In this document: positions 1 to 64,000 of the stretch, piece by piece | How the letters are laid out: the number at the start of each line of letters is the position of its first letter | How positions within the stretch are numbered: the stretch's first letter is position 1 | NCBI RefSeq assembly: GCF_039543825.1 | Contig: NZ_BAABKM010000001.1 | Span: forward strand, 372,001 to 436,000 | Reading direction: 5' to 3' | Source of the DNA: Nocardioides conyzicola | GTDB taxonomy: Bacteria > Actinomycetota > Actinomycetes > Propionibacteriales > Nocardioidaceae | Length of the DNA: 64,000 nucleotides | Notes under the pieces: model-generated | Database searches by the model: none | What the model was told of the DNA's origin: nothing | The model's input: only the letters and a program-made list of their open reading frames with translations | Made by a program: the position numbers and the translations under genes

Positions 1-424
1 CGAACCGGTCGGCGCACCACATGAAGACGCTGCCCGCCACCAGCGACCCGGCGACCACCCACAGGGAGGCGAGCACGCCGTCGACGAGCGGCTTCGCCAG
101 CAGGCCGGCGACCACGACCGGGACGGTCGCCCAGACGATCCACCACGCGAACCGGTAGTCGGGGTCGGCACGGCGCCCCCTGTCGCCCAGGCCGCGCAGC
201 CACGCGGTGGCGAGCCGGGCGATGTCGCGGGCGAAGAAGACCAGCACCGCGGCGATCGCGCCGACCTGGATGACCGCCGTGAAGCCGACGACGCTGTCGT
301 CGGCGACGTCGAGGCCGAGCAGCCCCTCGACGATCTTGAGGTGCCCGGTCGACGAGACGGGGAGAAACTCCGTCACCCCCTCGACGACACCGAGGAGGGC
401 GGCCTGCCAGATGTCGATGGTCAC
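1..424 (-). CDS. uppP: Undecaprenyl-diphosphate phosphatase (UppP/BacA), 3' part cut off by window edge
   Basis: Hydrolyses undecaprenyl diphosphate to the monophosphate at the membrane, recycling the lipid carrier of peptidoglycan and other envelope glycans. The 141 residues in the window begin with the family hallmark: E15 and E19 of the (E/Q)xxxE motif, then the loop [10 protein letters not shown] with H28, followed by hydrophobic helices. The second motif (PGxSRS) would lie beyond the left edge. The GTG start at 424 is chosen because a TCAGGT/GCAGGT box and the hexamer CAGGGT lie just upstream, with the hexamer ending 6 nt before it, predicting a leaderless mRNA. Divergent from the DedA gene, which has its own copy of the box. 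Identification is firm. Confidence 0.93.
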
Positions 425-445
425 CCGCAGACCCTGGTGGAGCCG

Positions 446-462
446 ACCTGCACGTCACCTGA
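446..462 (-). promoter_or_regulatory. TCAG-box promoter element of uppP
   Basis: Reads TCAGGT-GACGT-GCAGGT on the minus strand. After 9 nt comes the hexamer CAGGGT (436-431), and the GTG start follows 6 nt later. The box occupies the -35 region and no TTGACA-like hexamer is present, so activator dependence is inferred. Confidence 0.7.
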
Positions 463-480
463 CTGGGGCCGGTCGCGCGG

Positions 481-497
481 TCAGGTCCCTGGCAGGT
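481..497 (+). promoter_or_regulatory. TCAG-box promoter element of dedA
   Basis: TCAGGT-CCCTG-GCAGGT, 9 nt, hexamer TAGCGT (507-512), then 7 nt to GTG at 520. It lies 18 bp from the divergent uppP box. The geometry moves the likely DedA start from GTG 511 to GTG 520. Confidence 0.7.
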
Positions 498-519
498 CGC
501 CGCTCCTAGCGTGACCACC

Positions 520-1170
520 GTGATCCCGTCCCTGACGCCGTACCTGACCTCGCTCGGCCCCGCCGCCCTGCTCCTGGTGATGGCGATCGTCTTCGCCGAG
601 ACCGGGCTGCTCGTCGGGTTCTTCCTGCCCGGCGACTCGCTGCTCTTCACCGCCGGCGTCCTCACCTCGACCGGGGTGATCGGGCTGCCGTTCTGGGTCA
701 TGGCAGCGGGCGTGTTCGTCGCCGCATGCGCCGGGGACCAGCTCGGCTACCTCATCGGCCGCCGGGCGGGGCCACGTGTCTTCAACCGCCCGGGCTCCCG
801 GCTGTTCTCGCAGCAGCACGCCGAGCGCGCGCAGCAGTTCTTCGCCCGGCACGGCTCGAAGGCCGTGGTGCTCGCCCGGTTCGTGCCGGTGGTCCGCACC
901 TTCGCGCCCGTGGTCGCGGGCGTCGGCCGGATGCCGTACCGCCGCTTTCTCGCGTTCAACCTGCTCGGGGCGTTGGGGTGGGGGGTCGGGGTGCTGGCCG
1001 CGGGCTACTTCCTCGGTGGGGTGCCGTTCGTGGCCGCCCACGTCGAGCTGATCGTCCTCGGCGTCGTCGCGGTCTCGTTGGTGCCGGCCGCCGTCGCCGT
1101 CCTCCGGCACCGTCGTACGCCGCCCGCGCCGGTCGGCACGGAGCCCGCTCCGGTCCAGCGCGCCGCCTGA
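520..1170 (+). CDS. DedA family membrane protein
   Basis: A 216-residue integral membrane protein of the DedA/VTT family. The family is conserved in bacteria and some members flip undecaprenyl phosphate back across the membrane, which fits the divergent uppP neighbour that makes that lipid. Visible features are an N-terminal helix, the re-entrant-loop signature with E27 and FFLPGDSLLF (34-43), the conserved basic segment ARFVPVVRTFAPVVAG, and a C-terminal helix. GTG 511 is a possible start three codons upstream, but the promoter hexamer TAGCGT (507-512) overlaps it, so a leaderless GTG at 520 is preferred. The substrate of this particular member is inferred from family and context. Confidence 0.88.
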   Translation: MIPSLTPYLTSLGPAALLLVMAIVFAETGLLVGFFLPGDSLLFTAGVLTSTGVIGLPFWVMAAGVFVAACAGDQLGYLIGRRAGPRVFNRPGSRLFSQQHAERAQQFFARHGSKAVVLARFVPVVRTFAPVVAGVGRMPYRRFLAFNLLGALGWGVGVLAAGYFLGGVPFVAAHVELIVLGVVAVSLVPAAVAVLRHRRTPPAPVGTEPAPVQRAA

Positions 1171-1195
1171 GCACGGACGGAGGGAGAATGCCCTC

Positions 1196-1615
1196 GTGGG
1201 CGACCTCCAGCACTACCTGGGCTTCGGGCTCGGGTTGCTCGCCCTCACGTCGTCGACGGTCGCGCTGGCCCGGTGGGCCGGAGTCGGGCTCGGCCTCTTC
1301 CCGCTGTGGGCTGTCCTGCGTGCCGTCGTCCAGCTGACGGTGGTCGCCCTGCTGCTCCGCGGCATCCTCGAGGTCCCGTGGACCGTCGTGCTCTTCCTCG
1401 CCCTGATGCTGACGACGGCGTCCTGGACCTCGGTCCGCCGGCTGGGCCTGCTCTGGCGCGGCCGTCGGGCCGCCGTGCTCGGTGGTGCCAGCCCGGCCGA
1501 GGCCGCGCAGTTCCAGCTGGTGGTGCTCGCCGGCATCGCGCTCGCCATGACGCTCACGTGCATCGTCGTCACCCAGATCACGGGACGTACGCCGTACCTC
1601 GCTGTCCGCGCCTGA
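1196..1615 (+). CDS. Short membrane protein resembling the N-terminal half of UPF0014/FetB permeases
   Basis: 139 residues with about four hydrophobic segments. The segment LRAVVQLTVVALLLRGIL and the following helices resemble the start of UPF0014 (FetB-type) ABC permeases, which are normally about 260 residues with seven helices. Here the frame ends at 1613-1615, directly before the convergent stop of the phosphoesterase gene, so the second half is missing. A Shine-Dalgarno-like GGAGGGAGA lies 10-12 nt before the GTG start. It may be cotranscribed with dedA, 25 nt upstream. No ATPase partner is nearby. It could be a truncated remnant or a distinct short family; function unknown. Confidence 0.5.
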   Translation: MGDLQHYLGFGLGLLALTSSTVALARWAGVGLGLFPLWAVLRAVVQLTVVALLLRGILEVPWTVVLFLALMLTTASWTSVRRLGLLWRGRRAAVLGGASPAEAAQFQLVVLAGIALAMTLTCIVVTQITGRTPYLAVRA

Positions 1616-1617
1616 CC

Positions 1618-2547
1618 TCAGCCCGTCCGGCGCCGGACCCGGAGCCCGAACGCCGCCGCCATGTCCGGCGCGGTCGCGGCCTCCCCGAGGAGCGACGCGC
1701 CCAGGACCTGCTCGTAGAGCCGGGTCAGGCTGTACGGCGACAGGGGTGTCCCGACCACGTGGCCGCGCTGGCTGGGATGGAGGACGGCGGTGAGGACCGT
1801 GTTGCCCTGGGAGCCGTCGTCCTCGTCCGCGGTCACCACCACGGCCAGGTGACCGGAGGCGAAGTCCGGGCCGGCGAGGACCGGGGCGAGGTGGGCCCGC
1901 ATCCAGCGGTCGGCGTCGCCGAGCGTGCAGTCGGGGTCGTGCGCGTCGTGGCAGGTGTTGGGGATCACCATGCCGGCGTTCGGCAGGTTGCCGTCGGCGA
2001 CGTCGGCGGCGAAGGTGTCGAGCGGGAGGTCGTGCTGCCGGCAGAGGGAGCGCTCGTCGACGAAGTAGGCCCACGGGTTGTGGCGTACGGCGTACCGGTC
2101 CCCGCCGTCCTCGAGGGCGCAGGTGCCGGGCATCCCCTCCGCGTACAGGGTCGCCGTCCGACCCAGGGAGAGGGCCTGGCCGAAGACGGACGGGCCGGAC
2201 GCGGCGTGGCTCGCGGGCGGGTCGTCGTCCGTGACGCCGAACCTGTCGCCGCCCGCGATCGCCAGGTAGTTGGGCAGCGAGGGGTGGGTGAGCGCCGTGG
2301 ACGCGGTGGCGTACCCGTACCTCTGCGCCAGCCCGAACGTGTAGGGCATCTCGCTGCTCATCTCGTCGAGCGAGTGGTTCTCCACGACGAGCACGAGCAG
2401 CTTCGTCACCCTCGGGGCCGGGTGGGCGCGACCGGACGTGGAGCCGGACGGCGCGCTCGGCGTCAGCTCCGGCGCCGCCGGGCCGCAGCCCGCGACCAGG
2501 ACGGCCGCCAGGGCGACGGCGGCCGCGGACCTGCATCGCGACGTCAC
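1618..2547 (-). CDS. Secreted lipoprotein phosphoesterase (PF04185-type acid phosphatase family)
   Basis: 309 residues in the phosphoesterase branch of the alkaline-phosphatase superfamily, which includes SapM-like acid phosphatases and phospholipases C. The N-terminus is a lipoprotein signal with lipobox VAGC (Cys21). Family motifs follow in order: LVLVVENHSLDEM, MVIPNTCHDAHDP and VVVTADEDDGSQGN, supplying the expected metal-binding Asn, His and Asp residues. A TTG at 2580 would extend the frame by 11 codons, but it lies inside the promoter box. The box, the hexamer CAGGCT and a 6-nt gap point to GTG 2547 as a leaderless start. Probably acts outside the membrane on a phosphomonoester or phospholipid; the substrate cannot be read from sequence. 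Confidence 0.82.
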   Translation of the reverse strand: MTSRCRSAAAVALAAVLVAGCGPAAPELTPSAPSGSTSGRAHPAPRVTKLLVLVVENHSLDEMSSEMPYTFGLAQRYGYATASTALTHPSLPNYLAIAGGDRFGVTDDDPPASHAASGPSVFGQALSLGRTATLYAEGMPGTCALEDGGDRYAVRHNPWAYFVDERSLCRQHDLPLDTFAADVADGNLPNAGMVIPNTCHDAHDPDCTLGDADRWMRAHLAPVLAGPDFASGHLAVVVTADEDDGSQGNTVLTAVLHPSQRGHVVGTPLSPYSLTRLYEQVLGASLLGEAATAPDMAAAFGLRVRRRTG

Positions 2548-2568
2548 CCGCGCAGCCTGTGCCTCCGA

Positions 2569-2585
2569 ACCTGAACGCAACCTGA
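2569..2585 (-). promoter_or_regulatory. TCAG-box promoter element of the phosphoesterase gene
   Basis: TCAGGT-TGCGT-TCAGGT on the minus strand, 9 nt, hexamer CAGGCT (2559-2554), 6 nt to GTG 2547. It forms the left half of a 23-bp perfect inverted repeat with the divergent box at 2618. Confidence 0.7.
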
Positions 2586-2633
2586 CCGCGCCGGGCCGCT
2601 CGGGCGCGTGGGCGCGGTCAGGTTGCGTTCAGG
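2570..2633. repeat. 23-bp perfect inverted repeat formed by two divergent TCAG boxes
   Basis: Arms at 2570-2592 and 2611-2633 are exact reverse complements, separated by an 18-nt GC-rich spacer. Each arm contains the promoter box of one of the two divergent genes, so the palindrome reads best as two identical regulator sites; a terminator is unlikely in this position. Confidence 0.75.
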
Positions 2634-2634
2634 C
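2618..2634 (+). promoter_or_regulatory. TCAG-box promoter element of the 2657 gene
   Basis: TCAGGT-TGCGT-TCAGGC, 9 nt, hexamer TAGCGT (2644-2649), then 7 nt to ATG 2657. The last 30 nt match the dedA promoter in every spacing. Confidence 0.7.
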
Positions 2635-2656
2635 TGCGCTGCCTAGCGTCTGAGTC

Positions 2657-4402
2657 ATGTCCACCGCCCTGCGTGTGCACGACCTCGATCCCGCGGTCCG
2701 GGTCGCACCCCGGTGGCGGGACTCGGCGTACGCCCCCGTCGCGGTGGCGGTCGTCCTGTCGGCGGCCCTGCAGACGGTGTGGCTGCGCTTCATGGCGACC
2801 TCGGGTGGCGACATCGCCGCCCAGGACGCCTGGGCGGAGTTCGCGCGCCTGCATCCCGGCAGCGCCTACGACCTCGCGTGGTACGGCGGGATGCACCCGG
2901 TCTCCTACAGCGCCATCTCACCCTTCGTGATGGCGGGGATCGGGGTGCGGACCACGATGGTGCTGACCAGTGTCGTCGCGGCCGCCCTGCTCGCCTGGCT
3001 CGTGACGCACCGGATGGCGCGCGGCGGGTCCCGCCTGGTCGTCGCCGGCGTGGGTGCGCTCGCCCTGCTCGGCAACGCCGTGTCGGGACGCGTCACCTTC
3101 GCGCTGGGCACGACGGTCGCCCTCGCCGCCGTCTGCGTCGTCACGGCCTGGCCGTCACCTCGTGCCGGACGGTCCAGGCTCGCCCGCGGCGTGCTGGCGG
3201 CGACGCTCGCCGCGACGGCGACCGCCTGCAGCCCGGTGGCGGGGCTCTTCCTGGGCGTCGTCGCCGCGGCCCTGTGGCTGCGCCGTCGCTGGGCCGCGGC
3301 GTACGCGCTGGGAGTGCCAGCAGTTGCGGTCGTCGCCGCGTCGACGCTGCTCTTCCCGTTCTCGGGTCGGCAGCCGATGAGCTGGACGTCGGCCGTCCTG
3401 CCGGCGGCACTGGCCGTCGCGGTCGCGCTGCTGGCTCCTCGAGGGTGGCGTGAGGTGCGGACCGGTGCCGGGGTCTATCTCGTGATGGTCGTCCTCGTCT
3501 GGCTGGTCCCGACCCCGATCGGGAGCAACGTGACCCGTCTCGGCCTGCTCTTCGGCGGCGTAGCGCTGGTGGCGGTCGCCCTCAGCGGCCGCTGGCGCGG
3601 GTCGGCCGTGGCCCGGCGGCTCGGCGCGCCGGCCGCCGCCGCCCTGCTCGCGACCGCGATCGTCACGTCGCTCGGCTGGCAGGTGAGCATCGCCGGCCAC
3701 GACGCCCTGCGCAGCAGACCGCCGACGGCGCTCGACACCGACCTCGCGCCGCTGGTGGCCCGGCTCCGGGCGGCCGGCCCGGTCGTGGGCCGGGTCGAGG
3801 TGGTCCCGACCCGGAGCCACCGCGAGGCAGCGGCCCTGGCGTCGTACGTGCCCCTGGTCCGCGGCTGGAACCGGCAGGCCGACGTGCAGCGCAACCCGCT
3901 CTTCTACGGGAGCGGTCGGGTCGACGCCACGACGTACCACCACTGGTTGCGGCGCTGGGCGGTCCAGTACGTCGTCCTGGCGACCACCGCCGCACCCGAC
4001 TTCGGAGCGGGCGCCGAGGCCAGGCTCGTCGGGGGCGGCCTGCCCTACCTCCACGTGATCTGGTCGGACCCGACCTGGACGCTCTACGCCGTACGCCGTC
4101 CCGCGTCGCTGGTGCGGCCGGTCGCGACCGTGACGTCGTTCGACGCCGACCAGCTCACGGTGACGACCCCGGCGGCCGGCCGCTACGTCGTCAAGGTCGC
4201 GACCTCGCCCTGGCTCAGCCTCGTCGACGCCGACGGGCGCGCCAGCGGCATCGGCTGCCTCACCGACCTCGACAGCGAACGCCCGACGTCCACGGGCCGG
4301 GCGCGCACCGACGACTGGGTGGTGCTCCGGGCCCCGGCCGCCGGAACCTACCGGATCGCGGCGCCCTACCGGCTCCCCCGCGGGTCCAGGTGCGCCGCAT
4401 GA
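2657..4402 (+). CDS. Large polytopic membrane protein, GT-C glycosyltransferase-like
   Basis: 581 residues. About twelve hydrophobic helices fill residues 20-350, followed by a soluble C-terminal part (about 360-581) with beta-rich sequence that probably lies outside the membrane. The first outer loop carries acidic residues (GGDIAAQDAWAEF), as in GT-C enzymes that use polyprenyl-phosphate sugars, but no family-defining motif is certain; related actinobacterial proteins are also labelled transporters. Leaderless ATG set by the TAGCGT hexamer 7 nt upstream. Its last codons overlap the GtrA start (ATGA), and pairing with a GtrA flippase supports a role in decorating the envelope with a lipid-linked sugar. 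Function is inferred. Confidence 0.5.
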   Translation: MSTALRVHDLDPAVRVAPRWRDSAYAPVAVAVVLSAALQTVWLRFMATSGGDIAAQDAWAEFARLHPGSAYDLAWYGGMHPVSYSAISPFVMAGIGVRTTMVLTSVVAAALLAWLVTHRMARGGSRLVVAGVGALALLGNAVSGRVTFALGTTVALAAVCVVTAWPSPRAGRSRLARGVLAATLAATATACSPVAGLFLGVVAAALWLRRRWAAAYALGVPAVAVVAASTLLFPFSGRQPMSWTSAVLPAALAVAVALLAPRGWREVRTGAGVYLVMVVLVWLVPTPIGSNVTRLGLLFGGVALVAVALSGRWRGSAVARRLGAPAAAALLATAIVTSLGWQVSIAGHDALRSRPPTALDTDLAPLVARLRAAGPVVGRVEVVPTRSHREAAALASYVPLVRGWNRQADVQRNPLFYGSGRVDATTYHHWLRRWAVQYVVLATTAAPDFGAGAEARLVGGGLPYLHVIWSDPTWTLYAVRRPASLVRPVATVTSFDADQLTVTTPAAGRYVVKVATSPWLSLVDADGRASGIGCLTDLDSERPTSTGRARTDDWVVLRAPAAGTYRIAAPYRLPRGSRCAA

Positions 4403-4914
4403 GGTTCTCGCAGCATCGCGAGGCGCTCACCTTCCTCGTCGTCGGCGGCAGCGGGTACCTCGTCGACGTCCTCGCCTTCAACTGGCTCAGGTCGCAGCCC
4501 GTCCTGGCCGGGACCGACCCCAGCGTCGCGAAGGTGCTGGCCGTCTGCGTGGCCATGGTCGTCACGTACCTCGGCAACCGGATGCTGACCTGGCGCGACC
4601 GACCGACGTCCGACAGCCGTCGCCAGGTCGCACTGTTCGTGCTGTTCAACCTGATCGGGCTGGGTATCTCGGTCGCGACGCTCGCGCTCACCCACGACGT
4701 CCTCGGGCTGACCAGCCGGCTGGCCGACAACCTGTCCGCCAACGTCGTCGGGCTCGCGCTCGGGACCGCCTTCCGGTACTGGTCCTACCAGCGGTTCGTG
4801 TTCGCCGGGGCCGGTCAGACGTCCCGGCGACGGAGCACCACGCCGGCTGCGACGAGACCTGCAACCACCCACCCCGCCATCACGGCGAGCCCGGTCCAGG
4901 GCGAGAGGGCGTGA
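4399..4914 (+). CDS. GtrA family membrane protein
   Basis: 171 residues with four predicted helices typical of GtrA, a family proposed to flip undecaprenyl-phosphate-linked sugars. Conserved features visible are FLVVGGSGYLVDVLAFNWL near the start, TYLGNRMLTWR in the middle and FRYWSYQRFVF closing the last helix. ATG 4399 overlaps the upstream stop (ATGA), implying translational coupling; GTG 4390 is an alternative. The normal family end is near residue 137; the last 32 or so residues are low-complexity and run antisense to the 3' end of the ABC permease gene, an unusual 100-bp convergent overlap. The family call is solid; the sugar is unknown. Confidence 0.85.
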   Translation: MRFSQHREALTFLVVGGSGYLVDVLAFNWLRSQPVLAGTDPSVAKVLAVCVAMVVTYLGNRMLTWRDRPTSDSRRQVALFVLFNLIGLGISVATLALTHDVLGLTSRLADNLSANVVGLALGTAFRYWSYQRFVFAGAGQTSRRRSTTPAATRPATTHPAITASPVQGERA

Positions 4915-5618
4915 GGCACCGGCAGGTTGGTGGAGAAGCTCTGGCCGGCACCGGTCGGCAGGTAGGCGGCGATGTAGGTGCCCCAGCTGGGGAAGACCAG
5001 CTCCAGCAGGATCGGCACCACGAGGATGACGGCGAGCGTGGCCACCAGCGCGCCGGGGGTGCTGCGGACGATCCAGGCCAGCACGCTGCCGATGAGGCCG
5101 ACGAGCGTGAGGTAGATCCCGGTGCCGACCACGACCCGCAGCGTGCTCCCCTCGGTGAGGTGGTACGTCGGGCGGTAGCCCGACAGGACCGCCTGGGCGA
5201 CGAGGAAGGCCACGACCGAGGCGGTGACCATCGCGATGCCCACGACGACCGTGAAGACGACGGTCTTGCCGATCAGCACCGGCAGCCGCCGGGGTACGGC
5301 GGCGAAGGTCGCCCGGATCATGCCGGAGCTGTACTCGCTGCTCACGACGAGCACTCCGAGCGCCGCCATCAGGAGCTGGCCGAGGTAGTAGCCCTGCAGC
5401 GGTCCGGAGGCCACGACGTCCTCGGGGTCGAGCCCGGCCGGGTTGCGGGTGTTGTAGGCGATCACGGCTCCGAACACCACCATCGCGACGACCGCTGCGG
5501 CGAGCACGAGGACGGTGGAGCGCAGGCTGCGGAACTTCAGCCACTCCGAACGGATGACCCCCCACTGGGTGACGGGGCCGTCGACGCGGCCGGTCCTCGT
5601 GTGGGTCGAGGTGGTCAT
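4815..5618 (-). CDS. ABC-2 type transporter permease
   Basis: 267 residues with six predicted helices, including the ABC-2 family segment SSEYSSGMIRATFAAVPRR after the second helix. It follows its ATPase gene with a 4-nt overlap (TCATGA read on the minus strand), so the two form one exporter of the drug/lantibiotic-immunity type. The substrate is unknown. The 3' 100 bp lie opposite the end of the GtrA gene. No TCAG box precedes this operon, so it probably lies outside the neighbouring regulon. Confidence 0.85.
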   Translation of the reverse strand: MTTSTHTRTGRVDGPVTQWGVIRSEWLKFRSLRSTVLVLAAAVVAMVVFGAVIAYNTRNPAGLDPEDVVASGPLQGYYLGQLLMAALGVLVVSSEYSSGMIRATFAAVPRRLPVLIGKTVVFTVVVGIAMVTASVVAFLVAQAVLSGYRPTYHLTEGSTLRVVVGTGIYLTLVGLIGSVLAWIVRSTPGALVATLAVILVVPILLELVFPSWGTYIAAYLPTGAGQSFSTNLPVPHALSPWTGLAVMAGWVVAGLVAAGVVLRRRDV

Positions 5619-6541
5619 GAGGCGAGCTCCTGGTCGGCGTCCTGGTAGTCGAGGGAGTCACGGGTGAGGGCCAGGTAGGCGTCCTCCAACGACCCCGCCT
5701 GCGGCGCGAGCTCCCACAGGGTGATGCCGGCCCGGGCGGCGATGGTGCCGACCTCCCGGCTCGTGGCCCCTCCGACCGTCAGCGCCTCGTCCGCGCGGTC
5801 GCCACCCTTGACCGTGGCGCCCGAGCGCCTGAGCTCCTCGGCGAGCCGTGCCGACTCAGGGCTGAGCACGCGCACGGACTCGACCGACGCCTCACGGATG
5901 AAGTCGGCCATCGGCTGGTCGCGCAGCAGGCGGCCCTTGCCGATCACGATCACGTGCTCCGCGGTCACGGCCATCTCGCTCATCAGGTGCGACGACAGGA
6001 AGACCGTGCGACCCTCGCCCGCCAGCCGGCTGAGCAGCGCCCGGATCCACCGGATCCCGTCGAGGTCCAGGCCGTTGACGGGCTCGTCGAGGATGAGGGT
6101 GCGGGGATCGCCGAGGAGCGCCGCAGCGACCCCGAGTCGTTGGCCCATCCCGAGCGAGAACTCGCCGACGCGCTTGCGGGCGACCTCGGTCAGCCCGACC
6201 ATGTCGAGGACCTGGTCCACCCGCGGCCGACCGATCCCGCTGGTCAGGGCGAGGGCCAGCAGGTGGTCGCGGGCACTGCGACCGGGGTGGACGGCGCGGG
6301 CCTCGAGCAGCGCGCCCACCTCGTTGAGGGGAGCCGCGTGCTGCGCGTAGGGCTTGCCGTTGACCAGCACCGACCCCGACGTGGGCCGGTCCAGTCCCAT
6401 CATCATCCGCATCGTGGTCGACTTGCCGGCGCCGTTGGGGCCCAGGAACCCGGTCACCACCCCCGGCCTGATCGTGAACGACAGGTCGTCGACCGCGACC
6501 TTCTCGTCGTACCTCTTGGTCAGGGCACGTGCTTCGATCAC
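5615..6541 (-). CDS. ABC transporter ATP-binding protein (ABC-2 exporter ATPase)
   Basis: 308 residues. Walker A GPNGAGKST with K40, Walker B LILDEPVNGLDLDG, the H-loop segment SSHLMSE, and a C-terminal extension typical of DrrA/BcrA-type exporters. The signature loop reads FSLGMGQRL, the relaxed LSGGQ variant common in this subfamily. The start chosen is GTG 6541, because GAAGGTGG lies about 8 nt before it; a longer reading frame upstream lacks family similarity. Operon with the downstream permease through a 4-nt overlap. Probably drives export of a lipid, peptide or antibiotic. Confidence 0.9.
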   Translation of the reverse strand: MIEARALTKRYDEKVAVDDLSFTIRPGVVTGFLGPNGAGKSTTMRMMMGLDRPTSGSVLVNGKPYAQHAAPLNEVGALLEARAVHPGRSARDHLLALALTSGIGRPRVDQVLDMVGLTEVARKRVGEFSLGMGQRLGVAAALLGDPRTLILDEPVNGLDLDGIRWIRALLSRLAGEGRTVFLSSHLMSEMAVTAEHVIVIGKGRLLRDQPMADFIREASVESVRVLSPESARLAEELRRSGATVKGGDRADEALTVGGATSREVGTIAARAGITLWELAPQAGSLEDAYLALTRDSLDYQDADQELAS

Positions 6542-6635
6542 GTCGGGCCACCTTCGTCCGGGCTGAGGTCTGGTGCAGGGGTCAGGATGCCGACCCGACA
6601 TGCGACACGTGCTACGTGCCCAGTCCGGTCGGGGC

Positions 6636-7001
6636 TCATGTCCGGGCTCCGTGGATGGGTGTCGTGGCAGCGAGCAGGCCGAGCCCGAGGAGGATCCCGA
6701 GCACGCCCATCTGACCGACGCCGACCAGCACCAACGCGGCGACGGCCACCAGGGCCGGCATCCGGAGGAGATCGTGAGGGCTCCCCGTCCGCAGGGCGAT
6801 CAGGAGTCCGACGGCGGCGCCCAGCAGCACGACGCCGAGGAGCGGCAGCACGTGGGAGCGGAGCACGCCGACCGCGATCAGAACGCTCGCCAGGGCGACG
6901 GCGGCCAGGCGGCGGGCGGTCAGGACGCCTCGACCGGCCGCCGGCAACAGTCCCGGACGGTGAGCCGTCCGACCGTCGCCGGGATCACGAGGTTCCACCA
7001 C
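6636..7001 (-). CDS. Small predicted membrane protein
   Basis: 121 residues from the GTG at 7001 (a second GTG at 6998 is equally possible). A polar N-terminus of about 40 residues is followed by four closely spaced hydrophobic helices and a short tail. No family recognised. An AAAGTGGG sequence a few nt before the start could act as ribosome site. A TCAG box sits at 7045-7061, but unlike most others here it cannot give a leaderless start, because no start codon falls at the expected position. Downstream, 94 nt separate it from the ABC ATPase gene. Confidence 0.5.
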   Translation of the reverse strand: MVEPRDPGDGRTAHRPGLLPAAGRGVLTARRLAAVALASVLIAVGVLRSHVLPLLGVVLLGAAVGLLIALRTGSPHDLLRMPALVAVAALVLVGVGQMGVLGILLGLGLLAATTPIHGART

Positions 7002-7015
7002 AGCCGCCCACTTTC

Positions 7016-7046
7016 GTCCGGAGGGCGACAGCGTCGCCCTCCGGAC
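7016..7046 (-). terminator. 14-bp perfect stem-loop, probable terminator after the PepSY gene
   Basis: Arms 7016-7029 and 7033-7046 are exact complements around a 3-nt loop, starting 20 nt beyond the PepSY stop codon. No T-run follows, as is common in actinobacteria. It overlaps the distal end of the TCAG box at 7045-7061 and would lie in the 5' part of any transcript made from that box. Confidence 0.6.
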
Positions 7047-7061
7047 CTGCAAGGTGCCTGA
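7045..7061 (-). promoter_or_regulatory. TCAG-box element upstream of the small membrane protein gene
   Basis: TCAGGC-ACCTT-GCAGGT on the minus strand, 9 nt, hexamer GACGCT (7035-7030). A short leader of about 20 nt to GTG 7001 is predicted. One mismatch in the first half-site and overlap with a strong hairpin make it one of the weaker members of the set. Confidence 0.5.
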
Positions 7062-7065
7062 CCGG

Positions 7066-7377
7066 CTAGTTCTCGCTGTCCCCCTCGATGACGACGACCT
7101 GGTAGGCGTCGTCGAGGCGGACGTCCACCGTGGAGCCGTCGGGCTTGGTCACCTCGACCTCGTACGTCGCGCCGTTCTCGTTGTCCGACTCCACGCTGTT
7201 GGCGGTCCCGCCACCGGTCGCGGCGAGCGCCGCCTTGGTGGCCGCGTCGGCCTGCTCCTGGGTGTACCGGTGGCTGGCCGGGCCGTCGTCGCCGCTCGTC
7301 GCAACGGCGACACCGCCGGCGCTGACGGCCCCGACGACCGCGATCCCTGCCGCGGCGATCACTACACGCTTGCGCAT
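7066..7377 (-). CDS. PepSY domain protein, exported
   Basis: 103 residues: a signal-like hydrophobic N-terminus (residues 5-27), then one PepSY domain with the pattern ATYEVEVTKPDGSTVDVRLDDAYQVV. PepSY proteins are secreted or membrane-anchored and often act as inhibitors or co-factors of sensor kinases and proteases. The ATG at 7377 is preceded by GAGGAGAG. Divergent from the response regulator gene at 7509; both promoters carry TTCAG repeats 11 bp apart, so it is a likely target of that two-component system and perhaps feeds back on its kinase (inference). A 14-bp stem-loop follows the stop codon. Confidence 0.8.
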   Translation of the reverse strand: MRKRVVIAAAGIAVVGAVSAGGVAVATSGDDGPASHRYTQEQADAATKAALAATGGGTANSVESDNENGATYEVEVTKPDGSTVDVRLDDAYQVVVIEGDSEN

Positions 7378-7420
7378 CGTTCTCTCCTCTCGTTGGTGTC
7401 CCACCACCGTGCGCCGCTCT

Positions 7421-7437
7421 CGCTGAAGCCAGCCTGA
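7421..7437 (-). promoter_or_regulatory. TTCAG-box promoter element of the PepSY gene
   Basis: Two TTCAG half-sites 11 bp apart on the minus strand, 9 nt, hexamer CACGGT (7411-7406), then a 5' leader of about 20 nt holding the GAGGAGAG ribosome site. Confidence 0.65.
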
Positions 7438-7457
7438 AGGTCGTCGGGTCGTGCGCG

Positions 7458-7486
7458 TTCAGCCGGCCTTCAGCGCGCCTTCAGCG
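7458..7486 (+). promoter_or_regulatory. Triple TTCAG-box promoter element of the 7509 response regulator
   Basis: TTCAG at 7458, 7469 and 7480, exactly 11 bp apart. From the last pair: 9 nt, hexamer CAGGGT (7496-7501), 7 nt, GTG 7509, predicting a leaderless start and autoregulation. Confidence 0.7.
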
Positions 7487-7508
7487 ACGAGGTGCCAGGG
7501 TGGTCGGC

Positions 7509-8207
7509 GTGCGGATCCTGGTGGTCGAGGACGACAAGCAGCTGGCGGCCGGCCTGCGTCGTGGGCTCGAGGCCGAGGGGTACGCCTTCGACGTCGCGCT
7601 CGACGGGACCGAGGGCGAGTGGTTCGCGCAGGAGCAGACGTACGACGCGATGGTGGTCGACGTGATGCTCCCCGGGCTTGCCGGGGACGTGCTCTGCGCC
7701 AGGCGTCGCGAGGCGGGTGACTGGACCCCGATCCTGATGCTCACCGCCCGGTCGGGCCCGGAGCAGGAGAGTCGGGCACTCGACGCCGGTGCCGACGACT
7801 TCCTCGCCAAGCCCTTCTCGTTCATGGTCCTGACGGCACGGCTGCGCGCGCTGGTGCGTCGCGGGACTCGCGAGCGACCCACGATCCTCCAGGTGGGCGA
7901 CCTCCGTCTCGATCCGGCGACCCACCGGGTCTCGCGCGGCGAGACCGAGGTGGCGTTGACCCCACGGCAGTTCGCCCTGCTGGAGTACCTGATGCGCCAT
8001 GCCGGAGAGGTGGTGTCGAAGACGGCGATCCTGGAGCACGTGTGGGACTTCGCCTACGACGGCCACCCCAACATCGTCGAGGTCTACGTCCGCCAGCTGC
8101 GCCAGCGCATCGACGAGCCGTTCGCGCTCCGGTCGCTCCAGACCGTTCGTCTGGTCGGCTACCGACTGGCGGCCGACGGCGGCGGCGCCGGCAAGGCGGA
8201 CCCGTGA
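7509..8207 (+). CDS. OmpR-family response regulator (two-component system 1)
   Basis: 232 residues. Receiver domain (1-120) with acidic pair E8-D9-D10, phosphoacceptor D51 in VVDVMLPG and K101 in the AKPF motif; winged-helix domain (about 130-225) with the ALTPRQFALLEYLMRHAGEVVSK recognition region. GTG 7509 starts the conserved VRILVVEDD and fits the promoter geometry; GTG 7500 would add three residues. It overlaps its kinase gene by 4 nt. It should bind tandem half-sites 11 bp apart, and TTCAG triplets of that spacing lie directly upstream. Role inferred: envelope stress control, including the divergent PepSY gene. Confidence 0.92.
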   Translation: MRILVVEDDKQLAAGLRRGLEAEGYAFDVALDGTEGEWFAQEQTYDAMVVDVMLPGLAGDVLCARRREAGDWTPILMLTARSGPEQESRALDAGADDFLAKPFSFMVLTARLRALVRRGTRERPTILQVGDLRLDPATHRVSRGETEVALTPRQFALLEYLMRHAGEVVSKTAILEHVWDFAYDGHPNIVEVYVRQLRQRIDEPFALRSLQTVRLVGYRLAADGGGAGKADP

Positions 8208-9545
8208 CCCGTCGCCTCGGCCTGCGCGCGCGGGCGACCCTGCTCGGCACCCTGCTCTTCACCCTGGTGCTGGTGATCGGCTCGATGCTGCTCCTGTCGA
8301 CGCTCGAGGCGCGACTCACGGCGTCGTCCGACCAACTGTCGCGCACGCGGCTGGCGGACCTGCTCGACCAGGCCGGCAGCGACGAGCTGCCGACCACGCT
8401 CCGCACCGTCGACGACAACGGCATGGCGCAGGTGGTCGGCCCCTCAGGCGACGTGCTCGCGGCCACCCCCAACCTCGCGGGTCGCGGAGCGGTGGCCGAC
8501 CTCCCGGCCGGGACGACGCCCCGGCTACGGACGTTCCGAGCACCCGACGACCAGGAGTACGAGACGTACCGGGTCTGGTACGCCACCGGGTCCAGCCCGC
8601 ACGGGCCGGTCACGGCGTACGTGGGGAGCAGTCTCGAGTCGGTGGCCGAGGCCTCGACCGCACTACGCCGGGCGTTGACCGTGGGCGTGCCTCTCGTGGC
8701 ACTGGCGCTCGGCGTCGTGATCTGGCTGCTCCTCGGCCGGGCGCTCGGACGGCTGGACCGCATCCGAGCCGAGGTGGACCGGATCTCCGCGGAGAACCTG
8801 CACACCCGGGTGGCCGGTGACGGCGTGGCCGACGAGGTCGGCCGTCTGGCCGCGACCATGAACGCGATGCTGGGGCGGCTCGACGCTTCCGCGCAGCACC
8901 AGCGCGACTTCGTCGCCGACGTCTCCCACGATCTGCAGAGCCCGCTCGCCGCGCAGCGCGTCGCCCTCGAGCTCGCCCTCGCCCGGCCCGAGGACATCGA
9001 CACCGACCGGCTGCGCGCGGACGTCCTCGGACCGACGAGCGACATGGAACGGCTGGTGCGTGACCTCCTCGTGCTGGCCACGATCGATGCGGACACGGTC
9101 GCTCGGCCGGCCCCGCTCGACCTCGACGCGCTCGTCCTGGAGGAGGCCGTCCGCGCCCGGACCGGCACCGGCGTACGGATCCGCACGGACCAGGTCTCCG
9201 CGGCGCCGGCGCTGGCGGACCCCGACGACGTACGGCGGATCGTCCGCAACCTGCTGGAGAACGCGGTGACCCACGCGGCAACAGAGGTCGTCCTGATTGT
9301 CGACGTCGACGACCACCAGGCCCGCCTCGACGTCGTCGACGACGGTCCGGGCGTCCCCGGACGAGCGCGAGCGGGTGTTCGACCGGTTCCACCGGGCGGA
9401 GCGGGTGCGACCGCGTGGCGGGGGCAGCGGGCTCGGCCTGCCCATCGCGCGCGGCCTGGCCGAACGCAACGACGGACGCCTCGACCTGGCCGACCTGCCC
9501 GGAGGAGCCTGCTTCGTGCTCCGGCTCCCGACCGTCCCCGCCTGA
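8204..9545 (+). pseudogene. Sensor histidine kinase (two-component system 1) with an apparent single-base frameshift
   Basis: HAMP-type membrane kinase: helices near residues 12-34 and 160-178, an extracytoplasmic domain between, HAMP linker, H-box ADVSHDLQSPLA with H242, N-box RNLLENAVTH and G1 box DDGPGVP. At 9355-9360, in a run of four C and two G, the frame breaks; the rest of the ATP-binding domain (DERERVFDRFHRAERV, then the G2 box GGGSGLGLPIA) continues in the +1 frame to the stop at 9545. One extra base explains it. It may be a sequencing error, because everything else is conserved and the partner regulator is intact; if real, the kinase loses its G2 box and should be dead. GTG start overlaps the regulator stop (GTGA). 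Confidence 0.82.
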
Positions 9546-9564
9546 CCGCGGGTCAGGCCCGCGG
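9546..9564. terminator. Bidirectional stem-loop between the convergent kinase genes
   Basis: CCGCGGG / CCCGCGG, a 7-bp stem with a 5-nt TCAGG loop, starting right after the first kinase stop and covering the stop codon of the second. Short but perfect and GC-only. Confidence 0.45.
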
Positions 9565-10917
9565 CACGGTGAGCACGAACCTCGCGCCGGTGTCCGCTGC
9601 GGCAACCTGCACCGAGCCACCCATCGACCGCGCGACCCGCTGCGCGATGCCGAGGCCGAGTCCGGTCCCACCGCGCGAGGACGCACCGACGTCGAAGAGC
9701 GTCTCCCGCACCCCCGGGTCCACCCCGGGCCCGTCGTCGGAGACCGAGATCTCCACCGCACGGGTGGTGTCGACGGCGGCCAGCGTGACGGTCGTGCGAG
9801 CGTGCGCGACGGCGTTGTCGACGATCGGAGCGAGGGCGCGCACGACCAGCTCCCGCGGACCGGCCATCCGTCCGGTCGAGTCATCGGTGGCGTCGACGAA
9901 CACGAGCCCGGGCGGCACCATGGCCCGGACGGCGCCGACGACGTCGACGACGTGCGACGTCGAGCCGGTGCCCGAGGCGTTGTCGCGGGCGACGTCGACC
10001 AGGGTCGTGATGACGTCCGACATGGCGCGGGCGGACGTGGCGATCTGCTCGAGCTCGACCCGGGTCTCGGCGTCGTCGACGCCGCGGAGCAGGGCGAGGT
10101 CGGCGCTCCCCTGGATCGCGGTGAGGGGGGTGCGCAGCTCGTGGGCGAGCTCGGAGGTGAGGCGCTGCTCGGAGCGGATCGCCATCGACACCCGGTCGAG
10201 CAGGCCGTCGAGGGTCGCCCCGAGCTGGGCGAGCTCGTTGTCGGGACCGTCGAGGTCGAACCGGTGGCTGAGGTCGTGCTCGCTCCAGTCGGTCGCCCGC
10301 TCCGCCATCCGCGCGACCGGGGTGAGCGCCTGGGTCGTGACCCGACTCGCGATCGCCGCCGACACCGCGATCACCAGGACGCCGATGCCGATGGTGGCGA
10401 CGAGCGCGTACATCTCGGAGCGCTCGTACGGCGTCGTCGCCTGGCTCACGACGACGACGCCGGACTGCCCCGCCTGGTTGGTGAACGGCACGGCCCGCAG
10501 CCGCAGCTCCTCGTCGGCGTCGACGTTGCGGGCCGAGGTCGTGGTGCCCAGGTCGTCGGCCGCGTCCCGGGCCCGGTGCTCGATCGAGCCCGCCACGAGC
10601 CGGCCCTTGTCGTCGTAGACCCGCACCCCCGGGTCGAGCAGCTCCTCCGGCACGCTGACGGTCGCGCTGCCGCTGTCGGAGTTGGCGTCCACGATCGCGA
10701 CCACCGCGGCGGCCCGGTCCTGGAGGACCCGGTCGATGTCACGCTTGGCGGTGTAGGCGAGCAGGATCTGGACCCCGACGCCGACACAGATCATCACCGC
10801 CGTCATCAGCAGGACCGTCGACAGCACGATCTGGCCCCGGAAGGACCGAGGAGCGAACCGCCGCAGCCCGCCCCGCAGGACGCTCGGGCGGATCCGGCTC
10901 CACGGCTGCTCGCTCAC
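9553..10917 (-). CDS. Sensor histidine kinase (two-component system 2)
   Basis: 454 residues, intact. Helix at 28-54, extracytoplasmic sensor region 55-165, helix 168-190, HAMP linker with the P of ALTP200, H-box SELAHELRTPLTA with H259, and an ATP-binding domain with IVDNAVAHA, DDGPGVD and GGTGLGLGIAQRVA. The N-box is a variant (IVDNAVAH). The ATG overlaps the end of its response-regulator gene. It is convergent with the first kinase, leaving 7 nt between stops. Its regulator's promoter carries a perfect TCAGGT/GCAGGT box, so autoregulation is likely. The signal sensed is unknown; the gene neighbourhood suggests envelope or lipid-carrier status (inference). Confidence 0.92.
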   Translation of the reverse strand: MSEQPWSRIRPSVLRGGLRRFAPRSFRGQIVLSTVLLMTAVMICVGVGVQILLAYTAKRDIDRVLQDRAAAVVAIVDANSDSGSATVSVPEELLDPGVRVYDDKGRLVAGSIEHRARDAADDLGTTTSARNVDADEELRLRAVPFTNQAGQSGVVVVSQATTPYERSEMYALVATIGIGVLVIAVSAAIASRVTTQALTPVARMAERATDWSEHDLSHRFDLDGPDNELAQLGATLDGLLDRVSMAIRSEQRLTSELAHELRTPLTAIQGSADLALLRGVDDAETRVELEQIATSARAMSDVITTLVDVARDNASGTGSTSHVVDVVGAVRAMVPPGLVFVDATDDSTGRMAGPRELVVRALAPIVDNAVAHARTTVTLAAVDTTRAVEISVSDDGPGVDPGVRETLFDVGASSRGGTGLGLGIAQRVARSMGGSVQVAAADTGARFVLTVPRA

Positions 10918-11579
10918 TTCAGCGTGAACCCTACGCCGCGCACGGTCTGCAGCTTGAGCGGCGAACCGACCACGGTGAGCTTGGTGCGGATCCTGCGGAC
11001 GTAGGAGTCGACGGTGTTCTCGCTGACCATCGCGCCGTCGGGCCAGGCAGCGGCGACGACGGCCCGGCGGCGGACGACCTCACCGGGTCGCGAGGTGATC
11101 GCGGCCAGCATCCGGAACTCCGTCGGGGTGAGCAGCACCTCGCGGTCGTCGCACACCAGCGCGTGCCGTGCGGGGTCCAGCACCAGGTCCCCGGGCGCGT
11201 CGGCGACGACGATCCGTCCCCGCTTCGCCAGGGCCTCGACCCGCGCGATCAGCTCCTTCACGTCGAACGGCTTCGGCAGGTAGTCGTCCGCGCCCGCACT
11301 GAAGCCGGCCAGCCGGTCGTGCACCGCGCCGAGGGCGGTCAGGAAGATGACCGGCGCCGGCTGGCCGGCGGACCGCAGCGCCTGGCAGACGTCGCGACCG
11401 TCGGCGTCCGGCAGCCCGATGTCGAGCACGATCACGTCGATCGCGTCGTCGGCGGCGAACAGCCGGATCGCCTCGCGACCGTCGTACGCCGCGACCGCGG
11501 TGTGGCCCGCGTGGTCGAGGGCGGCCAGGACGATCCGCCGGATCGCCGGGTCGTCCTCGCAGAGGCCGATCTTCGCCAT
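10914..11579 (-). CDS. OmpR-family response regulator (two-component system 2)
   Basis: 221 residues. Receiver with CEDD (7-10), phosphoacceptor D53 in VLDIGLPD and K103 in PKPF; C-terminal winged helix with LTPTEFRMLAAITSRPGEVVRR and the wing segment SENTVDSYVRRIRTKL. ATG 11579 is preceded by GGAAGGAAG. A TCAGGT-ACTTT-GCAGGT box lies at 11640-11656, with a leader of about 40 nt. It is the best candidate for the protein that binds the TCAGGT/GCAGGT boxes through this region, because OmpR-type regulators bind tandem half-sites with an 11-bp period and the box is upstream of its own gene; the other regulator cannot be excluded. Confidence 0.92.
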   Translation of the reverse strand: MAKIGLCEDDPAIRRIVLAALDHAGHTAVAAYDGREAIRLFAADDAIDVIVLDIGLPDADGRDVCQALRSAGQPAPVIFLTALGAVHDRLAGFSAGADDYLPKPFDVKELIARVEALAKRGRIVVADAPGDLVLDPARHALVCDDREVLLTPTEFRMLAAITSRPGEVVRRRAVVAAAWPDGAMVSENTVDSYVRRIRTKLTVVGSPLKLQTVRGVGFTLK

Positions 11580-11639
11580 GGGTGCGCTTCCTTCCGCGCT
11601 CCCGACCGCCGGGGGCGCGAGCCCATCGTGGGCTGCCGA

Positions 11640-11656
11640 ACCTGCAAAGTACCTGA
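11640..11656 (-). promoter_or_regulatory. TCAG-box promoter element of two-component system 2
   Basis: TCAGGT-ACTTT-GCAGGT on the minus strand, 9 nt, hexamer CACGAT (11630-11625). Predicted transcription start near 11617, giving a leader of about 38 nt with a GGAAGGAAG ribosome site. Confidence 0.68.
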
Positions 11657-11678
11657 CCCCCGCCGCCCGGGAGGCTGG

Positions 11679-11695
11679 TCAGGTCGGTGGCAGGT
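11679..11695 (+). promoter_or_regulatory. TCAG-box promoter element of the 11718 gene
   Basis: TCAGGT-CGGTG-GCAGGT, 9 nt, hexamer GACCGT (11705-11710), then 7 nt to ATG 11718. It lies 22 bp from the divergent box of two-component system 2. Confidence 0.7.
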
Positions 11696-11717
11696 CGATC
11701 GACGGACCGTGGGCACC

Positions 11718-13151
11718 ATGCCCGTCCTCGACCGCGTCGCCCCGCGCCCCGTCCGGCGGTCACGGTGGACGAGCGGGCAGCTCGTGGTCGCGTACCTCGC
11801 CGTCGCGGTCGCCGTCGTCCGCCTGCCGTTCCTGGCCCTGCCGCTGTCCCCGGACGAGGGTGGGTACCTCCTCGTCGCGTCGCAGTGGGATCCCGGAGCC
11901 TCGACGTACGGCGCGTACTTCGTCGACCGCCCGCCGGTGCTGATCGGGCTCTTCGGACTCGCCGACGAGCTGGGCGGCACGATCCCCCTCCGGCTGCTGG
12001 CACTGGTCGCCGTGGCCGGCTCCGTCCTGCTGGCCGGCCGGCTGGGCGGCTGGCCGGCGGCCGCGACGGCCGCGGTCTTCCTCTCGACGCCGCTCTTCGA
12101 CGCCATGCAGGTCGACGGCGAGCTGCTGGCCGTGCCCTTCGTCCTCGGGGGTCTCGCCCTGCTGGTGCGGTCGTTGCGGACGACGTCACCGCAGTCGGCG
12201 TACGCCGGCAGCGCCGCCGCAGGTGCCCTCGCCGCGTGCGCCGTGCTGGTGAAGCAGAACCTGCTCGACGTCTTCGTCGTCGCCGCCATCCTGCTCGCCA
12301 CCCTCGCCGTCCGGGGCCGGTGGCGCGACGCCGTCCGGCGGACCGGTGCGTTCGCCGCCGGCACCCTGGTCGCGGTCGGCTTCGCCCTGCTCGTCTCCGC
12401 GACCCGCGGGACCGGCCCGGCGGCCCTGTGGGACGCGATGGTGACGTTCCGCGCCCAGGCCGCCGAGGTGATCCACACATCGGCCAACTCCGCGACCCCG
12501 GACCGTCTCCACACCCTGGTCGTGGTGCTGCTCGTCAGCGGTGCTCCCGTGGTCGCGCTGGTCGCGCTCGGCGGCCTGCGCCGGCCCGAGACCGGACCCG
12601 ACCTCCGCTGGGCGGCCCTCGCCCTGATCGCGTGGGAGCTCGTCGGCGCAGCGCTCGGCGGCAGCTACTGGCTGCACTACCTGCTGGCCCTGGTCCCGGG
12701 GTTGGTGCTCCTCACGGCGGCCAGCCGTCCGACGCGACCGTTGAGGTGGGGACTGGTGCTCGCCGGGGCGAGCACGACCGTGGCGCTGGTCGGGTTCACG
12801 CTGTCGCCCCCGAGTCCGGGGGCCGACCAGGCGGTCTCGGCGTACCTGCGCAGCCACTCCATCGCCGGGGACACCGTCGTGGTGGCGTTCGGGCACCCGA
12901 ACGTCGTCCACGACTCCGGCCTCGGCTCGCCGTACGAGCAGCTGTGGAGCCTGCCCGTCCGGGTCCGCGATCCCCGGCTGCGCGAGTTCGCCCGGGTGAT
13001 CGGCGGTGCCGACGCGCCCCGCTGGGTCGTCGTGTCGGGTGGGTCGCTGGCCACCTGGGGCGTGGACTCCACGGCTGCGCAGGTCGTCCTGGACCGGCAC
13101 TACCGGCAGGTGACGAGCGACGGCGACTGGCACGTCTTCGAGCGCCGCTGA
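11718..13151 (+). CDS. GT-C membrane glycosyltransferase (GT39/ArnT-like)
   Basis: 477 residues with ten or more predicted helices. The first outer loop carries LSPDEGGYL, the acidic catalytic-site motif of GT-C enzymes that move sugars from polyprenyl phosphates, and a second loop has YFVDRPPV, typical of ArnT/PMT-like proteins. The C-terminal about 80 residues look soluble. The ATG at 11718 sits exactly 7 nt after the GACCGT hexamer, so the mRNA is leaderless. The polyprenyl-phosphate mannosyl synthase gene that follows could supply its donor, suggesting a mannosyltransferase for lipids, glycans or proteins; acceptor unknown. Confidence 0.75.
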   Translation: MPVLDRVAPRPVRRSRWTSGQLVVAYLAVAVAVVRLPFLALPLSPDEGGYLLVASQWDPGASTYGAYFVDRPPVLIGLFGLADELGGTIPLRLLALVAVAGSVLLAGRLGGWPAAATAAVFLSTPLFDAMQVDGELLAVPFVLGGLALLVRSLRTTSPQSAYAGSAAAGALAACAVLVKQNLLDVFVVAAILLATLAVRGRWRDAVRRTGAFAAGTLVAVGFALLVSATRGTGPAALWDAMVTFRAQAAEVIHTSANSATPDRLHTLVVVLLVSGAPVVALVALGGLRRPETGPDLRWAALALIAWELVGAALGGSYWLHYLLALVPGLVLLTAASRPTRPLRWGLVLAGASTTVALVGFTLSPPSPGADQAVSAYLRSHSIAGDTVVVAFGHPNVVHDSGLGSPYEQLWSLPVRVRDPRLREFARVIGGADAPRWVVVSGGSLATWGVDSTAAQVVLDRHYRQVTSDGDWHVFERR

Positions 13152-13182
13152 TCCGACGGCGCCGCGGACGGCCTCGTGACGG

Positions 13183-13199
13183 TCAGGTTGCTGGCAGGA
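13183..13199 (+). promoter_or_regulatory. TCAG-box promoter element of the polyprenyl-phosphate mannosyltransferase gene
   Basis: TCAGGT-TGCTG-GCAGGA, 9 nt, hexamer CACTGT (13209-13214), 7 nt, ATG 13222. It begins only 32 nt after the upstream stop, giving this gene its own promoter. Confidence 0.68.
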
Positions 13200-13221
13200 C
13201 CGCCGGACCACTGTGCGAAGC

Positions 13222-13983
13222 ATGGACCTGATCGTCATCCCGACCTACCAAGAGGCCGCCACCGTCACCGGGCTGGTCGACCGCATCCTCGGCGTCGCCG
13301 ACCTGGCCTCGTTCCACGTGCTCGTCGTCGACGACGCGAGCCCGGACGGCACGGCCGACATCGTCCGCGCCCACCCGGCGTACGGCGACCGGCTGCTGCT
13401 CCTCCGGCGTGCGGGCAAGGACGGCCTCGGCACCGCGTACCGCGACGGCTTCGCCTGGGCCGAGCAGCACGGGTACGCCGTCGTCGTGCAGATGGATGCC
13501 GACGGCTCGCACCCGCCGGAGTCCGTGCCGGACCTGGTCGACGCGCTCCGCGAGGCCGACGTCGCGATCGGGTCCCGCTACGTGCCCGGTGGTCGGACCG
13601 TGAACTGGCCCTGGCGCCGGCGGCTCGTCTCGCGCGCCGGCAACCTGTACGTCCAGTTCCTCCTCGGGCTGCCGGTGCGGGACGCGACGGCCGGGTTCCG
13701 GGCCTACCGGCCGGGGGTCCTCGCGGCGATCGCGCCCGATGGCACCGAGGCATCCGGCTACTCGTTCCAGATCGAGACCACCTGGCGGGCGACCCGGTCG
13801 GGGCTGCGCCTGGTCGAGGTGCCGATCACGTTCGTCGAGCGCCAGCAGGGCAGCTCGAAGATGACGACCTCGATCGCCGTCGAGGCGCTGTGGCGGGTCT
13901 TCGCCTGGCGCTTCCTCTCGCCGCCGGCCGCTCCGGTCCGCGCACGCGTTCAGGTTGTCGGCAGCCAGAGCACGAGACGTTGA
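13222..13983 (+). CDS. Polyprenol-phosphate mannosyltransferase (GT2, Ppm1/DPM1-like)
   Basis: 253 residues, the length of a stand-alone catalytic domain. It begins MDLIVIPTYQEA and carries VVDDASPDGTAD (nucleotide-binding Asp pair), VVQMDADGSHPPE (the DAD metal site) and IGSRYVPGG, all diagnostic of dolichol/polyprenol-phosphate mannose synthases. The reaction is GDP-mannose plus polyprenyl phosphate giving polyprenyl-phosphate mannose on the cytoplasmic face. ATG 13222 both matches the family start and lies 7 nt after the promoter hexamer; GTG 13213 lies inside that hexamer. Likely donor supplier for the GT-C enzyme upstream. The sugar could be glucose, but the motifs favour mannose. Confidence 0.87.
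   Translation: MDLIVIPTYQEAATVTGLVDRILGVADLASFHVLVVDDASPDGTADIVRAHPAYGDRLLLLRRAGKDGLGTAYRDGFAWAEQHGYAVVVQMDADGSHPPESVPDLVDALREADVAIGSRYVPGGRTVNWPWRRRLVSRAGNLYVQFLLGLPVRDATAGFRAYRPGVLAAIAPDGTEASGYSFQIETTWRATRSGLRLVEVPITFVERQQGSSKMTTSIAVEALWRVFAWRFLSPPAAPVRARVQVVGSQSTRR
13950..13966 (+). promoter_or_regulatory. TCAG-box promoter element of the DUF347 protein gene
   Basis: TCAGGT-TGTCG-GCAGCC, lying inside the 3' end of the mannosyltransferase gene; 9 nt, hexamer GACGTT (13976-13981), 6 nt, ATG 13988. The second half-site is the most degenerate of the set. Confidence 0.5.
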
Positions 13984-13987
13984 CGCC

Positions 13988-15253
13988 ATGACCCAGCACG
14001 CAACCATCGCCGGCACCGGCGCACGACAGATGCTCAACAAGGTCCCCGAGGTCACCATCTGGTTCTGGGTGATCAAGATCCTCTGCACGACCGTCGGCGA
14101 GAGCTTCGCCGACTGGATCAACATGACCCTCGGCGTCGGCCTCGTGAACACCGCCATCCTCTTCACCGTCATCTTCGCGGTGGTGCTCGCGATCCAGATG
14201 ACCCTGCGGCGGTACGTGCCGGTCGCCTACTGGCTGACCGTGGTCGTCGTGAGCGTGACCGGCACGCTCTACACCGACATCCTCACCGACCAGCTCGGCG
14301 TACCCCTGTGGATCAGCACCACCGTCTTCTCGGTGCTGCTCGCCGCGGTCTTCGGCGTCTGGTACCTCCGCGAGCGCACGCTGTCGATCCACTCCATCGT
14401 CACCCTCCCCCGCGAGGCGTTCTACTGGCTCGCCGTCCTCGTCACCTTCGCGCTCGGTACGGCCACCGGCGACTGGACGCTCGAGCTGACCGGATGGGGC
14501 CCGAGCAAGGCGGTCATCCTGCCGGCCGCACTGATCGCCATCGTCACGCTGATCTGGCGGCTCGGCGCCAACGAGGTCCTGACCTTCTGGCTCGCCTACA
14601 TCCTGACCCGGCCGCTCGGCGCCAACATCGGCGACTGGCTGGCCACGCCGTCGAGCGAGAAGGGGCTGGGCCTCGGGACGCTGGTCACCAGCATCATCTT
14701 CCTGGGCGCCATCCTCGCGACCGTCGTCTACCTGTCGATCTCGCGGGCCGACGTGATCGAGCAGCACGAGGAGGCACGGCCGACCGGGCGCTACGTGAGG
14801 CCGCATCGGCAGCGTCCCCTGCTGGCCGCCCTCGGGGTCGTGGCCGTCGCCACCGTCGCCCTGCTGGCGTGGGCGAACGCCCAGCCGCACCAGAGCGCCC
14901 TCGCCGACGAGGGCCCTGCCCCCAGCTGCTCCGGGTCCCCGATCGGCCAGGCCGAGGCCACCAAGCAGGTCGCCGCGAAGTTCCCGGCCGCCTCGGTGCA
15001 GAACTACCGCACGATCGCGCAGGACACCTTGAAGCTGGTGGACTCCGGCGACCAGGCCGGCGCCGCCAAGCGGGTGACCGACCTGGAGACCGCGTGGGAC
15101 GACGACCAGGGCTCGCTGCAGCCGAAGGACTGTCAGGCGTGGGCCTTCGTGGACCAGCAGATCGACCCGGTCCTGTCGGCCGTCCGCGCCTCCAGCCCGG
15201 ACACTGGCACCGAGGACAAGGCGATCCAGGCACTGCTCGTCACGCTCGGGTAG
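13988..15253 (+). CDS. COG4705/DUF347 family membrane-anchored protein with C-terminal outer domain
   Basis: 421 residues. Residues 15-260 carry four DUF347-type repeats, each a pair of helices with the signatures WFWVIKILCTTVGESFADW, FYWLAVLVTFALGTATGDW and FWLAYILTRPLGANIGDWL. Then comes a basic stretch, one more helix (about 280-297) and a soluble domain of about 120 residues with two Cys (SCSGS and KDCQAW) that could form a disulfide outside the cell. DUF347 proteins have no established function in general, although some are linked to metal tolerance. The start is fixed by the leaderless promoter geometry and lies 4 nt after the previous stop. Confidence 0.78.
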   Translation: MTQHATIAGTGARQMLNKVPEVTIWFWVIKILCTTVGESFADWINMTLGVGLVNTAILFTVIFAVVLAIQMTLRRYVPVAYWLTVVVVSVTGTLYTDILTDQLGVPLWISTTVFSVLLAAVFGVWYLRERTLSIHSIVTLPREAFYWLAVLVTFALGTATGDWTLELTGWGPSKAVILPAALIAIVTLIWRLGANEVLTFWLAYILTRPLGANIGDWLATPSSEKGLGLGTLVTSIIFLGAILATVVYLSISRADVIEQHEEARPTGRYVRPHRQRPLLAALGVVAVATVALLAWANAQPHQSALADEGPAPSCSGSPIGQAEATKQVAAKFPAASVQNYRTIAQDTLKLVDSGDQAGAAKRVTDLETAWDDDQGSLQPKDCQAWAFVDQQIDPVLSAVRASSPDTGTEDKAIQALLVTLG

Positions 15254-15272
15254 CACCCGCTCGGTCCTGCGG

Positions 15273-15300
15273 CCCTCGACCAGCTCCGGCTGGTCGAGGG
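15273..15300. terminator. Bidirectional rho-independent-like terminator
   Basis: 11-bp perfect stem (15273-15283 with 15290-15300) around the loop CTCCGG, placed between the convergent stops at 15253 and 15313. Confidence 0.75.
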
Positions 15301-15312
15301 CCGTCGGCGTCG

Positions 15313-16476
15313 TCAGACAGGCAGGCCCCGGACGCCGGTCGTGCGGCGGGACCAGGCGAGCACCTCCGCGCGGCCGTAGAGACGGCCGGTGCGACGGAGC
15401 GCGGCATCCCAGTCGTGGGCGATGGGGGTGCTCCGGTTGTGGTCGCGGATCGCCGCGCGCAGCCCCGGGTCGGTGACGACGCGGGCCATCGCGGCGATCA
15501 TCTCGCGGTCGTCGGCCCCCAGCAGTCCCTCGCGGCCGTGCCGCACGAACTCGCCGAGGCCCGACTGCGCCGACCCGACGACGGGCAGGCCCAGCGCCCG
15601 GGCTTCGAGCGCCGCGATGCCGAACGACTCGAGCTCGGCCGGCGCCACGAAGCAGTCGGCGCGCAGCAGCCGGTCACGCACGCCCGCGCGGTCGAGGCGA
15701 CCGGGCAGGTCGACCCACCCGTCCATGCGGTGGCGTCGGACGAAGCGCTCGAACGCCGGCCGCTGCGGACCGTCGCCGACGACGACGGCGCGGAACGCGA
15801 CGTCGTCGGGGACGACCTCGCGCAGCCGCAGCAGCATCCGGGCGAGCGGGAGCGCCCGCTTGGTCCGGGTGAACCGCATGACGCTCAGCAGGGTGGGTCC
15901 GGAGGCCGTGGTCGCCGTGCCGGACGGGTACGCCGCGGGGTGCCACACGACCGGGTCGACCGCGTTCGGGAGCACCGCCACCTCGATGCCCGGCCCGAGC
16001 ATCTCTCGGAGGGGCCGTGCCGCCGCCTCGCTCACGGCGGACCACTGCAGGGGCCAACGGCGCAGCTGCAGGAGGGACTGCGCGGCCGCGGGCAGCGGGC
16101 CGAGGCGGCTCCACAGGGAGTGGACGGTGACCAGGGTCGGCAGCCCGGCGCGACTGGCGTGGCGGGCGGCGAGCGTCGCGAAGGGGGAGAGCACCGAGAC
16201 GTGCACGTGGACGCAGTCCGGCCGGAGCTCGGCGAGCATCGAGCGGAGCTCGGCGTCGGCGACGACGAGGGAGCGGTTCGGGTCGTGCTCGTCGCGACCA
16301 GGACGACGACCGGCCCGGTGGACCCACCCGGGGTCGGCCGTGCCCTCCGCGCCGGACAGGGTGATCACCCGGGCATCGATCCCGGCCGCACGCTGATGGC
16401 CGACGAGGTCGCTGACGTGCACCTCGATCCCGCCGAGGCGCGGGAGGTAGCAGTCGGTCACGTGCAGGACGCGCAT
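15313..16476 (-). CDS. GT4 family glycosyltransferase
   Basis: 387 residues with the GT-B fold. The N-terminal domain opens MRVLHVTDCYLPRLGGIEVHVSDL (glycine-rich acceptor loop); the C-terminal donor domain has VVVGDGPQRPAFERFV and the EX7E motif in PAELESFGIAALEARALGLP. Such enzymes are retaining, often mannosyl- or glucosyltransferases on lipids, and act at the inner membrane face. Its ATG overlaps the stop of the upstream flippase-like gene (ATGA), forming a two-gene operon under the TCAG box at 17598. Donor and acceptor are unknown; with the neighbouring mannosyl synthase, a mannose-containing envelope glycolipid is a reasonable guess. Confidence 0.85.
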   Translation of the reverse strand: MRVLHVTDCYLPRLGGIEVHVSDLVGHQRAAGIDARVITLSGAEGTADPGWVHRAGRRPGRDEHDPNRSLVVADAELRSMLAELRPDCVHVHVSVLSPFATLAARHASRAGLPTLVTVHSLWSRLGPLPAAAQSLLQLRRWPLQWSAVSEAAARPLREMLGPGIEVAVLPNAVDPVVWHPAAYPSGTATTASGPTLLSVMRFTRTKRALPLARMLLRLREVVPDDVAFRAVVVGDGPQRPAFERFVRRHRMDGWVDLPGRLDRAGVRDRLLRADCFVAPAELESFGIAALEARALGLPVVGSAQSGLGEFVRHGREGLLGADDREMIAAMARVVTDPGLRAAIRDHNRSTPIAHDWDAALRRTGRLYGRAEVLAWSRRTTGVRGLPV

Positions 16477-17576
16477 CAGCCCACGGCGATCGCGGGGGCC
16501 CGGCGTACGGATCGGTGGTGCGCCACCATCCAGCCGGCGAGCGTGAGTCCTCCGACCGGGATCTCGAGGCCGAACGTCAGGGCCCGGTAGAGCAGGACGC
16601 CGAGAGCGACGCCCACTGATGAGCCGGGGAAGGCGAGCAGGGCGGCGGCGAGACCGACCTCGACGACCCCGGCGCCGCCCGGAGTGAGGCCGGCGAGGGT
16701 CAGCAGGCGCTCAACGGCGAACCCGGCCAGCACCGCGGCGACGCCCACCCCGGCTCCGGTCGCGGTCAGGCAGCCGAGCAGGAGCGCGAAGAGGCAGGCG
16801 GTGTAGAGGACCATCCCGAGGCTGAGCCGCCGCCAGCTGGTGCGTACGACGGCGCTCGTGCCGGCCTGGAGCGCCACCAGGGCGGCGCGGCACGACCGGC
16901 CGCGGAGCCACCGCCCGAGCACGCGGTCGCCGAGACCGCCCGCGCGATCCGCCGCTGCCGGCGACGCCAAGGTCGCCAGTCCGGTCGCGGCCACCACGGC
17001 CAGGACCAGCGCCGCCGCGAGCCCCGCGTAGGCGAACGAGCCGGCGACTCCGGGCGCGGCGACGAGCAGCACCGGCATGACCAGCGCCGGGAGCAGGAAC
17101 TTGGCCAGGACGTCCCAGATGTTCGTGACGACCGTGTAGCTGCCGATCGCGGTGCCCGAGTGTCCCCACGTCCGCGCCATCCGGTAGTTGAGCGCGATGC
17201 CGGCGGCGCCACCGAGCGGCAGCACGTTGGCAACGGCGCTCCCGGTCAGGCTGAGCGTCAGCGCCCGCCGGTGGGTCAGTCCCGGCATCGCCCCGGTCAG
17301 GGTGACCGTGTGCGCGAGCAGGCCGACGAGCCACAGCACGACGAGTCCGGCGAGCCAGGCCATCGGGACGTGGGCCGCGGCCGGCGCGAGCTGCGTCCAC
17401 GTGACCCCGGTGACGGTGGGCAGCGTGAGCGCGGTGAGCGCGATCCCGACGACCACGCTGACCGTGAACCTCAGCCGCCCGACCCAGCGCCGGCGTACCG
17501 CCGGCGACGAAGGCGGGCCAGGAACGGCCCGGGTCGCAGCCGAGGACCCCTGCTCGTCCGTGAGGAACGTTGTCAC
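16476..17576 (-). CDS. Lysylphosphatidylglycerol synthase-like transmembrane (UPF0104) protein
   Basis: 366 residues with about eight helices in the pattern of the LPG_synthase_TM/UPF0104 family. Conserved pieces include LTGSAVANVLPLGGAAGIALNYRM and AGFAVERLLTLAGLTPGGAGVVEVGLAAAL. There is no C-terminal acyltransferase domain, so it is not a full MprF; stand-alone members are thought to be flippases, often beside glycosyltransferases. GTG 17576 is chosen because the hexamer GACGCT ends 6 nt upstream, making a leaderless start; longer readings upstream cover the promoter. It overlaps the GT4 gene and may move its glycolipid product across the membrane (inference). Confidence 0.8.
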   Translation of the reverse strand: MTTFLTDEQGSSAATRAVPGPPSSPAVRRRWVGRLRFTVSVVVGIALTALTLPTVTGVTWTQLAPAAAHVPMAWLAGLVVLWLVGLLAHTVTLTGAMPGLTHRRALTLSLTGSAVANVLPLGGAAGIALNYRMARTWGHSGTAIGSYTVVTNIWDVLAKFLLPALVMPVLLVAAPGVAGSFAYAGLAAALVLAVVAATGLATLASPAAADRAGGLGDRVLGRWLRGRSCRAALVALQAGTSAVVRTSWRRLSLGMVLYTACLFALLLGCLTATGAGVGVAAVLAGFAVERLLTLAGLTPGGAGVVEVGLAAALLAFPGSSVGVALGVLLYRALTFGLEIPVGGLTLAGWMVAHHRSVRRAPAIAVG

Positions 17577-17597
17577 TCGTGCAGCGTCGCCAGCGCG

Positions 17598-17614
17598 ACC
17601 TGCACGCCACCTGA
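17598..17614 (-). promoter_or_regulatory. TCAG-box promoter element of the flippase-GT4 operon
   Basis: TCAGGT-GGCGT-GCAGGT on the minus strand, 9 nt, hexamer GACGCT (17588-17583), 6 nt, GTG 17576. Confidence 0.7.
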
Positions 17615-17646
17615 CCGCCTGTGACCGCCTGAGCCCGGACCCCGGG

Positions 17647-17663
17647 TCAGGTTGCGTGCAGGT
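17647..17663 (+). promoter_or_regulatory. TCAG-box promoter element of the PAP2-deacetylase operon
   Basis: TCAGGT-TGCGT-GCAGGT, 9 nt, hexamer GAGGGT (17673-17678), 7 nt, ATG 17686. It lies 32 bp from the divergent box, the same distance as in the phosphoesterase and PepSY pairs. Confidence 0.7.
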
Positions 17664-17685
17664 TGCCTGCGCGAGGGTCGACCCC

Positions 17686-18744
17686 ATGACCTCGCGGAAC
17701 GGCTGGCTGCTCCGGCTCGGCGCGCTGGTCGTCGTGTTCGGCGTCGTCACGGCATGGCGCTCGCACGAGGTCGGGATCGCGGTGCGCGACCCGGGTGGTC
17801 AGTACCTCGTCGGGAAGGTCCTCACGAGCCTCGGGGTGTTCGTGGTCCTCGTGGTGATGGACGCCGTGGCCCGGACCCCGCGCCCCGGACGGAGTGTCCG
17901 CGGGGTCGCGGCGACCGTCCGGGACCGGTGGACGTGGGCCCGGCTCGGTCGGGCGTGGGCGGCCCTGCTCTGCTACCACCTCATCTACTTCTGCTACCAC
18001 AACCTGAAGAGCTGGGACGTCCTCAACGCACCTCGCGACACCCTGCTGAGCCGGGTGGACGACCTGCTGTTCCTCGGCCACCACCCGGCGGTGCTGCTGC
18101 ACGATCTGCTCGGCCAAGGCGTGGCCGCCTGGATCCTGATCGGCGTGTACGAGTCCTTTCCGACGCTCGTCACGGTGGCGATCGTCGCCCCGGTCGTCTT
18201 CGTCGACCGGGTGCGGGACGGGGCTGTGATGACGGCCGCGCTCTGCTGGGCGTGGGTGCTCGGGACCGTCTCCTACTACGCGATCCCGTCCCTGGGCCCC
18301 TTCCACGACCGTCCGCAGGACTTCGCGGGCCTGCCGACGAGCATCGTCACGCGCACCCAGGCGACGTACCTGGCCCAGCGCGACCACCTGCTCGCGGCCC
18401 CACGGGCCCACGACGCGTTCGCCCAGATCTCCGCGTTCGCGAGCCTGCACGTCGCCATCACCACGGTCATCCTCCTGATGGCGGCCTACTTCCGGCTCCG
18501 GCGTACGACGATCGCGCTCGCGGTCTTCCTGGTGGGCACCCTCCTCGCCACCGTCTACCTCGGCTGGCACTTCGCCGTCGACGACCTCGCGGGCCTGGCG
18601 ATCGGATGGGTCGCCGTCCTGCTGGGGCGCCTGACCGTCAGCCCTCACCGGGCCGAGCTCCGGGCGGCGCTGACGTCCTTCGCGCGGCCGCTCCCGGCCC
18701 GGGCGCCGGCCGCCCCCGAGGATCGGGCTCCCGTCCGTGGCTGA
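17686..18744 (+). CDS. PAP2 superfamily membrane phosphatase/phosphotransferase
   Basis: 352 residues with six or more helices. The PAP2 catalytic motifs are FASLHVAITTV (the SxxH motif with its His) and YLGWHFAVDDLAG (the His-Asp pair), in the arrangement of the inositol-phosphorylceramide-synthase-like branch. Such enzymes dephosphorylate lipid phosphates or transfer a head group outside the membrane. Here a role in undecaprenyl-diphosphate recycling or in moving a polyol phosphate onto an envelope lipid is plausible. Leaderless ATG set by the promoter. Overlaps the following deacetylase gene by 8 nt. Confidence 0.82.
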   Translation: MTSRNGWLLRLGALVVVFGVVTAWRSHEVGIAVRDPGGQYLVGKVLTSLGVFVVLVVMDAVARTPRPGRSVRGVAATVRDRWTWARLGRAWAALLCYHLIYFCYHNLKSWDVLNAPRDTLLSRVDDLLFLGHHPAVLLHDLLGQGVAAWILIGVYESFPTLVTVAIVAPVVFVDRVRDGAVMTAALCWAWVLGTVSYYAIPSLGPFHDRPQDFAGLPTSIVTRTQATYLAQRDHLLAAPRAHDAFAQISAFASLHVAITTVILLMAAYFRLRRTTIALAVFLVGTLLATVYLGWHFAVDDLAGLAIGWVAVLLGRLTVSPHRAELRAALTSFARPLPARAPAAPEDRAPVRG

Positions 18745-19555
18745 GCGTCACTTCACCATCGTGTCGTTCCACGCCCACCCGGACGACGAGGCGCTGCTGA
18801 CCTCGGGCACCCTCGCGCGAGCGGCGGCCGAGGGGCACCGCGTGGTCGTGGTGGTCGCCACCTCGGGCGAGGCGGGGCTCTCTCGGGAGGACTGGGCGCG
18901 CGGCGACCTGGGGGCCCGCCGACAGGCCGAGCTGGAGAGCTCGGCCCGGGCGATCGGCGCCGCGCGGGTCGAGGTCCTCGGCTACCCCGACTCCGGCTGG
19001 CCGCCGTCCGACGCCGGCCCGACCCCCTTCAGCCGGTTGGGCGTCGAGCCCCTCGCCGGCGACCTCGCCGCCCTGCTCACCGAGGAAGCGGCCGACGTCC
19101 TGACGATCTACGACCAGCACGGCGGCTACGGCCACCCGGACCACGTGCAGGTGCACCGGGTGGGGGTCCGCGCCGCCGAGCTCGCCGGCACCCCGGTGGT
19201 CCTCGAGGCGACGGTCGACCGTGAGCTCATCGCCCGCGCGGTGCGCGGCCTGCGGCGCCTGGGCCGTCTCGTCCCGATGCCCGAGCTCCCGGACATGGAC
19301 GCCGCGTTCACCGCGCACGCCGAGATCACCCACCGCGTGGCGGTCGGCCGCCATCTGCGCGCGAAGGAGGCGTCGATGCGCGCCCACGTCAGCCAGGCGA
19401 CCGACGCCGACGGCGGTGGCGTCCGGACGCTCGCACTGCTCCTCCGGCTCCCCCTCCCCGTGCGCCGCCGCGTGCTGCGGCACGAGTGGTTCCGTGAGCG
19501 GGGGGTCCCCGCGGGCGCCGTCCCGGTCGACGACGTGTTCGCCTCGATCCGGTAG
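18737..19555 (+). CDS. PIG-L family N-deacetylase
   Basis: 272 residues. N-terminal zinc-site motif HAHPDDEALL (H14, D16, D17 and E18 region) and the second site GGYGHPDHVQVHRVG, as in MshB, Mca and GlcNAc-PI deacetylases. It removes an acetyl group from an N-acetyl-sugar or conjugate. The GTG start overlaps the PAP2 gene end by 8 nt, so the two are cotranslated under one TCAG-box promoter; this hints that the substrate is a lipid-linked amino sugar. A mycothiol-pathway role cannot be excluded, but none of the other pathway genes is nearby. Confidence 0.82.
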   Translation: MAERHFTIVSFHAHPDDEALLTSGTLARAAAEGHRVVVVVATSGEAGLSREDWARGDLGARRQAELESSARAIGAARVEVLGYPDSGWPPSDAGPTPFSRLGVEPLAGDLAALLTEEAADVLTIYDQHGGYGHPDHVQVHRVGVRAAELAGTPVVLEATVDRELIARAVRGLRRLGRLVPMPELPDMDAAFTAHAEITHRVAVGRHLRAKEASMRAHVSQATDADGGGVRTLALLLRLPLPVRRRVLRHEWFRERGVPAGAVPVDDVFASIR

Positions 19556-19600
19556 ACCAGCGCCGCCGGCAGAGCGCCGTGCGGTGGTTGGATAGCCCGC

Positions 19601-20764
19601 ATGGCCAACTACGCGGACTTCCAGACCGGCCTCTACTTCGCCGGCCTGGCGGGCGAGACCCCGGCGTACCCCCTGACCTTCGCCGGTCTCGAGACGGCCG
19701 CCCGGGACAAGATGGAGCACCGGCTCTACGACTACGTCGCCGGCGGCGCCGGCGACGAGCACACGCAGCGCGGCAACGTCGCCGCCTTCGAGCGTTGGGG
19801 CATCCAGCCGCGGATGCTGTCGGGCGCGGCCGACCGCGACCTGTCGGTCGAGCTCTTCGGGCACACCTACCCGACGCCGCTCTTCCTGGCGCCGATCGGC
19901 GTGCTCGGCGTGATGACCGACGACGAGCACGGCGACCTCGCGACGGCCGCCGCCTCAGCCGCGTCCGGTGTCCCCATGGTCGCCTCGACGCTGATGCAGG
20001 ACCCGATGGAGCAGGTCGGCGCGGCCCTCGGTGACACCCCGGGCTTCTTCCAGCTCTACACGCCCAACGACCGGGAGCTGGCGGAGAGCTTCGTCCACCG
20101 CGCCGAGGCGTCGGGCTTCCGCGGCATCGTGGTCACGCTCGACACCTGGACGCTCGGCTACCGCCCCCGCGACCTCCAGCACGCGACCTTCCCGCAGCTG
20201 CGCGGCGCGTGCCTCGCCAACTACACCTCGGACCCGGTCTTCCGGTCCCGCCTCGCGGCGCCGCCCGAGGAGGACCCGGCAGCAGCCGCGTTCCAGTGGG
20301 CGCTGACCTTCGGCAACCCGACCCTCACCTGGGACGACCTCGCGTGGCTGCGCGGCCTGACCGAGCTGCCCCTGCTGCTCAAGGGCATCTGCCACCCCGA
20401 CGACGTACCCAGGGCCAAGGACGCCGGCGTCGACGGGATCTACTGCTCCAACCACGGCGGCCGCCAGGTCGCGTCCGCCCCGGCCATCGACTTCCTGCCC
20501 GGGGTCGTCGACGCCGCCGAGGGCACGCCCGTGCTCTTCGACTCGGGCGTGCGCTCGGGTGCCGACGTGGTGAAGGCGCTCGCGCTCGGCGCCACGGCCG
20601 TGGGCATCGGCCGGCCGTACGGGTACGGCGCGGTGCTCGGCGGCACCGCCGGCGTCGAGTTCGTGCTCTCCTGCCTGCTCGCCGAGGCCGACCTGACGAT
20701 GGGCCTCAACGGCTACGCCAGCATCGCCGAGCTCAGCCGCGACGTGCTGGTGCGGGTGCCCTGA
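19601..20764 (+). CDS. FMN-dependent alpha-hydroxy-acid oxidase (lactate 2-monooxygenase-like)
   Basis: 387 residues, the usual length. TIM-barrel oxidase of the LldD/lactate 2-monooxygenase family: PTPLFLAPIGVLGVM binds FMN, LLLKGICHPDD carries the conserved Lys, and CSNHGGRQV holds the catalytic His and Arg. The FMN-phosphate loop GIGRPYGYG is present. It oxidises a 2-hydroxy acid to the keto acid (or decarboxylates it, in the lactate monooxygenase branch). It stands alone, 45 nt after the deacetylase gene and convergent with a TetR gene. Substrate not determinable here. Confidence 0.85.
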   Translation: MANYADFQTGLYFAGLAGETPAYPLTFAGLETAARDKMEHRLYDYVAGGAGDEHTQRGNVAAFERWGIQPRMLSGAADRDLSVELFGHTYPTPLFLAPIGVLGVMTDDEHGDLATAAASAASGVPMVASTLMQDPMEQVGAALGDTPGFFQLYTPNDRELAESFVHRAEASGFRGIVVTLDTWTLGYRPRDLQHATFPQLRGACLANYTSDPVFRSRLAAPPEEDPAAAAFQWALTFGNPTLTWDDLAWLRGLTELPLLLKGICHPDDVPRAKDAGVDGIYCSNHGGRQVASAPAIDFLPGVVDAAEGTPVLFDSGVRSGADVVKALALGATAVGIGRPYGYGAVLGGTAGVEFVLSCLLAEADLTMGLNGYASIAELSRDVLVRVP

Positions 20765-20776
20765 CGACCCGTCAGG
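20760..20776. terminator. Short hairpin spanning both convergent stop codons
   Basis: CCTGAC-GACCC-GTCAGG, a 6-bp stem containing the stop of the oxidase gene and that of the TetR gene. Weak as a terminator on its own. Confidence 0.3.
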
Positions 20777-21392
20777 TGTAGAGCCCGAAGTACATCCGGG
20801 TGGCGGCGTCGACCATCTCGTCCGGCGTCGCGTCGAGCACGCCGTCGAGCCACGCCGTGATGAGCTCGGCCATGCCGCCGATGAAGAGCAGGCCGCCGAT
20901 CTCACCCTCGGAGGGGGTGGGTGGCCGCAGCCCCATGACCTCGGCCGCGTCCTCGGCCGAGCGGTGGGCGAAGTGCCGGAGCAACGCCGTACGCCGCGGG
21001 CGCAGTGCCGGGAGGGCGCCCGCCTCGATGATCGCGACCCGACCCTTGCGGGGGTCCTCCTGCAGCAGGGTGACGAAGGCCAGCACGGAGGCGCGGACCC
21101 GCTCGGCCGGCCCGGACCCGGCGGCCTCCGCCTCGTCGGCCGCCGCCTGGACGCGCTCCTCGATCTCGAGCGCGATCGAGTCGAGCACGGTCACCAGGGC
21201 CTCGTCGAGGTTCGCGAAGCTCTCGTAGAAGTAGCGCTCGATCAGCCCGGCCGACGCGCAGATCGCGGTCATCGTGACCTTGGGCCCGGCGGTCGCCCAC
21301 ACCTCCAGGGTGGCCTCCGTCAGCCGCCGACGACGGTCGGCCGTGCGCTCGGCGGCGCTGACCCCCCGGTAGACCCCTGACTGCACCGCCAC
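20772..21392 (-). CDS. TetR family transcriptional regulator
   Basis: 206 residues. N-terminal helix-turn-helix with TEATLEVWATAGPKVTMTAICASAGLIERYFYESFANLDEAL, the standard TetR layout, then an all-helical ligand domain. GTG 21392 is used; GTG 21386 is possible. Divergent from the P450 gene, with a 75-bp intergenic region holding the inverted repeat GACAGG-N4-CCTGTC over the P450 promoter's -35 hexamer. Most likely a repressor of the P450-aldehyde dehydrogenase pair, released by the substrate or a CoA derivative (inference). Confidence 0.85.
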   Translation of the reverse strand: MAVQSGVYRGVSAAERTADRRRRLTEATLEVWATAGPKVTMTAICASAGLIERYFYESFANLDEALVTVLDSIALEIEERVQAAADEAEAAGSGPAERVRASVLAFVTLLQEDPRKGRVAIIEAGALPALRPRRTALLRHFAHRSAEDAAEVMGLRPPTPSEGEIGGLLFIGGMAELITAWLDGVLDATPDEMVDAATRMYFGLYT

Positions 21393-21431
21393 GGCGTCAG
21401 CGTCTCACACGAGCACGGTCCGGATCGATCG

Positions 21432-21460
21432 TTGACAGGACTCCCTGTCCGAATCATGCT
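21432..21460 (+). promoter_or_regulatory. P450 promoter with overlapping TetR-type operator
   Basis: TTGACA (21432-21437), 17 bp, CATGCT (21455-21460), then 7 nt to GTG 21468, so a leaderless mRNA is predicted. The palindrome GACAGG-ACTC-CCTGTC (21434-21449) covers the -35 hexamer, the expected place for TetR repression. Confidence 0.65.
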
Positions 21461-21467
21461 GAGGCTC

Positions 21468-22877
21468 GTGAGCACCACGAGCACGTCCCTGCCCACCGAC
21501 CCGCCGGCGCGCGCCCGCCGTACGTCGACGGCCGCCGACGGCCCCACCCGGCCGGTGCCCGCCATCCGGCGCGAGGACCGCGGCCTGCCGGTGCTCGGCC
21601 GGCTGCTGGAGTTCGCGGCCGACCCCGTCGCGCTGATGACCAAGCAGTGGGAGACCTACGGCTCCGTCGCCCCGCTGAAGGGCGCGCTCGGCGAGGACGC
21701 CGTCATGTTCCTGGGGCCGGACGCCTGCGAGGAGGCCCTGCGCAACAAGGACAAGGCCTTCGCCAACGGCCCGGCCTGGAGCCGGATCGTCGGGCCGTTC
21801 TTCAACGGCGGCCTGATGCTCATCGACTTCGACCACCACCACGCCCACCGGCGGATCATGCAGGAGGCCTTCACCCGCGACCGGCTCGAGGCGTACGCCG
21901 CGCGGATGCACCCGGCCATCGAGCACGGGCTGTCCAGCTGGCAGGGCGGGCCCGGCTTCCAGTCCTACTGGGCGCTCAAGCAGCTCACCCTCGACATCGC
22001 CGCCGACATCTTCATGGGCGGCGCCGAGGACACCAGCCGCGCGGAGATGGACCGCGTCAACAAGGCGTTCATCGCCTGTGTGCAGGCGGCCGCCGGCGTG
22101 GTGCGTGGCGACGTGCCCTTCACCCGCTGGGGCCGGGGCTACCAGGGCCGGCGCGTCCTCGAGGACTTCCTGCGGCAGTACCTCCCGGCCCGTCGCGCCA
22201 CCAAGACCGACGACATCTTCTCGGTGCTCTGCCACATCGAGACCGAGGACGGCGAGCGCTTCACTGACGACGACGTCGTCAACCACATGATCTTTCTGAT
22301 GATGGCGGCGCACGACACCTCGACGATCACGACGTCGACGATGCTGCAGTTCCTCGGCCAGCACCCCGAGTGGCAGGAGCGGTGCCGCGCCGAGTCGCTC
22401 GCGCTCGGCCCGCACCCGAGCCTCAAGGAGGTCGAGGGCCTGGTCTCCCTGGAGCTGGTGATGAAGGAGTCCCTGCGGCTGCGGCCGCCGGTGCCCGTGC
22501 TGATCCGCAAGGCCGTCAAGGACACCGTCGTGCAGGGCGTGGCGATCCCGGCCGACAGCAACTGCATCGTCGCGGTCCACTTCTCCCACCTGATGGAGGA
22601 GTACTGGACCAACCCGAGGGTCTTCGACCCCGACCGCTTCTCCGAGGAGCGGCGCGAGGACAAGTCGCACCGCTACGCCTGGGAGCCGTTCGGCGGCGGG
22701 GTGCACAAGTGCATCGGTCTCTACTTCGCCGGAGCCGAGGTCAAGTCGATCATGCACCAGCTCCTGCGGGAGTGGACGTGGACCGTGCCGCCGGCGTACG
22801 TCGCCCCGCTGGACAACCACTCCCTGCCCTTCCCCAAGGACGGCCAGCCGATCGACTTCGTGCGGAGGACTGCGTGA
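21468..22877 (+). CDS. Cytochrome P450
   Basis: 469 residues. I-helix AAHDTSTITTS (acid/alcohol pair variant AHDTS), K-helix ExxR in MKESLRLRPP, and heme loop FGGGVHKCIGLYFAGAE with C415 as thiolate ligand. Soluble bacterial class, needing a ferredoxin and reductase that are not adjacent. GTG 21468 agrees with the promoter spacing; ATG 21456 lies inside the -10 hexamer. It overlaps the aldehyde dehydrogenase gene by 4 nt (GTGA). A hydroxylation-then-oxidation route of a terpenoid, sterol or alkyl substrate is suggested by the coupled dehydrogenase. Confidence 0.9.
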   Translation: MSTTSTSLPTDPPARARRTSTAADGPTRPVPAIRREDRGLPVLGRLLEFAADPVALMTKQWETYGSVAPLKGALGEDAVMFLGPDACEEALRNKDKAFANGPAWSRIVGPFFNGGLMLIDFDHHHAHRRIMQEAFTRDRLEAYAARMHPAIEHGLSSWQGGPGFQSYWALKQLTLDIAADIFMGGAEDTSRAEMDRVNKAFIACVQAAAGVVRGDVPFTRWGRGYQGRRVLEDFLRQYLPARRATKTDDIFSVLCHIETEDGERFTDDDVVNHMIFLMMAAHDTSTITTSTMLQFLGQHPEWQERCRAESLALGPHPSLKEVEGLVSLELVMKESLRLRPPVPVLIRKAVKDTVVQGVAIPADSNCIVAVHFSHLMEEYWTNPRVFDPDRFSEERREDKSHRYAWEPFGGGVHKCIGLYFAGAEVKSIMHQLLREWTWTVPPAYVAPLDNHSLPFPKDGQPIDFVRRTA

Positions 22878-24454
22878 CGACGACGGCCGACGCCCGCCCG
22901 GCGTGGGTGAAGCCGCACAAGCTGGCCTCGTGGACGCACTGGGTGTCGCGCCCGGTCAGCCGCGGGAGCGACGCGACGATGACCGCGACGGCGCCGTACG
23001 ACGGCCGCCCGACGGCACCGGTCCCGGCCGGCACGCCGGAGGACGTGGCGGCGGCGGTGGCCTCGGCCAGGGCCGCGACCACGGCCTGGGCGGCGCTGTC
23101 GTACGACGACCGCGCCGGCGTCGTGCTGCGCTTCCACGACCTGCTCGTCGAGCGCCAGGACGAGGTGATGGACCTGATCCAGTGGGAGATGGGCAAGGCC
23201 CGCTTCCACGCGTGGCAGGAGGTCCTGCAGGTCGCCAACCTGGCCCGCCACTACGCGCGGCACGGGGCGTCGTACCTCGACGACCGCAAGGTCCGCGGCG
23301 CGCTGCCCGTGCTGACCCGGGCCCGCGAGGTCCGCGTCCCCGTGGGCGTCGTCGGCATCATCTCGCCGTGGAACTACCCGCTCTACCTGGGCGTGGGTGA
23401 CGCGATCCCGGCGTTGCTGGCCGGCAACGCGGTCGTCGGCAAGGCCGACCCGCAGACGCCGCTCACCCTGCTCTGGACCCGGGCCCTGATGGCCGAGGCC
23501 GGCCTCCCCGAGCCGGTCTGGCAGGTGGTCACCGGTCCCGGCACCGAGATCGGCGAGGCCGTGGTCGACCACGTCGACTACGTCTGCTTCACGGGCTCGA
23601 CGGCGACCGGACGGCTCGTGGGCGAGCGTGCCGCTCGGCGGCTGATCGGCTCCTCGCTCGAGCTGGGCGGCAAGAACCCACTGATCGTGCGGGCCGACGC
23701 CGACATCGCGAAGGCCGCGCGCGGCACGGCCGACGCCGCTTTCGCCAACACCGGCCAGATGTGCATCCACATCGAGCGGGTGATCGTGCACGACCGCGTG
23801 TATGACGAGTTCAAGCGCGCCCTGCTCGACGTCACGACGGGGCTGCGGGTCGGTCAGTCCTACGACCTCTCCCACGACATCGGCTCCCTGGCCTCCGCCG
23901 ACCAGCTCGCGAAGGTCAGCGCCCACGTGGACGACGCGGTCGCCAAGGGCGCCACCGTGCTGGCCGGTGGCCACGCCCGCCCCGAGGTCGGCCCCTTCGC
24001 CTACGCACCGACGGTGCTGGAGGGCGTCACCGACGACATGGACCTGTGCCTGGGCGAGACCTTCGGCCCCGTCGTCGCGCTCTATCGCGTCCATGACGAC
24101 GACGAGGCGGTGCGCGAGGCCAACCGCGGCAGCTACGGGCTCTCGGCGAGCATCTTCAGCACCAACGCACCCACCGCCGACCGGATGGCCCGGATGCTGC
24201 GCGCGGGCTCGGTCAACATCAACGACGGTGCGGCGCTGGCCGCCGGGTCGATCGAGGCCGGCATGGGCGGGATGGGCGACTCGGGCTCCGGCCGCCGCCA
24301 CGGCGCCGAGGGCATCCGCAAGTACACCCAAGCCCAGACCATCGCGTCGTCCTCGCTGGGTCCGGTCGGCCCTCCGCCGGGCGCCGCCCTGGAGACGTTC
24401 GTCGCGCTCGGCAACCGTCAGCTCCGGCTCTTCAGGTCGCTCCGGATCCGTTAG
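22874..24454 (+). CDS. NAD(P)-dependent aldehyde dehydrogenase (succinate-semialdehyde dehydrogenase type)
   Basis: 526 residues, slightly long because of a 30-residue N-terminal extension. Visible are the oxyanion Asn in ISPWNYPLYLG, the cofactor loop FTGSTATGRLVGERA, general base E263 in LELGGKN, and nucleophile C297 in NTGQMCIH. It oxidises an aldehyde to the acid. The start overlaps the P450 stop, so it probably handles an aldehyde formed from the P450 product. Family annotation often says succinate-semialdehyde dehydrogenase, but context argues for a larger hydrophobic substrate. Confidence 0.88.
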   Translation: MTTTADARPAWVKPHKLASWTHWVSRPVSRGSDATMTATAPYDGRPTAPVPAGTPEDVAAAVASARAATTAWAALSYDDRAGVVLRFHDLLVERQDEVMDLIQWEMGKARFHAWQEVLQVANLARHYARHGASYLDDRKVRGALPVLTRAREVRVPVGVVGIISPWNYPLYLGVGDAIPALLAGNAVVGKADPQTPLTLLWTRALMAEAGLPEPVWQVVTGPGTEIGEAVVDHVDYVCFTGSTATGRLVGERAARRLIGSSLELGGKNPLIVRADADIAKAARGTADAAFANTGQMCIHIERVIVHDRVYDEFKRALLDVTTGLRVGQSYDLSHDIGSLASADQLAKVSAHVDDAVAKGATVLAGGHARPEVGPFAYAPTVLEGVTDDMDLCLGETFGPVVALYRVHDDDEAVREANRGSYGLSASIFSTNAPTADRMARMLRAGSVNINDGAALAAGSIEAGMGGMGDSGSGRRHGAEGIRKYTQAQTIASSSLGPVGPPPGAALETFVALGNRQLRLFRSLRIR

Positions 24455-24463
24455 TGTCGGCGG

Positions 24464-25081
24464 GTGTCCACTGCCCCGGTCCGGCGTACCCAGGCCGAGC
24501 GGCGGGCGACCACCCGCGCGGCGCTGCTCGACGCGACCATCGACGTCCTCGTCGACCACGGCTACTCCGGCCTCACGACCACGATGGTCTGCGAGCGGGC
24601 CGGGGTCACCCGGGGTGCCCAGGCGCACTACTTCGCCACCAAGGCCGACCTCGTGGTGCAAGCGCTCAGCCACCTCACCGACCGGCTGGTCGCCGAGCTC
24701 GTGTCGCAACCGATCGGGGTGGCCGACGGCCCCGAGAAGCAGTACGCCGCCCTGCTCAACCGGCTCTGGGAGATCTACACCGGTCCGGTGTCGCAGGCGC
24801 TGCTCGAGCTCTTCGTGGCCGCCCGCACCGACCCGGAGCTCAACCGCTCCCTGGTGCAGTTCGACGCCGCGGTCATGACGACGCTCGCCGACGCGGCCCG
24901 GCGGGTCGCCCCCGAGCTGGTGGCCCGACCCGAGTTCCCGACGGTGATGACGACGAGCATCTCGACGATCCGCGGGCTGCGGATGCTCCGCTCGGTCGCG
25001 AGCGAGCGCGCGGTCCAGCGGCTGTGGCCGCCCGCGCGCGACCAGCTGCTGCACGGCCTCCCGGGCGACGCCCGGTCCTAG
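24464..25081 (+). CDS. TetR family transcriptional regulator
   Basis: 205 residues. Clear N-terminal helix-turn-helix: AALLDATIDVLVDHGYSGLTTTMVCERAGVTRGAQAHYFATKADLVVQ. The remainder is a helical ligand-binding domain. It begins 9 nt after the aldehyde dehydrogenase stop, so it is probably the last gene of the P450 operon, and it ends 1 nt short of the convergent acyl-CoA ligase stop. It may control this operon or the facing acyl-CoA dehydrogenase operon, whose promoter has the palindrome CGATA-CT-TATCG (28903-28914). Confidence 0.85.
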   Translation: MSTAPVRRTQAERRATTRAALLDATIDVLVDHGYSGLTTTMVCERAGVTRGAQAHYFATKADLVVQALSHLTDRLVAELVSQPIGVADGPEKQYAALLNRLWEIYTGPVSQALLELFVAARTDPELNRSLVQFDAAVMTTLADAARRVAPELVARPEFPTVMTTSISTIRGLRMLRSVASERAVQRLWPPARDQLLHGLPGDARS

Positions 25082-25082
25082 G

Positions 25083-26600
25083 TCACTCGCGGACCAGCGC
25101 CCGCACCGCCTTGCGGTCGGTCTTGCCGACGCTGGTGTGCGGGACGGCGTCCACCACGATGATCTCGCGCGGGTACTTGTGCCGGGCGAGCCGCTCCTTG
25201 GAGTAGGCGATCAGGGCCTCGGCGTCGACGCCGGACGCGGGGTCGACGGACACGACCGCGACGACCTCCTCGCCCTTCTCCGCGTCCGGCCGTCCGACCA
25301 CGGCGGCCGAGGTCACGGCCGGGTGGGTCATCAGGGCGTCCTCGACGTCGCGCGGGTAGACGTTGAAGCCGCCGCGGATGATCAGGTCCTTGATGCGGTC
25401 GACGATGTAGAGGTAGCCGTCGTCGTCGAGGTGGCCGATGTCACCGGTGTGCAGCCAGCCGTCGACGACCGTCTGCGCCGTGAGCTCGGGCGACTTCCAG
25501 TAGCCCTTCATCACGCCGGGACCGCGCACCCAGACCTCGCCGTCCTCCCCCGCCCCGAGCCGCTCGCCGGTGGGCGAGAAGATCCCGACCTCCGCGTGCG
25601 GCAGGGGCTTGCCGACGCTGCCGGCCCGCATGGCGTCCGGTGTCGACGCCGACACGACCGCGCTCGACTCCGTCAGGCCGTAGCCCTCCAGGATGAACGC
25701 ACCGATCCGCTCCTTGACCTCCGTACGCAGGGCGTCGGGCAGCGGCGCGCCGCCGGAGCCGAAGGACACCAGCGACGACAGGTCGTAGTCCTCGACCGGC
25801 TCGGCCAGGATCATCGCCAGCATCGACGGCACGATCGGGCTGCTCTCGAGGCGGTGCTCCTGCACCAGCGACAGCCACCCGGGTGCGTCGAACCACCGCT
25901 GCATGACCGAGACCATCTGCTTCTGCGAGTGCATCCCGCCGACGGCCACGATCAGCCCGTAGGCGTGCGAGAGCGGCAACGGCAGCAGCGAGCGGGTCGT
26001 CCCCATCTTCTCGCCGACGGAGTGGATGCCGGCGCCACTGGCCCACAGGCCGCGGTGCGTGAGCATCACGCCCTTCGACCGGCCGGTGGTGCCGCCGGTG
26101 TAGAGCAGCGCGGCCAGGTCGTCGTCGTCCCGGGGCACGACCGGCAGCGGGTCCGCTGCCTCGAGCACGGCGTACGGCGTCGTGCCGGGTGTCGGCTCGG
26201 CCTCCTCGCCGACGACCAGGATGGTGAGGTCGAGCCCCTCCGACGAGCCGAGGATCAGCGGGAGCAGCTCGGGGGTCACCACGGCCGCGACGGCGCCGGA
26301 GTCCTCGAGGATGTGCCGCAGCTCGGGCGGGGTCTGCAGGAAGATCACCGGGGTCACCACGGCGCCGGCACGCCACACCGCCTGGTAGGTCACGAAGACC
26401 TCGGGGGTGTTCATCATCAGCACGACGACCCGGTCGCCGGGTTGGACTCCCAGGTCCCGCAGGCCTCCCGCGACGCGACGGCTGCGCTCGAAGAGGCTGC
26501 GGTTGGTGTGCCACTGCCCCTCGAAGAGCAGGGACTCGTAGTCGCCCTGCGCCTCGATGGAGCGCTCGTTGAGCAGCGCGAGATGGTGCGACCCGGTCAT
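25083..26600 (-). CDS. AMP-forming acyl-CoA synthetase/ligase
   Basis: 505 residues. ATP/AMP motif LLYTGGTTGRSKGVMLTH, A5 region EGYGLTESSAVVS, A7 VDGWLHTGDIGHLDDDGYLYIVDR, A8 hinge IKDLIIRGGFNVYPRDVE and C-terminal Lys in VGKTDRKAVR. It activates a carboxylic acid to its CoA thioester, as the first step of degradation. The ATG overlaps the stop of the upstream acyl-CoA dehydrogenase (ATGA). Long upstream readings in this frame run through that dehydrogenase gene and are not coding. Last gene of a three-gene operon. Confidence 0.9.
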   Translation of the reverse strand: MTGSHHLALLNERSIEAQGDYESLLFEGQWHTNRSLFERSRRVAGGLRDLGVQPGDRVVVLMMNTPEVFVTYQAVWRAGAVVTPVIFLQTPPELRHILEDSGAVAAVVTPELLPLILGSSEGLDLTILVVGEEAEPTPGTTPYAVLEAADPLPVVPRDDDDLAALLYTGGTTGRSKGVMLTHRGLWASGAGIHSVGEKMGTTRSLLPLPLSHAYGLIVAVGGMHSQKQMVSVMQRWFDAPGWLSLVQEHRLESSPIVPSMLAMILAEPVEDYDLSSLVSFGSGGAPLPDALRTEVKERIGAFILEGYGLTESSAVVSASTPDAMRAGSVGKPLPHAEVGIFSPTGERLGAGEDGEVWVRGPGVMKGYWKSPELTAQTVVDGWLHTGDIGHLDDDGYLYIVDRIKDLIIRGGFNVYPRDVEDALMTHPAVTSAAVVGRPDAEKGEEVVAVVSVDPASGVDAEALIAYSKERLARHKYPREIIVVDAVPHTSVGKTDRKAVRALVRE

Positions 26601-27619
26601 CGCGCTGCCCCGACGGACTCGGCCTCGACGGCCGCCGCGGCGGCGAGCGCGAGCCGGGCGACCTCGTCGAAGGCCCCGACGTCGTCGCCGAGCAGGAACC
26701 GGTCGACCTTGGCCCGTCGCCAGAAGAGGTGGGCGTCGTGCTCCCAGGTGAAGCCGATCCCGCCGTGCACCTGGATCAGCGTCTCGGCCGCGGCCTGCAG
26801 GGTGGTCGAGACCGCACCCTTGGCGGCCGCGGCGGCCAGCGGCAGCTCGTCGGGAGCCTGGTCGGCGGCCCAGGCGGCCCACCAGACCAGGGACCGCAGG
26901 TTCTCGATCTGCACGTAGACGTCGACCAGGGAGTGCTTGACGGCCTGGTAGGAGCCGATCGCGCGGCCGAATGCCTGCCGCTCCTTCGCGTACTCGATGC
27001 CGATCTCGAGCGCGCGGGCGGCGGTGCCGAGCCCCTCGGCCGCCAGGACCACCCGGCCGACGCGGAGCGCGTGGTCCCAGCGGAGCCGGGCGTCGGTGGC
27101 CACGACGTCACCGTCGGAGACGGACACCTGGCCGAGCCCGCGGGTGGGGTCCATGGGTGCGCGGGTGGTGACGGTGCCGGGACCGCACACGAGGTCGTCG
27201 CCGCGCAGGGAGAGGAACCGGTCGGCGCCGACCGCGTCCAGGGTGGGGCCGTCACCGTCGACGACGGCGTACGACGTGGAGCCGTCCGCCAGCGCCCGCA
27301 GGCGGTCGTCGTCGCCGGCGAGCAGCACGGCCGCGCGGGCGTAGCCCACGAAAGACGGGCCGGCGAGCACCCGGCCGGCCTGCTCGGCCACGACCGCGAG
27401 GTCGAGCAGCGACCCGCCGCCTCCCCCGAGGTCCTCCGGAACGGTGATGGTCGCGAAGCCGCTGGAGACCAGGGCCGCGCGTCCCGGCTGGGGCTCCGCA
27501 CCGGCCGGGTCGTCGGAGTCGAGCATCGCCCGGGCGTCGGCCGGGGAGGCCGCGCCCCGCAGGAAGTCACCGGCCGCGGAGGCCAGGTCGCGCTGCTCGT
27601 CGTCGAGGTCGAAGTTCAT
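26597..27619 (-). CDS. Acyl-CoA dehydrogenase, short subunit type
   Basis: 340 residues with the acyl-CoA dehydrogenase fold: FDLDDEQRDLASAAGDFLR at the N-terminus, EYAKERQAFGRAIGSYQAVKHSLVDVYVQIE and QVHGGIGFTWEHDAHLFWRRAK near the C-terminus. Shorter than usual (380-400), like the subunits that form heteromers with a second, larger dehydrogenase in actinobacterial steroid and cyclic-acid degradation (FadE pairs). It overlaps both neighbours by 4 nt, supporting a fixed 1:1 complex with the 402-residue partner. The Glu expected in the QxxGGxG region should be checked to see which subunit is catalytic. Confidence 0.87.
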   Translation of the reverse strand: MNFDLDDEQRDLASAAGDFLRGAASPADARAMLDSDDPAGAEPQPGRAALVSSGFATITVPEDLGGGGGSLLDLAVVAEQAGRVLAGPSFVGYARAAVLLAGDDDRLRALADGSTSYAVVDGDGPTLDAVGADRFLSLRGDDLVCGPGTVTTRAPMDPTRGLGQVSVSDGDVVATDARLRWDHALRVGRVVLAAEGLGTAARALEIGIEYAKERQAFGRAIGSYQAVKHSLVDVYVQIENLRSLVWWAAWAADQAPDELPLAAAAAKGAVSTTLQAAAETLIQVHGGIGFTWEHDAHLFWRRAKVDRFLLGDDVGAFDEVARLALAAAAAVEAESVGAAR

Positions 27620-28824
27620 CGGATGCTCTCCTTGAAGGTGATGCCCTTGTCGGCGCGCGGCTCGGCCGGCAGCCCCAGCACGCGCTCGCCGAGGACGTTG
27701 CGCAGCACCTCGTTGGTGCCGCCGGCGATCGCCATGCCGGGCAGCCCGGCCTGCGCGTCCTGCCAGCTGCTCGAGCCGTCGGCCGTCTCGGCGTACGCCG
27801 CGTCGTCCCCCAGCAGCCGCACCGACAGGTCGGCCAGGTCGCGGGCGACCTTGGTGCCTGCGAGCTTGCCGGCCGACGCCTCGGGGCCGGGAAAGGCGCC
27901 CTTGCTGATCGCCGACAGCAGCCGGTAGCCGGTGTAGCGGATGCCGAGCGTGTCCACGTAGGCGCGACCGAAGTCCTGGCGGACCAGGGCCTGCCGGTCG
28001 CTGGAGAGCCCGCCGATCTGGCGGGCGACGTGCTCGGCGACCGTGCTGGCGCTCATGCCGATCTCGGTGCCGCCGCCGCCCAGGGTCAGCCGCTCGCTCA
28101 TCAGCGTCGTCAGCGCCACCCGCCAGCCGTCGCCGACGTCGCCGAGGCGCTCACTGTCGGGCACGACCACGTCGTCGAAGAACACCTCGTTGAAGTCGGC
28201 GCCGCCGCTCATCTGGCGCAGCGGCCGCACGGTCACGCCCTCGGCCTTCATCGGCACCACGAACATGGTGAGCCCGCGGTGCTTGGCGACGTCGGGGTCG
28301 GTGCGGGTGAGCACGATCCCGTAGTCGGCGAGGTGGGCCAGCGTCGTCCAGACCTTCTGCCCGGAGATCCGCCACGAGCCGTCCTCGGTCTGCACGGCCT
28401 TGGTGCGCAGGGCGGCGAGGTCGCTGCCCGACGCGGGCTCGCTGAAGAGCTGGCACCAGATGTCGTCGGCGCGCAGCAGCCGCTTGAGGTAGCGATCCTT
28501 CTGGTCGTCGCTGCCGTGGTGGATCACCGTCGGGCCGCACATCCCGATGCCGATCAGGTTGATCAGGCCGGGTACGCCGGCGCGCGACATCTCCTGGTCG
28601 ATGATCGCCTGCTGCATGGGCGTGCCGCCCTGGCCGCCGGCCTCGACGGGCCAGGTGACGCCGACCAGTCCCCCGTCGTACAGCAGCGCCTGCCGCTGGC
28701 GGGAGACGACGTCGTCGAAGCTGCGCTGGTCGCGGCGCTGCCCGAGCTCGTCGCGGTGCTCCTCGATGAACGAGCGCACCGTGCTGCGCCAGGCGGCCTC
28801 GTCGGGGGTGTCCTCGAAGTCCAT
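27616..28824 (-). CDS. Acyl-CoA dehydrogenase, large partner
   Basis: 402 residues, full length. Contains FSEPASGSDLAALRTKAVQ (FAD/substrate contacts), TTLMSERLTLGG and AIAGGTNEVLRNVLGERVLGLP at the C-terminus, the family signature. ATG 28824 begins MDFEDTPDEAAWRSTVRSFIEEHRDEL; an upstream GTG-type extension lacks similarity. First gene of the dehydrogenase-dehydrogenase-ligase operon. The paired arrangement resembles the alpha2beta2 FadE enzymes of Mycobacterium and Rhodococcus (inference from layout). Confidence 0.9.
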   Translation of the reverse strand: MDFEDTPDEAAWRSTVRSFIEEHRDELGQRRDQRSFDDVVSRQRQALLYDGGLVGVTWPVEAGGQGGTPMQQAIIDQEMSRAGVPGLINLIGIGMCGPTVIHHGSDDQKDRYLKRLLRADDIWCQLFSEPASGSDLAALRTKAVQTEDGSWRISGQKVWTTLAHLADYGIVLTRTDPDVAKHRGLTMFVVPMKAEGVTVRPLRQMSGGADFNEVFFDDVVVPDSERLGDVGDGWRVALTTLMSERLTLGGGGTEIGMSASTVAEHVARQIGGLSSDRQALVRQDFGRAYVDTLGIRYTGYRLLSAISKGAFPGPEASAGKLAGTKVARDLADLSVRLLGDDAAYAETADGSSSWQDAQAGLPGMAIAGGTNEVLRNVLGERVLGLPAEPRADKGITFKESIR

Positions 28825-28902
28825 GCTGTCCTCTGCTGTCGGCCGGGCGCGCACTGCGCCGCCTGACGTGACCGGCGCCACATCATCCCCGTCAGCCTCG
28901 CA

Positions 28903-28914
28903 CGATACTTATCG
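28903..28914. promoter_or_regulatory. Palindrome upstream of the acyl-CoA dehydrogenase operon
   Basis: CGATA-CT-TATCG, perfect, 79 bp before the ATG at 28824 in an AT-richer patch. A candidate operator for one of the nearby TetR regulators; no -10/-35 pair is clear. Confidence 0.35.
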
Positions 28915-28951
28915 GCACTCAAGCATGTAACTGAAAAACCCGCACCCGTCG

Positions 28952-29452
28952 TCAGGCGAGCCGCTGCAGCCCGAACTGGCTGCGGTGGAAGACCAGTGGC
29001 AGCGAGTGGTCGACGTGCCGGACGGCGTGCAGCTCGAGCAGCACGATCGTGTGGTCCCCCGCCTCGAGCTCGCGGTAGATGGTCGTGTCGAAGGTGGCCA
29101 GCCCCTCGTCGAGCGTCACCGCGCCGTCGCTCGTCACGGTGACGTCGATGCCCGCGAACCGGCGGTCGACCGGACCGGCCAGCTGCCGGGCGACCGCCCC
29201 GTGGTGGTCCGCCAGGACCGTGACACCCAAGTGCGCCGACCGCCGCAGGTCGGGCCAGGTCTTCGAGGTGTTGGCGACGGAGAAGGACACCAGCGGCGGG
29301 TCGAGGCTGACCGAGGTGAACGAGCTCGCCGCCAGGCCGACGTACGCCCCGTCGACCTCGGCCGCGACCGCCACGACGCCGCTCGGGAAGATCCCGAACG
29401 CCTGGCGCAGCTCGGCCGGGTCGAGGTCCTGGTTGGTGGGGAAGGTCGTCAC
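28952..29452 (-). CDS. Flavin reductase (NAD(P)H:FMN oxidoreductase, HpaC/NtaB-like)
   Basis: 166 residues, the length of the short-chain flavin reductase family. Motifs AFGIFPSGVVAVAAEVDG, AASSFTSVSLDPPLVSFSVA (FMN-binding core) and LVFHRSQFGL. It supplies reduced FMN to the three flavin-dependent monooxygenases encoded upstream in the same operon. The GTG start overlaps the hydrolase stop (GTGA). Last gene of the operon. Confidence 0.88.
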   Translation of the reverse strand: MTTFPTNQDLDPAELRQAFGIFPSGVVAVAAEVDGAYVGLAASSFTSVSLDPPLVSFSVANTSKTWPDLRRSAHLGVTVLADHHGAVARQLAGPVDRRFAGIDVTVTSDGAVTLDEGLATFDTTIYRELEAGDHTIVLLELHAVRHVDHSLPLVFHRSQFGLQRLA

Positions 29453-30234
29453 CAGGCGCTCGACTCGACGTCGATCACGGGCACGAGCTCCTGGCGGAGG
29501 GCCTCCAGGAACGTGACGACCTCGGCGGCGACCGACCGGTGCTGCTGGTCGTTGAGGACGTCGTGGTGCGCGCCCCGGACGACCGAGAGCCGGGCCTGCG
29601 CCAGCGAGGAGGCGGTCCGGGCGAGCGCCGGACGGTCCGCGAGCGGGTCGGCGTCGCCGACGAGGAACAGCTGCGGCAGGTCCAGTGCTGCGGCGTACGC
29701 CGCGGCGAGGAGCGGGTCGGGCAGCGGGGTGCCGAGCGTGCCCCGCTCGGCGTGCTCGGACAGCACCCCGCGGTGCACCGCACACGACGTGCGGACCTCG
29801 AGCTCGTCCTCCCAGGCGCCGCCGACCGCCGCGTCCTGCCCCGGCAGACCGGCGAGCACGACGGCGTCCGGCCACCAGGTCGCCAGCCGGTCGCTGCCGA
29901 CGAGGAGCGCGGTCACGGCGGCAGCGCCCGCGTCGGCCGCGACGACGACGAGCGGCCGGACCAGGCCGTCGACCGAGGTCGCCTCGTCGACGGCGTCGCC
30001 GACGGAGACGGCCAGCGCGGCCAGCGACGCAGGCAGGTCGTCCGGGTCGATGGCGGGCGGGTCGACGACCTGCACCCGGTAGGCGTCGGCGGCGAGACGG
30101 GACGCGAAGCGGCGGTACGTCGCCCGCGCCTCACCCCGCCCCGGCACCACGACGACCGTGCCGCGGGTGCGCAGCCCGGCGGGCGGGTGGTAGGCGGCGT
30201 CGGCCTGGTCGACGCGCTCGGTGGTCTGGGTCAT
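29449..30234 (-). CDS. Alpha/beta hydrolase fold protein
   Basis: 261 residues. GTVVVVPGRGEARATYRRFA gives the oxyanion loop; the nucleophile-elbow region VVAADAGAAAVTALL reads A-D-A-G-A, so an Asp stands where Ser is usual; LFLVGDADPLADRP and VVRGAHHDVLND supply the acid and His. The unusual elbow makes the catalytic class uncertain. It sits between the luciferase-like monooxygenase and the flavin reductase, 4 nt after the former, so it probably acts on a monooxygenase product. It could also be a non-catalytic accessory protein. Confidence 0.7.
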   Translation of the reverse strand: MTQTTERVDQADAAYHPPAGLRTRGTVVVVPGRGEARATYRRFASRLAADAYRVQVVDPPAIDPDDLPASLAALAVSVGDAVDEATSVDGLVRPLVVVAADAGAAAVTALLVGSDRLATWWPDAVVLAGLPGQDAAVGGAWEDELEVRTSCAVHRGVLSEHAERGTLGTPLPDPLLAAAYAAALDLPQLFLVGDADPLADRPALARTASSLAQARLSVVRGAHHDVLNDQQHRSVAAEVVTFLEALRQELVPVIDVESSAW

Positions 30235-30238
30235 CGCT

Positions 30239-31276
30239 TCACACTCCTGCGAGCTGGCGCTCGGTCACGGGCTTCCAGCCCAGGGCGTGGGCCACCTCGG
30301 TCGCGATCAGCTCGAGGGCCCGGATCGCGGCGTCGTGGTCGGGTACGGCGGGGTTGAACTGGGTGATCAGGTCGGTCGCCACCGGCAGCACCTGCTCGCG
30401 CTGCAGCGCGAGCACGATCTCCTCCGGGTGGCCGTAGAACGCGTGGAAGCGGCGCAGCGCGTCCTCCACGTCGGCGACGGCCGGGAGCCCCCGGCCGGCG
30501 GCCATCCGGGTCGCCGCGGCGGTGACGTCGTCGGCGATCTGCGCGAGCGCCGTCCGCCGGTCGGCGGCCGGGAAGACGAACCGGGACAGGCCCACCCGGG
30601 GTCGCCGGGGCTGCTGCCAGGCGCCGAGGAACTCGTCGGCCCACGGCCGCTGCACCTCGTCGGTCGGGGCGTCGTAGCCGTAGGCGGCCCGGTTGAGCAG
30701 CAGGTTGGAGCCCTCGCCCGCGGCGTACGCCGCACCCGGGCCGCTGAAGACACCCTGCCAGATCCGGTCGCCGAAGCCGGCGGGCTGCGGCTGGATGCGG
30801 AAGCCCGGCGTACCGACCTCCTCGGCGGCGAGCGCCTGGCGGAGCACGGCGAGGTTCTCGCTGGTCAGCTCGCGCTTGCGCTCCAGGTCGCGACCGAAGG
30901 CGGCGTACTCGACGTCGCTGTAGCCGCTGCCGACCCCGATCTCGACGCGGCCGCCGCTGAGCGTGTCGACGACGGCGACGTCCTCGGCCAGCCGCACCGG
31001 GTCCTCGAGCGGCAGGATCGTGATCGCCGTGCCGAGCCGGATCCGGGTGGTCCGCGCCGCCGCGTGCGCGAGGAAGGTCCACGGTGACGAGAGGCCGCCG
31101 CCCCCGTCGGGCACGTGGTGCTGGGCGACCCAGCCGACGTCGAAGCCGAGCTCCTCGGCGACGACGAAGAGCTCCTGGGCGTTGCGGTACGTCGTGGTCA
31201 GGTCGCTGCCGCGCCCCTGCACGTGGGTCAGGAAGCCGAGCCGGAACCGCGGCGTCTCGGTGCTGTCGGTGCTCAT
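30239..31276 (-). CDS. LLM-class flavin-dependent monooxygenase
   Basis: 345 residues of the bacterial-luciferase superfamily. Contains VVAEELGFDVGWVAQHHV, RIRLGTAITILPLEDPVRLAEDVAVVDTLSGGRVEIGVGSGY and the C-terminal helix FHAFYGHPEEIV. ATG 31276 is chosen over GTG 31279 because a GGAGG lies just upstream. It uses FMNH2 and oxygen. It lies 9 nt after the NtaA-type gene, in the same operon. Related enzymes oxidise sulfonates, aldehydes or amines; the operon's cysteine-type leader favours an organosulfur compound. Confidence 0.85.
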   Translation of the reverse strand: MSTDSTETPRFRLGFLTHVQGRGSDLTTTYRNAQELFVVAEELGFDVGWVAQHHVPDGGGGLSSPWTFLAHAAARTTRIRLGTAITILPLEDPVRLAEDVAVVDTLSGGRVEIGVGSGYSDVEYAAFGRDLERKRELTSENLAVLRQALAAEEVGTPGFRIQPQPAGFGDRIWQGVFSGPGAAYAAGEGSNLLLNRAAYGYDAPTDEVQRPWADEFLGAWQQPRRPRVGLSRFVFPAADRRTALAQIADDVTAAATRMAAGRGLPAVADVEDALRRFHAFYGHPEEIVLALQREQVLPVATDLITQFNPAVPDHDAAIRALELIATEVAHALGWKPVTERQLAGV

Positions 31277-31285
31277 CACGCCTCC

Positions 31286-32635
31286 TCAGGCGCCCACGGC
31301 GTCGACGTACTGACGCGCCTGGGTGTGTCGGTTGACCGGGATCGGCAGGCCGAGGTTGCCGCGCAGGGTGTCCGCCTCGTACTCGGTGCGGAAGAGGCCG
31401 CGCTGCTGCAGGATCGGCACCACCGAGTCGACGAAGTAGGCGAGCTCCTCGGTGGTCCGGAAGGCCAGGTTGATGCCGTCGAAGGTGCCGGCGCCGAACC
31501 AGGTCTCGATCCGGTCGGCGACCGTCGTCGGGGAGCCGACGAACGGCGACTGGCGGAAGTCCGCGGCCGACTCGGCGACCTGCCGCAGCGTCAGGTTGTC
31601 GCGCCTGGCCCGCTCGATGATCTTGGTCGCGGCGGTCCGACCGCCCTTCTCGGCCAACGCGGCGACGTCCGGGAACGGTGCGTCCAGGTCGTGCTGGCTG
31701 AAGTCGTAGGCACCGAACGACCTGCCGAGCAGCGCGAGGTGACGGTCGAGGTCGTTGTCCTCGGCGGCGATCTCGCGCTCACGGCGCTGGGCCGCCTCGT
31801 CGGTCGGCGCGACGACCGGACCGCCGTGGATGAAGATCTTGATGTGGTCGGGGTTGCGGCCGTACGACGCCGTGCGCCGCTTGATGTCGGCGTAGTACTC
31901 CTGCGCCGACTCCAGCGTGCCGCCGGGCGCGTAGATGCCTTCCGCCACCCGGGCGGCGAGGTCGCGACCCTCCTCGGACACCCCGGCCTGGAAGATCACC
32001 GGCTGCCCCTGCGCGGAGCGCGACACGTTGAGCGGGCCGGCGACCTTGAAGTGCTCGCCCACGTGGTTGAGCTCGTGGAGCTTCGTCGGGTCGAGGAAGA
32101 CATTGGCCGCCACGTCGGCCGGGAACGCGTCGTCCTCGTAGGAGTCCCACAGCCCCCGGGCCACCTCGACGAACTCCAACGCACGGCCGTAGCGCGTGGT
32201 GTAGTCGGCGTGCTCGTCGAGCCCGTAGTTGCGCGACGTGCCGGTGTCGAAGCTGGTGACGACGTTCCACCCCGCACGGCCGCCGCTGATCAGGTCGAGC
32301 GAGGCGAACCGGCGGGCCAGGTTGAAGGGCGAGTTGTACGTCGAGCTCGCGGTGCCGACCAGGCCGACGTGCCGGGTGTGCGTGGCCACCGCCGAGAGCA
32401 GGGTCAACGGCTCGAGCCGGTTGAGGTAGTGCGCCGGGTAGGTCGCGTTGATGAACTGGCTGTCGACGATGAAGAGCGCGTCGAAGAGAGCGTGCTCGGC
32501 CGCCTGCGCCTGCTGGATGTAGTAGTTGATGTCGATGCTCGCGTCGTGGGCGACACGGGGGTCCTTCCACAGTCCGTGCTGGCCGGGGCCGCCGACGCCG
32601 TACGGGTGGAGGGCGAGGTGGAGCTTGCGGGACAT
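31286..32635 (-). CDS. NtaA/SnaA/DszA-family flavin-dependent monooxygenase (copy 1)
   Basis: 449 residues, the length of nitrilotriacetate and dibenzothiophene-sulfone monooxygenases. Hallmarks are PYGVGGPGQHGLWKDP near the start, DALFIVDSQFI, YNSPFNLARRFASLDLISGG, GWNVVTSFD and VIFQAGVSEEGRDLAA. It needs FMNH2 from a reductase, present in this operon. It is a paralogue of the gene at 37840, with which it shares most blocks (YNSPFNLARRFASLD, RAGWNVVTS, VIFQAG.SEEGRDL.A). It cleaves a C-N or C-S bond in characterised relatives. Confidence 0.88.
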   Translation of the reverse strand: MSRKLHLALHPYGVGGPGQHGLWKDPRVAHDASIDINYYIQQAQAAEHALFDALFIVDSQFINATYPAHYLNRLEPLTLLSAVATHTRHVGLVGTASSTYNSPFNLARRFASLDLISGGRAGWNVVTSFDTGTSRNYGLDEHADYTTRYGRALEFVEVARGLWDSYEDDAFPADVAANVFLDPTKLHELNHVGEHFKVAGPLNVSRSAQGQPVIFQAGVSEEGRDLAARVAEGIYAPGGTLESAQEYYADIKRRTASYGRNPDHIKIFIHGGPVVAPTDEAAQRREREIAAEDNDLDRHLALLGRSFGAYDFSQHDLDAPFPDVAALAEKGGRTAATKIIERARRDNLTLRQVAESAADFRQSPFVGSPTTVADRIETWFGAGTFDGINLAFRTTEELAYFVDSVVPILQQRGLFRTEYEADTLRGNLGLPIPVNRHTQARQYVDAVGA

Positions 32636-32675
32636 GCCGGTTCCTCTCTGCTGTGAGGGTGGGGACGAGGTCGGG

Positions 32676-33500
32676 TCAGGCGCTGAGCAGCGCCCGGAGC
32701 TCCTCGCGCTCGGCGCGGGTGGCGGAGGCGTCGCGGAGGGTGGGAGCGGAGCTGACGAGCAGGCGCGTGTAGGGGTGCTGCGGCTCGTTGATCACGGCCG
32801 CGGCCGCACCGACCTCGACCAGCTCGCCCTGGTAGAGCACGGCGATCCGGTCGGCGATCCCGGCCACGGAGCCGAGGTCGTGGGAGATGAAGACCAGCGC
32901 GACGCCGTCGTCGCGCAGCTCCTTGAGGATCTCGAGCACCTGGACGCGGTTGGCCGAGTCCAGGGCGCTGACCGGCTCGTCGAGCACGATCAGCCGCGGC
33001 TCGGTCACCAGCGCACGCGCGACCGCGACGCGCTGGCGCTGGCCGCCGGAGATCTCGCCGGGCACCTTGGGCAGCAGGTCCGCCGACAGGTGCACGCGGT
33101 CCAGCAACGTGCGGGCCCGGACGCCCGCCTCACGTCGCGACACCCCCTGGATCAGCAGGGGCTCGGCGAGCGACTCCTCGACCGTCAGGTCGGGGTCGAG
33201 GCTGCGCAGCGGGTCCTGGAAGACGTACTGCACGACGCCGCGACGCCGCAGCCGACGCCACTGGCGCTGGCGGTGGTCGGTGACGTCCTCGCCCTCGATG
33301 AGGATCCGCCCGCCCGAGGTCGGCACCAGCCCGAGCACGGCACGCGCCAGGGTCGACTTGCCCGACCCCGTCTCCCCGATCAGGCCGACGGTCTCGCCGG
33401 CGGACACGTCGAGGGTGACGCCGTGCAGCGCCTGACGACGTTTGCGGCGCAGGCCGTAGTGGACCTCGAGGTCGCGGACCTGGAGCACGGGAGTGGTCAT
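32676..33500 (-). CDS. Oligopeptide-type ABC importer ATPase (OppF-like)
   Basis: 274 residues. Walker A GETGSGKSTLARAVLG, signature ISGGQRQRVAVARAL, Walker B LIVLDEPVSALD, and the C-terminal peptide-transporter extension AVINEPQHPYTRLLVSSAP. The ATG at 33500 overlaps the OppD-like gene by 4 nt. It powers import together with its partner ATPase and the two permeases. Confidence 0.92.
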   Translation of the reverse strand: MTTPVLQVRDLEVHYGLRRKRRQALHGVTLDVSAGETVGLIGETGSGKSTLARAVLGLVPTSGGRILIEGEDVTDHRQRQWRRLRRRGVVQYVFQDPLRSLDPDLTVEESLAEPLLIQGVSRREAGVRARTLLDRVHLSADLLPKVPGEISGGQRQRVAVARALVTEPRLIVLDEPVSALDSANRVQVLEILKELRDDGVALVFISHDLGSVAGIADRIAVLYQGELVEVGAAAAVINEPQHPYTRLLVSSAPTLRDASATRAEREELRALLSA

Positions 33501-34360
33501 GACGCCTTCTCCTTGCTGACGTACTTCTGGAGCCCGTACTGCTCGTGCTCGTCGATGAGCAGACGGGTGTACTCGTGCTCGGGCCGGTAGAGCACCTGCG
33601 CGGTGGGGCCGTGCTCGACGACGTCGCCGTCGCGCATCACGAGGACCTCGTCGCACAGCTGGGCCACGACGGCCAGGTCGTGGGAGACCACGACGAGAGC
33701 GAGCCCGGCACTGTCGCGCAGGTCGGCGAGCAGGTCGAGGATCTCGGCCTGCACGGTCACGTCGAGGGCCGTGGTCGCCTCGTCCGCGATCAGCACCTGC
33801 GGGTCGGCGGCGCACGCGGCGGCGATCAGAATCCGCTGCAGCATGCCGCCCGACAGCTCGTGCGGGTACTGGCTGTAGACCAGCTCGGGATGACGCAGGT
33901 GCACGGCCTCCAGGAGCTCGATCGCGCGGTCGCGGGCCGCGCGCCGCTTGAGACCCTTCTTGACGCGCAGCACCTCGGCGACCTGCGGACCGACCTGGAT
34001 CGACGGGTTGAGGTACGACGCCGGGTCCTGGAAGACCGCGCTGATCGTGCTGCCGCGCAGGGCCGTCCACTCGCGGCTGCCGAGCGTCGAGATGTCCGTC
34101 CCGGCGATCTCGATGCTGCCGGACGTGACCGCGAGGTTGGCCGGCAGGATGCCGAGGGCAGCCCGGCACGTCAGGGTCTTGCCGCTGCCGGACTCGCCCA
34201 CGACCCCGACGACCTTGCCGGGCGTCAGCTCGAGGCTGATCCCGTGCACGATCTCGGCGCCGGTGTGGGGGTTGCCGATGTGTACGTCGCGCAAGGTGAG
34301 CACGGGCTCGGCGGCGTCCACGGGGCGTACGGCGGTCGGCTTCTCGGACACGAGGGTCAT
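33497..34360 (-). CDS. Oligopeptide-type ABC importer ATPase (OppD-like)
   Basis: 287 residues. Walker A GESGSGKTLTCRAALG, signature LSGGMLQRILIAAA, Walker B VLIADEATTALD, and the Opp/Dpp tail HEYTRLLIDEH. Start ATG 34360, overlapping the OppC-like stop. An alternative signature loop with M in place of Q (SGGM.QR) is normal for OppD proteins. Confidence 0.92.
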   Translation of the reverse strand: MTLVSEKPTAVRPVDAAEPVLTLRDVHIGNPHTGAEIVHGISLELTPGKVVGVVGESGSGKTLTCRAALGILPANLAVTSGSIEIAGTDISTLGSREWTALRGSTISAVFQDPASYLNPSIQVGPQVAEVLRVKKGLKRRAARDRAIELLEAVHLRHPELVYSQYPHELSGGMLQRILIAAACAADPQVLIADEATTALDVTVQAEILDLLADLRDSAGLALVVVSHDLAVVAQLCDEVLVMRDGDVVEHGPTAQVLYRPEHEYTRLLIDEHEQYGLQKYVSKEKAS

Positions 34361-35247
34361 CGGGCACCTCCGAGGGGAGCTGTGGTGGTCGGGTCGCCGG
34401 CGGACCGCACGTCGCGCCGGTGGGTGACGAACGCCCGGCCGGCCTCGCCGGAGACGTCGCGGATGGCGTCGGCGAGCAGGTTGCTGGCCCAGACGGTGAG
34501 CATGATCAGCAGCGCCGGAGCCAGCGGCGCCCACGGCTGGTAGTCGAGGTAGCCGAGGTCCGAGGCGAGCAGGCCGCCCCAGGTCGGCGCCGGCGGCTGC
34601 ACGCCGATCCCGAGGAAGGTGAGGCTCGAGACGATGATGAAGCCGACGCCGATCGTCTGCGCGAGGGCGATCGCGATCGGCGGCAGCACCTTGGCCCACA
34701 CGTGCCGGCGCACCACCCAGCCCACCGAGGCGCCCGCGATGATCGCCGCCTCGACGTACTGCGACCGCGCGACGGCGAGCGTGGCGGCCCGGGAGACCCG
34801 GTAGAAGAGCGGCGAGACGAGCACGCCGGTGACGAGCATCGCCTGGGTGAGACCGTTGCCGAGCAGGGCGGTCACGGCGACCGCGAAGAGCAGGAACGGC
34901 AGCGCCACGAGGGTGTCGGCCAGCCGCAGCGTGCTCCACTCGAAGACCCGGCCCAAGTAGACCGACAGGATGCCGGGGACCGCGCCGACGCCCAGCGCGA
35001 CGAGGGCCACCTCGAGCGACGCCAGCACGCTGACCCGGGAGCCGTCGAGGAGACGGCTGAAGGTGTCACGGCCGAGGTAGTCGGTGCCCAGCCAGTGCGA
35101 CCAGGACACGCCGGCCAGGGTGTTGTCGCTGACGGCCAACGGGTCCTGCGGCGCGAGCAGCGGGCCGAGCGCGGCCAGCAGCGCGACGAGGAAGAGCAGC
35201 CCGACGGCGATGCGTCCGGACGGGAGGGAGAGGACCCGGCGTACCAC
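34357..35247 (-). CDS. ABC importer permease (OppC-like)
   Basis: 296 residues with six helices. N-terminal segment LAPQDPLAVSDNTLAGVSWSHWLGTDYLGRDTFSRLLDGSR is the OppC_N signature; the EAA loop is EAAIIAGASVGWVVRRHVWAKVLP. GTG start immediately after the OppB-like gene. Forms the transmembrane channel with its partner. Confidence 0.92.
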   Translation of the reverse strand: MVRRVLSLPSGRIAVGLLFLVALLAALGPLLAPQDPLAVSDNTLAGVSWSHWLGTDYLGRDTFSRLLDGSRVSVLASLEVALVALGVGAVPGILSVYLGRVFEWSTLRLADTLVALPFLLFAVAVTALLGNGLTQAMLVTGVLVSPLFYRVSRAATLAVARSQYVEAAIIAGASVGWVVRRHVWAKVLPPIAIALAQTIGVGFIIVSSLTFLGIGVQPPAPTWGGLLASDLGYLDYQPWAPLAPALLIMLTVWASNLLADAIRDVSGEAGRAFVTHRRDVRSAGDPTTTAPLGGAR

Positions 35248-35248
35248 G

Positions 35249-36250
35249 TCACACCCCCCGCTGCGAGGCCGGCGTGACCCGGGCGAGGACGAGGTTCACG
35301 ACCAGGTTGAAGGAGACGACCATCAGGATCGACACCACGAGCACTCCCTGCACGGCGGGCACGTCCCCGGCCTGCGCCGAGTCGTTGGCGAAGCGGCCGA
35401 AGCCCTGGAGGCCGAAGATCCACTCGGTGACCACGGAGGCCCCCACGAGCGCCGGGAACTTCAGGCCCAGCGTCGCGACCGCCGGCCCCATGGCGTTGCG
35501 GAGCACGTGGACGAAGAAGATCCGGCGAGCGCCGAGGCCGCGCACCAGCGCGCCCGACACGTAGTTCTCGCGGTACGCCGCGATCAGCCCGCTGCGCAGC
35601 TGCCGCGCGACGTCGGCGACGACGTCGAAGCTCAGCGCCAGCGCCGGCAGCAGGATGTGCGACAGCCACGGGGAGAAGCCGTCCGCCAGCGGGACGTAGC
35701 CCGCCGACGGGAACCAGCCCAGCCCCACCGCGAAGACCGTCACCAGCACGATGCCGACGACGAACGCCGGCATCACCGAGACGACGGTGACGAAGCCGGT
35801 GATGGCGCGGTCGACCCACGTCGTACGCCGGACCGCCGCCACCGTGCCCAGCACGAAGCCGGCGACGATCCCGATCCCCATCGCCAGCAGGGCGATCGAC
35901 ACGCTGACGCCGAGGCCCAGGCCGATCATCGTCGAGACGTCGGCGCCGTTGACCCAGCTGGTGCCGAGGTCGCCGTGCAGGACGCCGGTGAACCACTCCC
36001 AGTACTGCTGGAGGAACGGCTGGTCCAGGCCCCACTGGCTCTCGACACGGGCGACGGCCTCCGGGGTCGCGTCCTCACCGAGCTGGATGTGGGCCGGGCT
36101 GAGCCCGCTCAGGGAGCGCAGCGCGAAGGTCACGAACGTCGCCAGCAGGAAGACCGGGACCACGATGGCCACCGACTTGGTGACCGTCACCAGGGTGCGG
36201 GCGGCACCGTGCCGCACCCTGGTGACGGTGACCGGGCTCACGACGGCCAT
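35249..36250 (-). CDS. ABC importer permease (OppB-like)
   Basis: 333 residues with six helices; ESQWGLDQPFLQQYWEWFTGVLHGDLGTSW and the EAA-type loop SGALVRGLGARRIFFVHVLRNAMGP identify OppB/DppB. The ATG overlaps the substrate-binding-protein stop (TGATG). Confidence 0.92.
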   Translation of the reverse strand: MAVVSPVTVTRVRHGAARTLVTVTKSVAIVVPVFLLATFVTFALRSLSGLSPAHIQLGEDATPEAVARVESQWGLDQPFLQQYWEWFTGVLHGDLGTSWVNGADVSTMIGLGLGVSVSIALLAMGIGIVAGFVLGTVAAVRRTTWVDRAITGFVTVVSVMPAFVVGIVLVTVFAVGLGWFPSAGYVPLADGFSPWLSHILLPALALSFDVVADVARQLRSGLIAAYRENYVSGALVRGLGARRIFFVHVLRNAMGPAVATLGLKFPALVGASVVTEWIFGLQGFGRFANDSAQAGDVPAVQGVLVVSILMVVSFNLVVNLVLARVTPASQRGV

Positions 36251-37791
36251 CAGCCGTCCCCGATCGTCACGCCGGTCCAGTCGACGTGGCCGGGGATCGG
36301 GAGCAGGTCGGAGATCGACTTGTCCTTCGTGAAGAGGTTCGGCGACGAGTACGTGAAGACCAGCGCGCCGCTCTCGAGACCCGCCCGCGTCGCCGCCTGC
36401 AGGACGTCGGAGTAGTCGGCCGCGTCGAGCGGCGTCTGGCGGACCTTGGCGACGGCCGCCTCGAAGCCCGCGGGCTCGTACGGCGTGCTCAGGTTGAGCG
36501 GGCCGTTCGGGCCGAAGTGGGCCGTGAGCGTCTGGACCGCCGAGTCGCGACCGGTGGTGCCGTAGAGCGAGAGCGTCAGGTCCTTGGCGAAGAACGGCGT
36601 CGCCCAGTTCTTGTCGACCTTGATCTCGACGTCGATGCCGACCGCGCCGAGCTGGGACTGGACGATCTCGGCCTCCGGGGTGGCCGCCGGGATCACCAGG
36701 TCGAGCTTGATGTCGCCCTTCTGGTAGCCGGCCTGGGCGAGCAGGTCCTTCGCCTTCTCCGGGTCGTACGGGTAGGCGTCCGCGGACTGCGGGTCGTAGG
36801 CGACGTACTCCTTGGGGAAGGGCTGGTTGGTGGCCTCGCCGTACCCGAAGGTCAGCTTGTCCACGAACTCCTGCCGGTCGACCGCGTAGCGCACGGCGTC
36901 GACCACCAACGGGTTGTCGAACGGCTTCTTGTTGATGTTCAGGCTGATGTTCGACGCGTTGAAGCCCGGCTGGACGAAGACGTCGAGCCCGGCCTTCTTG
37001 GCCGCCTCGGCCTGGCTGGGGTCGAGGTCGGCGAAGTTGTAGACGCCGGTCTTCAAGCCGTTGACCACCGTCGACGCGTCGGGGGCGGAGACGAGCTCCA
37101 CCTTGTCGATGTGGATGTTGTCGGCGTCCCAGTAGTCCGGGTTCTTCTCGAGCACCGCCTTGGTGCCGGGCACCAGCTGGGTCACCTTGAAGGGACCCGC
37201 ACCGACCGGCGACTGGTCGAGCTTCTCCGGGTCGGCGGCCGCCTTGGGGCTGGCCACCTGGAGCACGCGCTCCCCCAGCAGCTGCGGGATCTGGTAGTCG
37301 ACCTGGCTCAGGTCGAGGACGACGTCCAGGCCGTTCGCGGTGACCGTCTTGATCGACGTGAGGTCACCGAAGAGCGCGGAGTTCTTCTGCTTCTGCGCCC
37401 GCTCGATCGCGTCCTTGATCGCGGTGCCGTCGACCGGCGTGCCGTCGCTGAACGTCAGCCCCTTGCGGAGGTGGAAGGTGACCTGGTCGCCCTTGTCGTT
37501 GTAGTCCCAGCTCTCGGCCAGGTCGGGGACGGCCTTGCCGTCCTTGTCGGTGCGCGTCAGCGAGGCATAGACCAGCGCGAGCTGGCGGAACTGGGCGCCG
37601 CTGCCCGAGACCACCGGGTCCCAGTGGGCGGGGAAGTAGGAGGAGGCCCACTTCAGGGTGGCGTCGCCCCCGCTGGCGCCGGAGGCGGTGCTGTCGCCGC
37701 CGCACGCCGCGAGGGTGGTCGAGAGCGTGAGGGCGAGCACCGCGCCGAGCGCGGCACCGCGGAGGCGGCGGGTGGTGTGTCGCAGGGACAT
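36250..37791 (-). CDS. ABC importer solute-binding lipoprotein (family 5)
   Basis: 513 residues. Signal peptide with lipobox LAAC at about 26-29, then the SBP_bac_5 fold: WDPVVSGSGAQFRQLALVYASLTRTDKDGKAVPDLAESWDYNDKGDQVTFHLRKGLTFSDGTPVD is the standard opening of the family. Captures the substrate outside the membrane for the Opp-type importer encoded downstream. Family members bind peptides, but also nickel, sugars and, beside NtaA-type oxygenases, small organic acids. The ligand here is unknown. Confidence 0.92.
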   Translation of the reverse strand: MSLRHTTRRLRGAALGAVLALTLSTTLAACGGDSTASGASGGDATLKWASSYFPAHWDPVVSGSGAQFRQLALVYASLTRTDKDGKAVPDLAESWDYNDKGDQVTFHLRKGLTFSDGTPVDGTAIKDAIERAQKQKNSALFGDLTSIKTVTANGLDVVLDLSQVDYQIPQLLGERVLQVASPKAAADPEKLDQSPVGAGPFKVTQLVPGTKAVLEKNPDYWDADNIHIDKVELVSAPDASTVVNGLKTGVYNFADLDPSQAEAAKKAGLDVFVQPGFNASNISLNINKKPFDNPLVVDAVRYAVDRQEFVDKLTFGYGEATNQPFPKEYVAYDPQSADAYPYDPEKAKDLLAQAGYQKGDIKLDLVIPAATPEAEIVQSQLGAVGIDVEIKVDKNWATPFFAKDLTLSLYGTTGRDSAVQTLTAHFGPNGPLNLSTPYEPAGFEAAVAKVRQTPLDAADYSDVLQAATRAGLESGALVFTYSSPNLFTKDKSISDLLPIPGHVDWTGVTIGDG

Positions 37792-37839
37792 GATCGTTCT
37801 CTCTTGTGGAAGGCCCGAGGATGGAGTGGGTCGGAAGGG

Positions 37840-39201
37840 TCAGGAGACGAGCACGGGCTCGTCCTGCGGGGCGGCCGCCCGCGCCGCGGCGTACCGGTTC
37901 TCGGGCTCGGGGAGGCCGAGGTTGCCGCGCAGGGTGGACGACTCGTACTCACGGCGTACGACGCCGCGCTCGCGCAGGATGGGCAGCACCCGGTCGGTGA
38001 AGAGCGCGAACTCGCTGGGCACGTTGACCGAGATGTTGATGCCGTCGAACGCACCGGCGTCGTACCAGGCCTGGATCGCGTCGGCCACCGTCTCGGGAGA
38101 GCCGACGAACGGCGAGCTCCACGACTGGCTGAACCGCTCGACCACCTGCCGGAGCGAGAGGTTCTCGTCGCGGGCGAGCTTGCTGATCGCGTTGGCCTGC
38201 GTGCGGAAGCTGCGCTCCCCGGCGTCCCGGACGTCCGGGAAGGGGGCGTCCAGGTCGTAGACGGTGAAGTCGTGCCAGCCGAACGGGCGACCCAGCTCCT
38301 TGAGCGCGCGCTCGAAGCTCTTGCTGCCGAGGATCGCGTCCTGCTTGGCCCGGGCCTCCTCGTCGGTCTCGCCGATGATCGGGAAGATGCCCGGCATGAC
38401 CAGGACGTTCTCCGGGTCGCGGCCCTTGGCCGCGGCCCGGTCGCGCAGCTCGGTGCGGAAGGCCTGCGCCTGCTCGAGCGTGGCGGCGTGCGTGAAGATC
38501 GCGTCGGCGATCTCGGCGCCGAGGTCCCGACCCTCCTCCGAGTCGCCGGCCTGGAAGATCACCGGGTGCGCCTGCGGCGAGCGCTCGAGGTTGAGCGGGC
38601 CGACGACCGAGAAGTACTCACCCCGGTGGTCGAGCGCATGCAGCTTGGTCGGGTCGAGGAAGACTCCGGCCTCCTTGTCGCGCGGCAGCGCGTCGGGCTC
38701 GTAGGAGTCCCAGAGACCCTGCGCGACCCGCACGTGCTCGAGCGCCCGGCCGTAGCGGGTCGCGTAGTCGTAGTGCTCGTCGCGGCTGTAGTTGCCGGCG
38801 GTGCCGGCGTCGCCGCTGGTGACGACGTTCCAGCCCGCGCGACCGCGGCTGATGTGGTCCAGCGAGGCGAACCGCCGGGCCAGGTTGAAGGGTGAGTTGT
38901 ACGACGTGGTCGCGGTGCCGACCAGCCCGATGTTGCGGGTCTGCAGGGCGAGCGCCGAGAGCAGCGTGAGCGGCTCCAGCCGGCTGAGGTAGTGGTGCGG
39001 CGAGTCCGGGGTGATGAACTGGCTGTCGACGATGAAGACCAGGTCGAACTTGGCCGCCTCGGCCTCCTGGGCACGAGCGACGTACCAGTCGATGTCGACG
39101 CTCGCGTCGGCCGGGATCTCGGGGTCGAGCCAGGTGCGGTGCTGGCCCGGACCGCCGACTCCGAGGAGGACGGCGCCGAGCTTCAGGGTGCGACGGGACA
39201 T
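37840..39201 (-). CDS. NtaA/SnaA/DszA-family flavin-dependent monooxygenase (copy 2)
   Basis: 453 residues, a close relative of the gene at 31286. LLGVGGPGQHRTWLDP, FDLVFIVDSQFI, YNSPFNLARRFASLDHISRG, GWNVVTSGDAGTAGNY and VIFQAGDSEEGRDLGAE are visible. First structural gene of the operon. ATG 39201 has GAGAGG about 8 nt upstream; a longer reading lacks similarity. The pair of paralogues at opposite ends of the importer genes suggests two related substrates or two successive cleavages. Confidence 0.88.
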   Translation of the reverse strand: MSRRTLKLGAVLLGVGGPGQHRTWLDPEIPADASVDIDWYVARAQEAEAAKFDLVFIVDSQFITPDSPHHYLSRLEPLTLLSALALQTRNIGLVGTATTSYNSPFNLARRFASLDHISRGRAGWNVVTSGDAGTAGNYSRDEHYDYATRYGRALEHVRVAQGLWDSYEPDALPRDKEAGVFLDPTKLHALDHRGEYFSVVGPLNLERSPQAHPVIFQAGDSEEGRDLGAEIADAIFTHAATLEQAQAFRTELRDRAAAKGRDPENVLVMPGIFPIIGETDEEARAKQDAILGSKSFERALKELGRPFGWHDFTVYDLDAPFPDVRDAGERSFRTQANAISKLARDENLSLRQVVERFSQSWSSPFVGSPETVADAIQAWYDAGAFDGINISVNVPSEFALFTDRVLPILRERGVVRREYESSTLRGNLGLPEPENRYAAARAAAPQDEPVLVS

Positions 39202-39300
39202 GGGGGACCTCTCAGTGGGACCGTGGGGAGATGGCGCGCAGATCACGCGGCGCGGACCTGCGGGTCCGGCCGTGCGAGGAGGAGAGTCAGGAAGCGGCGG

Positions 39301-39414
39301 TCAGTGACCGTGAGACGCGGCACGACACACTGCGGCCTCGCAGCGAGCGAGGTCCATCCAGCGGCGACAGGTCAGCATCGGCTGCTGCGAGGCCTGCTGC
39401 TGGTTCATGGTCAT
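39301..39414 (-). CDS. Cysteine-type leader peptide (37 residues), probable attenuator
   Basis: A small ORF, about 100 nt upstream of the first monooxygenase gene. Its core LTCRRWMDLARCEAAVCR fits the actinobacterial leader-peptide pattern LTxRRxxDLxRxxxAxCR found before sulfur-assimilation genes, where ribosome stalling at Cys codons reports cysteine starvation. Three Cys codons are present. Alternative starts are ATG 39420 and ATG 39408. The 97 nt between its stop and the monooxygenase start contain the short hairpin GGACC-TGCG-GGTCC. This is the main evidence that the operon serves sulfur supply. The leader type is known; its role here is inferred. Confidence 0.75.
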   Translation of the reverse strand: MTMNQQQASQQPMLTCRRWMDLARCEAAVCRAASHGH

Positions 39415-39456
39415 GAGCATGACGGCGGCTTCCCGGGAGTGTCCAACGATGAATCG

Positions 39457-39472
39457 TGATGGCGATCCATCA
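39457..39472. promoter_or_regulatory. Palindromic site between the LysR gene and the monooxygenase operon
   Basis: TGATGG-CGAT-CCATCA, perfect, in the 93-bp gap between the leader peptide and the divergent LysR gene. Position and symmetry suit a LysR recognition site. A second small inverted repeat GTCTA-N9-TAGAC (39489-39507) abuts the LysR start. Confidence 0.5.
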
Positions 39473-39507
39473 GCGTGCGTGATGCTTAGTCTAGTAGTCT
39501 CATAGAC

Positions 39508-40386
39508 ATGAGCCACATACTGGACATCGCGCCGCTGCGCAGCCTCGTGGCAGTGGCCGACCGGGGCGGCTTCCAACGGGCCGCGACGTCCCTCCACCTC
39601 AGCCAGGGCGCCGTCAGCCAGCACGTGCGCCGCCTCGAGACCGCCGTCGGCCGACCGCTCGTCGAGCGGAGCGGCCGGGGGTCGCGCTTCACCCCCGACG
39701 GCGAGCAGCTGCTCTCGCACGCCCGGCGCATCCTGGCGACGCACGACGAGGCGCTGCGCAGCTTCGGCGTCGAGACCGAGGAGACGCTGGTGATCGGCTC
39801 CACCGAGCACGCCGCCGCCCAGCTGCTCCCCTACCTCGCCGCGGCGCTCGAGGAGTCGCTGCCCGACTACAACGTGAAGTTCCGCATCGACCGCGGCACC
39901 GCGCTGCGCGAGGGCGTCGCGGCCGGCCGGCTCGATCTCGCCCTGCTCCTCGGACCCGCCGACGACGCCCGCGCGACACCGGTCGGTGAGCTCGAGCTCA
40001 CCTGGTACGCCGCACCCGGCTGGGTCCGCCCGCCCGACCCGCTCCCCCTCGTCGCCTTCGACGCGCCCTGCGCGCTGCGCAGCCGCGCCCTCGAGGCGCT
40101 GTCGGAGGCCGGCGTCGCCGCCGTCGTCGGCGCCGAGGCCAACCAGCTGGCCGGCGTCCACGCCGCCGTCAGCGCCGGCCTGGGCGTCGCGCTGATGGCG
40201 ACCCTCGGCCACACCCCGCTGGGCGTGGAGGCCAGGGACGACCTGCCGCGCGCCCACCCGCTGCCGCTCGCCGTCTGGGCGCGCGAGGGGCTCGGTGCCG
40301 ACATCGCGCCGCTCGCCGCCGCCGCGCTGCACCGTCTGCTCACCGACCCCCGGGTCACCGATCTCGCCTACGCCGAAGGAGCCTGA
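39508..40386 (+). CDS. LysR-type transcriptional regulator
   Basis: 292 residues. N-terminal winged helix: LRSLVAVADRGGFQRAATSLHLSQGAVSQHVRRLETAVGRPLVERSGR, followed by the periplasmic-binding-protein-like effector domain. Divergent from the organosulfur operon and its leader, so it probably controls it. The stop overlaps the cupin start (ATGA), so regulator and cupin are cotranslated. Confidence 0.9.
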   Translation: MSHILDIAPLRSLVAVADRGGFQRAATSLHLSQGAVSQHVRRLETAVGRPLVERSGRGSRFTPDGEQLLSHARRILATHDEALRSFGVETEETLVIGSTEHAAAQLLPYLAAALEESLPDYNVKFRIDRGTALREGVAAGRLDLALLLGPADDARATPVGELELTWYAAPGWVRPPDPLPLVAFDAPCALRSRALEALSEAGVAAVVGAEANQLAGVHAAVSAGLGVALMATLGHTPLGVEARDDLPRAHPLPLAVWAREGLGADIAPLAAAALHRLLTDPRVTDLAYAEGA

Positions 40387-40922
40387 TGTCCACCCCCCAC
40401 GCCCCCAAGCACGTCCGCGCCGGGTCCACCGACAGCGAGCTGGTCCGTACGCCGAGCGGGGTGCTGGTGCCCGCGGTCATCGACCCGTTCCACCGCGCCC
40501 TGCACCGGGTCGCGCCCAGCGGGCTGATCGGCCAGACGACCCAGACCGCCGGCATGAAGCGGCTCGAGGCGATCAGCGGCAAGACCGTCGGCGCCCAGCA
40601 CCTCTGGATGGGCCAGACCCACGTGCCGGCGTCCACGGCCTCCGCCAACCACCACCACGGCGCCTCGGAGACCGCGATCTACGTCGTCTCCGGCAACCCG
40701 GCCTTCGTCTTCCTCGACGTCGACGGCGACGAGCCGACCGAGACCCGGATCGAGGCCGGGCCCGGCGACTACATCTTCGTGCCGCCGTACGTCCCCCACC
40801 GCGAGGAGAACCCCGACCCCGACACCGAGGCGGTCGTGGTCATCGCGCGCACCAGCCAGGAGGCCATCGTGGTCAACCTCGACGGCCTGGACTGGTCGGG
40901 CGTCGACCTGCGCGACACCTGA
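40386..40922 (+). CDS. Cupin domain protein
   Basis: 178 residues with one cupin barrel: NHHHGASETAIYVVSGNPAFVFLD gives the metal-binding HHH...E motif and GPGDYIFVPPYVPHREENP the second motif with its His. It may be a metal-dependent dioxygenase or isomerase, or a small-molecule-binding protein. The start overlaps the LysR stop, so it is regulated with it rather than with the divergent operon. No specific function recognised. Confidence 0.78.
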   Translation: MSTPHAPKHVRAGSTDSELVRTPSGVLVPAVIDPFHRALHRVAPSGLIGQTTQTAGMKRLEAISGKTVGAQHLWMGQTHVPASTASANHHHGASETAIYVVSGNPAFVFLDVDGDEPTETRIEAGPGDYIFVPPYVPHREENPDPDTEAVVVIARTSQEAIVVNLDGLDWSGVDLRDT

Positions 40923-40929
40923 GGCGAGG

Positions 40930-41781
40930 TCACCGCGACGCGTCGAGGTAGGCCATCGTCCGGTTCAGCAGGCCCGAGGCCCGCAGCAGGTCGGCGGACG
41001 CACCCGGGGGCTCGTCGTCGAGCGCGCGGAGGTCGGCCGGACGCCAGTCGGGCCGGTAGGCGTCGGCCAGCGTCGCCGCCACCCGGCTCGCGTCGCGCAC
41101 CACGCGGGGGTCGACGGTCCACACGGCGTCGAAGCACCGGCGTCCGTCGGGGACGCCCTCCTGCCCCGGCCGCTCCACTGCTGCCAGGCACGCAGGCAGG
41201 TCGGGCGCGTCGCAGACGACGACCCACTCCCGGTTGAGCGGGGCGTCTGGGGGCAGCCCCACCTCGATCGGCAGGCCGGGGGCCGATGCCACCGCGACGG
41301 CCCCCTCGGCGAAGACGACCGCCGCCCGGGCGGTGCGGGCGAGCTCCACCCAGCGCGCCCGCGAGGCACGCAGGAAGGTGTCGCGCTGGAAGGCCCCGAA
41401 GAGCAGCGGCTCCTCGGCCCGCGCACAGCACTCGTCCTCGACGGCGTGGCTCAGGGCGACCAGACTGGCCTTCGACAGCTCCTGCGTGGACAGCGTCGGG
41501 TGCCACCGGCGCAGCTCGGCGTAGACGGACCGGGGCTGGACGGACTCGGTCACGACCCGGCGGACGGCGGTCTCCAGGGCGAGCCCGGAGTCGCGGTGCC
41601 GCACCACCTCGAGCACGGCGGCGACCTCGGACTCGGCGTACCGCCGGTGCCCTCCGGCCATCCGCGCCGGCCTCGGGAACCCGTGCCTCGACTCCCAGCT
41701 GCGCAACGTCGCAGACGGGACGCCGGTCCGCCGGGCCAGGTCGCCGATCGTCAGCGGATGCTTCAGTTCTTGGCGGTCCAT
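40930..41781 (-). CDS. MerR-family regulator with C-terminal DICT-type sensor domain
   Basis: 283 residues. MerR helix-turn-helix at 10-75 (LTIGDLARRTGVPSATLRSWESRHGFPRPARMAGGHRRYAESEVAAV), then a domain of about 150 residues beginning KASLVALSHAVEDECCARAEEPLLFGAFQRDTFLRASRARWVELARTARAAVVFAEG, which matches the DICT sensory domain described in cyanobacteria and actinobacteria. No B12-binding motif is seen, so it is not a CarH/LitR protein. Divergent from crtE with an 77-bp gap that holds the direct repeat CCAAGT-N6-CCAAGT. Likely a light- or stress-responsive controller of the carotenoid operon (inference). Confidence 0.8.
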   Translation of the reverse strand: MDRQELKHPLTIGDLARRTGVPSATLRSWESRHGFPRPARMAGGHRRYAESEVAAVLEVVRHRDSGLALETAVRRVVTESVQPRSVYAELRRWHPTLSTQELSKASLVALSHAVEDECCARAEEPLLFGAFQRDTFLRASRARWVELARTARAAVVFAEGAVAVASAPGLPIEVGLPPDAPLNREWVVVCDAPDLPACLAAVERPGQEGVPDGRRCFDAVWTVDPRVVRDASRVAATLADAYRPDWRPADLRALDDEPPGASADLLRASGLLNRTMAYLDASR

Positions 41782-41800
41782 GGCATCCTCTTCACATTGC

Positions 41801-41818
41801 CCAAGTTATTCTCCAAGT
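41801..41818. promoter_or_regulatory. Direct repeat in the merR-crtE intergenic region
   Basis: CCAAGT-TATTCT-CCAAGT, half-sites 12 bp apart, in an AT-rich patch upstream of crtE. TAGGTT (41825-41830) just downstream could be a -10 for crtE. A plausible site for the MerR-DICT protein. Confidence 0.45.
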
Positions 41819-41858
41819 CTTGCATAGGTTTGTTCGACACCCGCACGAGGAGATCGTC

Positions 41859-42899
41859 GTGACGCCACGCACCACCGATGAGGCACTGCACCGGCTGCTG
41901 CGCGACGGCCAGACCCGCGCGGCGGCGATCGACCCCGCACACGCCCGCCTCTGGGAGGCCGTCGCGGCCGCGACCGAGGGCGGCAAGCGGTTCCGGCCGG
42001 CGCTGGTGACCGCCGCCCACGACGCGCTGGGCGGCACCAGCCCGGAGGCTGCGGCGACCGTCGGGGCGGCCGTCGAGCTCCTCCACACCGCGTTCGTCAT
42101 CCACGACGACGTGATCGACGGCGACGACGTACGACGCGGCCGCCTCAACGTGAGCGGCACCTTCACGTCGCGGACCCTAGCGGCCGGCGCCGGCCCTGAC
42201 GAGGCAGCGGGCCTCGGACGCGCCGCCGGCATCCTGGCCGGCGACCTGGCCCTGGCGGCCGCGATCCGTGCGGTCGCGACGTGCGGGGCCGCCACCGACG
42301 TGACGCACCGGGTGCTGGACCTCTTCGACGCGGCCCTCCACACGACCGCGGCCGGCGAGCTGGCCGACGTCCGGTTCGCGCTCCACCTCGACCCGGCCTC
42401 GCTCTCCGCGAGCCTGGCGATGGAGGAGCAGAAGACCAGCGCCTACTCCTTCGCGCTTCCGCTACAGGTCGGAGCGGTGCTCGCCGGGGCGGACGAGCCC
42501 ACCGTGGCCCGGCTCGGGGAGGCCGGGCTGATGCTCGGGGTCGCGTTCCAGCTCGTGGACGACCTCATCGGCGTCTTCGGTGACCCGGCGCAGACCGGCA
42601 AGAGCGTGACCAGCGACCTGCGGTCACGCAAGCAGACACCGCTGCTGGTGCACGCGACCTCGACCCCCGAGTGGGAGGAGATCCGGACGTACGTCGGACG
42701 CGACCTCACCGAGGTGGAGCTGGGCGAGGCCCAGCGGCTGCTCACGACCTGCGGCTCTCGCGACTTCGTGGACGAGCTCGCCGGGACCCACCTCGCTCGC
42801 GCGAGCAGCCTCCTCGACGAGATCGGCATCTCCGCCGACGTGATCCCGGTCGTCGCCGCGTGCCTCCCGGCGCGGGCCGCCGAGGGGGTGGCGGCATGA
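41859..42899 (+). CDS. crtE: Geranylgeranyl diphosphate synthase
   Basis: 346 residues, trans-prenyltransferase. GGKRFRPALV near the start, first Asp-rich motif DDVID at 83-87 in FVIHDDVIDGDDVRRG, and second motif QLVDDLIGVFGD. Condenses IPP units onto an allylic diphosphate to give C20 diphosphate, the carotenoid precursor. GTG 41859 has AGGAGA 5 nt before it. First gene of the carotenoid operon; overlaps crtB by 4 nt (ATGA). Confidence 0.9.
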   Translation: MTPRTTDEALHRLLRDGQTRAAAIDPAHARLWEAVAAATEGGKRFRPALVTAAHDALGGTSPEAAATVGAAVELLHTAFVIHDDVIDGDDVRRGRLNVSGTFTSRTLAAGAGPDEAAGLGRAAGILAGDLALAAAIRAVATCGAATDVTHRVLDLFDAALHTTAAGELADVRFALHLDPASLSASLAMEEQKTSAYSFALPLQVGAVLAGADEPTVARLGEAGLMLGVAFQLVDDLIGVFGDPAQTGKSVTSDLRSRKQTPLLVHATSTPEWEEIRTYVGRDLTEVELGEAQRLLTTCGSRDFVDELAGTHLARASSLLDEIGISADVIPVVAACLPARAAEGVAA

Positions 42900-43774
42900 A
42901 CTCCCTGCTCGTCAGCCGCCCGCCCGCACGCACGCTCTACGACTCGGTCTCCGAGGGCAGCGCGGCGATGGTCATCCGCCGCTACTCGAGCTCGTTCGGC
43001 CTGGCGTCCCTGCTGCTGGCCAAGCCCGTGCGCACGCAGGTGCGCAACGTCTACGCGCTCGTCCGGGTCGCCGACGAGATCGTCGACAACCCCGACCCGG
43101 GACTCGGGCGCGCACCGCGCGAGCAGATGCTGAGCTCGCTGCAGGACGACGTACGACAGTCCCTGGAGACCGGCTACAGCGGCAACCTCGTCGTCCACGC
43201 GTTCGCCCGCACGGCGATCGGGTGCGGCATCGATGCCGACCTCATCGACCCGTTCTTCGCCTCGATGCGGATGGACCTGGACACCACCGTCCACACGCCG
43301 GAGAGCTTCGGCCGCTACGTCTACGGCTCCGCCGAGGTGGTCGGGCTGATGTGCCTGCGGGTCTTCCTCTCGGCCGATCACGACCGCGACCGCGAGTACG
43401 CCCGGCTCGCGCCGGGAGCGCAACGGCTCGGCGCGGCCTTCCAGAAGCTCAACTTCCTCCGCGACCTCGCCGATGACCATGACGTGCTGCGCCGCAGCTA
43501 CTTCCCCGGCCTCGACGTCGACGGGTTCTGCGACGCCGACCGCGACGGCATCCTCGACGACATCGCGGCCGACCTCGATGCGGCCGCGGTCGTCATCCCG
43601 TTCCTGCCGACGAGCAGCCGGCGCGCCGTCGTGGCCGCCCACGCGACGTTCGCCGAGCTCGCTGCCCGGCTCCGGGCCACCCCGGCGAGCGACATCCTCC
43701 GCTCCCGCGTCCGGGTGCCCGACCCGGTCAAGGTCCGCGTCGTGGCCGGCGCCCTGTACGGGGGCCGCACATGA
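42896..43774 (+). CDS. crtB: Phytoene synthase
   Basis: 292 residues. YALVRVADEIVD holds the first substrate-Mg Asp motif (variant DEIVD), Y..GSAEVVGLMCLRVF and QKLNFLRDLADDH hold the second Asp-rich motif. Head-to-head condensation of two GGPP molecules to phytoene. Between crtE and crtI with 4-nt overlaps on both sides. A squalene/diapophytoene synthase is the alternative, but crtE and C40-type lycopene cyclase genes in the same operon favour phytoene. Confidence 0.9.
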   Translation: MNSLLVSRPPARTLYDSVSEGSAAMVIRRYSSSFGLASLLLAKPVRTQVRNVYALVRVADEIVDNPDPGLGRAPREQMLSSLQDDVRQSLETGYSGNLVVHAFARTAIGCGIDADLIDPFFASMRMDLDTTVHTPESFGRYVYGSAEVVGLMCLRVFLSADHDRDREYARLAPGAQRLGAAFQKLNFLRDLADDHDVLRRSYFPGLDVDGFCDADRDGILDDIAADLDAAAVVIPFLPTSSRRAVVAAHATFAELAARLRATPASDILRSRVRVPDPVKVRVVAGALYGGRT

Positions 43775-45378
43775 GCGCCCTGATCGACGACCTGTCCGCT
43801 GCCGGGGCCTCGGCAGGAGGATCCGACCAACGCCAGGTCGTGGTCATCGGCGGCGGGATCGCCGGCCTCGCCACCGCGGCCCTGCTGGCCTCGCGCGGCT
43901 ACAGCGTCGACCTCCTCGAGAAGAACGACGACCTCGGCGGTCGCGTCGGCAGCATCGAGCAGGACGGCTTCCGCTTCGACACCGGCGCCTCGTGGTACCT
44001 GATGCCCGAGGTCTTCGAGCACTTCTTCTCCCTGCTCGGCACCACGGCCGCCGCGGAGCTCGACCTGACCGTGCTCGACCCGAGCTACCGCGTCTGGTTC
44101 GAGGGCCACCCCGAGCCGGTCGACATCCGTCCCGACCGCGACCACAACCGCGCCCTCTTCGAGTCCATCGAGCCCGGCGCCGGTGAGCGGTTCGACGCCT
44201 ACCTCCGCTCCGCCGAGGACACGTACGACGTCGCGCTGCGCCGCTTCCTCTACAACAACTTCGACGCGCCGACGACGCTGCTGCACCCCGACGTCGTACG
44301 CCGGGGCCTGCGGCTGAGCCGGCTGCTGACCCGGTCGCTCGGCAGCCACGTGGCGTCCCAGTTCTCCGACAACCGACTCCGCCAGGTGCTGGGCTACCCC
44401 GCGGTCTTCCTGGGGTCGTCGCCGGGCCGCGCCCCGAGCATGTACCACCTGATGAGCCGGCTCGACCTCGGCGACCGGGTGCTCTACCCCCAGGGCGGGT
44501 TCACCCGGCTGATCGAGGCGATCGCGGGCCTCGCCGAGCGTCACGGAGCGCGGCTGCACACCGGCGCCGCGGTCACGAGCATCCTGACCGGAGGCAGCGG
44601 CCGCCGGGCCCGGGTCACCGGCGTGGAGGCGACCTTCGACGGCGACCGCCGTACGTTCTCCGCCGACGTGGTCGTCGGCGCTGCCGACCTCCACCACATC
44701 GAGACCGCGCTGCTCCCCCGCCCGCTGCAGACCCATCCGCGCCGGACCTGGCAGCACCGGTCACCCGGGCCCGGCGCAGTGCTGGCGATGCTCGGTGTCG
44801 AGGGACGGCTCCCCCAGCTGCCCCACCACTCGCTCTTCTTCACCGCGGACTGGGACCAGAACTTCGGCGACATCTTCGGCCCCGACGCCCGCGTCCCCGA
44901 CCCCGCGTCGGTCTACGTCTGCAAGCCGTCCGAGACCGACCCCACCGTCGCGCCCGAGGGCTCCGAGAACCTCTTCGTCCTGGTGCCCGTGCCCGCCGAC
45001 GTGGAGATCGGCCGGGGTGGTCCCGACGGCACCGGCTCCGAGACCGTCGAGCGCACGGCCGACGCGGCGATCGACCAGGTGGCGGCTTGGGCCGGGATTC
45101 CCGACCTGCGGGACCGCATCCGCGTGCGGCACACGGTCGGGCCGGACGACTTCGCCCAGCGCTACAACTCCTGGCAGGGCGGGGCGCTGGGTCTCGAGCA
45201 CACCCTGCGCCAGAGCGCCTTCCTCCGGCCCGGCAACGTGTCGTCGAAGGTCGACGGACTGCTGTACGCCGGCGCCAGCACGGTGCCTGGCGTGGGCCTC
45301 CCGATGTGCCTGATCAGCGCGGAGCTGGTGCTGAAGCGGCTCAGCGGCGACCGCTCAGCAGTCCCGGTGCCCGGATGA
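43771..45378 (+). CDS. crtI: Phytoene desaturase
   Basis: 535 residues. FAD-binding N-terminus VVVIGGGIAGLATAALLASRGYSVDLLEKNDDLGGR and the C-terminal carotenoid-desaturase signature LYAGASTVPGVGLPMCLISAELVLKRL. Introduces the double bonds turning phytoene into lycopene (or neurosporene). Overlaps neighbours by 4 nt on both sides. Confidence 0.92.
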   Translation: MSALIDDLSAAGASAGGSDQRQVVVIGGGIAGLATAALLASRGYSVDLLEKNDDLGGRVGSIEQDGFRFDTGASWYLMPEVFEHFFSLLGTTAAAELDLTVLDPSYRVWFEGHPEPVDIRPDRDHNRALFESIEPGAGERFDAYLRSAEDTYDVALRRFLYNNFDAPTTLLHPDVVRRGLRLSRLLTRSLGSHVASQFSDNRLRQVLGYPAVFLGSSPGRAPSMYHLMSRLDLGDRVLYPQGGFTRLIEAIAGLAERHGARLHTGAAVTSILTGGSGRRARVTGVEATFDGDRRTFSADVVVGAADLHHIETALLPRPLQTHPRRTWQHRSPGPGAVLAMLGVEGRLPQLPHHSLFFTADWDQNFGDIFGPDARVPDPASVYVCKPSETDPTVAPEGSENLFVLVPVPADVEIGRGGPDGTGSETVERTADAAIDQVAAWAGIPDLRDRIRVRHTVGPDDFAQRYNSWQGGALGLEHTLRQSAFLRPGNVSSKVDGLLYAGASTVPGVGLPMCLISAELVLKRLSGDRSAVPVPG

Positions 45379-45707
45379 GCCTCCCCCACTGGTCGTACGT
45401 CGCGATGCTGGCCTTCTGCCTCGTCGGCACGCTGCCGCTCGTCGTGCTGTTCCGGCTCGGCGTGCTGCGGCAGCCGACGCGACTGGTCCTGACGATCCTC
45501 GCGGGCGGCGTGCCGTTCCTGGTCTGGGACCTCTACGCCACCTCGGCCGGCCACTGGCGGTTCGACGCGGACCAGACACTGCCCTGGCGGGTGGCCGACC
45601 TCCCTCTGGAGGAGATCGGCTTCTTCGTCGTCATCCCCCTCGTCTCGGTGCTCACCTTCGAGTCCGTCCGGGCGGTCGCGGCCCGCCGTCGCCAGGAGCT
45701 CGGGTGA
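45375..45707 (+). CDS. crtYc: Lycopene cyclase subunit, CrtYc type
   Basis: 110 residues, three helices. Family signatures FLVWDLYATSAGHWRFDADQTL and LPLEEIGFFVVIPLV (the PxE motif). Works as a heterodimer with the next gene product to form beta or epsilon rings, as in Gram-positive crtYc/crtYd systems. Confidence 0.88.
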   Translation: MSLPHWSYVAMLAFCLVGTLPLVVLFRLGVLRQPTRLVLTILAGGVPFLVWDLYATSAGHWRFDADQTLPWRVADLPLEEIGFFVVIPLVSVLTFESVRAVAARRRQELG

Positions 45708-46039
45708 CCTACACGGCGATCTGCGTCGTCGCGGTGCTGGCCGTCGTCGTCCTCGACCGCTGGGTGGCGCGCACGCGCCTCACCAGCACGAGGACCTGGT
45801 GGACGGCGTACGCGATCATCGTCTTCTTCCAGCTCCTGACCAACGGATGGCTCACCGGTCGCGGCATCGTCCGCTACGACCCCGACACGATCATCGGCAG
45901 CGGCGACGTCACCTTCGTCGGGGACGGACGGCTGGTCTACGCGCCGGTCGAGGACCTGGCCTTCGGCTTCGCCCTCGTGCTGACGACCTGTGTGGCCTGG
46001 GTGTGGCTGGGCAGGCGGACGGTCGAGAGGACGCCGTGA
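45704..46039 (+). CDS. crtYd: Lycopene cyclase subunit, CrtYd type
   Basis: 111 residues, three helices. QLLTNGWLTGRGIVRYD and LVYAPVEDLAFGFALVLTT are the second-subunit signatures (with the PxED motif). GTG start overlaps crtYc by 4 nt. Ring type (beta versus epsilon) cannot be told from sequence alone. Confidence 0.87.
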   Translation: MTYTAICVVAVLAVVVLDRWVARTRLTSTRTWWTAYAIIVFFQLLTNGWLTGRGIVRYDPDTIIGSGDVTFVGDGRLVYAPVEDLAFGFALVLTTCVAWVWLGRRTVERTP

Positions 46040-47388
46040 GCGTCTCGACCCGGCTGAAGGCGATGCAGCCCACCGACATCGGGATCGCCGGACCGAGCTC
46101 GCTGGACATGGCCCGCGCCTTCCGGTCGATCCGTGCCGACCCGTTGTCCTTCCTCACCGAGGTCACCGAGAGGTACGGCGACGTGGTGTCGTTCCCCGTC
46201 CCCGGGCCGCCGGCCCTGCTGGTCAGCGACCCCGACGGCGCCCGCCAGGTGCTGCAGACCTCGGCCCGGCACTGGGGCAAGCAGACCGTGCAGTACGCCG
46301 CGCTGGCCCGGGTGACCGGTCCCGGCCTCCTCGCCTCGTCCGAACCGACCTGGCTCGAGCACCGACGTCTGGCCGCACCGGCGTTCCACCACCAGCGGCT
46401 GCTGGCCGTGGGCCACCAGGTGGGTGCCGCGGCGGACGCCGCCGTCTCCGGCCTCCGGGGCGCCGGCCCGGGCACACCGATGGACGTCGCCGCGCTCACG
46501 CACCGCATCGGTCTCGACGCCGTCGGGCGGGCACTCTTCTCCACCGACCTGTCCGGGCACGCCCAACGCCTGCTCGACGCGACGAGCGAGGCGGCGACCC
46601 TGGTGGTCCGGCTGGGTCGGTCCGTGCTGCCGACCGCGACGTGGGCGCCGACGCCGACCAACGTCCGGCTGCGCGCCACCCGGCGGCGCCTGGCCGCCAT
46701 CTCCGCCGACCTGATCGCGGAGCGACGCCGACGCGGCGCCCACGGCGACGACCTCCTCGGGCTCCTCCTGGCGAGCGGCCTCAGCGACACCCAGATCTCC
46801 GACGAGCTGGTCACCATGGTGATCGCCGGGCACGAGACCGTCGCCGCAGCGCTGGCGTGGACGCTGATGCTGCTGGCGGAGGACCAGCCGGCGCAGGACC
46901 GGGTGCGCGCCGAGCTCGCCGGGCACGATGGCCCGGTGTCCCTGCTCGGGCACCGGGAGACGCTGCCCTGGACGCGGGCGGTCGTCGACGAGGCGCTGCG
47001 GCTCTACCCACCCGCCTGGGCGCTGTCGCGCCGCTCGACCCGGGACGACGTGGTCGCCGGTCACCCGGTCCCCGCAGGCACCCTGGTCATCGTCAGCCCG
47101 TGGCTGGTGCACCGCCGCGCCGAGACCTGGGCCGACCCGCTCGCGTTCCGGCCGCAACGCTTCCTCGGCGCCGGTGCGACGCTGCCGGGCTACCTGCCGT
47201 TCGGCCAGGGCCCGCGCCTGTGCATCGGGCGGGAGTTCGCGCTCGGCGAGATGGTCGTCGTGCTGAGCCGGCTGCTCACGGCGTACCGCGTCGACGTGCC
47301 GCATGGCTGGTCGCGCCCGCGGCCGGAGGCGCAGGTCGCCGTGCACCCGCGCGGCGGCATGCCGCTCCTCGTCAGCCCGCTGGCATGA
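46036..47388 (+). CDS. Cytochrome P450, probable carotenoid ring hydroxylase
   Basis: 450 residues. I-helix VIAGHETVAAAL, ExxR in DEALRLYPP, heme loop FGQGPRLCIGREFA with Cys at 396. The sequence is of the CYP175A1 kind (thermophile beta-carotene hydroxylase) and no CrtZ-type hydroxylase is present, so ring 3-hydroxylation is the likely job; this also supplies the hydroxyl for the glycosyltransferase that follows. GTG 46036 overlaps crtYd by 4 nt. Redox partners are elsewhere. Confidence 0.85.
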   Translation: MSVSTRLKAMQPTDIGIAGPSSLDMARAFRSIRADPLSFLTEVTERYGDVVSFPVPGPPALLVSDPDGARQVLQTSARHWGKQTVQYAALARVTGPGLLASSEPTWLEHRRLAAPAFHHQRLLAVGHQVGAAADAAVSGLRGAGPGTPMDVAALTHRIGLDAVGRALFSTDLSGHAQRLLDATSEAATLVVRLGRSVLPTATWAPTPTNVRLRATRRRLAAISADLIAERRRRGAHGDDLLGLLLASGLSDTQISDELVTMVIAGHETVAAALAWTLMLLAEDQPAQDRVRAELAGHDGPVSLLGHRETLPWTRAVVDEALRLYPPAWALSRRSTRDDVVAGHPVPAGTLVIVSPWLVHRRAETWADPLAFRPQRFLGAGATLPGYLPFGQGPRLCIGREFALGEMVVVLSRLLTAYRVDVPHGWSRPRPEAQVAVHPRGGMPLLVSPLA

Positions 47389-48539
47389 CCGACCTGGTCG
47401 TCGCGACGCTTCTGCTGGCCGCGCTGCTGGGCGCGGGCCGGCTGCTCGGCGACCTCCGGACGCTGCCCCGCGGAGGCAGGTCGGAGGGGCAGACGGCCGG
47501 CGTCTCGGTGGTCGTCCCGGCGCGCGACGAGGAGGCCACCCTCCCGGCGCTGCTCGAGTCCGTGTGGGGGCTCGAGGTCGCCGTCCGCGAGGTCGTGGTC
47601 GTCGACGACGGCTCGCGGGACACGACGGCCGCGGTGGCCCACGCCCTCGGCGCGACCGTCCTGCCCGCGGGCGACCCACCGCCGGGCTGGACCGGCAAGG
47701 CCTGGGCCTGCCACGTCGGCGCCCGGGCGAGCAGCGGTGACGTCCTGCTCTTCCTCGACGCCGACACGAGGCTGGCCCCCGACGCGCTGGGCGGGCTGCT
47801 GCAGGTGCACGACGCGTACGGCGGGCTCGTGTCGGTCCAGCCCTTCCACACCGCCGTGCGGCCCTACGAGCAGCTGTCGGCCTACTTCAACGCCGTCGGG
47901 GTCCTCGCCACCGGGCTGTTCCGCCGCCGGCCGCGCGGCCGGGTCATGGCGTTCGGCCCGTGCCTGCTGACCTCCCGGGCGGACTACGAGCGGGCGGGCG
48001 GCCACGCCGTCGTCCGCGCCGAGATCCTCGACGACGTCCGGCTGGCGGCTGCCTACCAGCGGGCCGGCCTGCCGGTGACGTGCGCCGTCGGCGGCCGCTC
48101 GGTGCAGATGCGGAGCTACCCGGGCGGCTTCCGGCAGCTGGCCTCCGGCTGGACCAAGAACTTCGCCTCCGGGGCATCGGCCGCGGCACCCGGGCCCACC
48201 CTCGGCGCCGTCGCCTGGGTCAGCGCGCACCACGCCGTCGCGGTCGGCGCCGTCCTCGCCCTGGCAGGAGCGCTGACCGGGAGCGACGTGGCGCCGACGT
48301 ACGGCGCTCCTGCGCTGTGGGCCGTCGGCTGGGTGGTCGTCGCCTGGCAGCTGAGGTCGGTGCTGCGCCGGCTCGGGACGTTCCGCTGGTGGACCTGGGC
48401 GCTGTTCCCCGTCCCGCTGCTCGTCTTCGACCTCGTCTTCGCGCGTTCGCTGGTCCGCACGGTGCTCCGTCGCTCGGTGCGGTGGCGCGGACGCGACGTA
48501 CCTCTCGGCGGTCGCGGTCCGGTCGAGGAGGGTGCCTGA
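47385..48539 (+). CDS. Membrane GT2 glycosyltransferase, CrtQ-like
   Basis: 384 residues. N-terminal helix, GT-A domain with VVVPARDEEATLPALLESV, VVVDDGSRDTT and LLFLDADTRLAPDAL, the RSYPGGFRQLASGWTKNFASGA block, and C-terminal helices. This arrangement is that of 4,4'-diaponeurosporenoate glycosyltransferase (CrtQ) and its actinobacterial relatives. Adds a sugar to the carotenoid hydroxyl or carboxyl. Operon position beside an acyltransferase of the CrtO kind supports the call. Confidence 0.82.
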   Translation: MTDLVVATLLLAALLGAGRLLGDLRTLPRGGRSEGQTAGVSVVVPARDEEATLPALLESVWGLEVAVREVVVVDDGSRDTTAAVAHALGATVLPAGDPPPGWTGKAWACHVGARASSGDVLLFLDADTRLAPDALGGLLQVHDAYGGLVSVQPFHTAVRPYEQLSAYFNAVGVLATGLFRRRPRGRVMAFGPCLLTSRADYERAGGHAVVRAEILDDVRLAAAYQRAGLPVTCAVGGRSVQMRSYPGGFRQLASGWTKNFASGASAAAPGPTLGAVAWVSAHHAVAVGAVLALAGALTGSDVAPTYGAPALWAVGWVVVAWQLRSVLRRLGTFRWWTWALFPVPLLVFDLVFARSLVRTVLRRSVRWRGRDVPLGGRGPVEEGA

Positions 48540-49024
48540 TGCTCCGGCTCGTGATGCCCCAGGCCCTGACCGTCCTCGTCGACATCGTCGCGTGGGGCGT
48601 CTTCCACGCCGCCACCGGCTACGCCGCGCACCGCCTCGACGACCGACGGCTGGCGCGCGACGGGTGGCTGCTGCGCCAGCGGCCCTTCGAGGACCGCGGC
48701 CGCTGGTACCGGCGCCGGCTGCGGATCCACCGCTGGAAGGACCGGCTCCCGGACGCCGGCGACCTCTTCCGCGGCGGGATGAGCAAGCGGCACGTCCCGA
48801 CGTACGACGTCGCCGGGCTGGAGACGTTCGCCCGGGAGACCCGCCGGGCCGAGCTGGCCCACTGGTGGGCCCTCTTCTGCGGACCGCTCTTCGTCCTCTG
48901 GAACCCCCCGCTCGCGGCGGTGCTGCTCATCGCGTACGGCGTGCTGGTCAACCTGCCGTTCATCGTCATCCAGCGCTACAACCGGTTCCGGATCGACGCG
49001 CTGATGGATCGGCGGGGGCGGTGA
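48539..49024 (+). CDS. Glycosyl-carotenoid acyltransferase, CrtO (staphyloxanthin-type) family
   Basis: 161 residues with hydrophobic ends and the family core FEDRGRWYRRRLRIHRWKDRLPDAGDLF and TYDVAGLETFARETRRAELAHWWALFCGP, as in glycosyl-4,4'-diaponeurosporenoate acyltransferase. Would put a fatty acyl group on the carotenoid's sugar. ATG 48539 overlaps the glycosyltransferase stop by 1 nt (TGATG). Not related to the CrtO ketolase despite the shared name. Confidence 0.78.
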   Translation: MLRLVMPQALTVLVDIVAWGVFHAATGYAAHRLDDRRLARDGWLLRQRPFEDRGRWYRRRLRIHRWKDRLPDAGDLFRGGMSKRHVPTYDVAGLETFARETRRAELAHWWALFCGPLFVLWNPPLAAVLLIAYGVLVNLPFIVIQRYNRFRIDALMDRRGR

Positions 49025-49845
49025 CCGGCGCGGGCGACCGGCACGGCCCCGTTGCCCAGCTGTTGATCGCGTGGTCTCCGCTGAGCGGGATCCTCGTCGC
49101 CTACGCCGTGGCCCAGTGGATCAACACCCCGCTCGCGGACGGCGGCGCCACCAACCGCCTCGGCTTCGGTCTCCATGTCGCGGGGCCACCGCACGCCGAC
49201 AGCGCCGTCTTCGGTGTCGTGCCGTCGGTGTGGCTCCAGCAGCACCTGGTGGACGGGTCGACGCACTGGTACGACGCCGTCGCCGCCCTCGTCTATGCCA
49301 CGCACTTCTTCTCCATCCCTCTCCTGACCGGCGTCGCCTGGTTCCGGATGCGGGACCGGTTCGCCGCCTGGCTGACGGCCGTCCTCACCTTCACGGTCGT
49401 CGGGGTGTCCGGGTACGTCCTCTACCCGGCGGCACCACCCTGGCTGGCGTCCGAGCAGGACCAGATCGGCACCGTCGACCGCATCTCCCGCTTCGGCTGG
49501 CACTTCCTCGAGCTCGACCCGATCGCGAGGCTCAGCGCGCTCGGGCAGGGCGAGAGCAACCCGGTGGCGGCCATGCCGTCGCTGCACGCCGGAGCCGCAC
49601 TGCTCGTGGCGCTGTTCCTCTGGCCCGTGGTCGGCAACGGGTGGCGGGCCGCACTGCTTCTCTACGTGGCCCTGATGGCGCTGACGCTCGTGTACACCGG
49701 CGAGCACTACGCGGTCGACGTGGTCGCCGGGTGGGCGACCGCGGGGATCGCGGTCACGGTCGGAGCGCGGTCCAACCGTCGACGGCCTCGATCTCCGCGA
49801 CCTGCTCCAGCAGCCAGGGGCTCAGCGCCCATGGCGCGGAGCTGA
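49021..49845 (+). CDS. PAP2 superfamily membrane phosphatase
   Basis: 274 residues, six helices. GVSGYVLYPAAPPWLA, VAAMPSLHAGAALLVALF (SxxH) and YTGEHYAVDVVAGW (His-x3-Asp) are the PAP2_3-branch motifs. Last gene of the carotenoid operon, overlapping the acyltransferase by 4 nt. It may dephosphorylate a prenyl or lipid phosphate in this pathway. The final 30 or so residues lie antisense to the 3' end of idi, a 92-bp convergent overlap, and look non-conserved. Confidence 0.82.
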   Translation: MTGAGDRHGPVAQLLIAWSPLSGILVAYAVAQWINTPLADGGATNRLGFGLHVAGPPHADSAVFGVVPSVWLQQHLVDGSTHWYDAVAALVYATHFFSIPLLTGVAWFRMRDRFAAWLTAVLTFTVVGVSGYVLYPAAPPWLASEQDQIGTVDRISRFGWHFLELDPIARLSALGQGESNPVAAMPSLHAGAALLVALFLWPVVGNGWRAALLLYVALMALTLVYTGEHYAVDVVAGWATAGIAVTVGARSNRRRPRSPRPAPAARGSAPMARS

Positions 49846-50311
49846 CGGCCGCGCGCAGCTCGGCCAGCTCGACCCAGCGGGACTCGGCCGCCTCGTCGGG
49901 GTTCAGGACCGGCTCGTCGGTGCAGCGGACGGCGTACACGGGGCAGAGCTCGTTCTCGACGATGCCGCCGGCATCCACGGCCCGGTAGCGGAACGACGGC
50001 AGCAGGCAGACGGGCTCGAGGACCGCCATCCCCAGCTCGTGCCGGGCGTAGCGGTGCAGGGCGTCGACGGACTCCTCACCGGGACGCGGGTGCCCGCAGA
50101 AGGAGTTGGTCCAGACCCCGGGCCACGTCGGCTTGGTGACGGCCCGCCGGGTCAGCAGCAGCCGGCCGGCGGCGTCGAACACGTAGCAGGAGAAGGCCAG
50201 GTGCAGCGGGGTGTCGGTGCTGTGCACCGTGGCGCGGGGCGCCGTACCGCTGGGCCGTCCGTCGTCGTCCAGGAGCACGACGAGGTCTGCGGGGTCCGCC
50301 TGCACCACCAT
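49754..50311 (-). CDS. idi: Isopentenyl-diphosphate delta-isomerase, type 1
   Basis: 185 residues, Nudix fold. TNSFCGHPRPGEES holds the catalytic Cys and a metal His; ENELCPVYAVR holds the catalytic Glu and metal-binding Glu; SRWVELAEL near the end. Interconverts IPP and DMAPP to prime prenyl chain growth for crtE. Convergent with the carotenoid operon and divergent from ubiA. Confidence 0.92.
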   Translation of the reverse strand: MVVQADPADLVVLLDDDGRPSGTAPRATVHSTDTPLHLAFSCYVFDAAGRLLLTRRAVTKPTWPGVWTNSFCGHPRPGEESVDALHRYARHELGMAVLEPVCLLPSFRYRAVDAGGIVENELCPVYAVRCTDEPVLNPDEAAESRWVELAELRAAVSSAPWALSPWLLEQVAEIEAVDGWTALRP

Positions 50312-50354
50312 CTGGTTGTTCTCGCCTCTGCTAGGTCCCCGCCACGACTCTGCC

Positions 50355-50360
50355 TACAGT
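50355..50360 (+). promoter_or_regulatory. Putative leaderless promoter -10 of the UbiA gene
   Basis: TACAGT followed after 6 nt by ATG 50367, the same leaderless spacing seen elsewhere in the window. No convincing -35 hexamer. Confidence 0.45.
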
Positions 50361-50366
50361 ACCCAG

Positions 50367-51176
50367 ATGGAGCCAGCGGCAACGGTCGTGGCTCTGGTGC
50401 GCTCAGCGCACCCCGGCCCGGCCCTCGCCGTGACCGTCCTCGCCGTGGCCCTCGCCGTCTCCGCGGACCTCTCGGGCGGCCGGGTCGCCCTGGTCGCCGG
50501 CGCCGTCGCCGCCGGGCAGCTGTCGGTCGGCTGGTCCAACGACCTCATCGACCGCCACCGTGACCGGCAGGTCGGTCGGTCCGACAAGCCTCTTGCGACC
50601 GGTGCCCTGTCGGCCACCCTGACGGCCCGCGCGTGCGCCATCGCGGTCGCGGCCACCGTCGTGCTGTCGCTCCTGTGCGGCCTCGTCGCCGGCGTGGTCC
50701 ACCTCGGCTGTGTCGCCGTCGCCTGGGCCTACAACCTCGGCCTGAAGTCGACGCCCTTCTCCTGGCTGCCCTACGCGCTGGCCTTCGGCGGACTGCCCGT
50801 GTTCGTGGAGCTGGCGGACCCCGGAGCGGGACCACCACCCCTGTGGATGCCGGTCTCCGCCGCACTCCTCGGCGTCGGCGCCCACCTGGTCAACGCCCTG
50901 CCCGACCTCGCCGACGACGAGGCGACCGGCGTACGCGGCCTCCCCCACCGGCTCGGCCCGCGCCGTACCCGGTGGCTCGCCGTCGCGGTGCTCGTCCTGG
51001 CCTCGGTGGTGATCGTGCTCGGATCGGCTGCGGTGCCGGTCTGGCTGGTCGTCGTCGTCCTCACGGCGGTCGCCGGGCTCGGAGTCGTCGCGCTCGTCGC
51101 CGACGGGCGCACACCCTTCCAGGCCGCGATCGGGATCGCCCTCGCCGACGCCGTCATGCTGGTGGCCGGGCGGTGA
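50367..51176 (+). CDS. UbiA-family prenyltransferase
   Basis: 269 residues, eight or nine helices. First Asp-rich motif GWSNDLIDRHRDRQVGRSDKPLATG (NDxxDxxxD) and second ALPDLADDEATGVRGLPHRLG (DxxxD) are both complete. Moves a prenyl chain to an acceptor. Beside idi and the crt operon, it might elongate or prenylate a carotenoid (as lycopene elongases do) or make a quinone-type lipid; the sequence does not decide. Confidence 0.85.
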   Translation: MEPAATVVALVRSAHPGPALAVTVLAVALAVSADLSGGRVALVAGAVAAGQLSVGWSNDLIDRHRDRQVGRSDKPLATGALSATLTARACAIAVAATVVLSLLCGLVAGVVHLGCVAVAWAYNLGLKSTPFSWLPYALAFGGLPVFVELADPGAGPPPLWMPVSAALLGVGAHLVNALPDLADDEATGVRGLPHRLGPRRTRWLAVAVLVLASVVIVLGSAAVPVWLVVVVLTAVAGLGVVALVADGRTPFQAAIGIALADAVMLVAGR

Positions 51177-51185
51177 GTCCCGACG

Positions 51186-51854
51186 TCAGCGGGCCGGGTG
51201 CCGGTGCTGCGGGTCGAGCATGCGGGAGTGGTCGGGCGCGAAGCCGTGGTTCAGCCCCCAGGCGACGGCCTGCGACCGGCGCCGCACGTCGATCTTCCGG
51301 TACGCCGTGCGGATGTAGGTCTTGACCGAGTTGATGGACAGGTAGACCTTGTCGGCGATCTCCTGGTTGGTCAGGCCCTGGGTGATGAGGGCGACGACCT
51401 CGGCCTCGCGACCGCTCAGCCCGAACTCCTTGCCCGGCCACGCGCCGACCGCGGGGTCGGGACGCGCCGCTGCGGGCGGGGTGACCGTCTGGCCGGCGTG
51501 GACCTGCTCGAGGGCGTCCACCATGTCCGCGGTGGGCATGCCCTTCCACAGGTAGCCGGCAGCTCCGCTCGAGAGGGCGCCGTCGACGAGCTCGGGCTGG
51601 AGGTTCCAGCTGTAGATCACGACCTTCGGGCTCCCGGCCACCGTGAGACTCTCGATGTCGATGTCCTCGCCCTGGTCCTGGCCGAACGTGTCGTAGAGGA
51701 CGATGTCGACGTCGCTGACCGTCGGCTCGTCGGAGTCGAGCTCCACGACCTCGATCCGGTCGGCGTACGGCGTGAGCAGGGCTGCGACGCCGGCGACGAC
51801 CAGCTCGTAGTCGTCGTTGATGGCGACGCGGACCGGGGTGCGTGCGTCAGGCAT
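51186..51854 (-). CDS. LuxR/NarL-family response regulator, orphan
   Basis: 222 residues. Receiver domain with NDD (13-15), D55 in IVLYDTFGQ and the K of YLWKGM; the alpha3-beta4 stretch (QDQGEDIDIESLT) differs from typical receivers. C-terminal LuxR helix-turn-helix: LSGREAEVVALITQGLTNQEIADKVYLSINSVKTYIRTAYRKI. No kinase gene is adjacent. It lies 9 nt after the HspR-like gene stop, same strand, suggesting joint expression and a stress-related role. Confidence 0.85.
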   Translation of the reverse strand: MPDARTPVRVAINDDYELVVAGVAALLTPYADRIEVVELDSDEPTVSDVDIVLYDTFGQDQGEDIDIESLTVAGSPKVVIYSWNLQPELVDGALSSGAAGYLWKGMPTADMVDALEQVHAGQTVTPPAAARPDPAVGAWPGKEFGLSGREAEVVALITQGLTNQEIADKVYLSINSVKTYIRTAYRKIDVRRRSQAVAWGLNHGFAPDHSRMLDPQHRHPAR

Positions 51855-51863
51855 GCCGCGACC

Positions 51864-52169
51864 CTACGCAGGGCGCCGCGTCGCCGCCAGACGCCGCTCG
51901 AGCGCCTCGACCCTGTCCTCGAGGGCGATGACGTGGGCGATGCCGACGAGGTTGAGGCCCTCGGCGAGGAGCTCGCGCACCCGGTGGAGCCGGTCGATGT
52001 CGTCGGGGCTGTAGAGCCGCGAGCCGCCCGGTGTCCGGTCCGGGGCGACCAGGCCGCGGCGCTCGTAGACACGGAGGTTCTGGATCTCCATCGAGACCAT
52101 CTCGGCGGCCACCGAGATCGCGAACACCCCGCGAGATCTGGTGCGTTTCTCGTCTTGACTCCGGCTCAT
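51864..52169 (-). CDS. MerR-family, HspR-like regulator
   Basis: 101 residues: MerR winged helix FAISVAAEMVSMEIQNLRVYERRGLVAPDRTPGGSRLYSPDDIDRLHRVRELLAEGLNLVGI, then a short coiled coil (ALEDRVEALERRL). The length and the HIS/VAAEMV...R.YERRGL pattern match HspR, the heat-shock repressor of actinobacteria. Divergent from hsp20, its probable target. The gap lacks a clear inverted HAIR site (CTTGAGT-N7-ACTCAAG); it has the direct repeats CTTGACT and CTTTGACT instead. Confidence 0.82.
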   Translation of the reverse strand: MSRSQDEKRTRSRGVFAISVAAEMVSMEIQNLRVYERRGLVAPDRTPGGSRLYSPDDIDRLHRVRELLAEGLNLVGIAHVIALEDRVEALERRLAATRRPA

Positions 52170-52183
52170 GCTTTGACTATATA
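52155..52183 (+). promoter_or_regulatory. Near-consensus promoter of hsp20
   Basis: TTGACT (52155-52160), 17 bp, TATATA (52178-52183). TATATA reads identically on the minus strand and ends 8 nt before the HspR-like ATG, so the same hexamer may serve both directions. Confidence 0.65.
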
Positions 52184-52251
52184 AAACCTGTAACCACTGA
52201 TATAGGTCCAAGGGCCTGACGTCCTTGGCGAGATGAACAGGAGGACATGTG

Positions 52252-52689
52252 ATGCTGATCCGTACGACCGACCCGTTCCGTGACCTCGACCGCCTGGCGC
52301 AGCAGGTCCTGGGCACCACCAACCGGCCCGCCGTGATGGCGATGGACGCGTGGCGCGAGGGCGACCGGTTCGTCATCGAGTTCGACCTTCCGGGCGTGGC
52401 CCGCGACAGCATCGACCTCGACGTCGAGCGCAACGTGCTCACCGTCCGGGCCGAGCGGGTGGCCCGCAACGGCGACTGGGAGGCACTCGCCTCCGAGCGT
52501 CCGCGCGGGGTCTTCAGCCGCCAGCTGGTCCTCGGCGACAACCTCGACCTGGACCGCATCGAGGCCGGCTACTCCGACGGCGTCCTGCGGCTCGTCGTAC
52601 CCGTCGCCGAGAAGGCCAAGCCCCGCAAGATCGAGGTCCGCCACGACGCCGGCGACCGGGGCGACAGCCCGGCCGCGATCAACGCCTGA
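52252..52689 (+). CDS. Hsp20 small heat-shock protein
   Basis: 145 residues with a complete alpha-crystallin domain: [30 protein letters not shown] through [20 protein letters not shown], with the C-terminal anchoring region. ATP-independent holdase. ATG 52252 is preceded by AGGAGG. The leader is about 60 nt. Followed by a 13-bp stem-loop. Confidence 0.93.
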
Positions 52690-52705
52690 CCCGTCCGTCG
52701 GCGAC

Positions 52706-52755
52706 GAAGCCTCGGGACGACCGCCCTCACGCAGGCGCGCGGGTCCCGGGGCTTC
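52706..52755 (+). terminator. Stem-loop downstream of hsp20
   Basis: 13-bp stem (52706-52718 with 52743-52755, one T-G pair) around a 24-nt loop, 17 nt after the hsp20 stop. Confidence 0.55.
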
Positions 52756-53174
52756 GCGCTCTCCTGCCCGGACGTGAGTCATGACCCGCCACCAGAGGCG
52801 ACGGGCCATGCCCAGCTCGAGCTCGAGCGCCCCAGGGCGACGCGGAGTGACGCTTCACCCACTCGACCTGGTCATGGGGCGGTACCCCGTCGGCGCGCCG
52901 TACCCCTCACCCTCGCGGGTGTGGTCGGCGCGCCGTCACCTGGCGGTGGCGGGAGCGAGGTCCCCGCCACCGGCATGGCCCCGCCTGGAGATTCCGTCCC
53001 GTGGTGCACGAGCATCTGCAGCCCGCGCACGGCATCACCAGCATCCCCGCTGATCGCGCCCCGCGACCTAGCGTCCGGTACGGACGACCATCTCAGTCGC
53101 CCGCCCCCGAGGCCCGAAGGCGGTAGGCCGTGCTCACACCTTGTCGGCGAACGCATCGAAGTCGATCGGCGGGC
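52756..53174. other. 419-bp stretch without a recognisable gene
   Basis: Open frames exist on both strands but show no family similarity, no good start sites and proline/arginine/serine-rich translations typical of non-coding GC-rich DNA. No hairpin or repeat stands out. It marks the boundary where sequence composition begins to look less GC-extreme. Confidence 0.5.
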
Positions 53175-54209
53175 ATGACGATGCCAGCACGCCAGCCGAC
53201 CCTCCGACGCGTCGGGCGTCCCGAGGGAGAGATCGCCGTTGCCGACTATCCGGGCGCAGAGCCGGCCATCGTCGTGATGCACGGCTTCCCGGACCGCCGC
53301 ACCATCAACGAGCCGCTCGCCATGGCGCTCACCAGCAGGCGAGTCCTGCTCTTCGACTTCCTCGGATATGGCGATTCGGACAAGCCGATCGGTCATCCGT
53401 ACGGCGCCGCGAGCTGTGAGGAGGATCTGGACGCGGTGGTCTCCGCTCTCACCGAAGGACCGGTCGTAATCGTCGGCCACGACGCGTCCGGGCCGACGGC
53501 GATCAACTGGGCGCGACGAAACCCCGCACGCACCGACCACCTCGTGCTTCTCAACTGCTACTACCACCAGACATCATCGCTGCGCTTCCCCGAGTGGATC
53601 GCCCTGTTCACGGACCCGGCAACTCGAGCGTTGACGTCCGACATCGCCAGCGACCAAGGTCTTCTGTCCCTGGGCTTCCTCTGGCAGGGGGCGCAGTTCG
53701 CGAAGGCAGAGTCGGCTCCCACCGGCCGTTCCTCCACGGCCGACCAAGCGAGGCCACGAAAGCCACGCGGGCTCGCGGCGTTTCCCCTCCGCGCACTTCG
53801 CCGGTTCGTCGGACTCTCCCCGAGGAAGATCCGGATCGGAGTGCGTCTGCTCCGCGAGATGGTGCGGTGGAGGTTCGTGCCGACGTCGGAGCAGGTGGGG
53901 TGGATCAAGCAGTTCACGGACACCCCGAGCACGACCGAGGCCTTCCTGCGGTGGACCGGCGATGCGCAACGCAACGTCGCGTCGAACACCGCCAGGATCG
54001 ATTCGCTGAGGTCGTTCGAGCGTCCCGTGACGATCGTCTTCGGCCAACGCGACCCGTACATGCCGGCCGCCGCCGCTCATGACATCGCAGCACTGTTCCC
54101 CACGAGCAGGTTGCACCTCTTCGACGCCGGACACTGGGTGCAGCTCGAGTTGCCGGAGCAGGTGGCAGAGCTCGTAGGTGCACCACCTCCCAGCAGTGGC
54201 CGGGTCTGA
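53175..54209 (+). CDS. Alpha/beta hydrolase of the epoxide hydrolase/haloalkane dehalogenase type
   Basis: 344 residues. Oxyanion motif HGFP (36-39), GYGDSDKP, nucleophile elbow VGHDASGPTA with Asp103 as nucleophile rather than Ser, cap domain with an insertion (about 165-200), the acid in FGQRDPYMP and His in DAGHWVQLELPEQVAEL. An Asp nucleophile points to epoxide hydrolase or haloalkane dehalogenase chemistry. ATG 53175 chosen for the conserved region; a longer frame begins at 53130. Convergent with the DUF4185-like gene. Confidence 0.78.
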   Translation: MTMPARQPTLRRVGRPEGEIAVADYPGAEPAIVVMHGFPDRRTINEPLAMALTSRRVLLFDFLGYGDSDKPIGHPYGAASCEEDLDAVVSALTEGPVVIVGHDASGPTAINWARRNPARTDHLVLLNCYYHQTSSLRFPEWIALFTDPATRALTSDIASDQGLLSLGFLWQGAQFAKAESAPTGRSSTADQARPRKPRGLAAFPLRALRRFVGLSPRKIRIGVRLLREMVRWRFVPTSEQVGWIKQFTDTPSTTEAFLRWTGDAQRNVASNTARIDSLRSFERPVTIVFGQRDPYMPAAAAHDIAALFPTSRLHLFDAGHWVQLELPEQVAELVGAPPPSSGRV

Positions 54210-54237
54210 ATTGCGTCTGAGCAGTGACCGCCGCCCG

Positions 54238-55362
54238 CTAGGGCAGCTTGATGCGGAGGAACCGGGGGCGGTATGCATACGGATCCGCGATGACAGCGCC
54301 GACGTCGCTGCAGTTCCTGCTGTAGGAGACGACGACCGTCCCCTCTTCCGGAAAGAGCTCCGGGTGGGCAAGGGGCATGTACGTCAGCTCCCCGGTGACT
54401 GCGTTGGAAGGCAGCTGTCCCACCGTGGTGCCGTCATCGAAGGGTCCCCACGGGTTGTCCGCGATCCAGACAACGAGATCACTGCCCACGAAGTCGCTCC
54501 TCTTGCTCAGCGCGTACCAGGTCGGGCCCTGCTTGAAGACCGACAGCGTCTGCGAGACACCACGTGCGGCGGTGATGAGGTCGGTCGCCTTGCTGGGGTC
54601 CTCGTGCCAGCGAGACCCCGTCCAGTAGCACCATCTGCGCCGGTCGAGCAGGTGGTCGGGCCTGACCCGGGCGACTCGGAGCGAGAACCCAGACACGCCG
54701 GGTTCGTCGGGCCGAGCGGTGCCGTACAAGTAGAGCCATCCGCCGTCATCTGCTGTTGCGGCTCCCCATTCGGGTGAACCCACGTCGTCGAGATCCGGCC
54801 CGAGATCACGCACCGTCATGAGCTGCGGCGTCTCACCGCGTTCGACGACGAACACCGCTACAGACGGGCCGAGGGTGTGGAAGTCCCATACCCCAGAACC
54901 TGTGGTCTGCACGCGTTGCGCCATGAGGGTGACGAGGTCGAAGCCCGGCCTTTCCACCCGCCTCAGGGACATCGGCCAGTACCCCACCGGGAACTCGTCG
55001 GCACCTTCGCGATCTGGGATCACGGCGCCGCCGTCCGCCGGGAGCACCGACTCGATGCAGTCGGGAGAGAGCACGAGCATCGAGTTGCGGACGAACTGCT
55101 GGCCGGCGAATCCCTCCCCGCGCAGCGTGTCTCCGAACACCATGAGCCGCCGCCCGTCCTGGAGGTCGACCACCGCGCCGACGTCGCCGCCCTGGAACGA
55201 GTCGTCGCCACGCTCGTGTCCGGAGATCCTGTTGAGGTCTTCCAGGCTCGCAACGCGTCCCGTGTGCACGCAATCCGCGATTGCCGCTGGGGCCGACATC
55301 GGTAGCCGTGCCAGCCCGTCAAGCGTGCCCGTCGACGCCCGGAAAGGCTCGTTGGGCTGCAT
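54238..55362 (-). CDS. DUF4185-like (beta-propeller type) protein
   Basis: 374 residues. Pieces such as GGDVGAVVDLQDGRRLMVFGDTLRGEGF, FVRNSMLVLSPD, DEFPVGYWPM, EWGAATADDGGWLYLYGTA, DLVVWIADNPWGPFDD and VVSYSRNCSD match DUF4185/DUF5005, a family related to five-bladed glycosidase propellers and generally secreted. No signal peptide is seen in the chosen frame, which begins at ATG 55362 after a GAGGAG. Preceded at 55444-55470 by a 27-bp element repeated upstream of another gene in this block. Possible glycan binding or hydrolysis; unproven. Confidence 0.65.
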   Translation of the reverse strand: MQPNEPFRASTGTLDGLARLPMSAPAAIADCVHTGRVASLEDLNRISGHERGDDSFQGGDVGAVVDLQDGRRLMVFGDTLRGEGFAGQQFVRNSMLVLSPDCIESVLPADGGAVIPDREGADEFPVGYWPMSLRRVERPGFDLVTLMAQRVQTTGSGVWDFHTLGPSVAVFVVERGETPQLMTVRDLGPDLDDVGSPEWGAATADDGGWLYLYGTARPDEPGVSGFSLRVARVRPDHLLDRRRWCYWTGSRWHEDPSKATDLITAARGVSQTLSVFKQGPTWYALSKRSDFVGSDLVVWIADNPWGPFDDGTTVGQLPSNAVTGELTYMPLAHPELFPEEGTVVVSYSRNCSDVGAVIADPYAYRPRFLRIKLP

Positions 55363-55443
55363 AGGTGGAGCTCCTCTGTCGGAAGTTCTTGTGTGAGCAC
55401 CATGCGGCCGGGGGTCTGCACATGGCGTGCCCTCGTCCTGGTC

Positions 55444-55470
55444 GTGCACGTATCACCGATGCCCGTGCAC
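55444..55470 (-). promoter_or_regulatory. GTGCAC-N15-GTGCAC element, copy 1
   Basis: 27 bp, two palindromic GTGCAC half-sites 21 bp apart, 82 nt upstream of the DUF4185-like ATG. It matches copy 2 at 57900-57926 in 24 of 27 positions, including the asymmetric middle, and both face minus-strand genes. Confidence 0.55.
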
Positions 55471-55509
55471 AATGCGCCCAACAGAAGGCAGGCCGACGCT
55501 CGGCCCTCG

Positions 55510-56208
55510 TCACGCCGACTGTGCGGGCACCCCGAGGGCTACGCGGAGCTCGTCGAGGTGCTGGCCGAGCAGTCGTGAGACGTGGACCTGACTCACGCCG
55601 AGCATCTTCCCGATCTCATGCTGGGTTCGGTCCTCGACGTATCGCAGATGCAGCAGGGTCCTCGCGCGTGGCGTGAGAGCTGACAGGTACGGGCGGAGGT
55701 ATTCGCGGACTTCCGCACGTTCGAGCGCGTTCGTGTCGTCCGGCACGATTGCGGCGAGCGTCAGCTCGTCGTTCGCGTCGATCGGCATGTCGAGGCTCAG
55801 CGGCCGATAGCAGGTCTCGATCGCGACGCCGTCCGATGTCTCGTTGCTCCCAGACTTGCGGAGTGCGTTGTGCCGAGTCTGCACCGGCCGCGATGGCCGG
55901 ATCATCCAGACGTGATCGCGGAAGAAGTGCCGGAGGTCGCCGCGGATGGTCGCCACCGCGTACGGCAGGAAGTGCTCCCCCCGGGTCAGGTCGAACTTGC
56001 GGGCAGCGCGGAAGAGCGACAGACAGGCGACCTGCTCCAGGTCGGCGAGTGACTCGCCACGACGGTCGAATCGACGCGCGACGCTTCTCGCAATGTCGAT
56101 GTTGAGGACCGTCAGCTGACGGACGAGCTCCTCGCGATCATCGCCGGTCGCCACCGCGAGCGCGCGGGTGAGACGGCTGTTCTGCTCGGATCTCTCGTCA
56201 GCGCGCAT
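55510..56208 (-). CDS. SigB/SigF-type RNA polymerase sigma factor
   Basis: 232 residues. Region 2 is RGESLADLEQVACLSLFRAARKFDLTRGEHFLPYAVATIRGDLRHFFRDHVWMIRPSRPVQ, diagnostic of the SigB/SigF/SigG group; region 4 is LTPRARTLLHLRYVEDRTQHEIGKMLGVSQVHVSRLLGQHLDEL. Alternative sigma factor for stress or development. No anti-sigma or anti-anti-sigma gene is adjacent, unusual for this group. The ATG at 56208 lies inside the end of the upstream SGNH hydrolase gene (11-nt overlap); GTG 56238 is an alternative. Confidence 0.88.
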   Translation of the reverse strand: MRADERSEQNSRLTRALAVATGDDREELVRQLTVLNIDIARSVARRFDRRGESLADLEQVACLSLFRAARKFDLTRGEHFLPYAVATIRGDLRHFFRDHVWMIRPSRPVQTRHNALRKSGSNETSDGVAIETCYRPLSLDMPIDANDELTLAAIVPDDTNALERAEVREYLRPYLSALTPRARTLLHLRYVEDRTQHEIGKMLGVSQVHVSRLLGQHLDELRVALGVPAQSA

Positions 56209-56920
56209 GGGTATCAACGGGGCCGATCCCGAGTCCACCGAGCGCCTCGAAGATCCGCTGGGCGATGACTCGCTCGCCGGCCTCGTTGGGGTGCGTGCCG
56301 TCCCACGTCATCGTCCTGGGGTCGAAGCCGGTCGAGATGTCTGCAACGACGATGCGCGCCCCACTGGTGTCCAGCTGTGCCGCCAGCTGGGACAGGAGAG
56401 CTCGGTACTCGGTGGACTCACTCTCGAGGGTGTATCTCTCGAGCTGGACGTCGTACCTGGTCGTGACGGTGCCGACCACGATGCCGATGCCCGGGCGGGC
56501 CGCTCGGGCTCGATCGATGTAGGTGAGAAGGCGCTCGACCGTTTCGCCCGGCGTAGCCAGACAAGCCAGGTCGTTGCTCCCCAGCACCTCGACGAGTACG
56601 TCCGGCATGCTCGATTCGACCTGTTCGGTGATCTCCGGGCCGTCCAGCAAGAGGGAGCTGCCCCACTTGGCCCCGTGTGACTGTCCGCCGAACGCCTGCG
56701 CGTAGGTGGCTGAGCCGAACTCGCCCGATTCGAAGTCGTACAGATCGCTACGAGGGCCGACGAAGGCGACAGGCAGGTCGAGCTCCACCAACTTGTTCCA
56801 CAGGTGGTACCTCCACGTGTAGTCACCGGACGTGCCCTGGGTGATCGAGTCGCCCGTGATCAGGATCCGGGTCGGCTCGACGAGCTGAGGCAGCCCGGAC
56901 TGGTCTGACATCGTCGACAC
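56198..56920 (-). CDS. SGNH/GDSL hydrolase (copy 1)
   Basis: 240 residues. Block I ITGDSITQG with Ser25, block III LGSNDLA, block V DGTHPNEAG with the Asp and His of the triad. Esterase/lipase or acyl-ester hydrolase activity is expected. No signal peptide. It overlaps the sigma factor gene at its 3' end and starts 17 nt after the upstream alpha/beta hydrolase stop, so these form an operon. Confidence 0.87.
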   Translation of the reverse strand: MSTMSDQSGLPQLVEPTRILITGDSITQGTSGDYTWRYHLWNKLVELDLPVAFVGPRSDLYDFESGEFGSATYAQAFGGQSHGAKWGSSLLLDGPEITEQVESSMPDVLVEVLGSNDLACLATPGETVERLLTYIDRARAARPGIGIVVGTVTTRYDVQLERYTLESESTEYRALLSQLAAQLDTSGARIVVADISTGFDPRTMTWDGTHPNEAGERVIAQRIFEALGGLGIGPVDTHAR

Positions 56921-56936
56921 TCGAGATCAGGCGGGG

Positions 56937-57743
56937 CTAGAAGCCCTTGGCGGAGAACCACTCCAGCGCGACGTCGGCGACGTCCCTCCAGCCGGAGTCG
57001 ATGGTCAGGGAGTGGCCTCGGCCCTCGAACAGGTGGAACTCGGTGTCCGCGGGGCCCTTCTGGTACATCTCGTAGACCTCCTTGGTGACCTTGAGAGGAA
57101 CGACGTGATCGTCGGTGCCAGAAGTCAGCAACAGGGGTCCGCGATCGGCCAGGTGGGTGTCGACCTTCGCGGGCGAGTGCGAGTGGAAGTTCGCCGTCGC
57201 CACCTGGAAGAGAGGGAGGCCGGCGCCGGGGATGGCCCAGCTCTCGTGGAGGGAGTCCGACTCCTCGTCGGCCAGCGTGTTGCCGAACGCGTACTTGAAC
57301 TCCTTGGTCGTCAGGGAGACCGCGCGATGCCGGTTGGCGGGGTTGCCCAGCACCGGGAAGGCGGACCTGAGCTGAGCGAGAGGCAGGGCCTTCACTCCCT
57401 TGATCCCGGCGGGCTCGAGCGCCACGGCCGCTGCTGCGTAGCCGCCTGCGAGGAGCTCCTGAGCGATCAGTCCGCCGAAGGAGTGGCCGACCAGGAGCGG
57501 CTTGGTCTCAGGGGTGCCGATGAGGTCGGCATAGTGCTCGACGATCTGCTCGATGCCGATGTCGTTCATGGCGTCGGGGTGTGCGCGGGTCTGGGCGACG
57601 GTCTCGGCATCGCCCGGCCATCCCGGTGCGGAGGTCGCGTAGCCATGGCTCTGGAACAGCTCCTGCCACGGCTGCCAGGAGGCCGAGTGGATCCACAGCC
57701 CGTGGATGAAGATGACCGGGTTGGTCTTGGTCGCCTGGGACAT
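56937..57743 (-). CDS. Alpha/beta hydrolase (esterase/lipase-like)
   Basis: 268 residues. VIFIHGLWIHSASWQPW gives the oxyanion region, LLVGHSFGGLIAQELL the nucleophile Ser88, TSGTDDHVVP the acid and FEGRGHSLTID the His. A classical serine hydrolase, unlike the Asp-type protein at 53175. ATG 57743 chosen; longer readings upstream contain the 27-bp element. Likely first gene of an operon continuing into SGNH copy 1 and the sigma factor. Confidence 0.83.
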   Translation of the reverse strand: MSQATKTNPVIFIHGLWIHSASWQPWQELFQSHGYATSAPGWPGDAETVAQTRAHPDAMNDIGIEQIVEHYADLIGTPETKPLLVGHSFGGLIAQELLAGGYAAAAVALEPAGIKGVKALPLAQLRSAFPVLGNPANRHRAVSLTTKEFKYAFGNTLADEESDSLHESWAIPGAGLPLFQVATANFHSHSPAKVDTHLADRGPLLLTSGTDDHVVPLKVTKEVYEMYQKGPADTEFHLFEGRGHSLTIDSGWRDVADVALEWFSAKGF

Positions 57744-57899
57744 CGTCTGACTCGTTTCGTCTTGTAGGAACGCCCGTGAGGGCTGCGGCTCGTGCGAGCT
57801 GTCTGGACCCGGACCAGCGACGCCGTCTCGGCGCCGTGCCCTCGCCCCGCACCTAGGTTGGACACTCCCCGACGGCCAGCGTCGGTCGAGGCGAGAGGT

Positions 57900-57926
57900 G
57901 TGCACATCTCACCCATGCCCGTGCAC
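57900..57926 (-). promoter_or_regulatory. GTGCAC-N15-GTGCAC element, copy 2
   Basis: 27 bp, 157 nt upstream of the alpha/beta hydrolase ATG, in the 233-bp gap after the second SGNH gene. Same orientation toward its gene as copy 1. Confidence 0.55.
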
Positions 57927-57976
57927 TGGATGAGCCGACTGCTGGGGATCTCGGGGGGAGAGGTTGCTCGAGCCCC

Positions 57977-58672
57977 TCAGGCGGGCGGGCGCAGCTGCTC
58001 GTGAAGTGCGACGTAGAAGTCGTTGGCGAGGAGCTCGTGACCGAGGTCATCGGGGTGGAAGTGATCCTCGGCGAGGTTCCTGAAGCCGAGACGTACCGGC
58101 ACCATGCGCACGTCGCCTGCAGCCGCGGCGACGGCCACGTCGTGCTTGACCTCGGCGAGAGGGCCGAACGCATGCTTCAGCACGGCAACCAGCGTTCCGC
58201 GGGGAAGCACGCGGATGAGCTCGCGGTAGTGGTCTGCGAGCGACGCACGGAACGTGCGGCGCACCATGTCGTTGCTGCCGATCACCACCGTGACCAGGGC
58301 CGGCTCCTGGCCGAGCCGCGTCATGGCAGGAATCTGGTGGTGGATCACGTCTGCGGTACGCGCCCCGCTGACAGACAGGTTCAGCACGCGGTGACGAAGG
58401 TGGGTCTCGTGAAGTGCGTGGCTGGCCAGAGCCACCCACCCTCGGTCCACCGAGCTGGCTCCGACGCCCTGCGAGATCGAGTCCCCGAGGACCACCCAGA
58501 GCGGGTCGGTGCTGTCCAGTGCAGCACGATTTCGGTCGTGCCACTCCGCTGCATAGCGACCTATCTCGCTCTCGACTCGATCGACCCCGGGCAGGTGCCG
58601 TCGCAGCAGGGGTAGGAGACGGCCCGGTGGATGTTCGCTCAGGTTGGAGTAGATGAAGTTCTCGTCGGGCAT
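57977..58672 (-). CDS. SGNH/GDSL hydrolase (copy 2)
   Basis: 231 residues. VVLGDSISQGVG with Ser65, VIGSNDMVRR (block III) and EDHFHPDDLGHELLAND (Asp-His). Only modestly similar to copy 1, so not a recent tandem duplicate. It has an N-terminal region of about 55 residues before block I. ATG 58672, 11 nt after the metallo-hydrolase stop, in one operon with it. Confidence 0.87.
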   Translation of the reverse strand: MPDENFIYSNLSEHPPGRLLPLLRRHLPGVDRVESEIGRYAAEWHDRNRAALDSTDPLWVVLGDSISQGVGASSVDRGWVALASHALHETHLRHRVLNLSVSGARTADVIHHQIPAMTRLGQEPALVTVVIGSNDMVRRTFRASLADHYRELIRVLPRGTLVAVLKHAFGPLAEVKHDVAVAAAAGDVRMVPVRLGFRNLAEDHFHPDDLGHELLANDFYVALHEQLRPPA

Positions 58673-58683
58673 GGCGCGGGCTT

Positions 58684-59739
58684 TCAGGCCGCAGTCATCC
58701 GGTACGACGTCCCGCTGCTGCCGGCGACGAAGGCATCCGGCAAGGCGGTGGCAATGGCCTGCTGGGCGCGCCAGCCCGTGCAGTGTCCCGGGACGACAAG
58801 CTGAGGTTGCAGCTCCGTGAGCGCGGCGACTGTCGGGCCGATGATCGGCTCGAAGGAGGGGCCGCTGAGGTGGAGACCGCCCATGAGCGCGTGCAGTCTT
58901 GCCACACCGGTAAGTCGATGTGCGTGCCGGACGATGTTGACCGCGCCAGCGTGTCCGCAACCGGTGAGAACGACGAGTCCGTGGCCGCGCAGATGGACGA
59001 CGAGCGCTTGGTCGTCGATGACGCGTGGATCGTGTCTCCACTCGCTGCCGTCCCAGGCCTGGTGTGCGGCTGGCATCCCGTGCTCGAACTCGGTGGTCCG
59101 GTCGACCTCGCCGGTGATCAGGACCGAGCCATCGAGGAGGAGCGACGGGTGGCGCCGCTCCACGAGCCTGAATCCCTCGGCCTCCAGGGCCTTCTTGCTG
59201 AGGGTGGGGAGCAGGTCGGGCTCGGCGCCTGGGATGGCGATCCGCCGGCGGGTCCAGGCGCCGGGATGTACGACCATCGGCAAGGCTCGTCGGCCGCGCC
59301 TGGCAGACAGTCCGACCAGCCCACCGGCGTGGTCGAAGTGCCCGTGGCTCAGGACGATCGCGGTTGCGTCGGACAGGTCGATGCCGAGTCGTTCGGAGTT
59401 GGTGGTCATGGCATCGGGCGACAGGCCGGCGTCGAAGACGATGGTGTGGGTCGTGGCGCCTCGCCGAACGGTGACGAGCGCGGAGAACCCGTGTTCGGCC
59501 ATCAGTCCAACGGTCGTGCGCCCGGTCTCGAACTGAGGTGCGATGGCGCTGCCTGCCTTGAAGGGCGCGCGTTGCACGCGGTCCGTTCCTGTGAGCAAGG
59601 CGTCGTAGACGTTGTCGACCAGCGTCGTCACCGTGATCTCGTCGACTGGCTCCACGTGGATGGGGTCGACGGCAGGACCGGGCGCCGGGCTGGGGGCGCT
59701 CCAGGCGGCCTCGTCGCGCCCAGCCGGGGAATCACACAT
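58684..59739 (-). CDS. Metallo-beta-lactamase-fold hydrolase
   Basis: 351 residues. Metal motif LSHGHFDHAGGLVGL, later ligands in DDQALVVHLRGHGLVVLTGCGHAGAVN and VVPGHCTGW. The GCGHAG segment is typical of the branch that includes the beta-ribofuranosylaminobenzene 5'-phosphate synthase-like proteins. Cytosolic. ATG 59739 lies 12 nt after the carbonic anhydrase stop. Substrate unknown. Confidence 0.83.
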   Translation of the reverse strand: MCDSPAGRDEAAWSAPSPAPGPAVDPIHVEPVDEITVTTLVDNVYDALLTGTDRVQRAPFKAGSAIAPQFETGRTTVGLMAEHGFSALVTVRRGATTHTIVFDAGLSPDAMTTNSERLGIDLSDATAIVLSHGHFDHAGGLVGLSARRGRRALPMVVHPGAWTRRRIAIPGAEPDLLPTLSKKALEAEGFRLVERRHPSLLLDGSVLITGEVDRTTEFEHGMPAAHQAWDGSEWRHDPRVIDDQALVVHLRGHGLVVLTGCGHAGAVNIVRHAHRLTGVARLHALMGGLHLSGPSFEPIIGPTVAALTELQPQLVVPGHCTGWRAQQAIATALPDAFVAGSSGTSYRMTAA

Positions 59740-59751
59740 GAGTCCGCCGCA

Positions 59752-60288
59752 TCATTCGTGACGGAGCGGCGTGGGTTCGACGATGGTCTGGACTCGTCCG
59801 GTACCGACGTCGTAGACGAGCCCGGAGACCGCGAACGAGCTCGGGAGCGGGGCCGCGTGGAGCGCGGCTGTGTCGACGTGGACCGACGAGTAGGGGTCGC
59901 TGACCGCCTTGCTGTCCAGTTCGTCGGTGGTGATCTCGAAGTACTCGGCGAGCAGGTCGGGGAATGCCGCGAGATCGGTCATGCCGCAGTCGGTGTGGTG
60001 CAGCACGACGAGGTTCCACCCGACGCCGGGTGCTCCGCCATGGTTGGCTTGGCCCACCTTGCCGAGCATGGCGATGGTCTTGAGTGTGGCCGGCGTGACC
60101 CGGCCGCCGACATTTCGGATGACCGCGGCCTCGCCGGGCTCGAGGGCGAGGAGCTCGGTGGGGTCGACGCGAGGGTCGACGCAGCCGATGATCATCAGCT
60201 TCCCTGCTGGGTTGATCTTGAGATCGGCGTTGAATCGAGTGGCGGCGTAGTTCTCGTTGCGTGCGCTGAGTGTGGCGATCGACGTCAT
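59752..60288 (-). CDS. Beta-class carbonic anhydrase
   Basis: 178 residues. Zinc ligands C36, H98 and C101 (IIGCVDPRVDP and LHHTDCGM) with the D38/R40 dyad, the full beta-class set. Interconverts CO2 and bicarbonate. ATG 60288 has CAGGAGCTCCC upstream. It follows the TDT-family transporter by 86 nt on the same strand, a pairing that could link anion movement to bicarbonate or pH (inference). Confidence 0.9.
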   Translation of the reverse strand: MTSIATLSARNENYAATRFNADLKINPAGKLMIIGCVDPRVDPTELLALEPGEAAVIRNVGGRVTPATLKTIAMLGKVGQANHGGAPGVGWNLVVLHHTDCGMTDLAAFPDLLAEYFEITTDELDSKAVSDPYSSVHVDTAALHAAPLPSSFAVSGLVYDVGTGRVQTIVEPTPLRHE

Positions 60289-60374
60289 GGGAGCTCCTGG
60301 TGATCGGGCGATTGCGGGTCGATGGTGGTGGCTGGTCGCGGTTCTCGTGTCGGGGTGGTCAGGAGGTGACCGCC

Positions 60375-61385
60375 TCAGAGGGGGCGGTGGCGGCTGTGCT
60401 GGAGACGGTCGACGACGGTGGCAACGGCGATGGCCAGGATGAAGCTCGTCGCGAGACCGGTCAGGGTCCACGACCAGAGCTGGGTGTGGGATGCCTCGGC
60501 GACGTGCAGTCCCCGGATCGTCAGGTTGGTCGCCGCGGCGACGGGGAAGGTGAACGCCCAGAAGCTGGGCATGAATCCGAGCAGCCGGTACTCGGTGAAG
60601 AACAGGACCTGGACGACGACCATCAGCACGAGGATCCCGAAGATCCCGTATCCGAGGGTGCCCGGCTGGCCTGCGGAGATGGCGAGCCATGCGAGTCCGG
60701 CGGTCGCGGGAGCAGACACCAGGATGGCGAGGGTGGGCTTCAGTGGGTCCGGCAGGGGTGGGCCGGTGAAAAGTCGCCCGAAGAGCAGCCCGCTCAAGAC
60801 GAGCCACAGAAAGACTCCGACCCCGAAGGCGCTCGCGGCAGCGTCGACCCATCCGCTGGCGCACAGTCCGATGGCGGCGATGAACGGGCCGGCGACGGTC
60901 GGCAGGAAGTAGCCCGGGTGGAACGCGAGCAGGACGAAGTTCCCACGCAGCCAATGGGTCAGGAGCTGCGCGACCAGAAACGCAGTGGCGGCCACGAAGA
61001 TCAGGACGCCGGCTCGGCACATGTTGCGGGCGGTCGTCTCGTAGTGGGTGCAGAGCAGGATGCCGATGACGGGGATGTAGCCGGCGAAGGGCCCGAAGAG
61101 AGCGTTCTGCCGATCGGCGGTGAAACTGCGGCCACGCACTGCGATGAACAAGTAGCGGGCTGTCAGCACCGCCCAGAGTGCGGCGCTCAACGCGAACAGG
61201 AGTCGGGCTGGCCACGGGGATGCTGACTCGGCGTCGGTCATCGTCTGCCACACGCCTGCCAACCCGACGATCCCCAGCGGGAGGGCCATCAGGTTGAGCA
61301 CCGTGGAGCCCGCGCTTGACGCGAGGGCCGCACTCACCTGGGCAGCGGTGTGAACGGTGGTCGTCTCTTCGAGTGAGTCCGTCAT
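60375..61385 (-). CDS. TDT/SLAC1-family membrane transporter (TehA/Mae1-like)
   Basis: 336 residues, ten helices expected. ALPLGIVGLAGVWQTM, FVLLAFHPGYFLPTVAGPFIAAIGL and YRLLGFMPSFWAFTFPVAAATNL are TDT-family segments; the family covers tellurite-resistance TehA, malate permease and plant SLAC1 anion channels. ATG 61385 overlaps the stop of a 44-codon upstream ORF (ATGA) and has only a weak ribosome site of its own, so translation is probably coupled. Confidence 0.82.
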   Translation of the reverse strand: MTDSLEETTTVHTAAQVSAALASSAGSTVLNLMALPLGIVGLAGVWQTMTDAESASPWPARLLFALSAALWAVLTARYLFIAVRGRSFTADRQNALFGPFAGYIPVIGILLCTHYETTARNMCRAGVLIFVAATAFLVAQLLTHWLRGNFVLLAFHPGYFLPTVAGPFIAAIGLCASGWVDAAASAFGVGVFLWLVLSGLLFGRLFTGPPLPDPLKPTLAILVSAPATAGLAWLAISAGQPGTLGYGIFGILVLMVVVQVLFFTEYRLLGFMPSFWAFTFPVAAATNLTIRGLHVAEASHTQLWSWTLTGLATSFILAIAVATVVDRLQHSRHRPL

Positions 61386-61516
61386 GCCGGTCCCGATCGG
61401 TATCGGGTGGGCGGTGTGCCGGCTGGAAGATCTCCGGCACACCGCCTGAGGGGGTCGACGCGGACCACGTGCCAACCTGGGTAGCCGATCTTCGGCAGCC
61501 TCCTGACGATGTGCAT
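61382..61516 (-). CDS. Small upstream ORF (44 residues) coupled to the TDT transporter
   Basis: Begins MHIVRRLPKIGYPGWHVV, with AGGAGGG 6 nt before the ATG, the best ribosome site in this neighbourhood. Its stop overlaps the transporter start as ATGA. No similarity recognised. A 13-bp perfect hairpin lies inside the ORF at 61410-61446. The design resembles a translated regulatory leader, but it could be a simple small protein. Confidence 0.5.
   Translation of the reverse strand: MHIVRRLPKIGYPGWHVVRVDPLRRCAGDLPAGTPPTRYRSGPA
61410..61446 (-). promoter_or_regulatory. 13-bp perfect stem-loop within the TDT leader ORF
   Basis: Arms 61410-61422 and 61434-61446, loop of 11 nt, ending 25 nt before the TDT ATG. 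A translating ribosome must melt it to reach the ATGA junction; without translation it could hide or halt the message. Confidence 0.55.
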
Positions 61517-61655
61517 CGCTTGCCCTCCTCTGACTGCCGCGACCGCACGGCCGCTCACCCCGGACGCTGGCACGGCGCGAGTGGAAGGTGTCGTGGTTGC
61601 CGCTCGTCCTGCACTCGCTGCAGACAGGTCCGCACTCCTCAACCAGACCTGCTGT

Positions 61656-62072
61656 CTAGGACGCCGGGGCGCCGGTCACGTTGACCTGCCACGCCGTCCC
61701 GAACTTGTCGGTGCACTGGCCGTGCATGGAGCCCCAAGCCGACGTGGCGAACGGCACGGAGACCGTGCCCCCCGACGCCAGCTGGGTCCAGTAGGCAGTC
61801 AGGTCTGCCGCGTCGCCACCCAGCGCCACCGAGAACGCGCCTGCGCCCTGGTGATCCTGCGGCGTCGGCGAGTCGGAGGCCATGAGCACGACCCCCGTGG
61901 CTCCCCGCAGCATGGAGTGGGCGACCAGCTTCTCCTGACTCGGGTCTGCGGCTCGGCCGATGTCTGCGAAGGAAGTGATGTCGAGTTCGCCGCCGAAGAT
62001 CGACTGGTAGAACTCCATCGCCTCCCGGGCGTTGCCGGGGAAGTTCAAGTACGGGGTGACGCGTGCGGGCAT
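61656..62072 (-). CDS. VOC-fold protein, PhnB/3-demethylubiquinone methyltransferase-like
   Basis: 138 residues. PYLNFPGNAREAMEFYQSIFGGEL at the start and FGTAWQVNV at the end are the PhnB-type glyoxalase-superfamily signatures. Cytosolic, function of the family generally unassigned. ATG 62072 follows the next gene's stop by 27 nt, so it could be last in an operon with the small membrane protein and the DUF3533-type gene. Confidence 0.85.
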   Translation of the reverse strand: MPARVTPYLNFPGNAREAMEFYQSIFGGELDITSFADIGRAADPSQEKLVAHSMLRGATGVVLMASDSPTPQDHQGAGAFSVALGGDAADLTAYWTQLASGGTVSVPFATSAWGSMHGQCTDKFGTAWQVNVTGAPAS

Positions 62073-62099
62073 GGCACATCCTTCTCTCAGTGTGTTTTC

Positions 62100-62435
62100 T
62101 CAACCGTTGTCGGATCGTGGGGTGGAGGCGACCACGAACGCTCTGATACGCAGCGTTCGCTCGGTCGACGCCCACCGCACGCCGACGACGATGGCTGCAG
62201 CCAGGGCGGCCGCTACGAGGGGGCGTTCCACCCCACCGAGACTGTTGCTCTGGCCGAGCAGATGCAGCGCAGGACCTAGTCCGCCCACGCCCGCCGCCGT
62301 CGCCAGCTGAGCTGCCGACGCTCTCCGGTTGGCACGACTCTGGCGTGGCTCCGGATCTTGGCCAGCTCCGTAGACCCATCGTGGCCACCGTTCAGGGGGC
62401 AACGGTGGCATCCCGTTGTCCTCGGTCCGCTCCAT
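62100..62435 (-). CDS. Small membrane protein, unknown function
   Basis: 111 residues: a polar Pro/Arg-rich N-terminus, then two hydrophobic segments (about 42-62 and 72-88) and a basic tail. No family recognised. It starts 20 nt after the DUF3533-type gene stop and is probably cotranscribed with it. Confidence 0.5.
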   Translation of the reverse strand: MERTEDNGMPPLPPERWPRWVYGAGQDPEPRQSRANRRASAAQLATAAGVGGLGPALHLLGQSNSLGGVERPLVAAALAAAIVVGVRWASTERTLRIRAFVVASTPRSDNG

Positions 62436-62455
62436 GAGCTCAGCCGCGCACCCGG

Positions 62456-63484
62456 TCAGTGGGTCGCCGCCACTGGGTGAGCGAACGTGGCACTGTCGCG
62501 AGCGCGGCGGTCATTCAAGCCTTGACGAAGCAGCACCAGGGCAAAGCCCACCAGGAACCAGGCAACGAGGACGGCGATCGAGCTCCAAGCGCCCGAGCCA
62601 TCGAAGTAGCCGAAGTCGTTGACCGCTCGCACGGCAGCACCGGGCGGCAGCTTCGCCGAGACGGCCTGGGCCCACCCCGGCAGGAGGTCGTAGCCGATCG
62701 TTGCGCCACTGGTCGCATTACCGACGGTGGTCAGGATGAGGACGGCCAGACCGATACCCGCTGGCCCCAGCCACGCGCCGAGCGCCTTGGTCGCGAAGGC
62801 GCTTGCCGCCGACAGCAGGATCAGCGAGAGCGCCAAGAGTGGGAACGAGGGCGTCAGCGAGCCGTAGATCGGCCCGGCGATCGTTGCGGCGATGAGGCCG
62901 ATCGCGACGGCGAAGCCGGCCATGGCGTACAACCGGTGCCGCAGACGAACCGTCGCAGTTGCTCCCGTGAGGCCCTGAGCCAGGACAAAGGACGACAACG
63001 TGACACCGAAGACCACATAGAACGCCGAAAGCCCTCTGGAGTCGTAGGCGACCAGCGGAACGATGTCCGCTTCCTCGACCGTGAAGCCGCCCTCAGCCGC
63101 AAGACCGCCGACGAGCTGTCGCGCCGCACCGCTCTCGCTGAATCCGCTCGCACCCGCGTACTCGAGACGAAGCGCGGTGGGCGAGGTCGCGCCTACCACC
63201 GCGATCGCATCGCCGTCCCGCACGAGTGCGGCACCGTCCGTCAGGCTCGACACCTTCGTGATCTCGACCTTGTCACCCAGGCCGGTGCGCGCAGCGGTCG
63301 TGAGCTCGTCGCCGACTACAGCGATCGGCAGGTGGTGAGGCTCGGGCGAGCGTTGCAGGCCGACGTACACCCCGATGAACGCTGCGCCGATGATCAACCC
63401 GGTGATGACCAGCGGGATCCAGGTTCGGTGCTGGGTCACCACTGGCACCGGAGTGCCGGAGCTGGGGGCGGATGATGATGACAT
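62456..63484 (-). CDS. DUF3533/YhgE-Pip-like membrane protein (ABC-2 permease fold)
   Basis: 342 residues: helix at 24-44, an outer domain of about 125 residues, then five helices. IPLVITGLIIGAAFIGVYVG, ELTTAARTGLGDKVEIT and LPPGAAVRAVNDFGYFDG are typical of DUF3533-type proteins, which resemble ABC-2 permeases but lack an ATPase partner. GAGGAAG precedes ATG 63484. Divergent from an HxlR regulator whose operators sit beside the shared gap. Confidence 0.75.
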   Translation of the reverse strand: MSSSSAPSSGTPVPVVTQHRTWIPLVITGLIIGAAFIGVYVGLQRSPEPHHLPIAVVGDELTTAARTGLGDKVEITKVSSLTDGAALVRDGDAIAVVGATSPTALRLEYAGASGFSESGAARQLVGGLAAEGGFTVEEADIVPLVAYDSRGLSAFYVVFGVTLSSFVLAQGLTGATATVRLRHRLYAMAGFAVAIGLIAATIAGPIYGSLTPSFPLLALSLILLSAASAFATKALGAWLGPAGIGLAVLILTTVGNATSGATIGYDLLPGWAQAVSAKLPPGAAVRAVNDFGYFDGSGAWSSIAVLVAWFLVGFALVLLRQGLNDRRARDSATFAHPVAATH

Positions 63485-63506
63485 GACGACTTCCTCGGCT
63501 AGCCTG

Positions 63507-63521
63507 GTTTGAATGTCAAAC
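63507..63521. promoter_or_regulatory. HxlR operator 1, over the regulator's start codon
   Basis: GTTTGA-ATG-TCAAAC, a perfect 6-bp inverted repeat whose centre is the ATG of the regulator itself. 23 nt from the divergent DUF3533-type start, so one bound dimer could affect both genes. Confidence 0.6.
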
Positions 63522-63983
63522 GAACCGAAGCGTACAACAGATGGTTTGAAATCCAAACCAACCCGTGATTCGCTCGCGGTCGCGTTGGATGCGATCAACG
63601 ACCGGTGGTCGTTGCACATCGTCCGAGCGGTCGCCTTCGGCGCCTCGCGCTACACCGACATCCTTCGAGTGGTCGGTGCTCCCCGAGACGTCTTGTCCTC
63701 CCGGCTGCGCAAGCTCACGGAGTCCGGGATCCTCCAGCCCCACTCCCCCGAGAAGGGCCGGCTAGCTGGGTATGAGCTCACCGAGAAGGGCCGAGACCTG
63801 GGGCAGGTCATCCTGGTCCTCAAGCGCTGGGGCGACACCTATCGCGAGGACACCGTGCACAAGGTCGACTTCATCCACGACGTCTGCGGCGAGGTGTTCG
63901 TCGCCCAGGTGACCTGCCAGGCGTGCGGTAGGCCGATCAAGTCCGGAGAGTTCTCGGTCGACCAGACCTCTCTGGGTTGCTGA
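63513..63983 (+). CDS. HxlR-family transcriptional regulator
   Basis: 156 residues. HxlR winged helix: LDAINDRWSLHIVRAVAFGASRYTDILRVVGAPRDVLSSRLRKLTESGIL. The C-terminal 50 residues contain CGEVFVAQVTCQACGRPI and a final Cys, a possible redox- or metal-sensing Cys set unusual for the family. Probably represses itself and the divergent membrane protein via two GTTTGA/TCAAAC sites. Confidence 0.87.
   Translation: MSNEPKRTTDGLKSKPTRDSLAVALDAINDRWSLHIVRAVAFGASRYTDILRVVGAPRDVLSSRLRKLTESGILQPHSPEKGRLAGYELTEKGRDLGQVILVLKRWGDTYREDTVHKVDFIHDVCGEVFVAQVTCQACGRPIKSGEFSVDQTSLGC
63543..63559. promoter_or_regulatory. HxlR operator 2, inside the regulator's coding region
   Basis: GGTTTG-N5-CAAACC, the same inverted motif centred 37 bp downstream of operator 1, at about codons 11-16. 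Confidence 0.55.
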
Positions 63984-64000
63984 CCAGGCGTGCGGACGCA

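Follow-up and report, generated by a model that had tools for sequence, protein, structure and literature searches.

What controls thirteen promoters that share one unusual layout and lie around the genes of two response regulators? This is the question raised by the stretch of DNA analyzed here (the window, 64 kb). The sequence-only reading had proposed tandem TCAG boxes in place of the -35 element, mostly leaderless messages and a single activator-dependent regulon. All 13 boxes that it described were found at their positions within the window, each of them (13/13) with NANNNT 9 nt later, and the 11-bp direct repeats do stand where a -35 would be.

Boxes, genes and regulators in the window

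The boxes are of two types, TCAGGT-N5-KCAGGT (RR2-type) and TTCAG-N6-TTCAG (RR1-type). Boxes and genes are given below with matrix scores and the layout of the start.

431..462, - strand: box 446, RR2-type, -10 CAGGGT, score 25.0
GTG 422-424, continuing beyond the window start, - strand: UppP/BacA gene of box 446, leaderless layout (Pfam BacA)
481..512, + strand: box 481, RR2-type, -10 TAGCGT, score 27.2
520-1170, + strand: DedA/VTT gene of box 481, leaderless layout (Pfam VTT_dom)
2554..2585, - strand: box 2569, RR2-type, -10 CAGGCT, score 30.5
1618-2547, - strand: Phosphoesterase-family gene of box 2569, leaderless layout (Pfam)
2618..2649, + strand: box 2618, RR2-type, -10 TAGCGT, score 26.7
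2657-4402, + strand: large membrane-like protein of box 2618, leaderless layout, without Pfam match
7030..7061, - strand: box 7045, RR2-type, -10 GACGCT, score 20.9
7406..7438, - strand: box 7421, RR1-type (TTCAG-N6-TTCAG), -10 CACGGT, RR1 score 27.3, RR2 score 1.6
7066-7377, - strand: PepSY gene of box 7421, leader with a Shine-Dalgarno-like stretch (Pfam PepSY)
7458..7501, + strand: box 7458, RR1-type triple 11-bp repeat, -10 CAGGGT, RR1 scores 28.5 and 26.3
11625..11656, - strand: box 11640, RR2-type, -10 CACGAT, promoter of RR2-HK2, score 26.9
11679..11710, + strand: box 11679, RR2-type, -10 GACCGT, score 26.7
11718-13151, + strand: membrane-like protein of box 11679, leaderless layout, glycosyltransferase-like by eye only
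13183..13214, + strand: box 13183, RR2-type, -10 CACTGT, score 26.2
13222-13983, + strand: GT2 glycosyltransferase of box 13183, leaderless layout (Pfam)
13950..13981, + strand: box 13950, RR2-type with 2 mismatches, -10 GACGTT, score 16.9
13988-15253, + strand: DUF347 gene of box 13950, leaderless layout (Pfam)
17583..17614, - strand: box 17598, RR2-type, -10 GACGCT, score 27.0
16476-17576, - strand: LPG_synthase_TM gene of box 17598, leaderless layout (Pfam)
17647..17678, + strand: box 17647, RR2-type, -10 GAGGGT, score 25.2
17686-18744, + strand: PAP2 gene of box 17647, leaderless layout (Pfam PAP2_3)

The two regulators and the kinase are:

7509..8207, + strand: RR1, OmpR-family response regulator (Pfam Response_reg and Trans_reg_C; NCBIfam)
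10914..11579, - strand: RR2, OmpR/PhoB-family response regulator (Pfam Response_reg and Trans_reg_C)
9553..10917, - strand: HK2, sensor histidine kinase adjoining RR2 (Pfam HATPase_c, HisKA)

RR2 scores under the cut-off of all 25 NCBIfam models listed of the 93 matched, the best being PhoB (162.8 vs 296.2); among these 25 it exceeds the curated cut-off for none of PhoB, MtrA, CseB, VanR, PmrA, CreB, BaeR and KdpE. For the sensor part of HK2, a PDB search at E 0.1 returned no relative. The membrane-like protein at 11718-13151 had no match in the Pfam and NCBIfam scans, and the GT2 glycosyltransferase is assigned to the polyprenyl-phosphate type by sub-threshold NCBIfam matches.

The GtrA gene (4390-4914) overlaps the membrane-like gene 2657-4402, and an ORF at 18737-19555 overlaps the PAP2 gene. 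A GT4-type gene (15313-16476) lies downstream of the LPG_synthase_TM gene. Box 13950 lies within the 3'-terminal part of the gene before it, and the -10 of box 7045 falls within an inverted repeat.

The pattern is rare outside the window. The genome (4.96 Mb) holds 8 exact copies of TCAGGT-N5-GCAGGT, of which 6 fall within the window; with one mismatch allowed there are 33 genome matches, compared to 9 for the reversed pattern. The box together with NANNNT is found 11 times (10 within the window), and with a start codon added likewise 11 times (9 within the window), while the reversed controls give 0 in both cases. The composite is thus in excess of its controls (11 vs 0) and not at chance frequency. 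Two matches were set aside: C2:2013291 is probably a chance composite (second half-site GCAGTC), and an exact 17-mer at 40906 (- strand) is taken as fortuitous, since NANNNT is missing at offset 9 and its RR2 matrix score is 2.5, compared to 16.9-30.5 for the 11 sites.

A fixed distance to the -10 and a variable start

Within the island and 32 related loci drawn from 26 genomes, whose promoters are non-independent events, NANNNT lies exactly 9 nt past 74 of 88 boxes with a half-site spacer of 5; offset 8 accounts for 6 of the 88. The reversed control for the 88-box count was slightly altered in the place of K. A third control pattern resembles the reverse complement of the box, so only its offsets and not its 72 matches are informative. 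Boxes with a spacer of 6 (21) or 4 (8) show no NANNNT peak at 9. A TTGACA-like -35 (at least 4 of 6 letters, spacing 16-18) was detected at 2 of the 74 sites that have this 9-nt offset, that is 2.7% vs 5.8% in random sequence, which agrees with the proposed absence of TTGACA.

One could suppose that RR2 acts as a repressor at the boxes or that the promoters are constitutive, as the box overlaps the polymerase footprint and would be usable by a repressor too. This is very unlikely: the promoters have no -35, only 2/74 sites carry an extended -10, and T is the first -10 letter in 11/74. The spacing is moreover rigid, which is typical of activator-polymerase contact in PhoB-type regulators.

A start codon follows the -10 after 6-7 nt in 10 of 13 cases (446, 481, 2569, 2618, 7458, 11679, 13183, 13950, 17598 and 17647), so that the nine clear cases and the 13950 site of the sequence-only reading stand; boxes 7045, 7421 and 11640 are without such a codon. 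Box 7458 consists of three TTCAG copies (7458, 7469, 7480), its distance to NANNNT being counted from the last pair, and has a leaderless layout for RR1 (GTG 7509). At box 7045 the PepSY stop lies 4 nt before the box, and the RR2 start codon is 60 nt past box 11640, leaving a leader. In a set of 39 sequences, 83 sites have NANNNT at the 9-nt offset, and in 53 of them a start follows 5-7 nt past the -10. For the 88 boxes, open-frame start codons peak at distances of 21 nt (30 matches) and 22 nt (19 matches), compared to 1-8 matches at each other distance.

This peak argues against messages with leaders whose true start codons lie further downstream, as do the homolog alignments, which for the GT2, PAP2 and DedA proteins extend over the predicted N-terminus and support the family-based starts proposed earlier, including MDLIVIPTY of the glycosyltransferase. 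Orthologous genes are sometimes leadered in relatives (DUF2231-like, RR2), which would fit such a reading; overall we regard it as improbable. As a layout, the mostly leaderless arrangement is supported.

The distance from box to start differs between genes. It is 21-22 nt in 6/6 boxed DedA rows and, by our reading, 21-23 nt in 21 of 23 boxed DUF347 copies. For DUF2231-like genes, again by our reading, the start lies 21-22 nt past the box at 6 loci, and at 9 the distance is 41-87 nt; the RR2 gene itself usually has a leader. The strong spacing constraint that had been postulated thus holds from box to -10 (74/88 at 9 nt), but from -10 to start it is not general. Leaderlessness, as predicted from these layouts, is gene-dependent and not obligatory. 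The idea that leadered members generally carry a 5' hairpin was also considered. Of 30 sites lacking a start at 20-22 nt, 5 have strong hairpins at +1 (z -2.9 to -4.5, from shuffles that preserve base content only), but the group difference is weak (p = 0.054), so this is not a rule.

Two box classes and their proposed regulators

The boxes were compared with two matrices, both trained on other genomes only: one for RR2 from a selected set of 64 boxes (at most 1 mismatch, NANNNT at offset 9) and one for RR1 from 17 hand-picked boxes. They divide the 13 sites into 11 RR2-type and 2 RR1-type (7421, 7458). Over the window, the RR2 matrix places the 11 RR2-type sites on top (30.5-16.9; next 10.4 and 4.3), and the RR1 matrix the RR1-type sites (28.5-26.3; next 14.5). 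Boxes 7421 and 7458 are the only RR1-type composites in the genome. In 8 RR1 loci from relatives, too, RR1-type boxes precede RR1 and PepSY-like genes. In five further loci the RR1-like regulator is more distant (54-58%): L124 has no RR1-type box, and those listed in L118, L125, L128 and L139 all lie away from the RR1-like gene itself.

In 59 genomes of the genus, 65 composite sites were found in 28 genomes (reversed control 0). For 45 of the 65, an RR2 ortholog is located no more than 12 kb away, where about 0.2 would be expected; leaving out the own genome, the count is 37 of 56. The 20 sites more than 12 kb from RR2 comprise 5 near RR1 and 15 near neither. Motif and RR2 occur together in 22 genomes, RR2 only in 5 (these have no composite site), the motif only in 6 and neither in 26. 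The RR2-type promoter thereby co-occurs with RR2 (Fisher p = 1.6e-6) and not with RR1 (p = 0.60). When only the 28 genomes lacking an RR1 match are considered, the association with RR2 is not significant (7/11 vs 5/17, p = 0.12).

A single regulon with all 13 boxes common to RR1 and RR2, as originally proposed, is unlikely. Both box classes have the same 11-bp register and 9-nt spacing, the two systems are neighbors, and in L148 and L150 a TCAGGT-type box precedes genes that adjoin RR1 orthologs and, by eye, look like DUF347. With the RR1 matrix, boxes 2569 (8.3) and 2618 (10.6) also obtain moderate scores, which makes RR1/RR2 cross-talk possible. However, a single binding model fails for the 13 sites, as matrices from other genomes split 11 from 2; motif presence tracks RR2, not RR1; and five composite sites persist in genome G007, where no RR1 match was found at E 1e-60.

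The repeats might instead serve an alternative sigma factor as its -35 region, since the -10 distance is fixed and a housekeeping -35 is absent. We consider this extremely unlikely. The two conserved half-sites 11 bp apart resemble those of OmpR-family dimers (PMC4832192), the sites cluster around a response regulator gene, and no sigma factor was detected among the island proteins scanned with Pfam.

Across the class, a match is present in 10 of 118 genomes, the own one among them, compared to 0 for the control, and 108 have none. The 10 matches outside the own genome lie before DUF347 in 8 cases and before DedA-like genes in 2, the target in L164 being assigned by eye; the boxed DUF347 context is spread over four family labels.

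Proposed regulation and its relation to known systems

We infer, with high probability, that 11 of the 13 sites are RR2 binding sites that activate in place of a -35 and give mostly leaderless mRNAs. RR2, paired with the membrane kinase HK2, would bind as two subunits, head to tail, on TCAGGT-N5-KCAGGT with an 11-bp period at the -35 place. With the box 9 bp upstream of a poor -10, RNA polymerase would depend on the activator, and in 9 of 11 RR2-type promoters the transcript would begin at the start codon itself. RR2 would drive its own operon and activate the DUF347, DedA, UppP, PAP2, glycosyltransferase and membrane-protein genes. RR1, a second related regulator, would use its own boxes (7421, 7458) for itself and the PepSY protein. 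The RR2 targets UppP, DedA, PAP2, the polyprenyl-phosphate-type glycosyltransferase, membrane proteins and DUF347 suggest an envelope response; that it recycles or remodels lipid-linked envelope precursors is a reading we hold with about even confidence.

An activator box replacing the -35 is an already familiar kind of bacterial gene control. The PmrA/BasR regulon of enterobacteria has a hexamer-N5-hexamer box and targets rich in lipid and polyprenyl enzymes. RR2-type boxes share this layout and these target classes, but the DNA words differ and RR2 scores 129.3 vs a PmrA cut-off of 330. PhoB/PhoP/KdpE-type promoters are alike in the REC and winged-helix regulator, the partner kinase and the boxed own promoter, and, according to PMC4832192, in the 11-bp direct repeat with its proximal half adjoining the -10. 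They are unlike in box sequence, in the start lying mostly 21-22 nt from the box here, and in RR2 falling below the cut-offs of the 25 models mentioned above. PhoP of M. tuberculosis binds 7-bp repeats with a 4-bp spacer as a tandem dimer (PMC4832192).

Many leaderless mRNAs are described for P. acnes (PMC3848588, in part). In S. lividans, the -10 to TSS distance averages 6.3 nt and 17% are leaderless, and for S. coelicolor 21% of transcripts are given (PMC8079986, in part). The -10 to start distance of 6-7 nt is close to this S. lividans value, whereas leaderless layouts in 9 of 11 RR2-type promoters differ from the 17% and 21%, a Streptomyces baseline (PMC8079986, same part). Among the matches listed for open-licence PMC titles and abstract starts, there was nothing on this box, no DUF347 with an actinobacterial two-component system and no leaderless regulon of this kind; the searched part of PMC9739842 does not contain leaderless, DUF347, DedA or undecaprenyl.

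A more speculative view, possible rather than probable, is a rigid cassette made up of box, -10 and start codon, in which a single phosphorylated regulator sets transcription and translation start, for an envelope-stress output with a DUF347 core and leaderless translation. If so, this output could persist when Shine-Dalgarno initiation is impaired. Some members with leaders speak against it, as does the under-representation of leaderless transcripts among glycopeptide-responsive genes of S. coelicolor (PMC7947799, in part).

The RR2-type promoters would form a compact regulon whose site is specified base by base, and they place DUF347, a family whose function is unknown, in a regulatory context. 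The same box also precedes orthologous genes of which some have leaders and others none, and comparing these may help to show what purpose leaderless starts serve.

Two classes of box in the window

The window (72% G+C) covers positions 372001-436000 of contig C1 in a genome of 4.96 Mb. The following genes are needed here, with coordinates from our own ORF picks.

1196-1615, UPF0014 protein, possibly truncated (139 aa, where the profile has 242 positions)
7509-8207 (+), response regulator RR1
8204-9560 (+), HK1 kinase gene, its reading frame shifting within the ATPase domain (either a sequencing error or a broken gene)
9553-10917 (-), HK2 kinase, adjoining RR2
10914-11579 (-), response regulator RR2, OmpR/PhoB family

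The closest named relatives of RR2 come from Nocardioides strains Soil774 (79% identity) and 21Sc5-5 (71%); more distant ones are those of Marmoricola (60%) and Streptomyces (52%), with a partial Sphaerisporangium match (58%) between the two. Nocardioides or a closely related genus is therefore the probable source of the DNA.

Thirteen boxes were located at 446, 481, 2569, 2618, 7045, 7421, 7458, 11640, 11679, 13183, 13950, 17598 and 17647, as in the sequence-only reading, all followed after 9 nt by the -10 motif NANNNT, with ATG or GTG 6-7 nt beyond it at 10 of the 13. The absence of a -35, also claimed there, held for the island carrying these boxes and for the related loci, where an extended -10 is almost absent too. 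A single regulon for all 13 sites was not borne out. Two matrices free of window sequence, from 17 hand-picked sites at the relatives' RR1 loci and 64 sites at RR2 loci, were scored over all window positions and split the sites into two box classes. With the RR2 matrix, the 11 TCAGGT-type sites rank top (30.5 to 16.9), followed by 10.4 at 11339 and then 4.3. The RR1 matrix (TTCAG-N6-TTCAG) is led by 7470, 7421 and 7459 (28.5 to 26.3; next best 14.5), counted from TCAG, 7459 and 7470 both belonging to the 7458 element. The region upstream of RR1 carries an 11-bp repeat three times in tandem, likewise at the relatives' loci L149 and L153, and the RR1 composite (box plus -10) occurs twice in the genome, both times in the window.

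The proposed pattern also stood up genome-wide: box plus NANNNT occurs 11 times in 4.96 Mb, 10 of them in the island (without site 13950, which has two mismatches), and the reversed control motif not once. Including a start codon, 11 matches were obtained, namely nine in the window, one at C2:119140 and one other, which resembles chance. C2:119140 (L089:1641-2492) is the sole remote RR2-type composite promoter and lies, again in leaderless layout, ahead of a second DUF347 protein (270 aa).

Spacing and leader length

There are 88 boxes with at most one mismatch in the island plus 32 RR2 neighbourhoods of 26 further genomes, versus 2 for a slightly altered reversed motif. NANNNT follows at offset 9 in 74, at 8 in 6 and at any other single offset in 1-2. 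Open-frame start codons peak 21 and 22 nt from the box (30 and 19 matches). By our reading of the locus table, 21 of 23 boxed DUF347 genes and 6/6 boxed DedA genes start at 21-23 nt. RR2 starts 46-80 nt from its own box at seven loci (the window, L115, L116, L117, L136, L138, L126) and at 21 nt at three (L119, L121, L127), leaving out the four ambiguous rows L118, L120, L122 and L040. For DUF2231-like genes, one assigned by Pfam and the others by N-terminus, the distance is 21-22 nt in six loci and 41-87 nt in nine. What stays constant, then, is the spacing between box and -10, and leaders differ in length by gene and lineage; the strict spacing claimed earlier stands for the former but not generally for the start distance. 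Nine of the 11 RR2-type promoters here are predicted to be leaderless, versus 21% in S. coelicolor (as given in PMC8079986; p = 3e-5, the baseline being another genus and the promoters related).

A strong hairpin was seen at +1 of five RR2-type promoters (L116:8274, L117:11717, L118:11637, L126:10371, L040:10866). The genes behind have leaders and by eye encode a cation transporter, UppP and response regulators; a terminator, a stabilising stem or a small RNA are candidates.

Regulator associated with the RR2-type box

Among 59 genus genomes, the RR2-type composite is present in 28 and RR2 in 27 (E up to 1e-42), both in 22 (Fisher p = 1.6e-6). Co-occurrence with RR1 (E up to 1e-60) was not significant across these genomes (p = 0.60), nor was that with RR2 among the 28 genomes with no RR1 match (p = 0.12). 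Of the 65 genus sites, 45 have an RR2 ortholog no more than 12 kb away; 5 more are near RR1 and 15 near neither. Class-wide, 10 of 118 genomes (own genome counted) have the composite and 108 have none, with no control matches. The 10 matches beyond the own genome precede DUF347 in 8 cases and DedA-like genes in 2 (one by eye), with RR2 or HK2 homologs within the retrieved 3 kb in 5/10.

Near-identical promoter-like TCAGG-N6-TCAGG sites with GTG at leaderless distance occur at G048:C16:493817 and G042:C42:46127, one of these genomes having no RR2 or RR1 match; a third related regulator may be involved. Nocardioides sp. Soil774 has an RR2-type box (L040:10866) ahead of another response regulator, 42% identical to RR1, an arrangement that suggests a regulatory cascade.

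Predicted targets and role

Predicted RR2 targets in the window are UppP, DedA (187.6 with the best NCBIfam model, below its cut-off of 236), a Phosphoesterase-family protein, a GT2 glycosyltransferase, DUF347, RR2-HK2, LPG_synthase_TM with a GT4 gene, and PAP2 with the subsequent ORF, which by eye resembles a PIG-L deacetylase. Two membrane-like target proteins gave no Pfam match. Relatives add boxed genes for DUF2231, MGDG-synthase-like, PMT-type and ferric-reductase-like proteins. At L126:18709, an RR2-type box lies upstream of a frame resembling, by eye, an ApbE-type flavin transferase, hinting at membrane redox.

In our reading, the regulon would serve to recycle or remodel the lipid-linked precursors of the envelope. 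It may also have a membrane-redox role, since ferric-reductase-like proteins are among the relatives' predicted targets.
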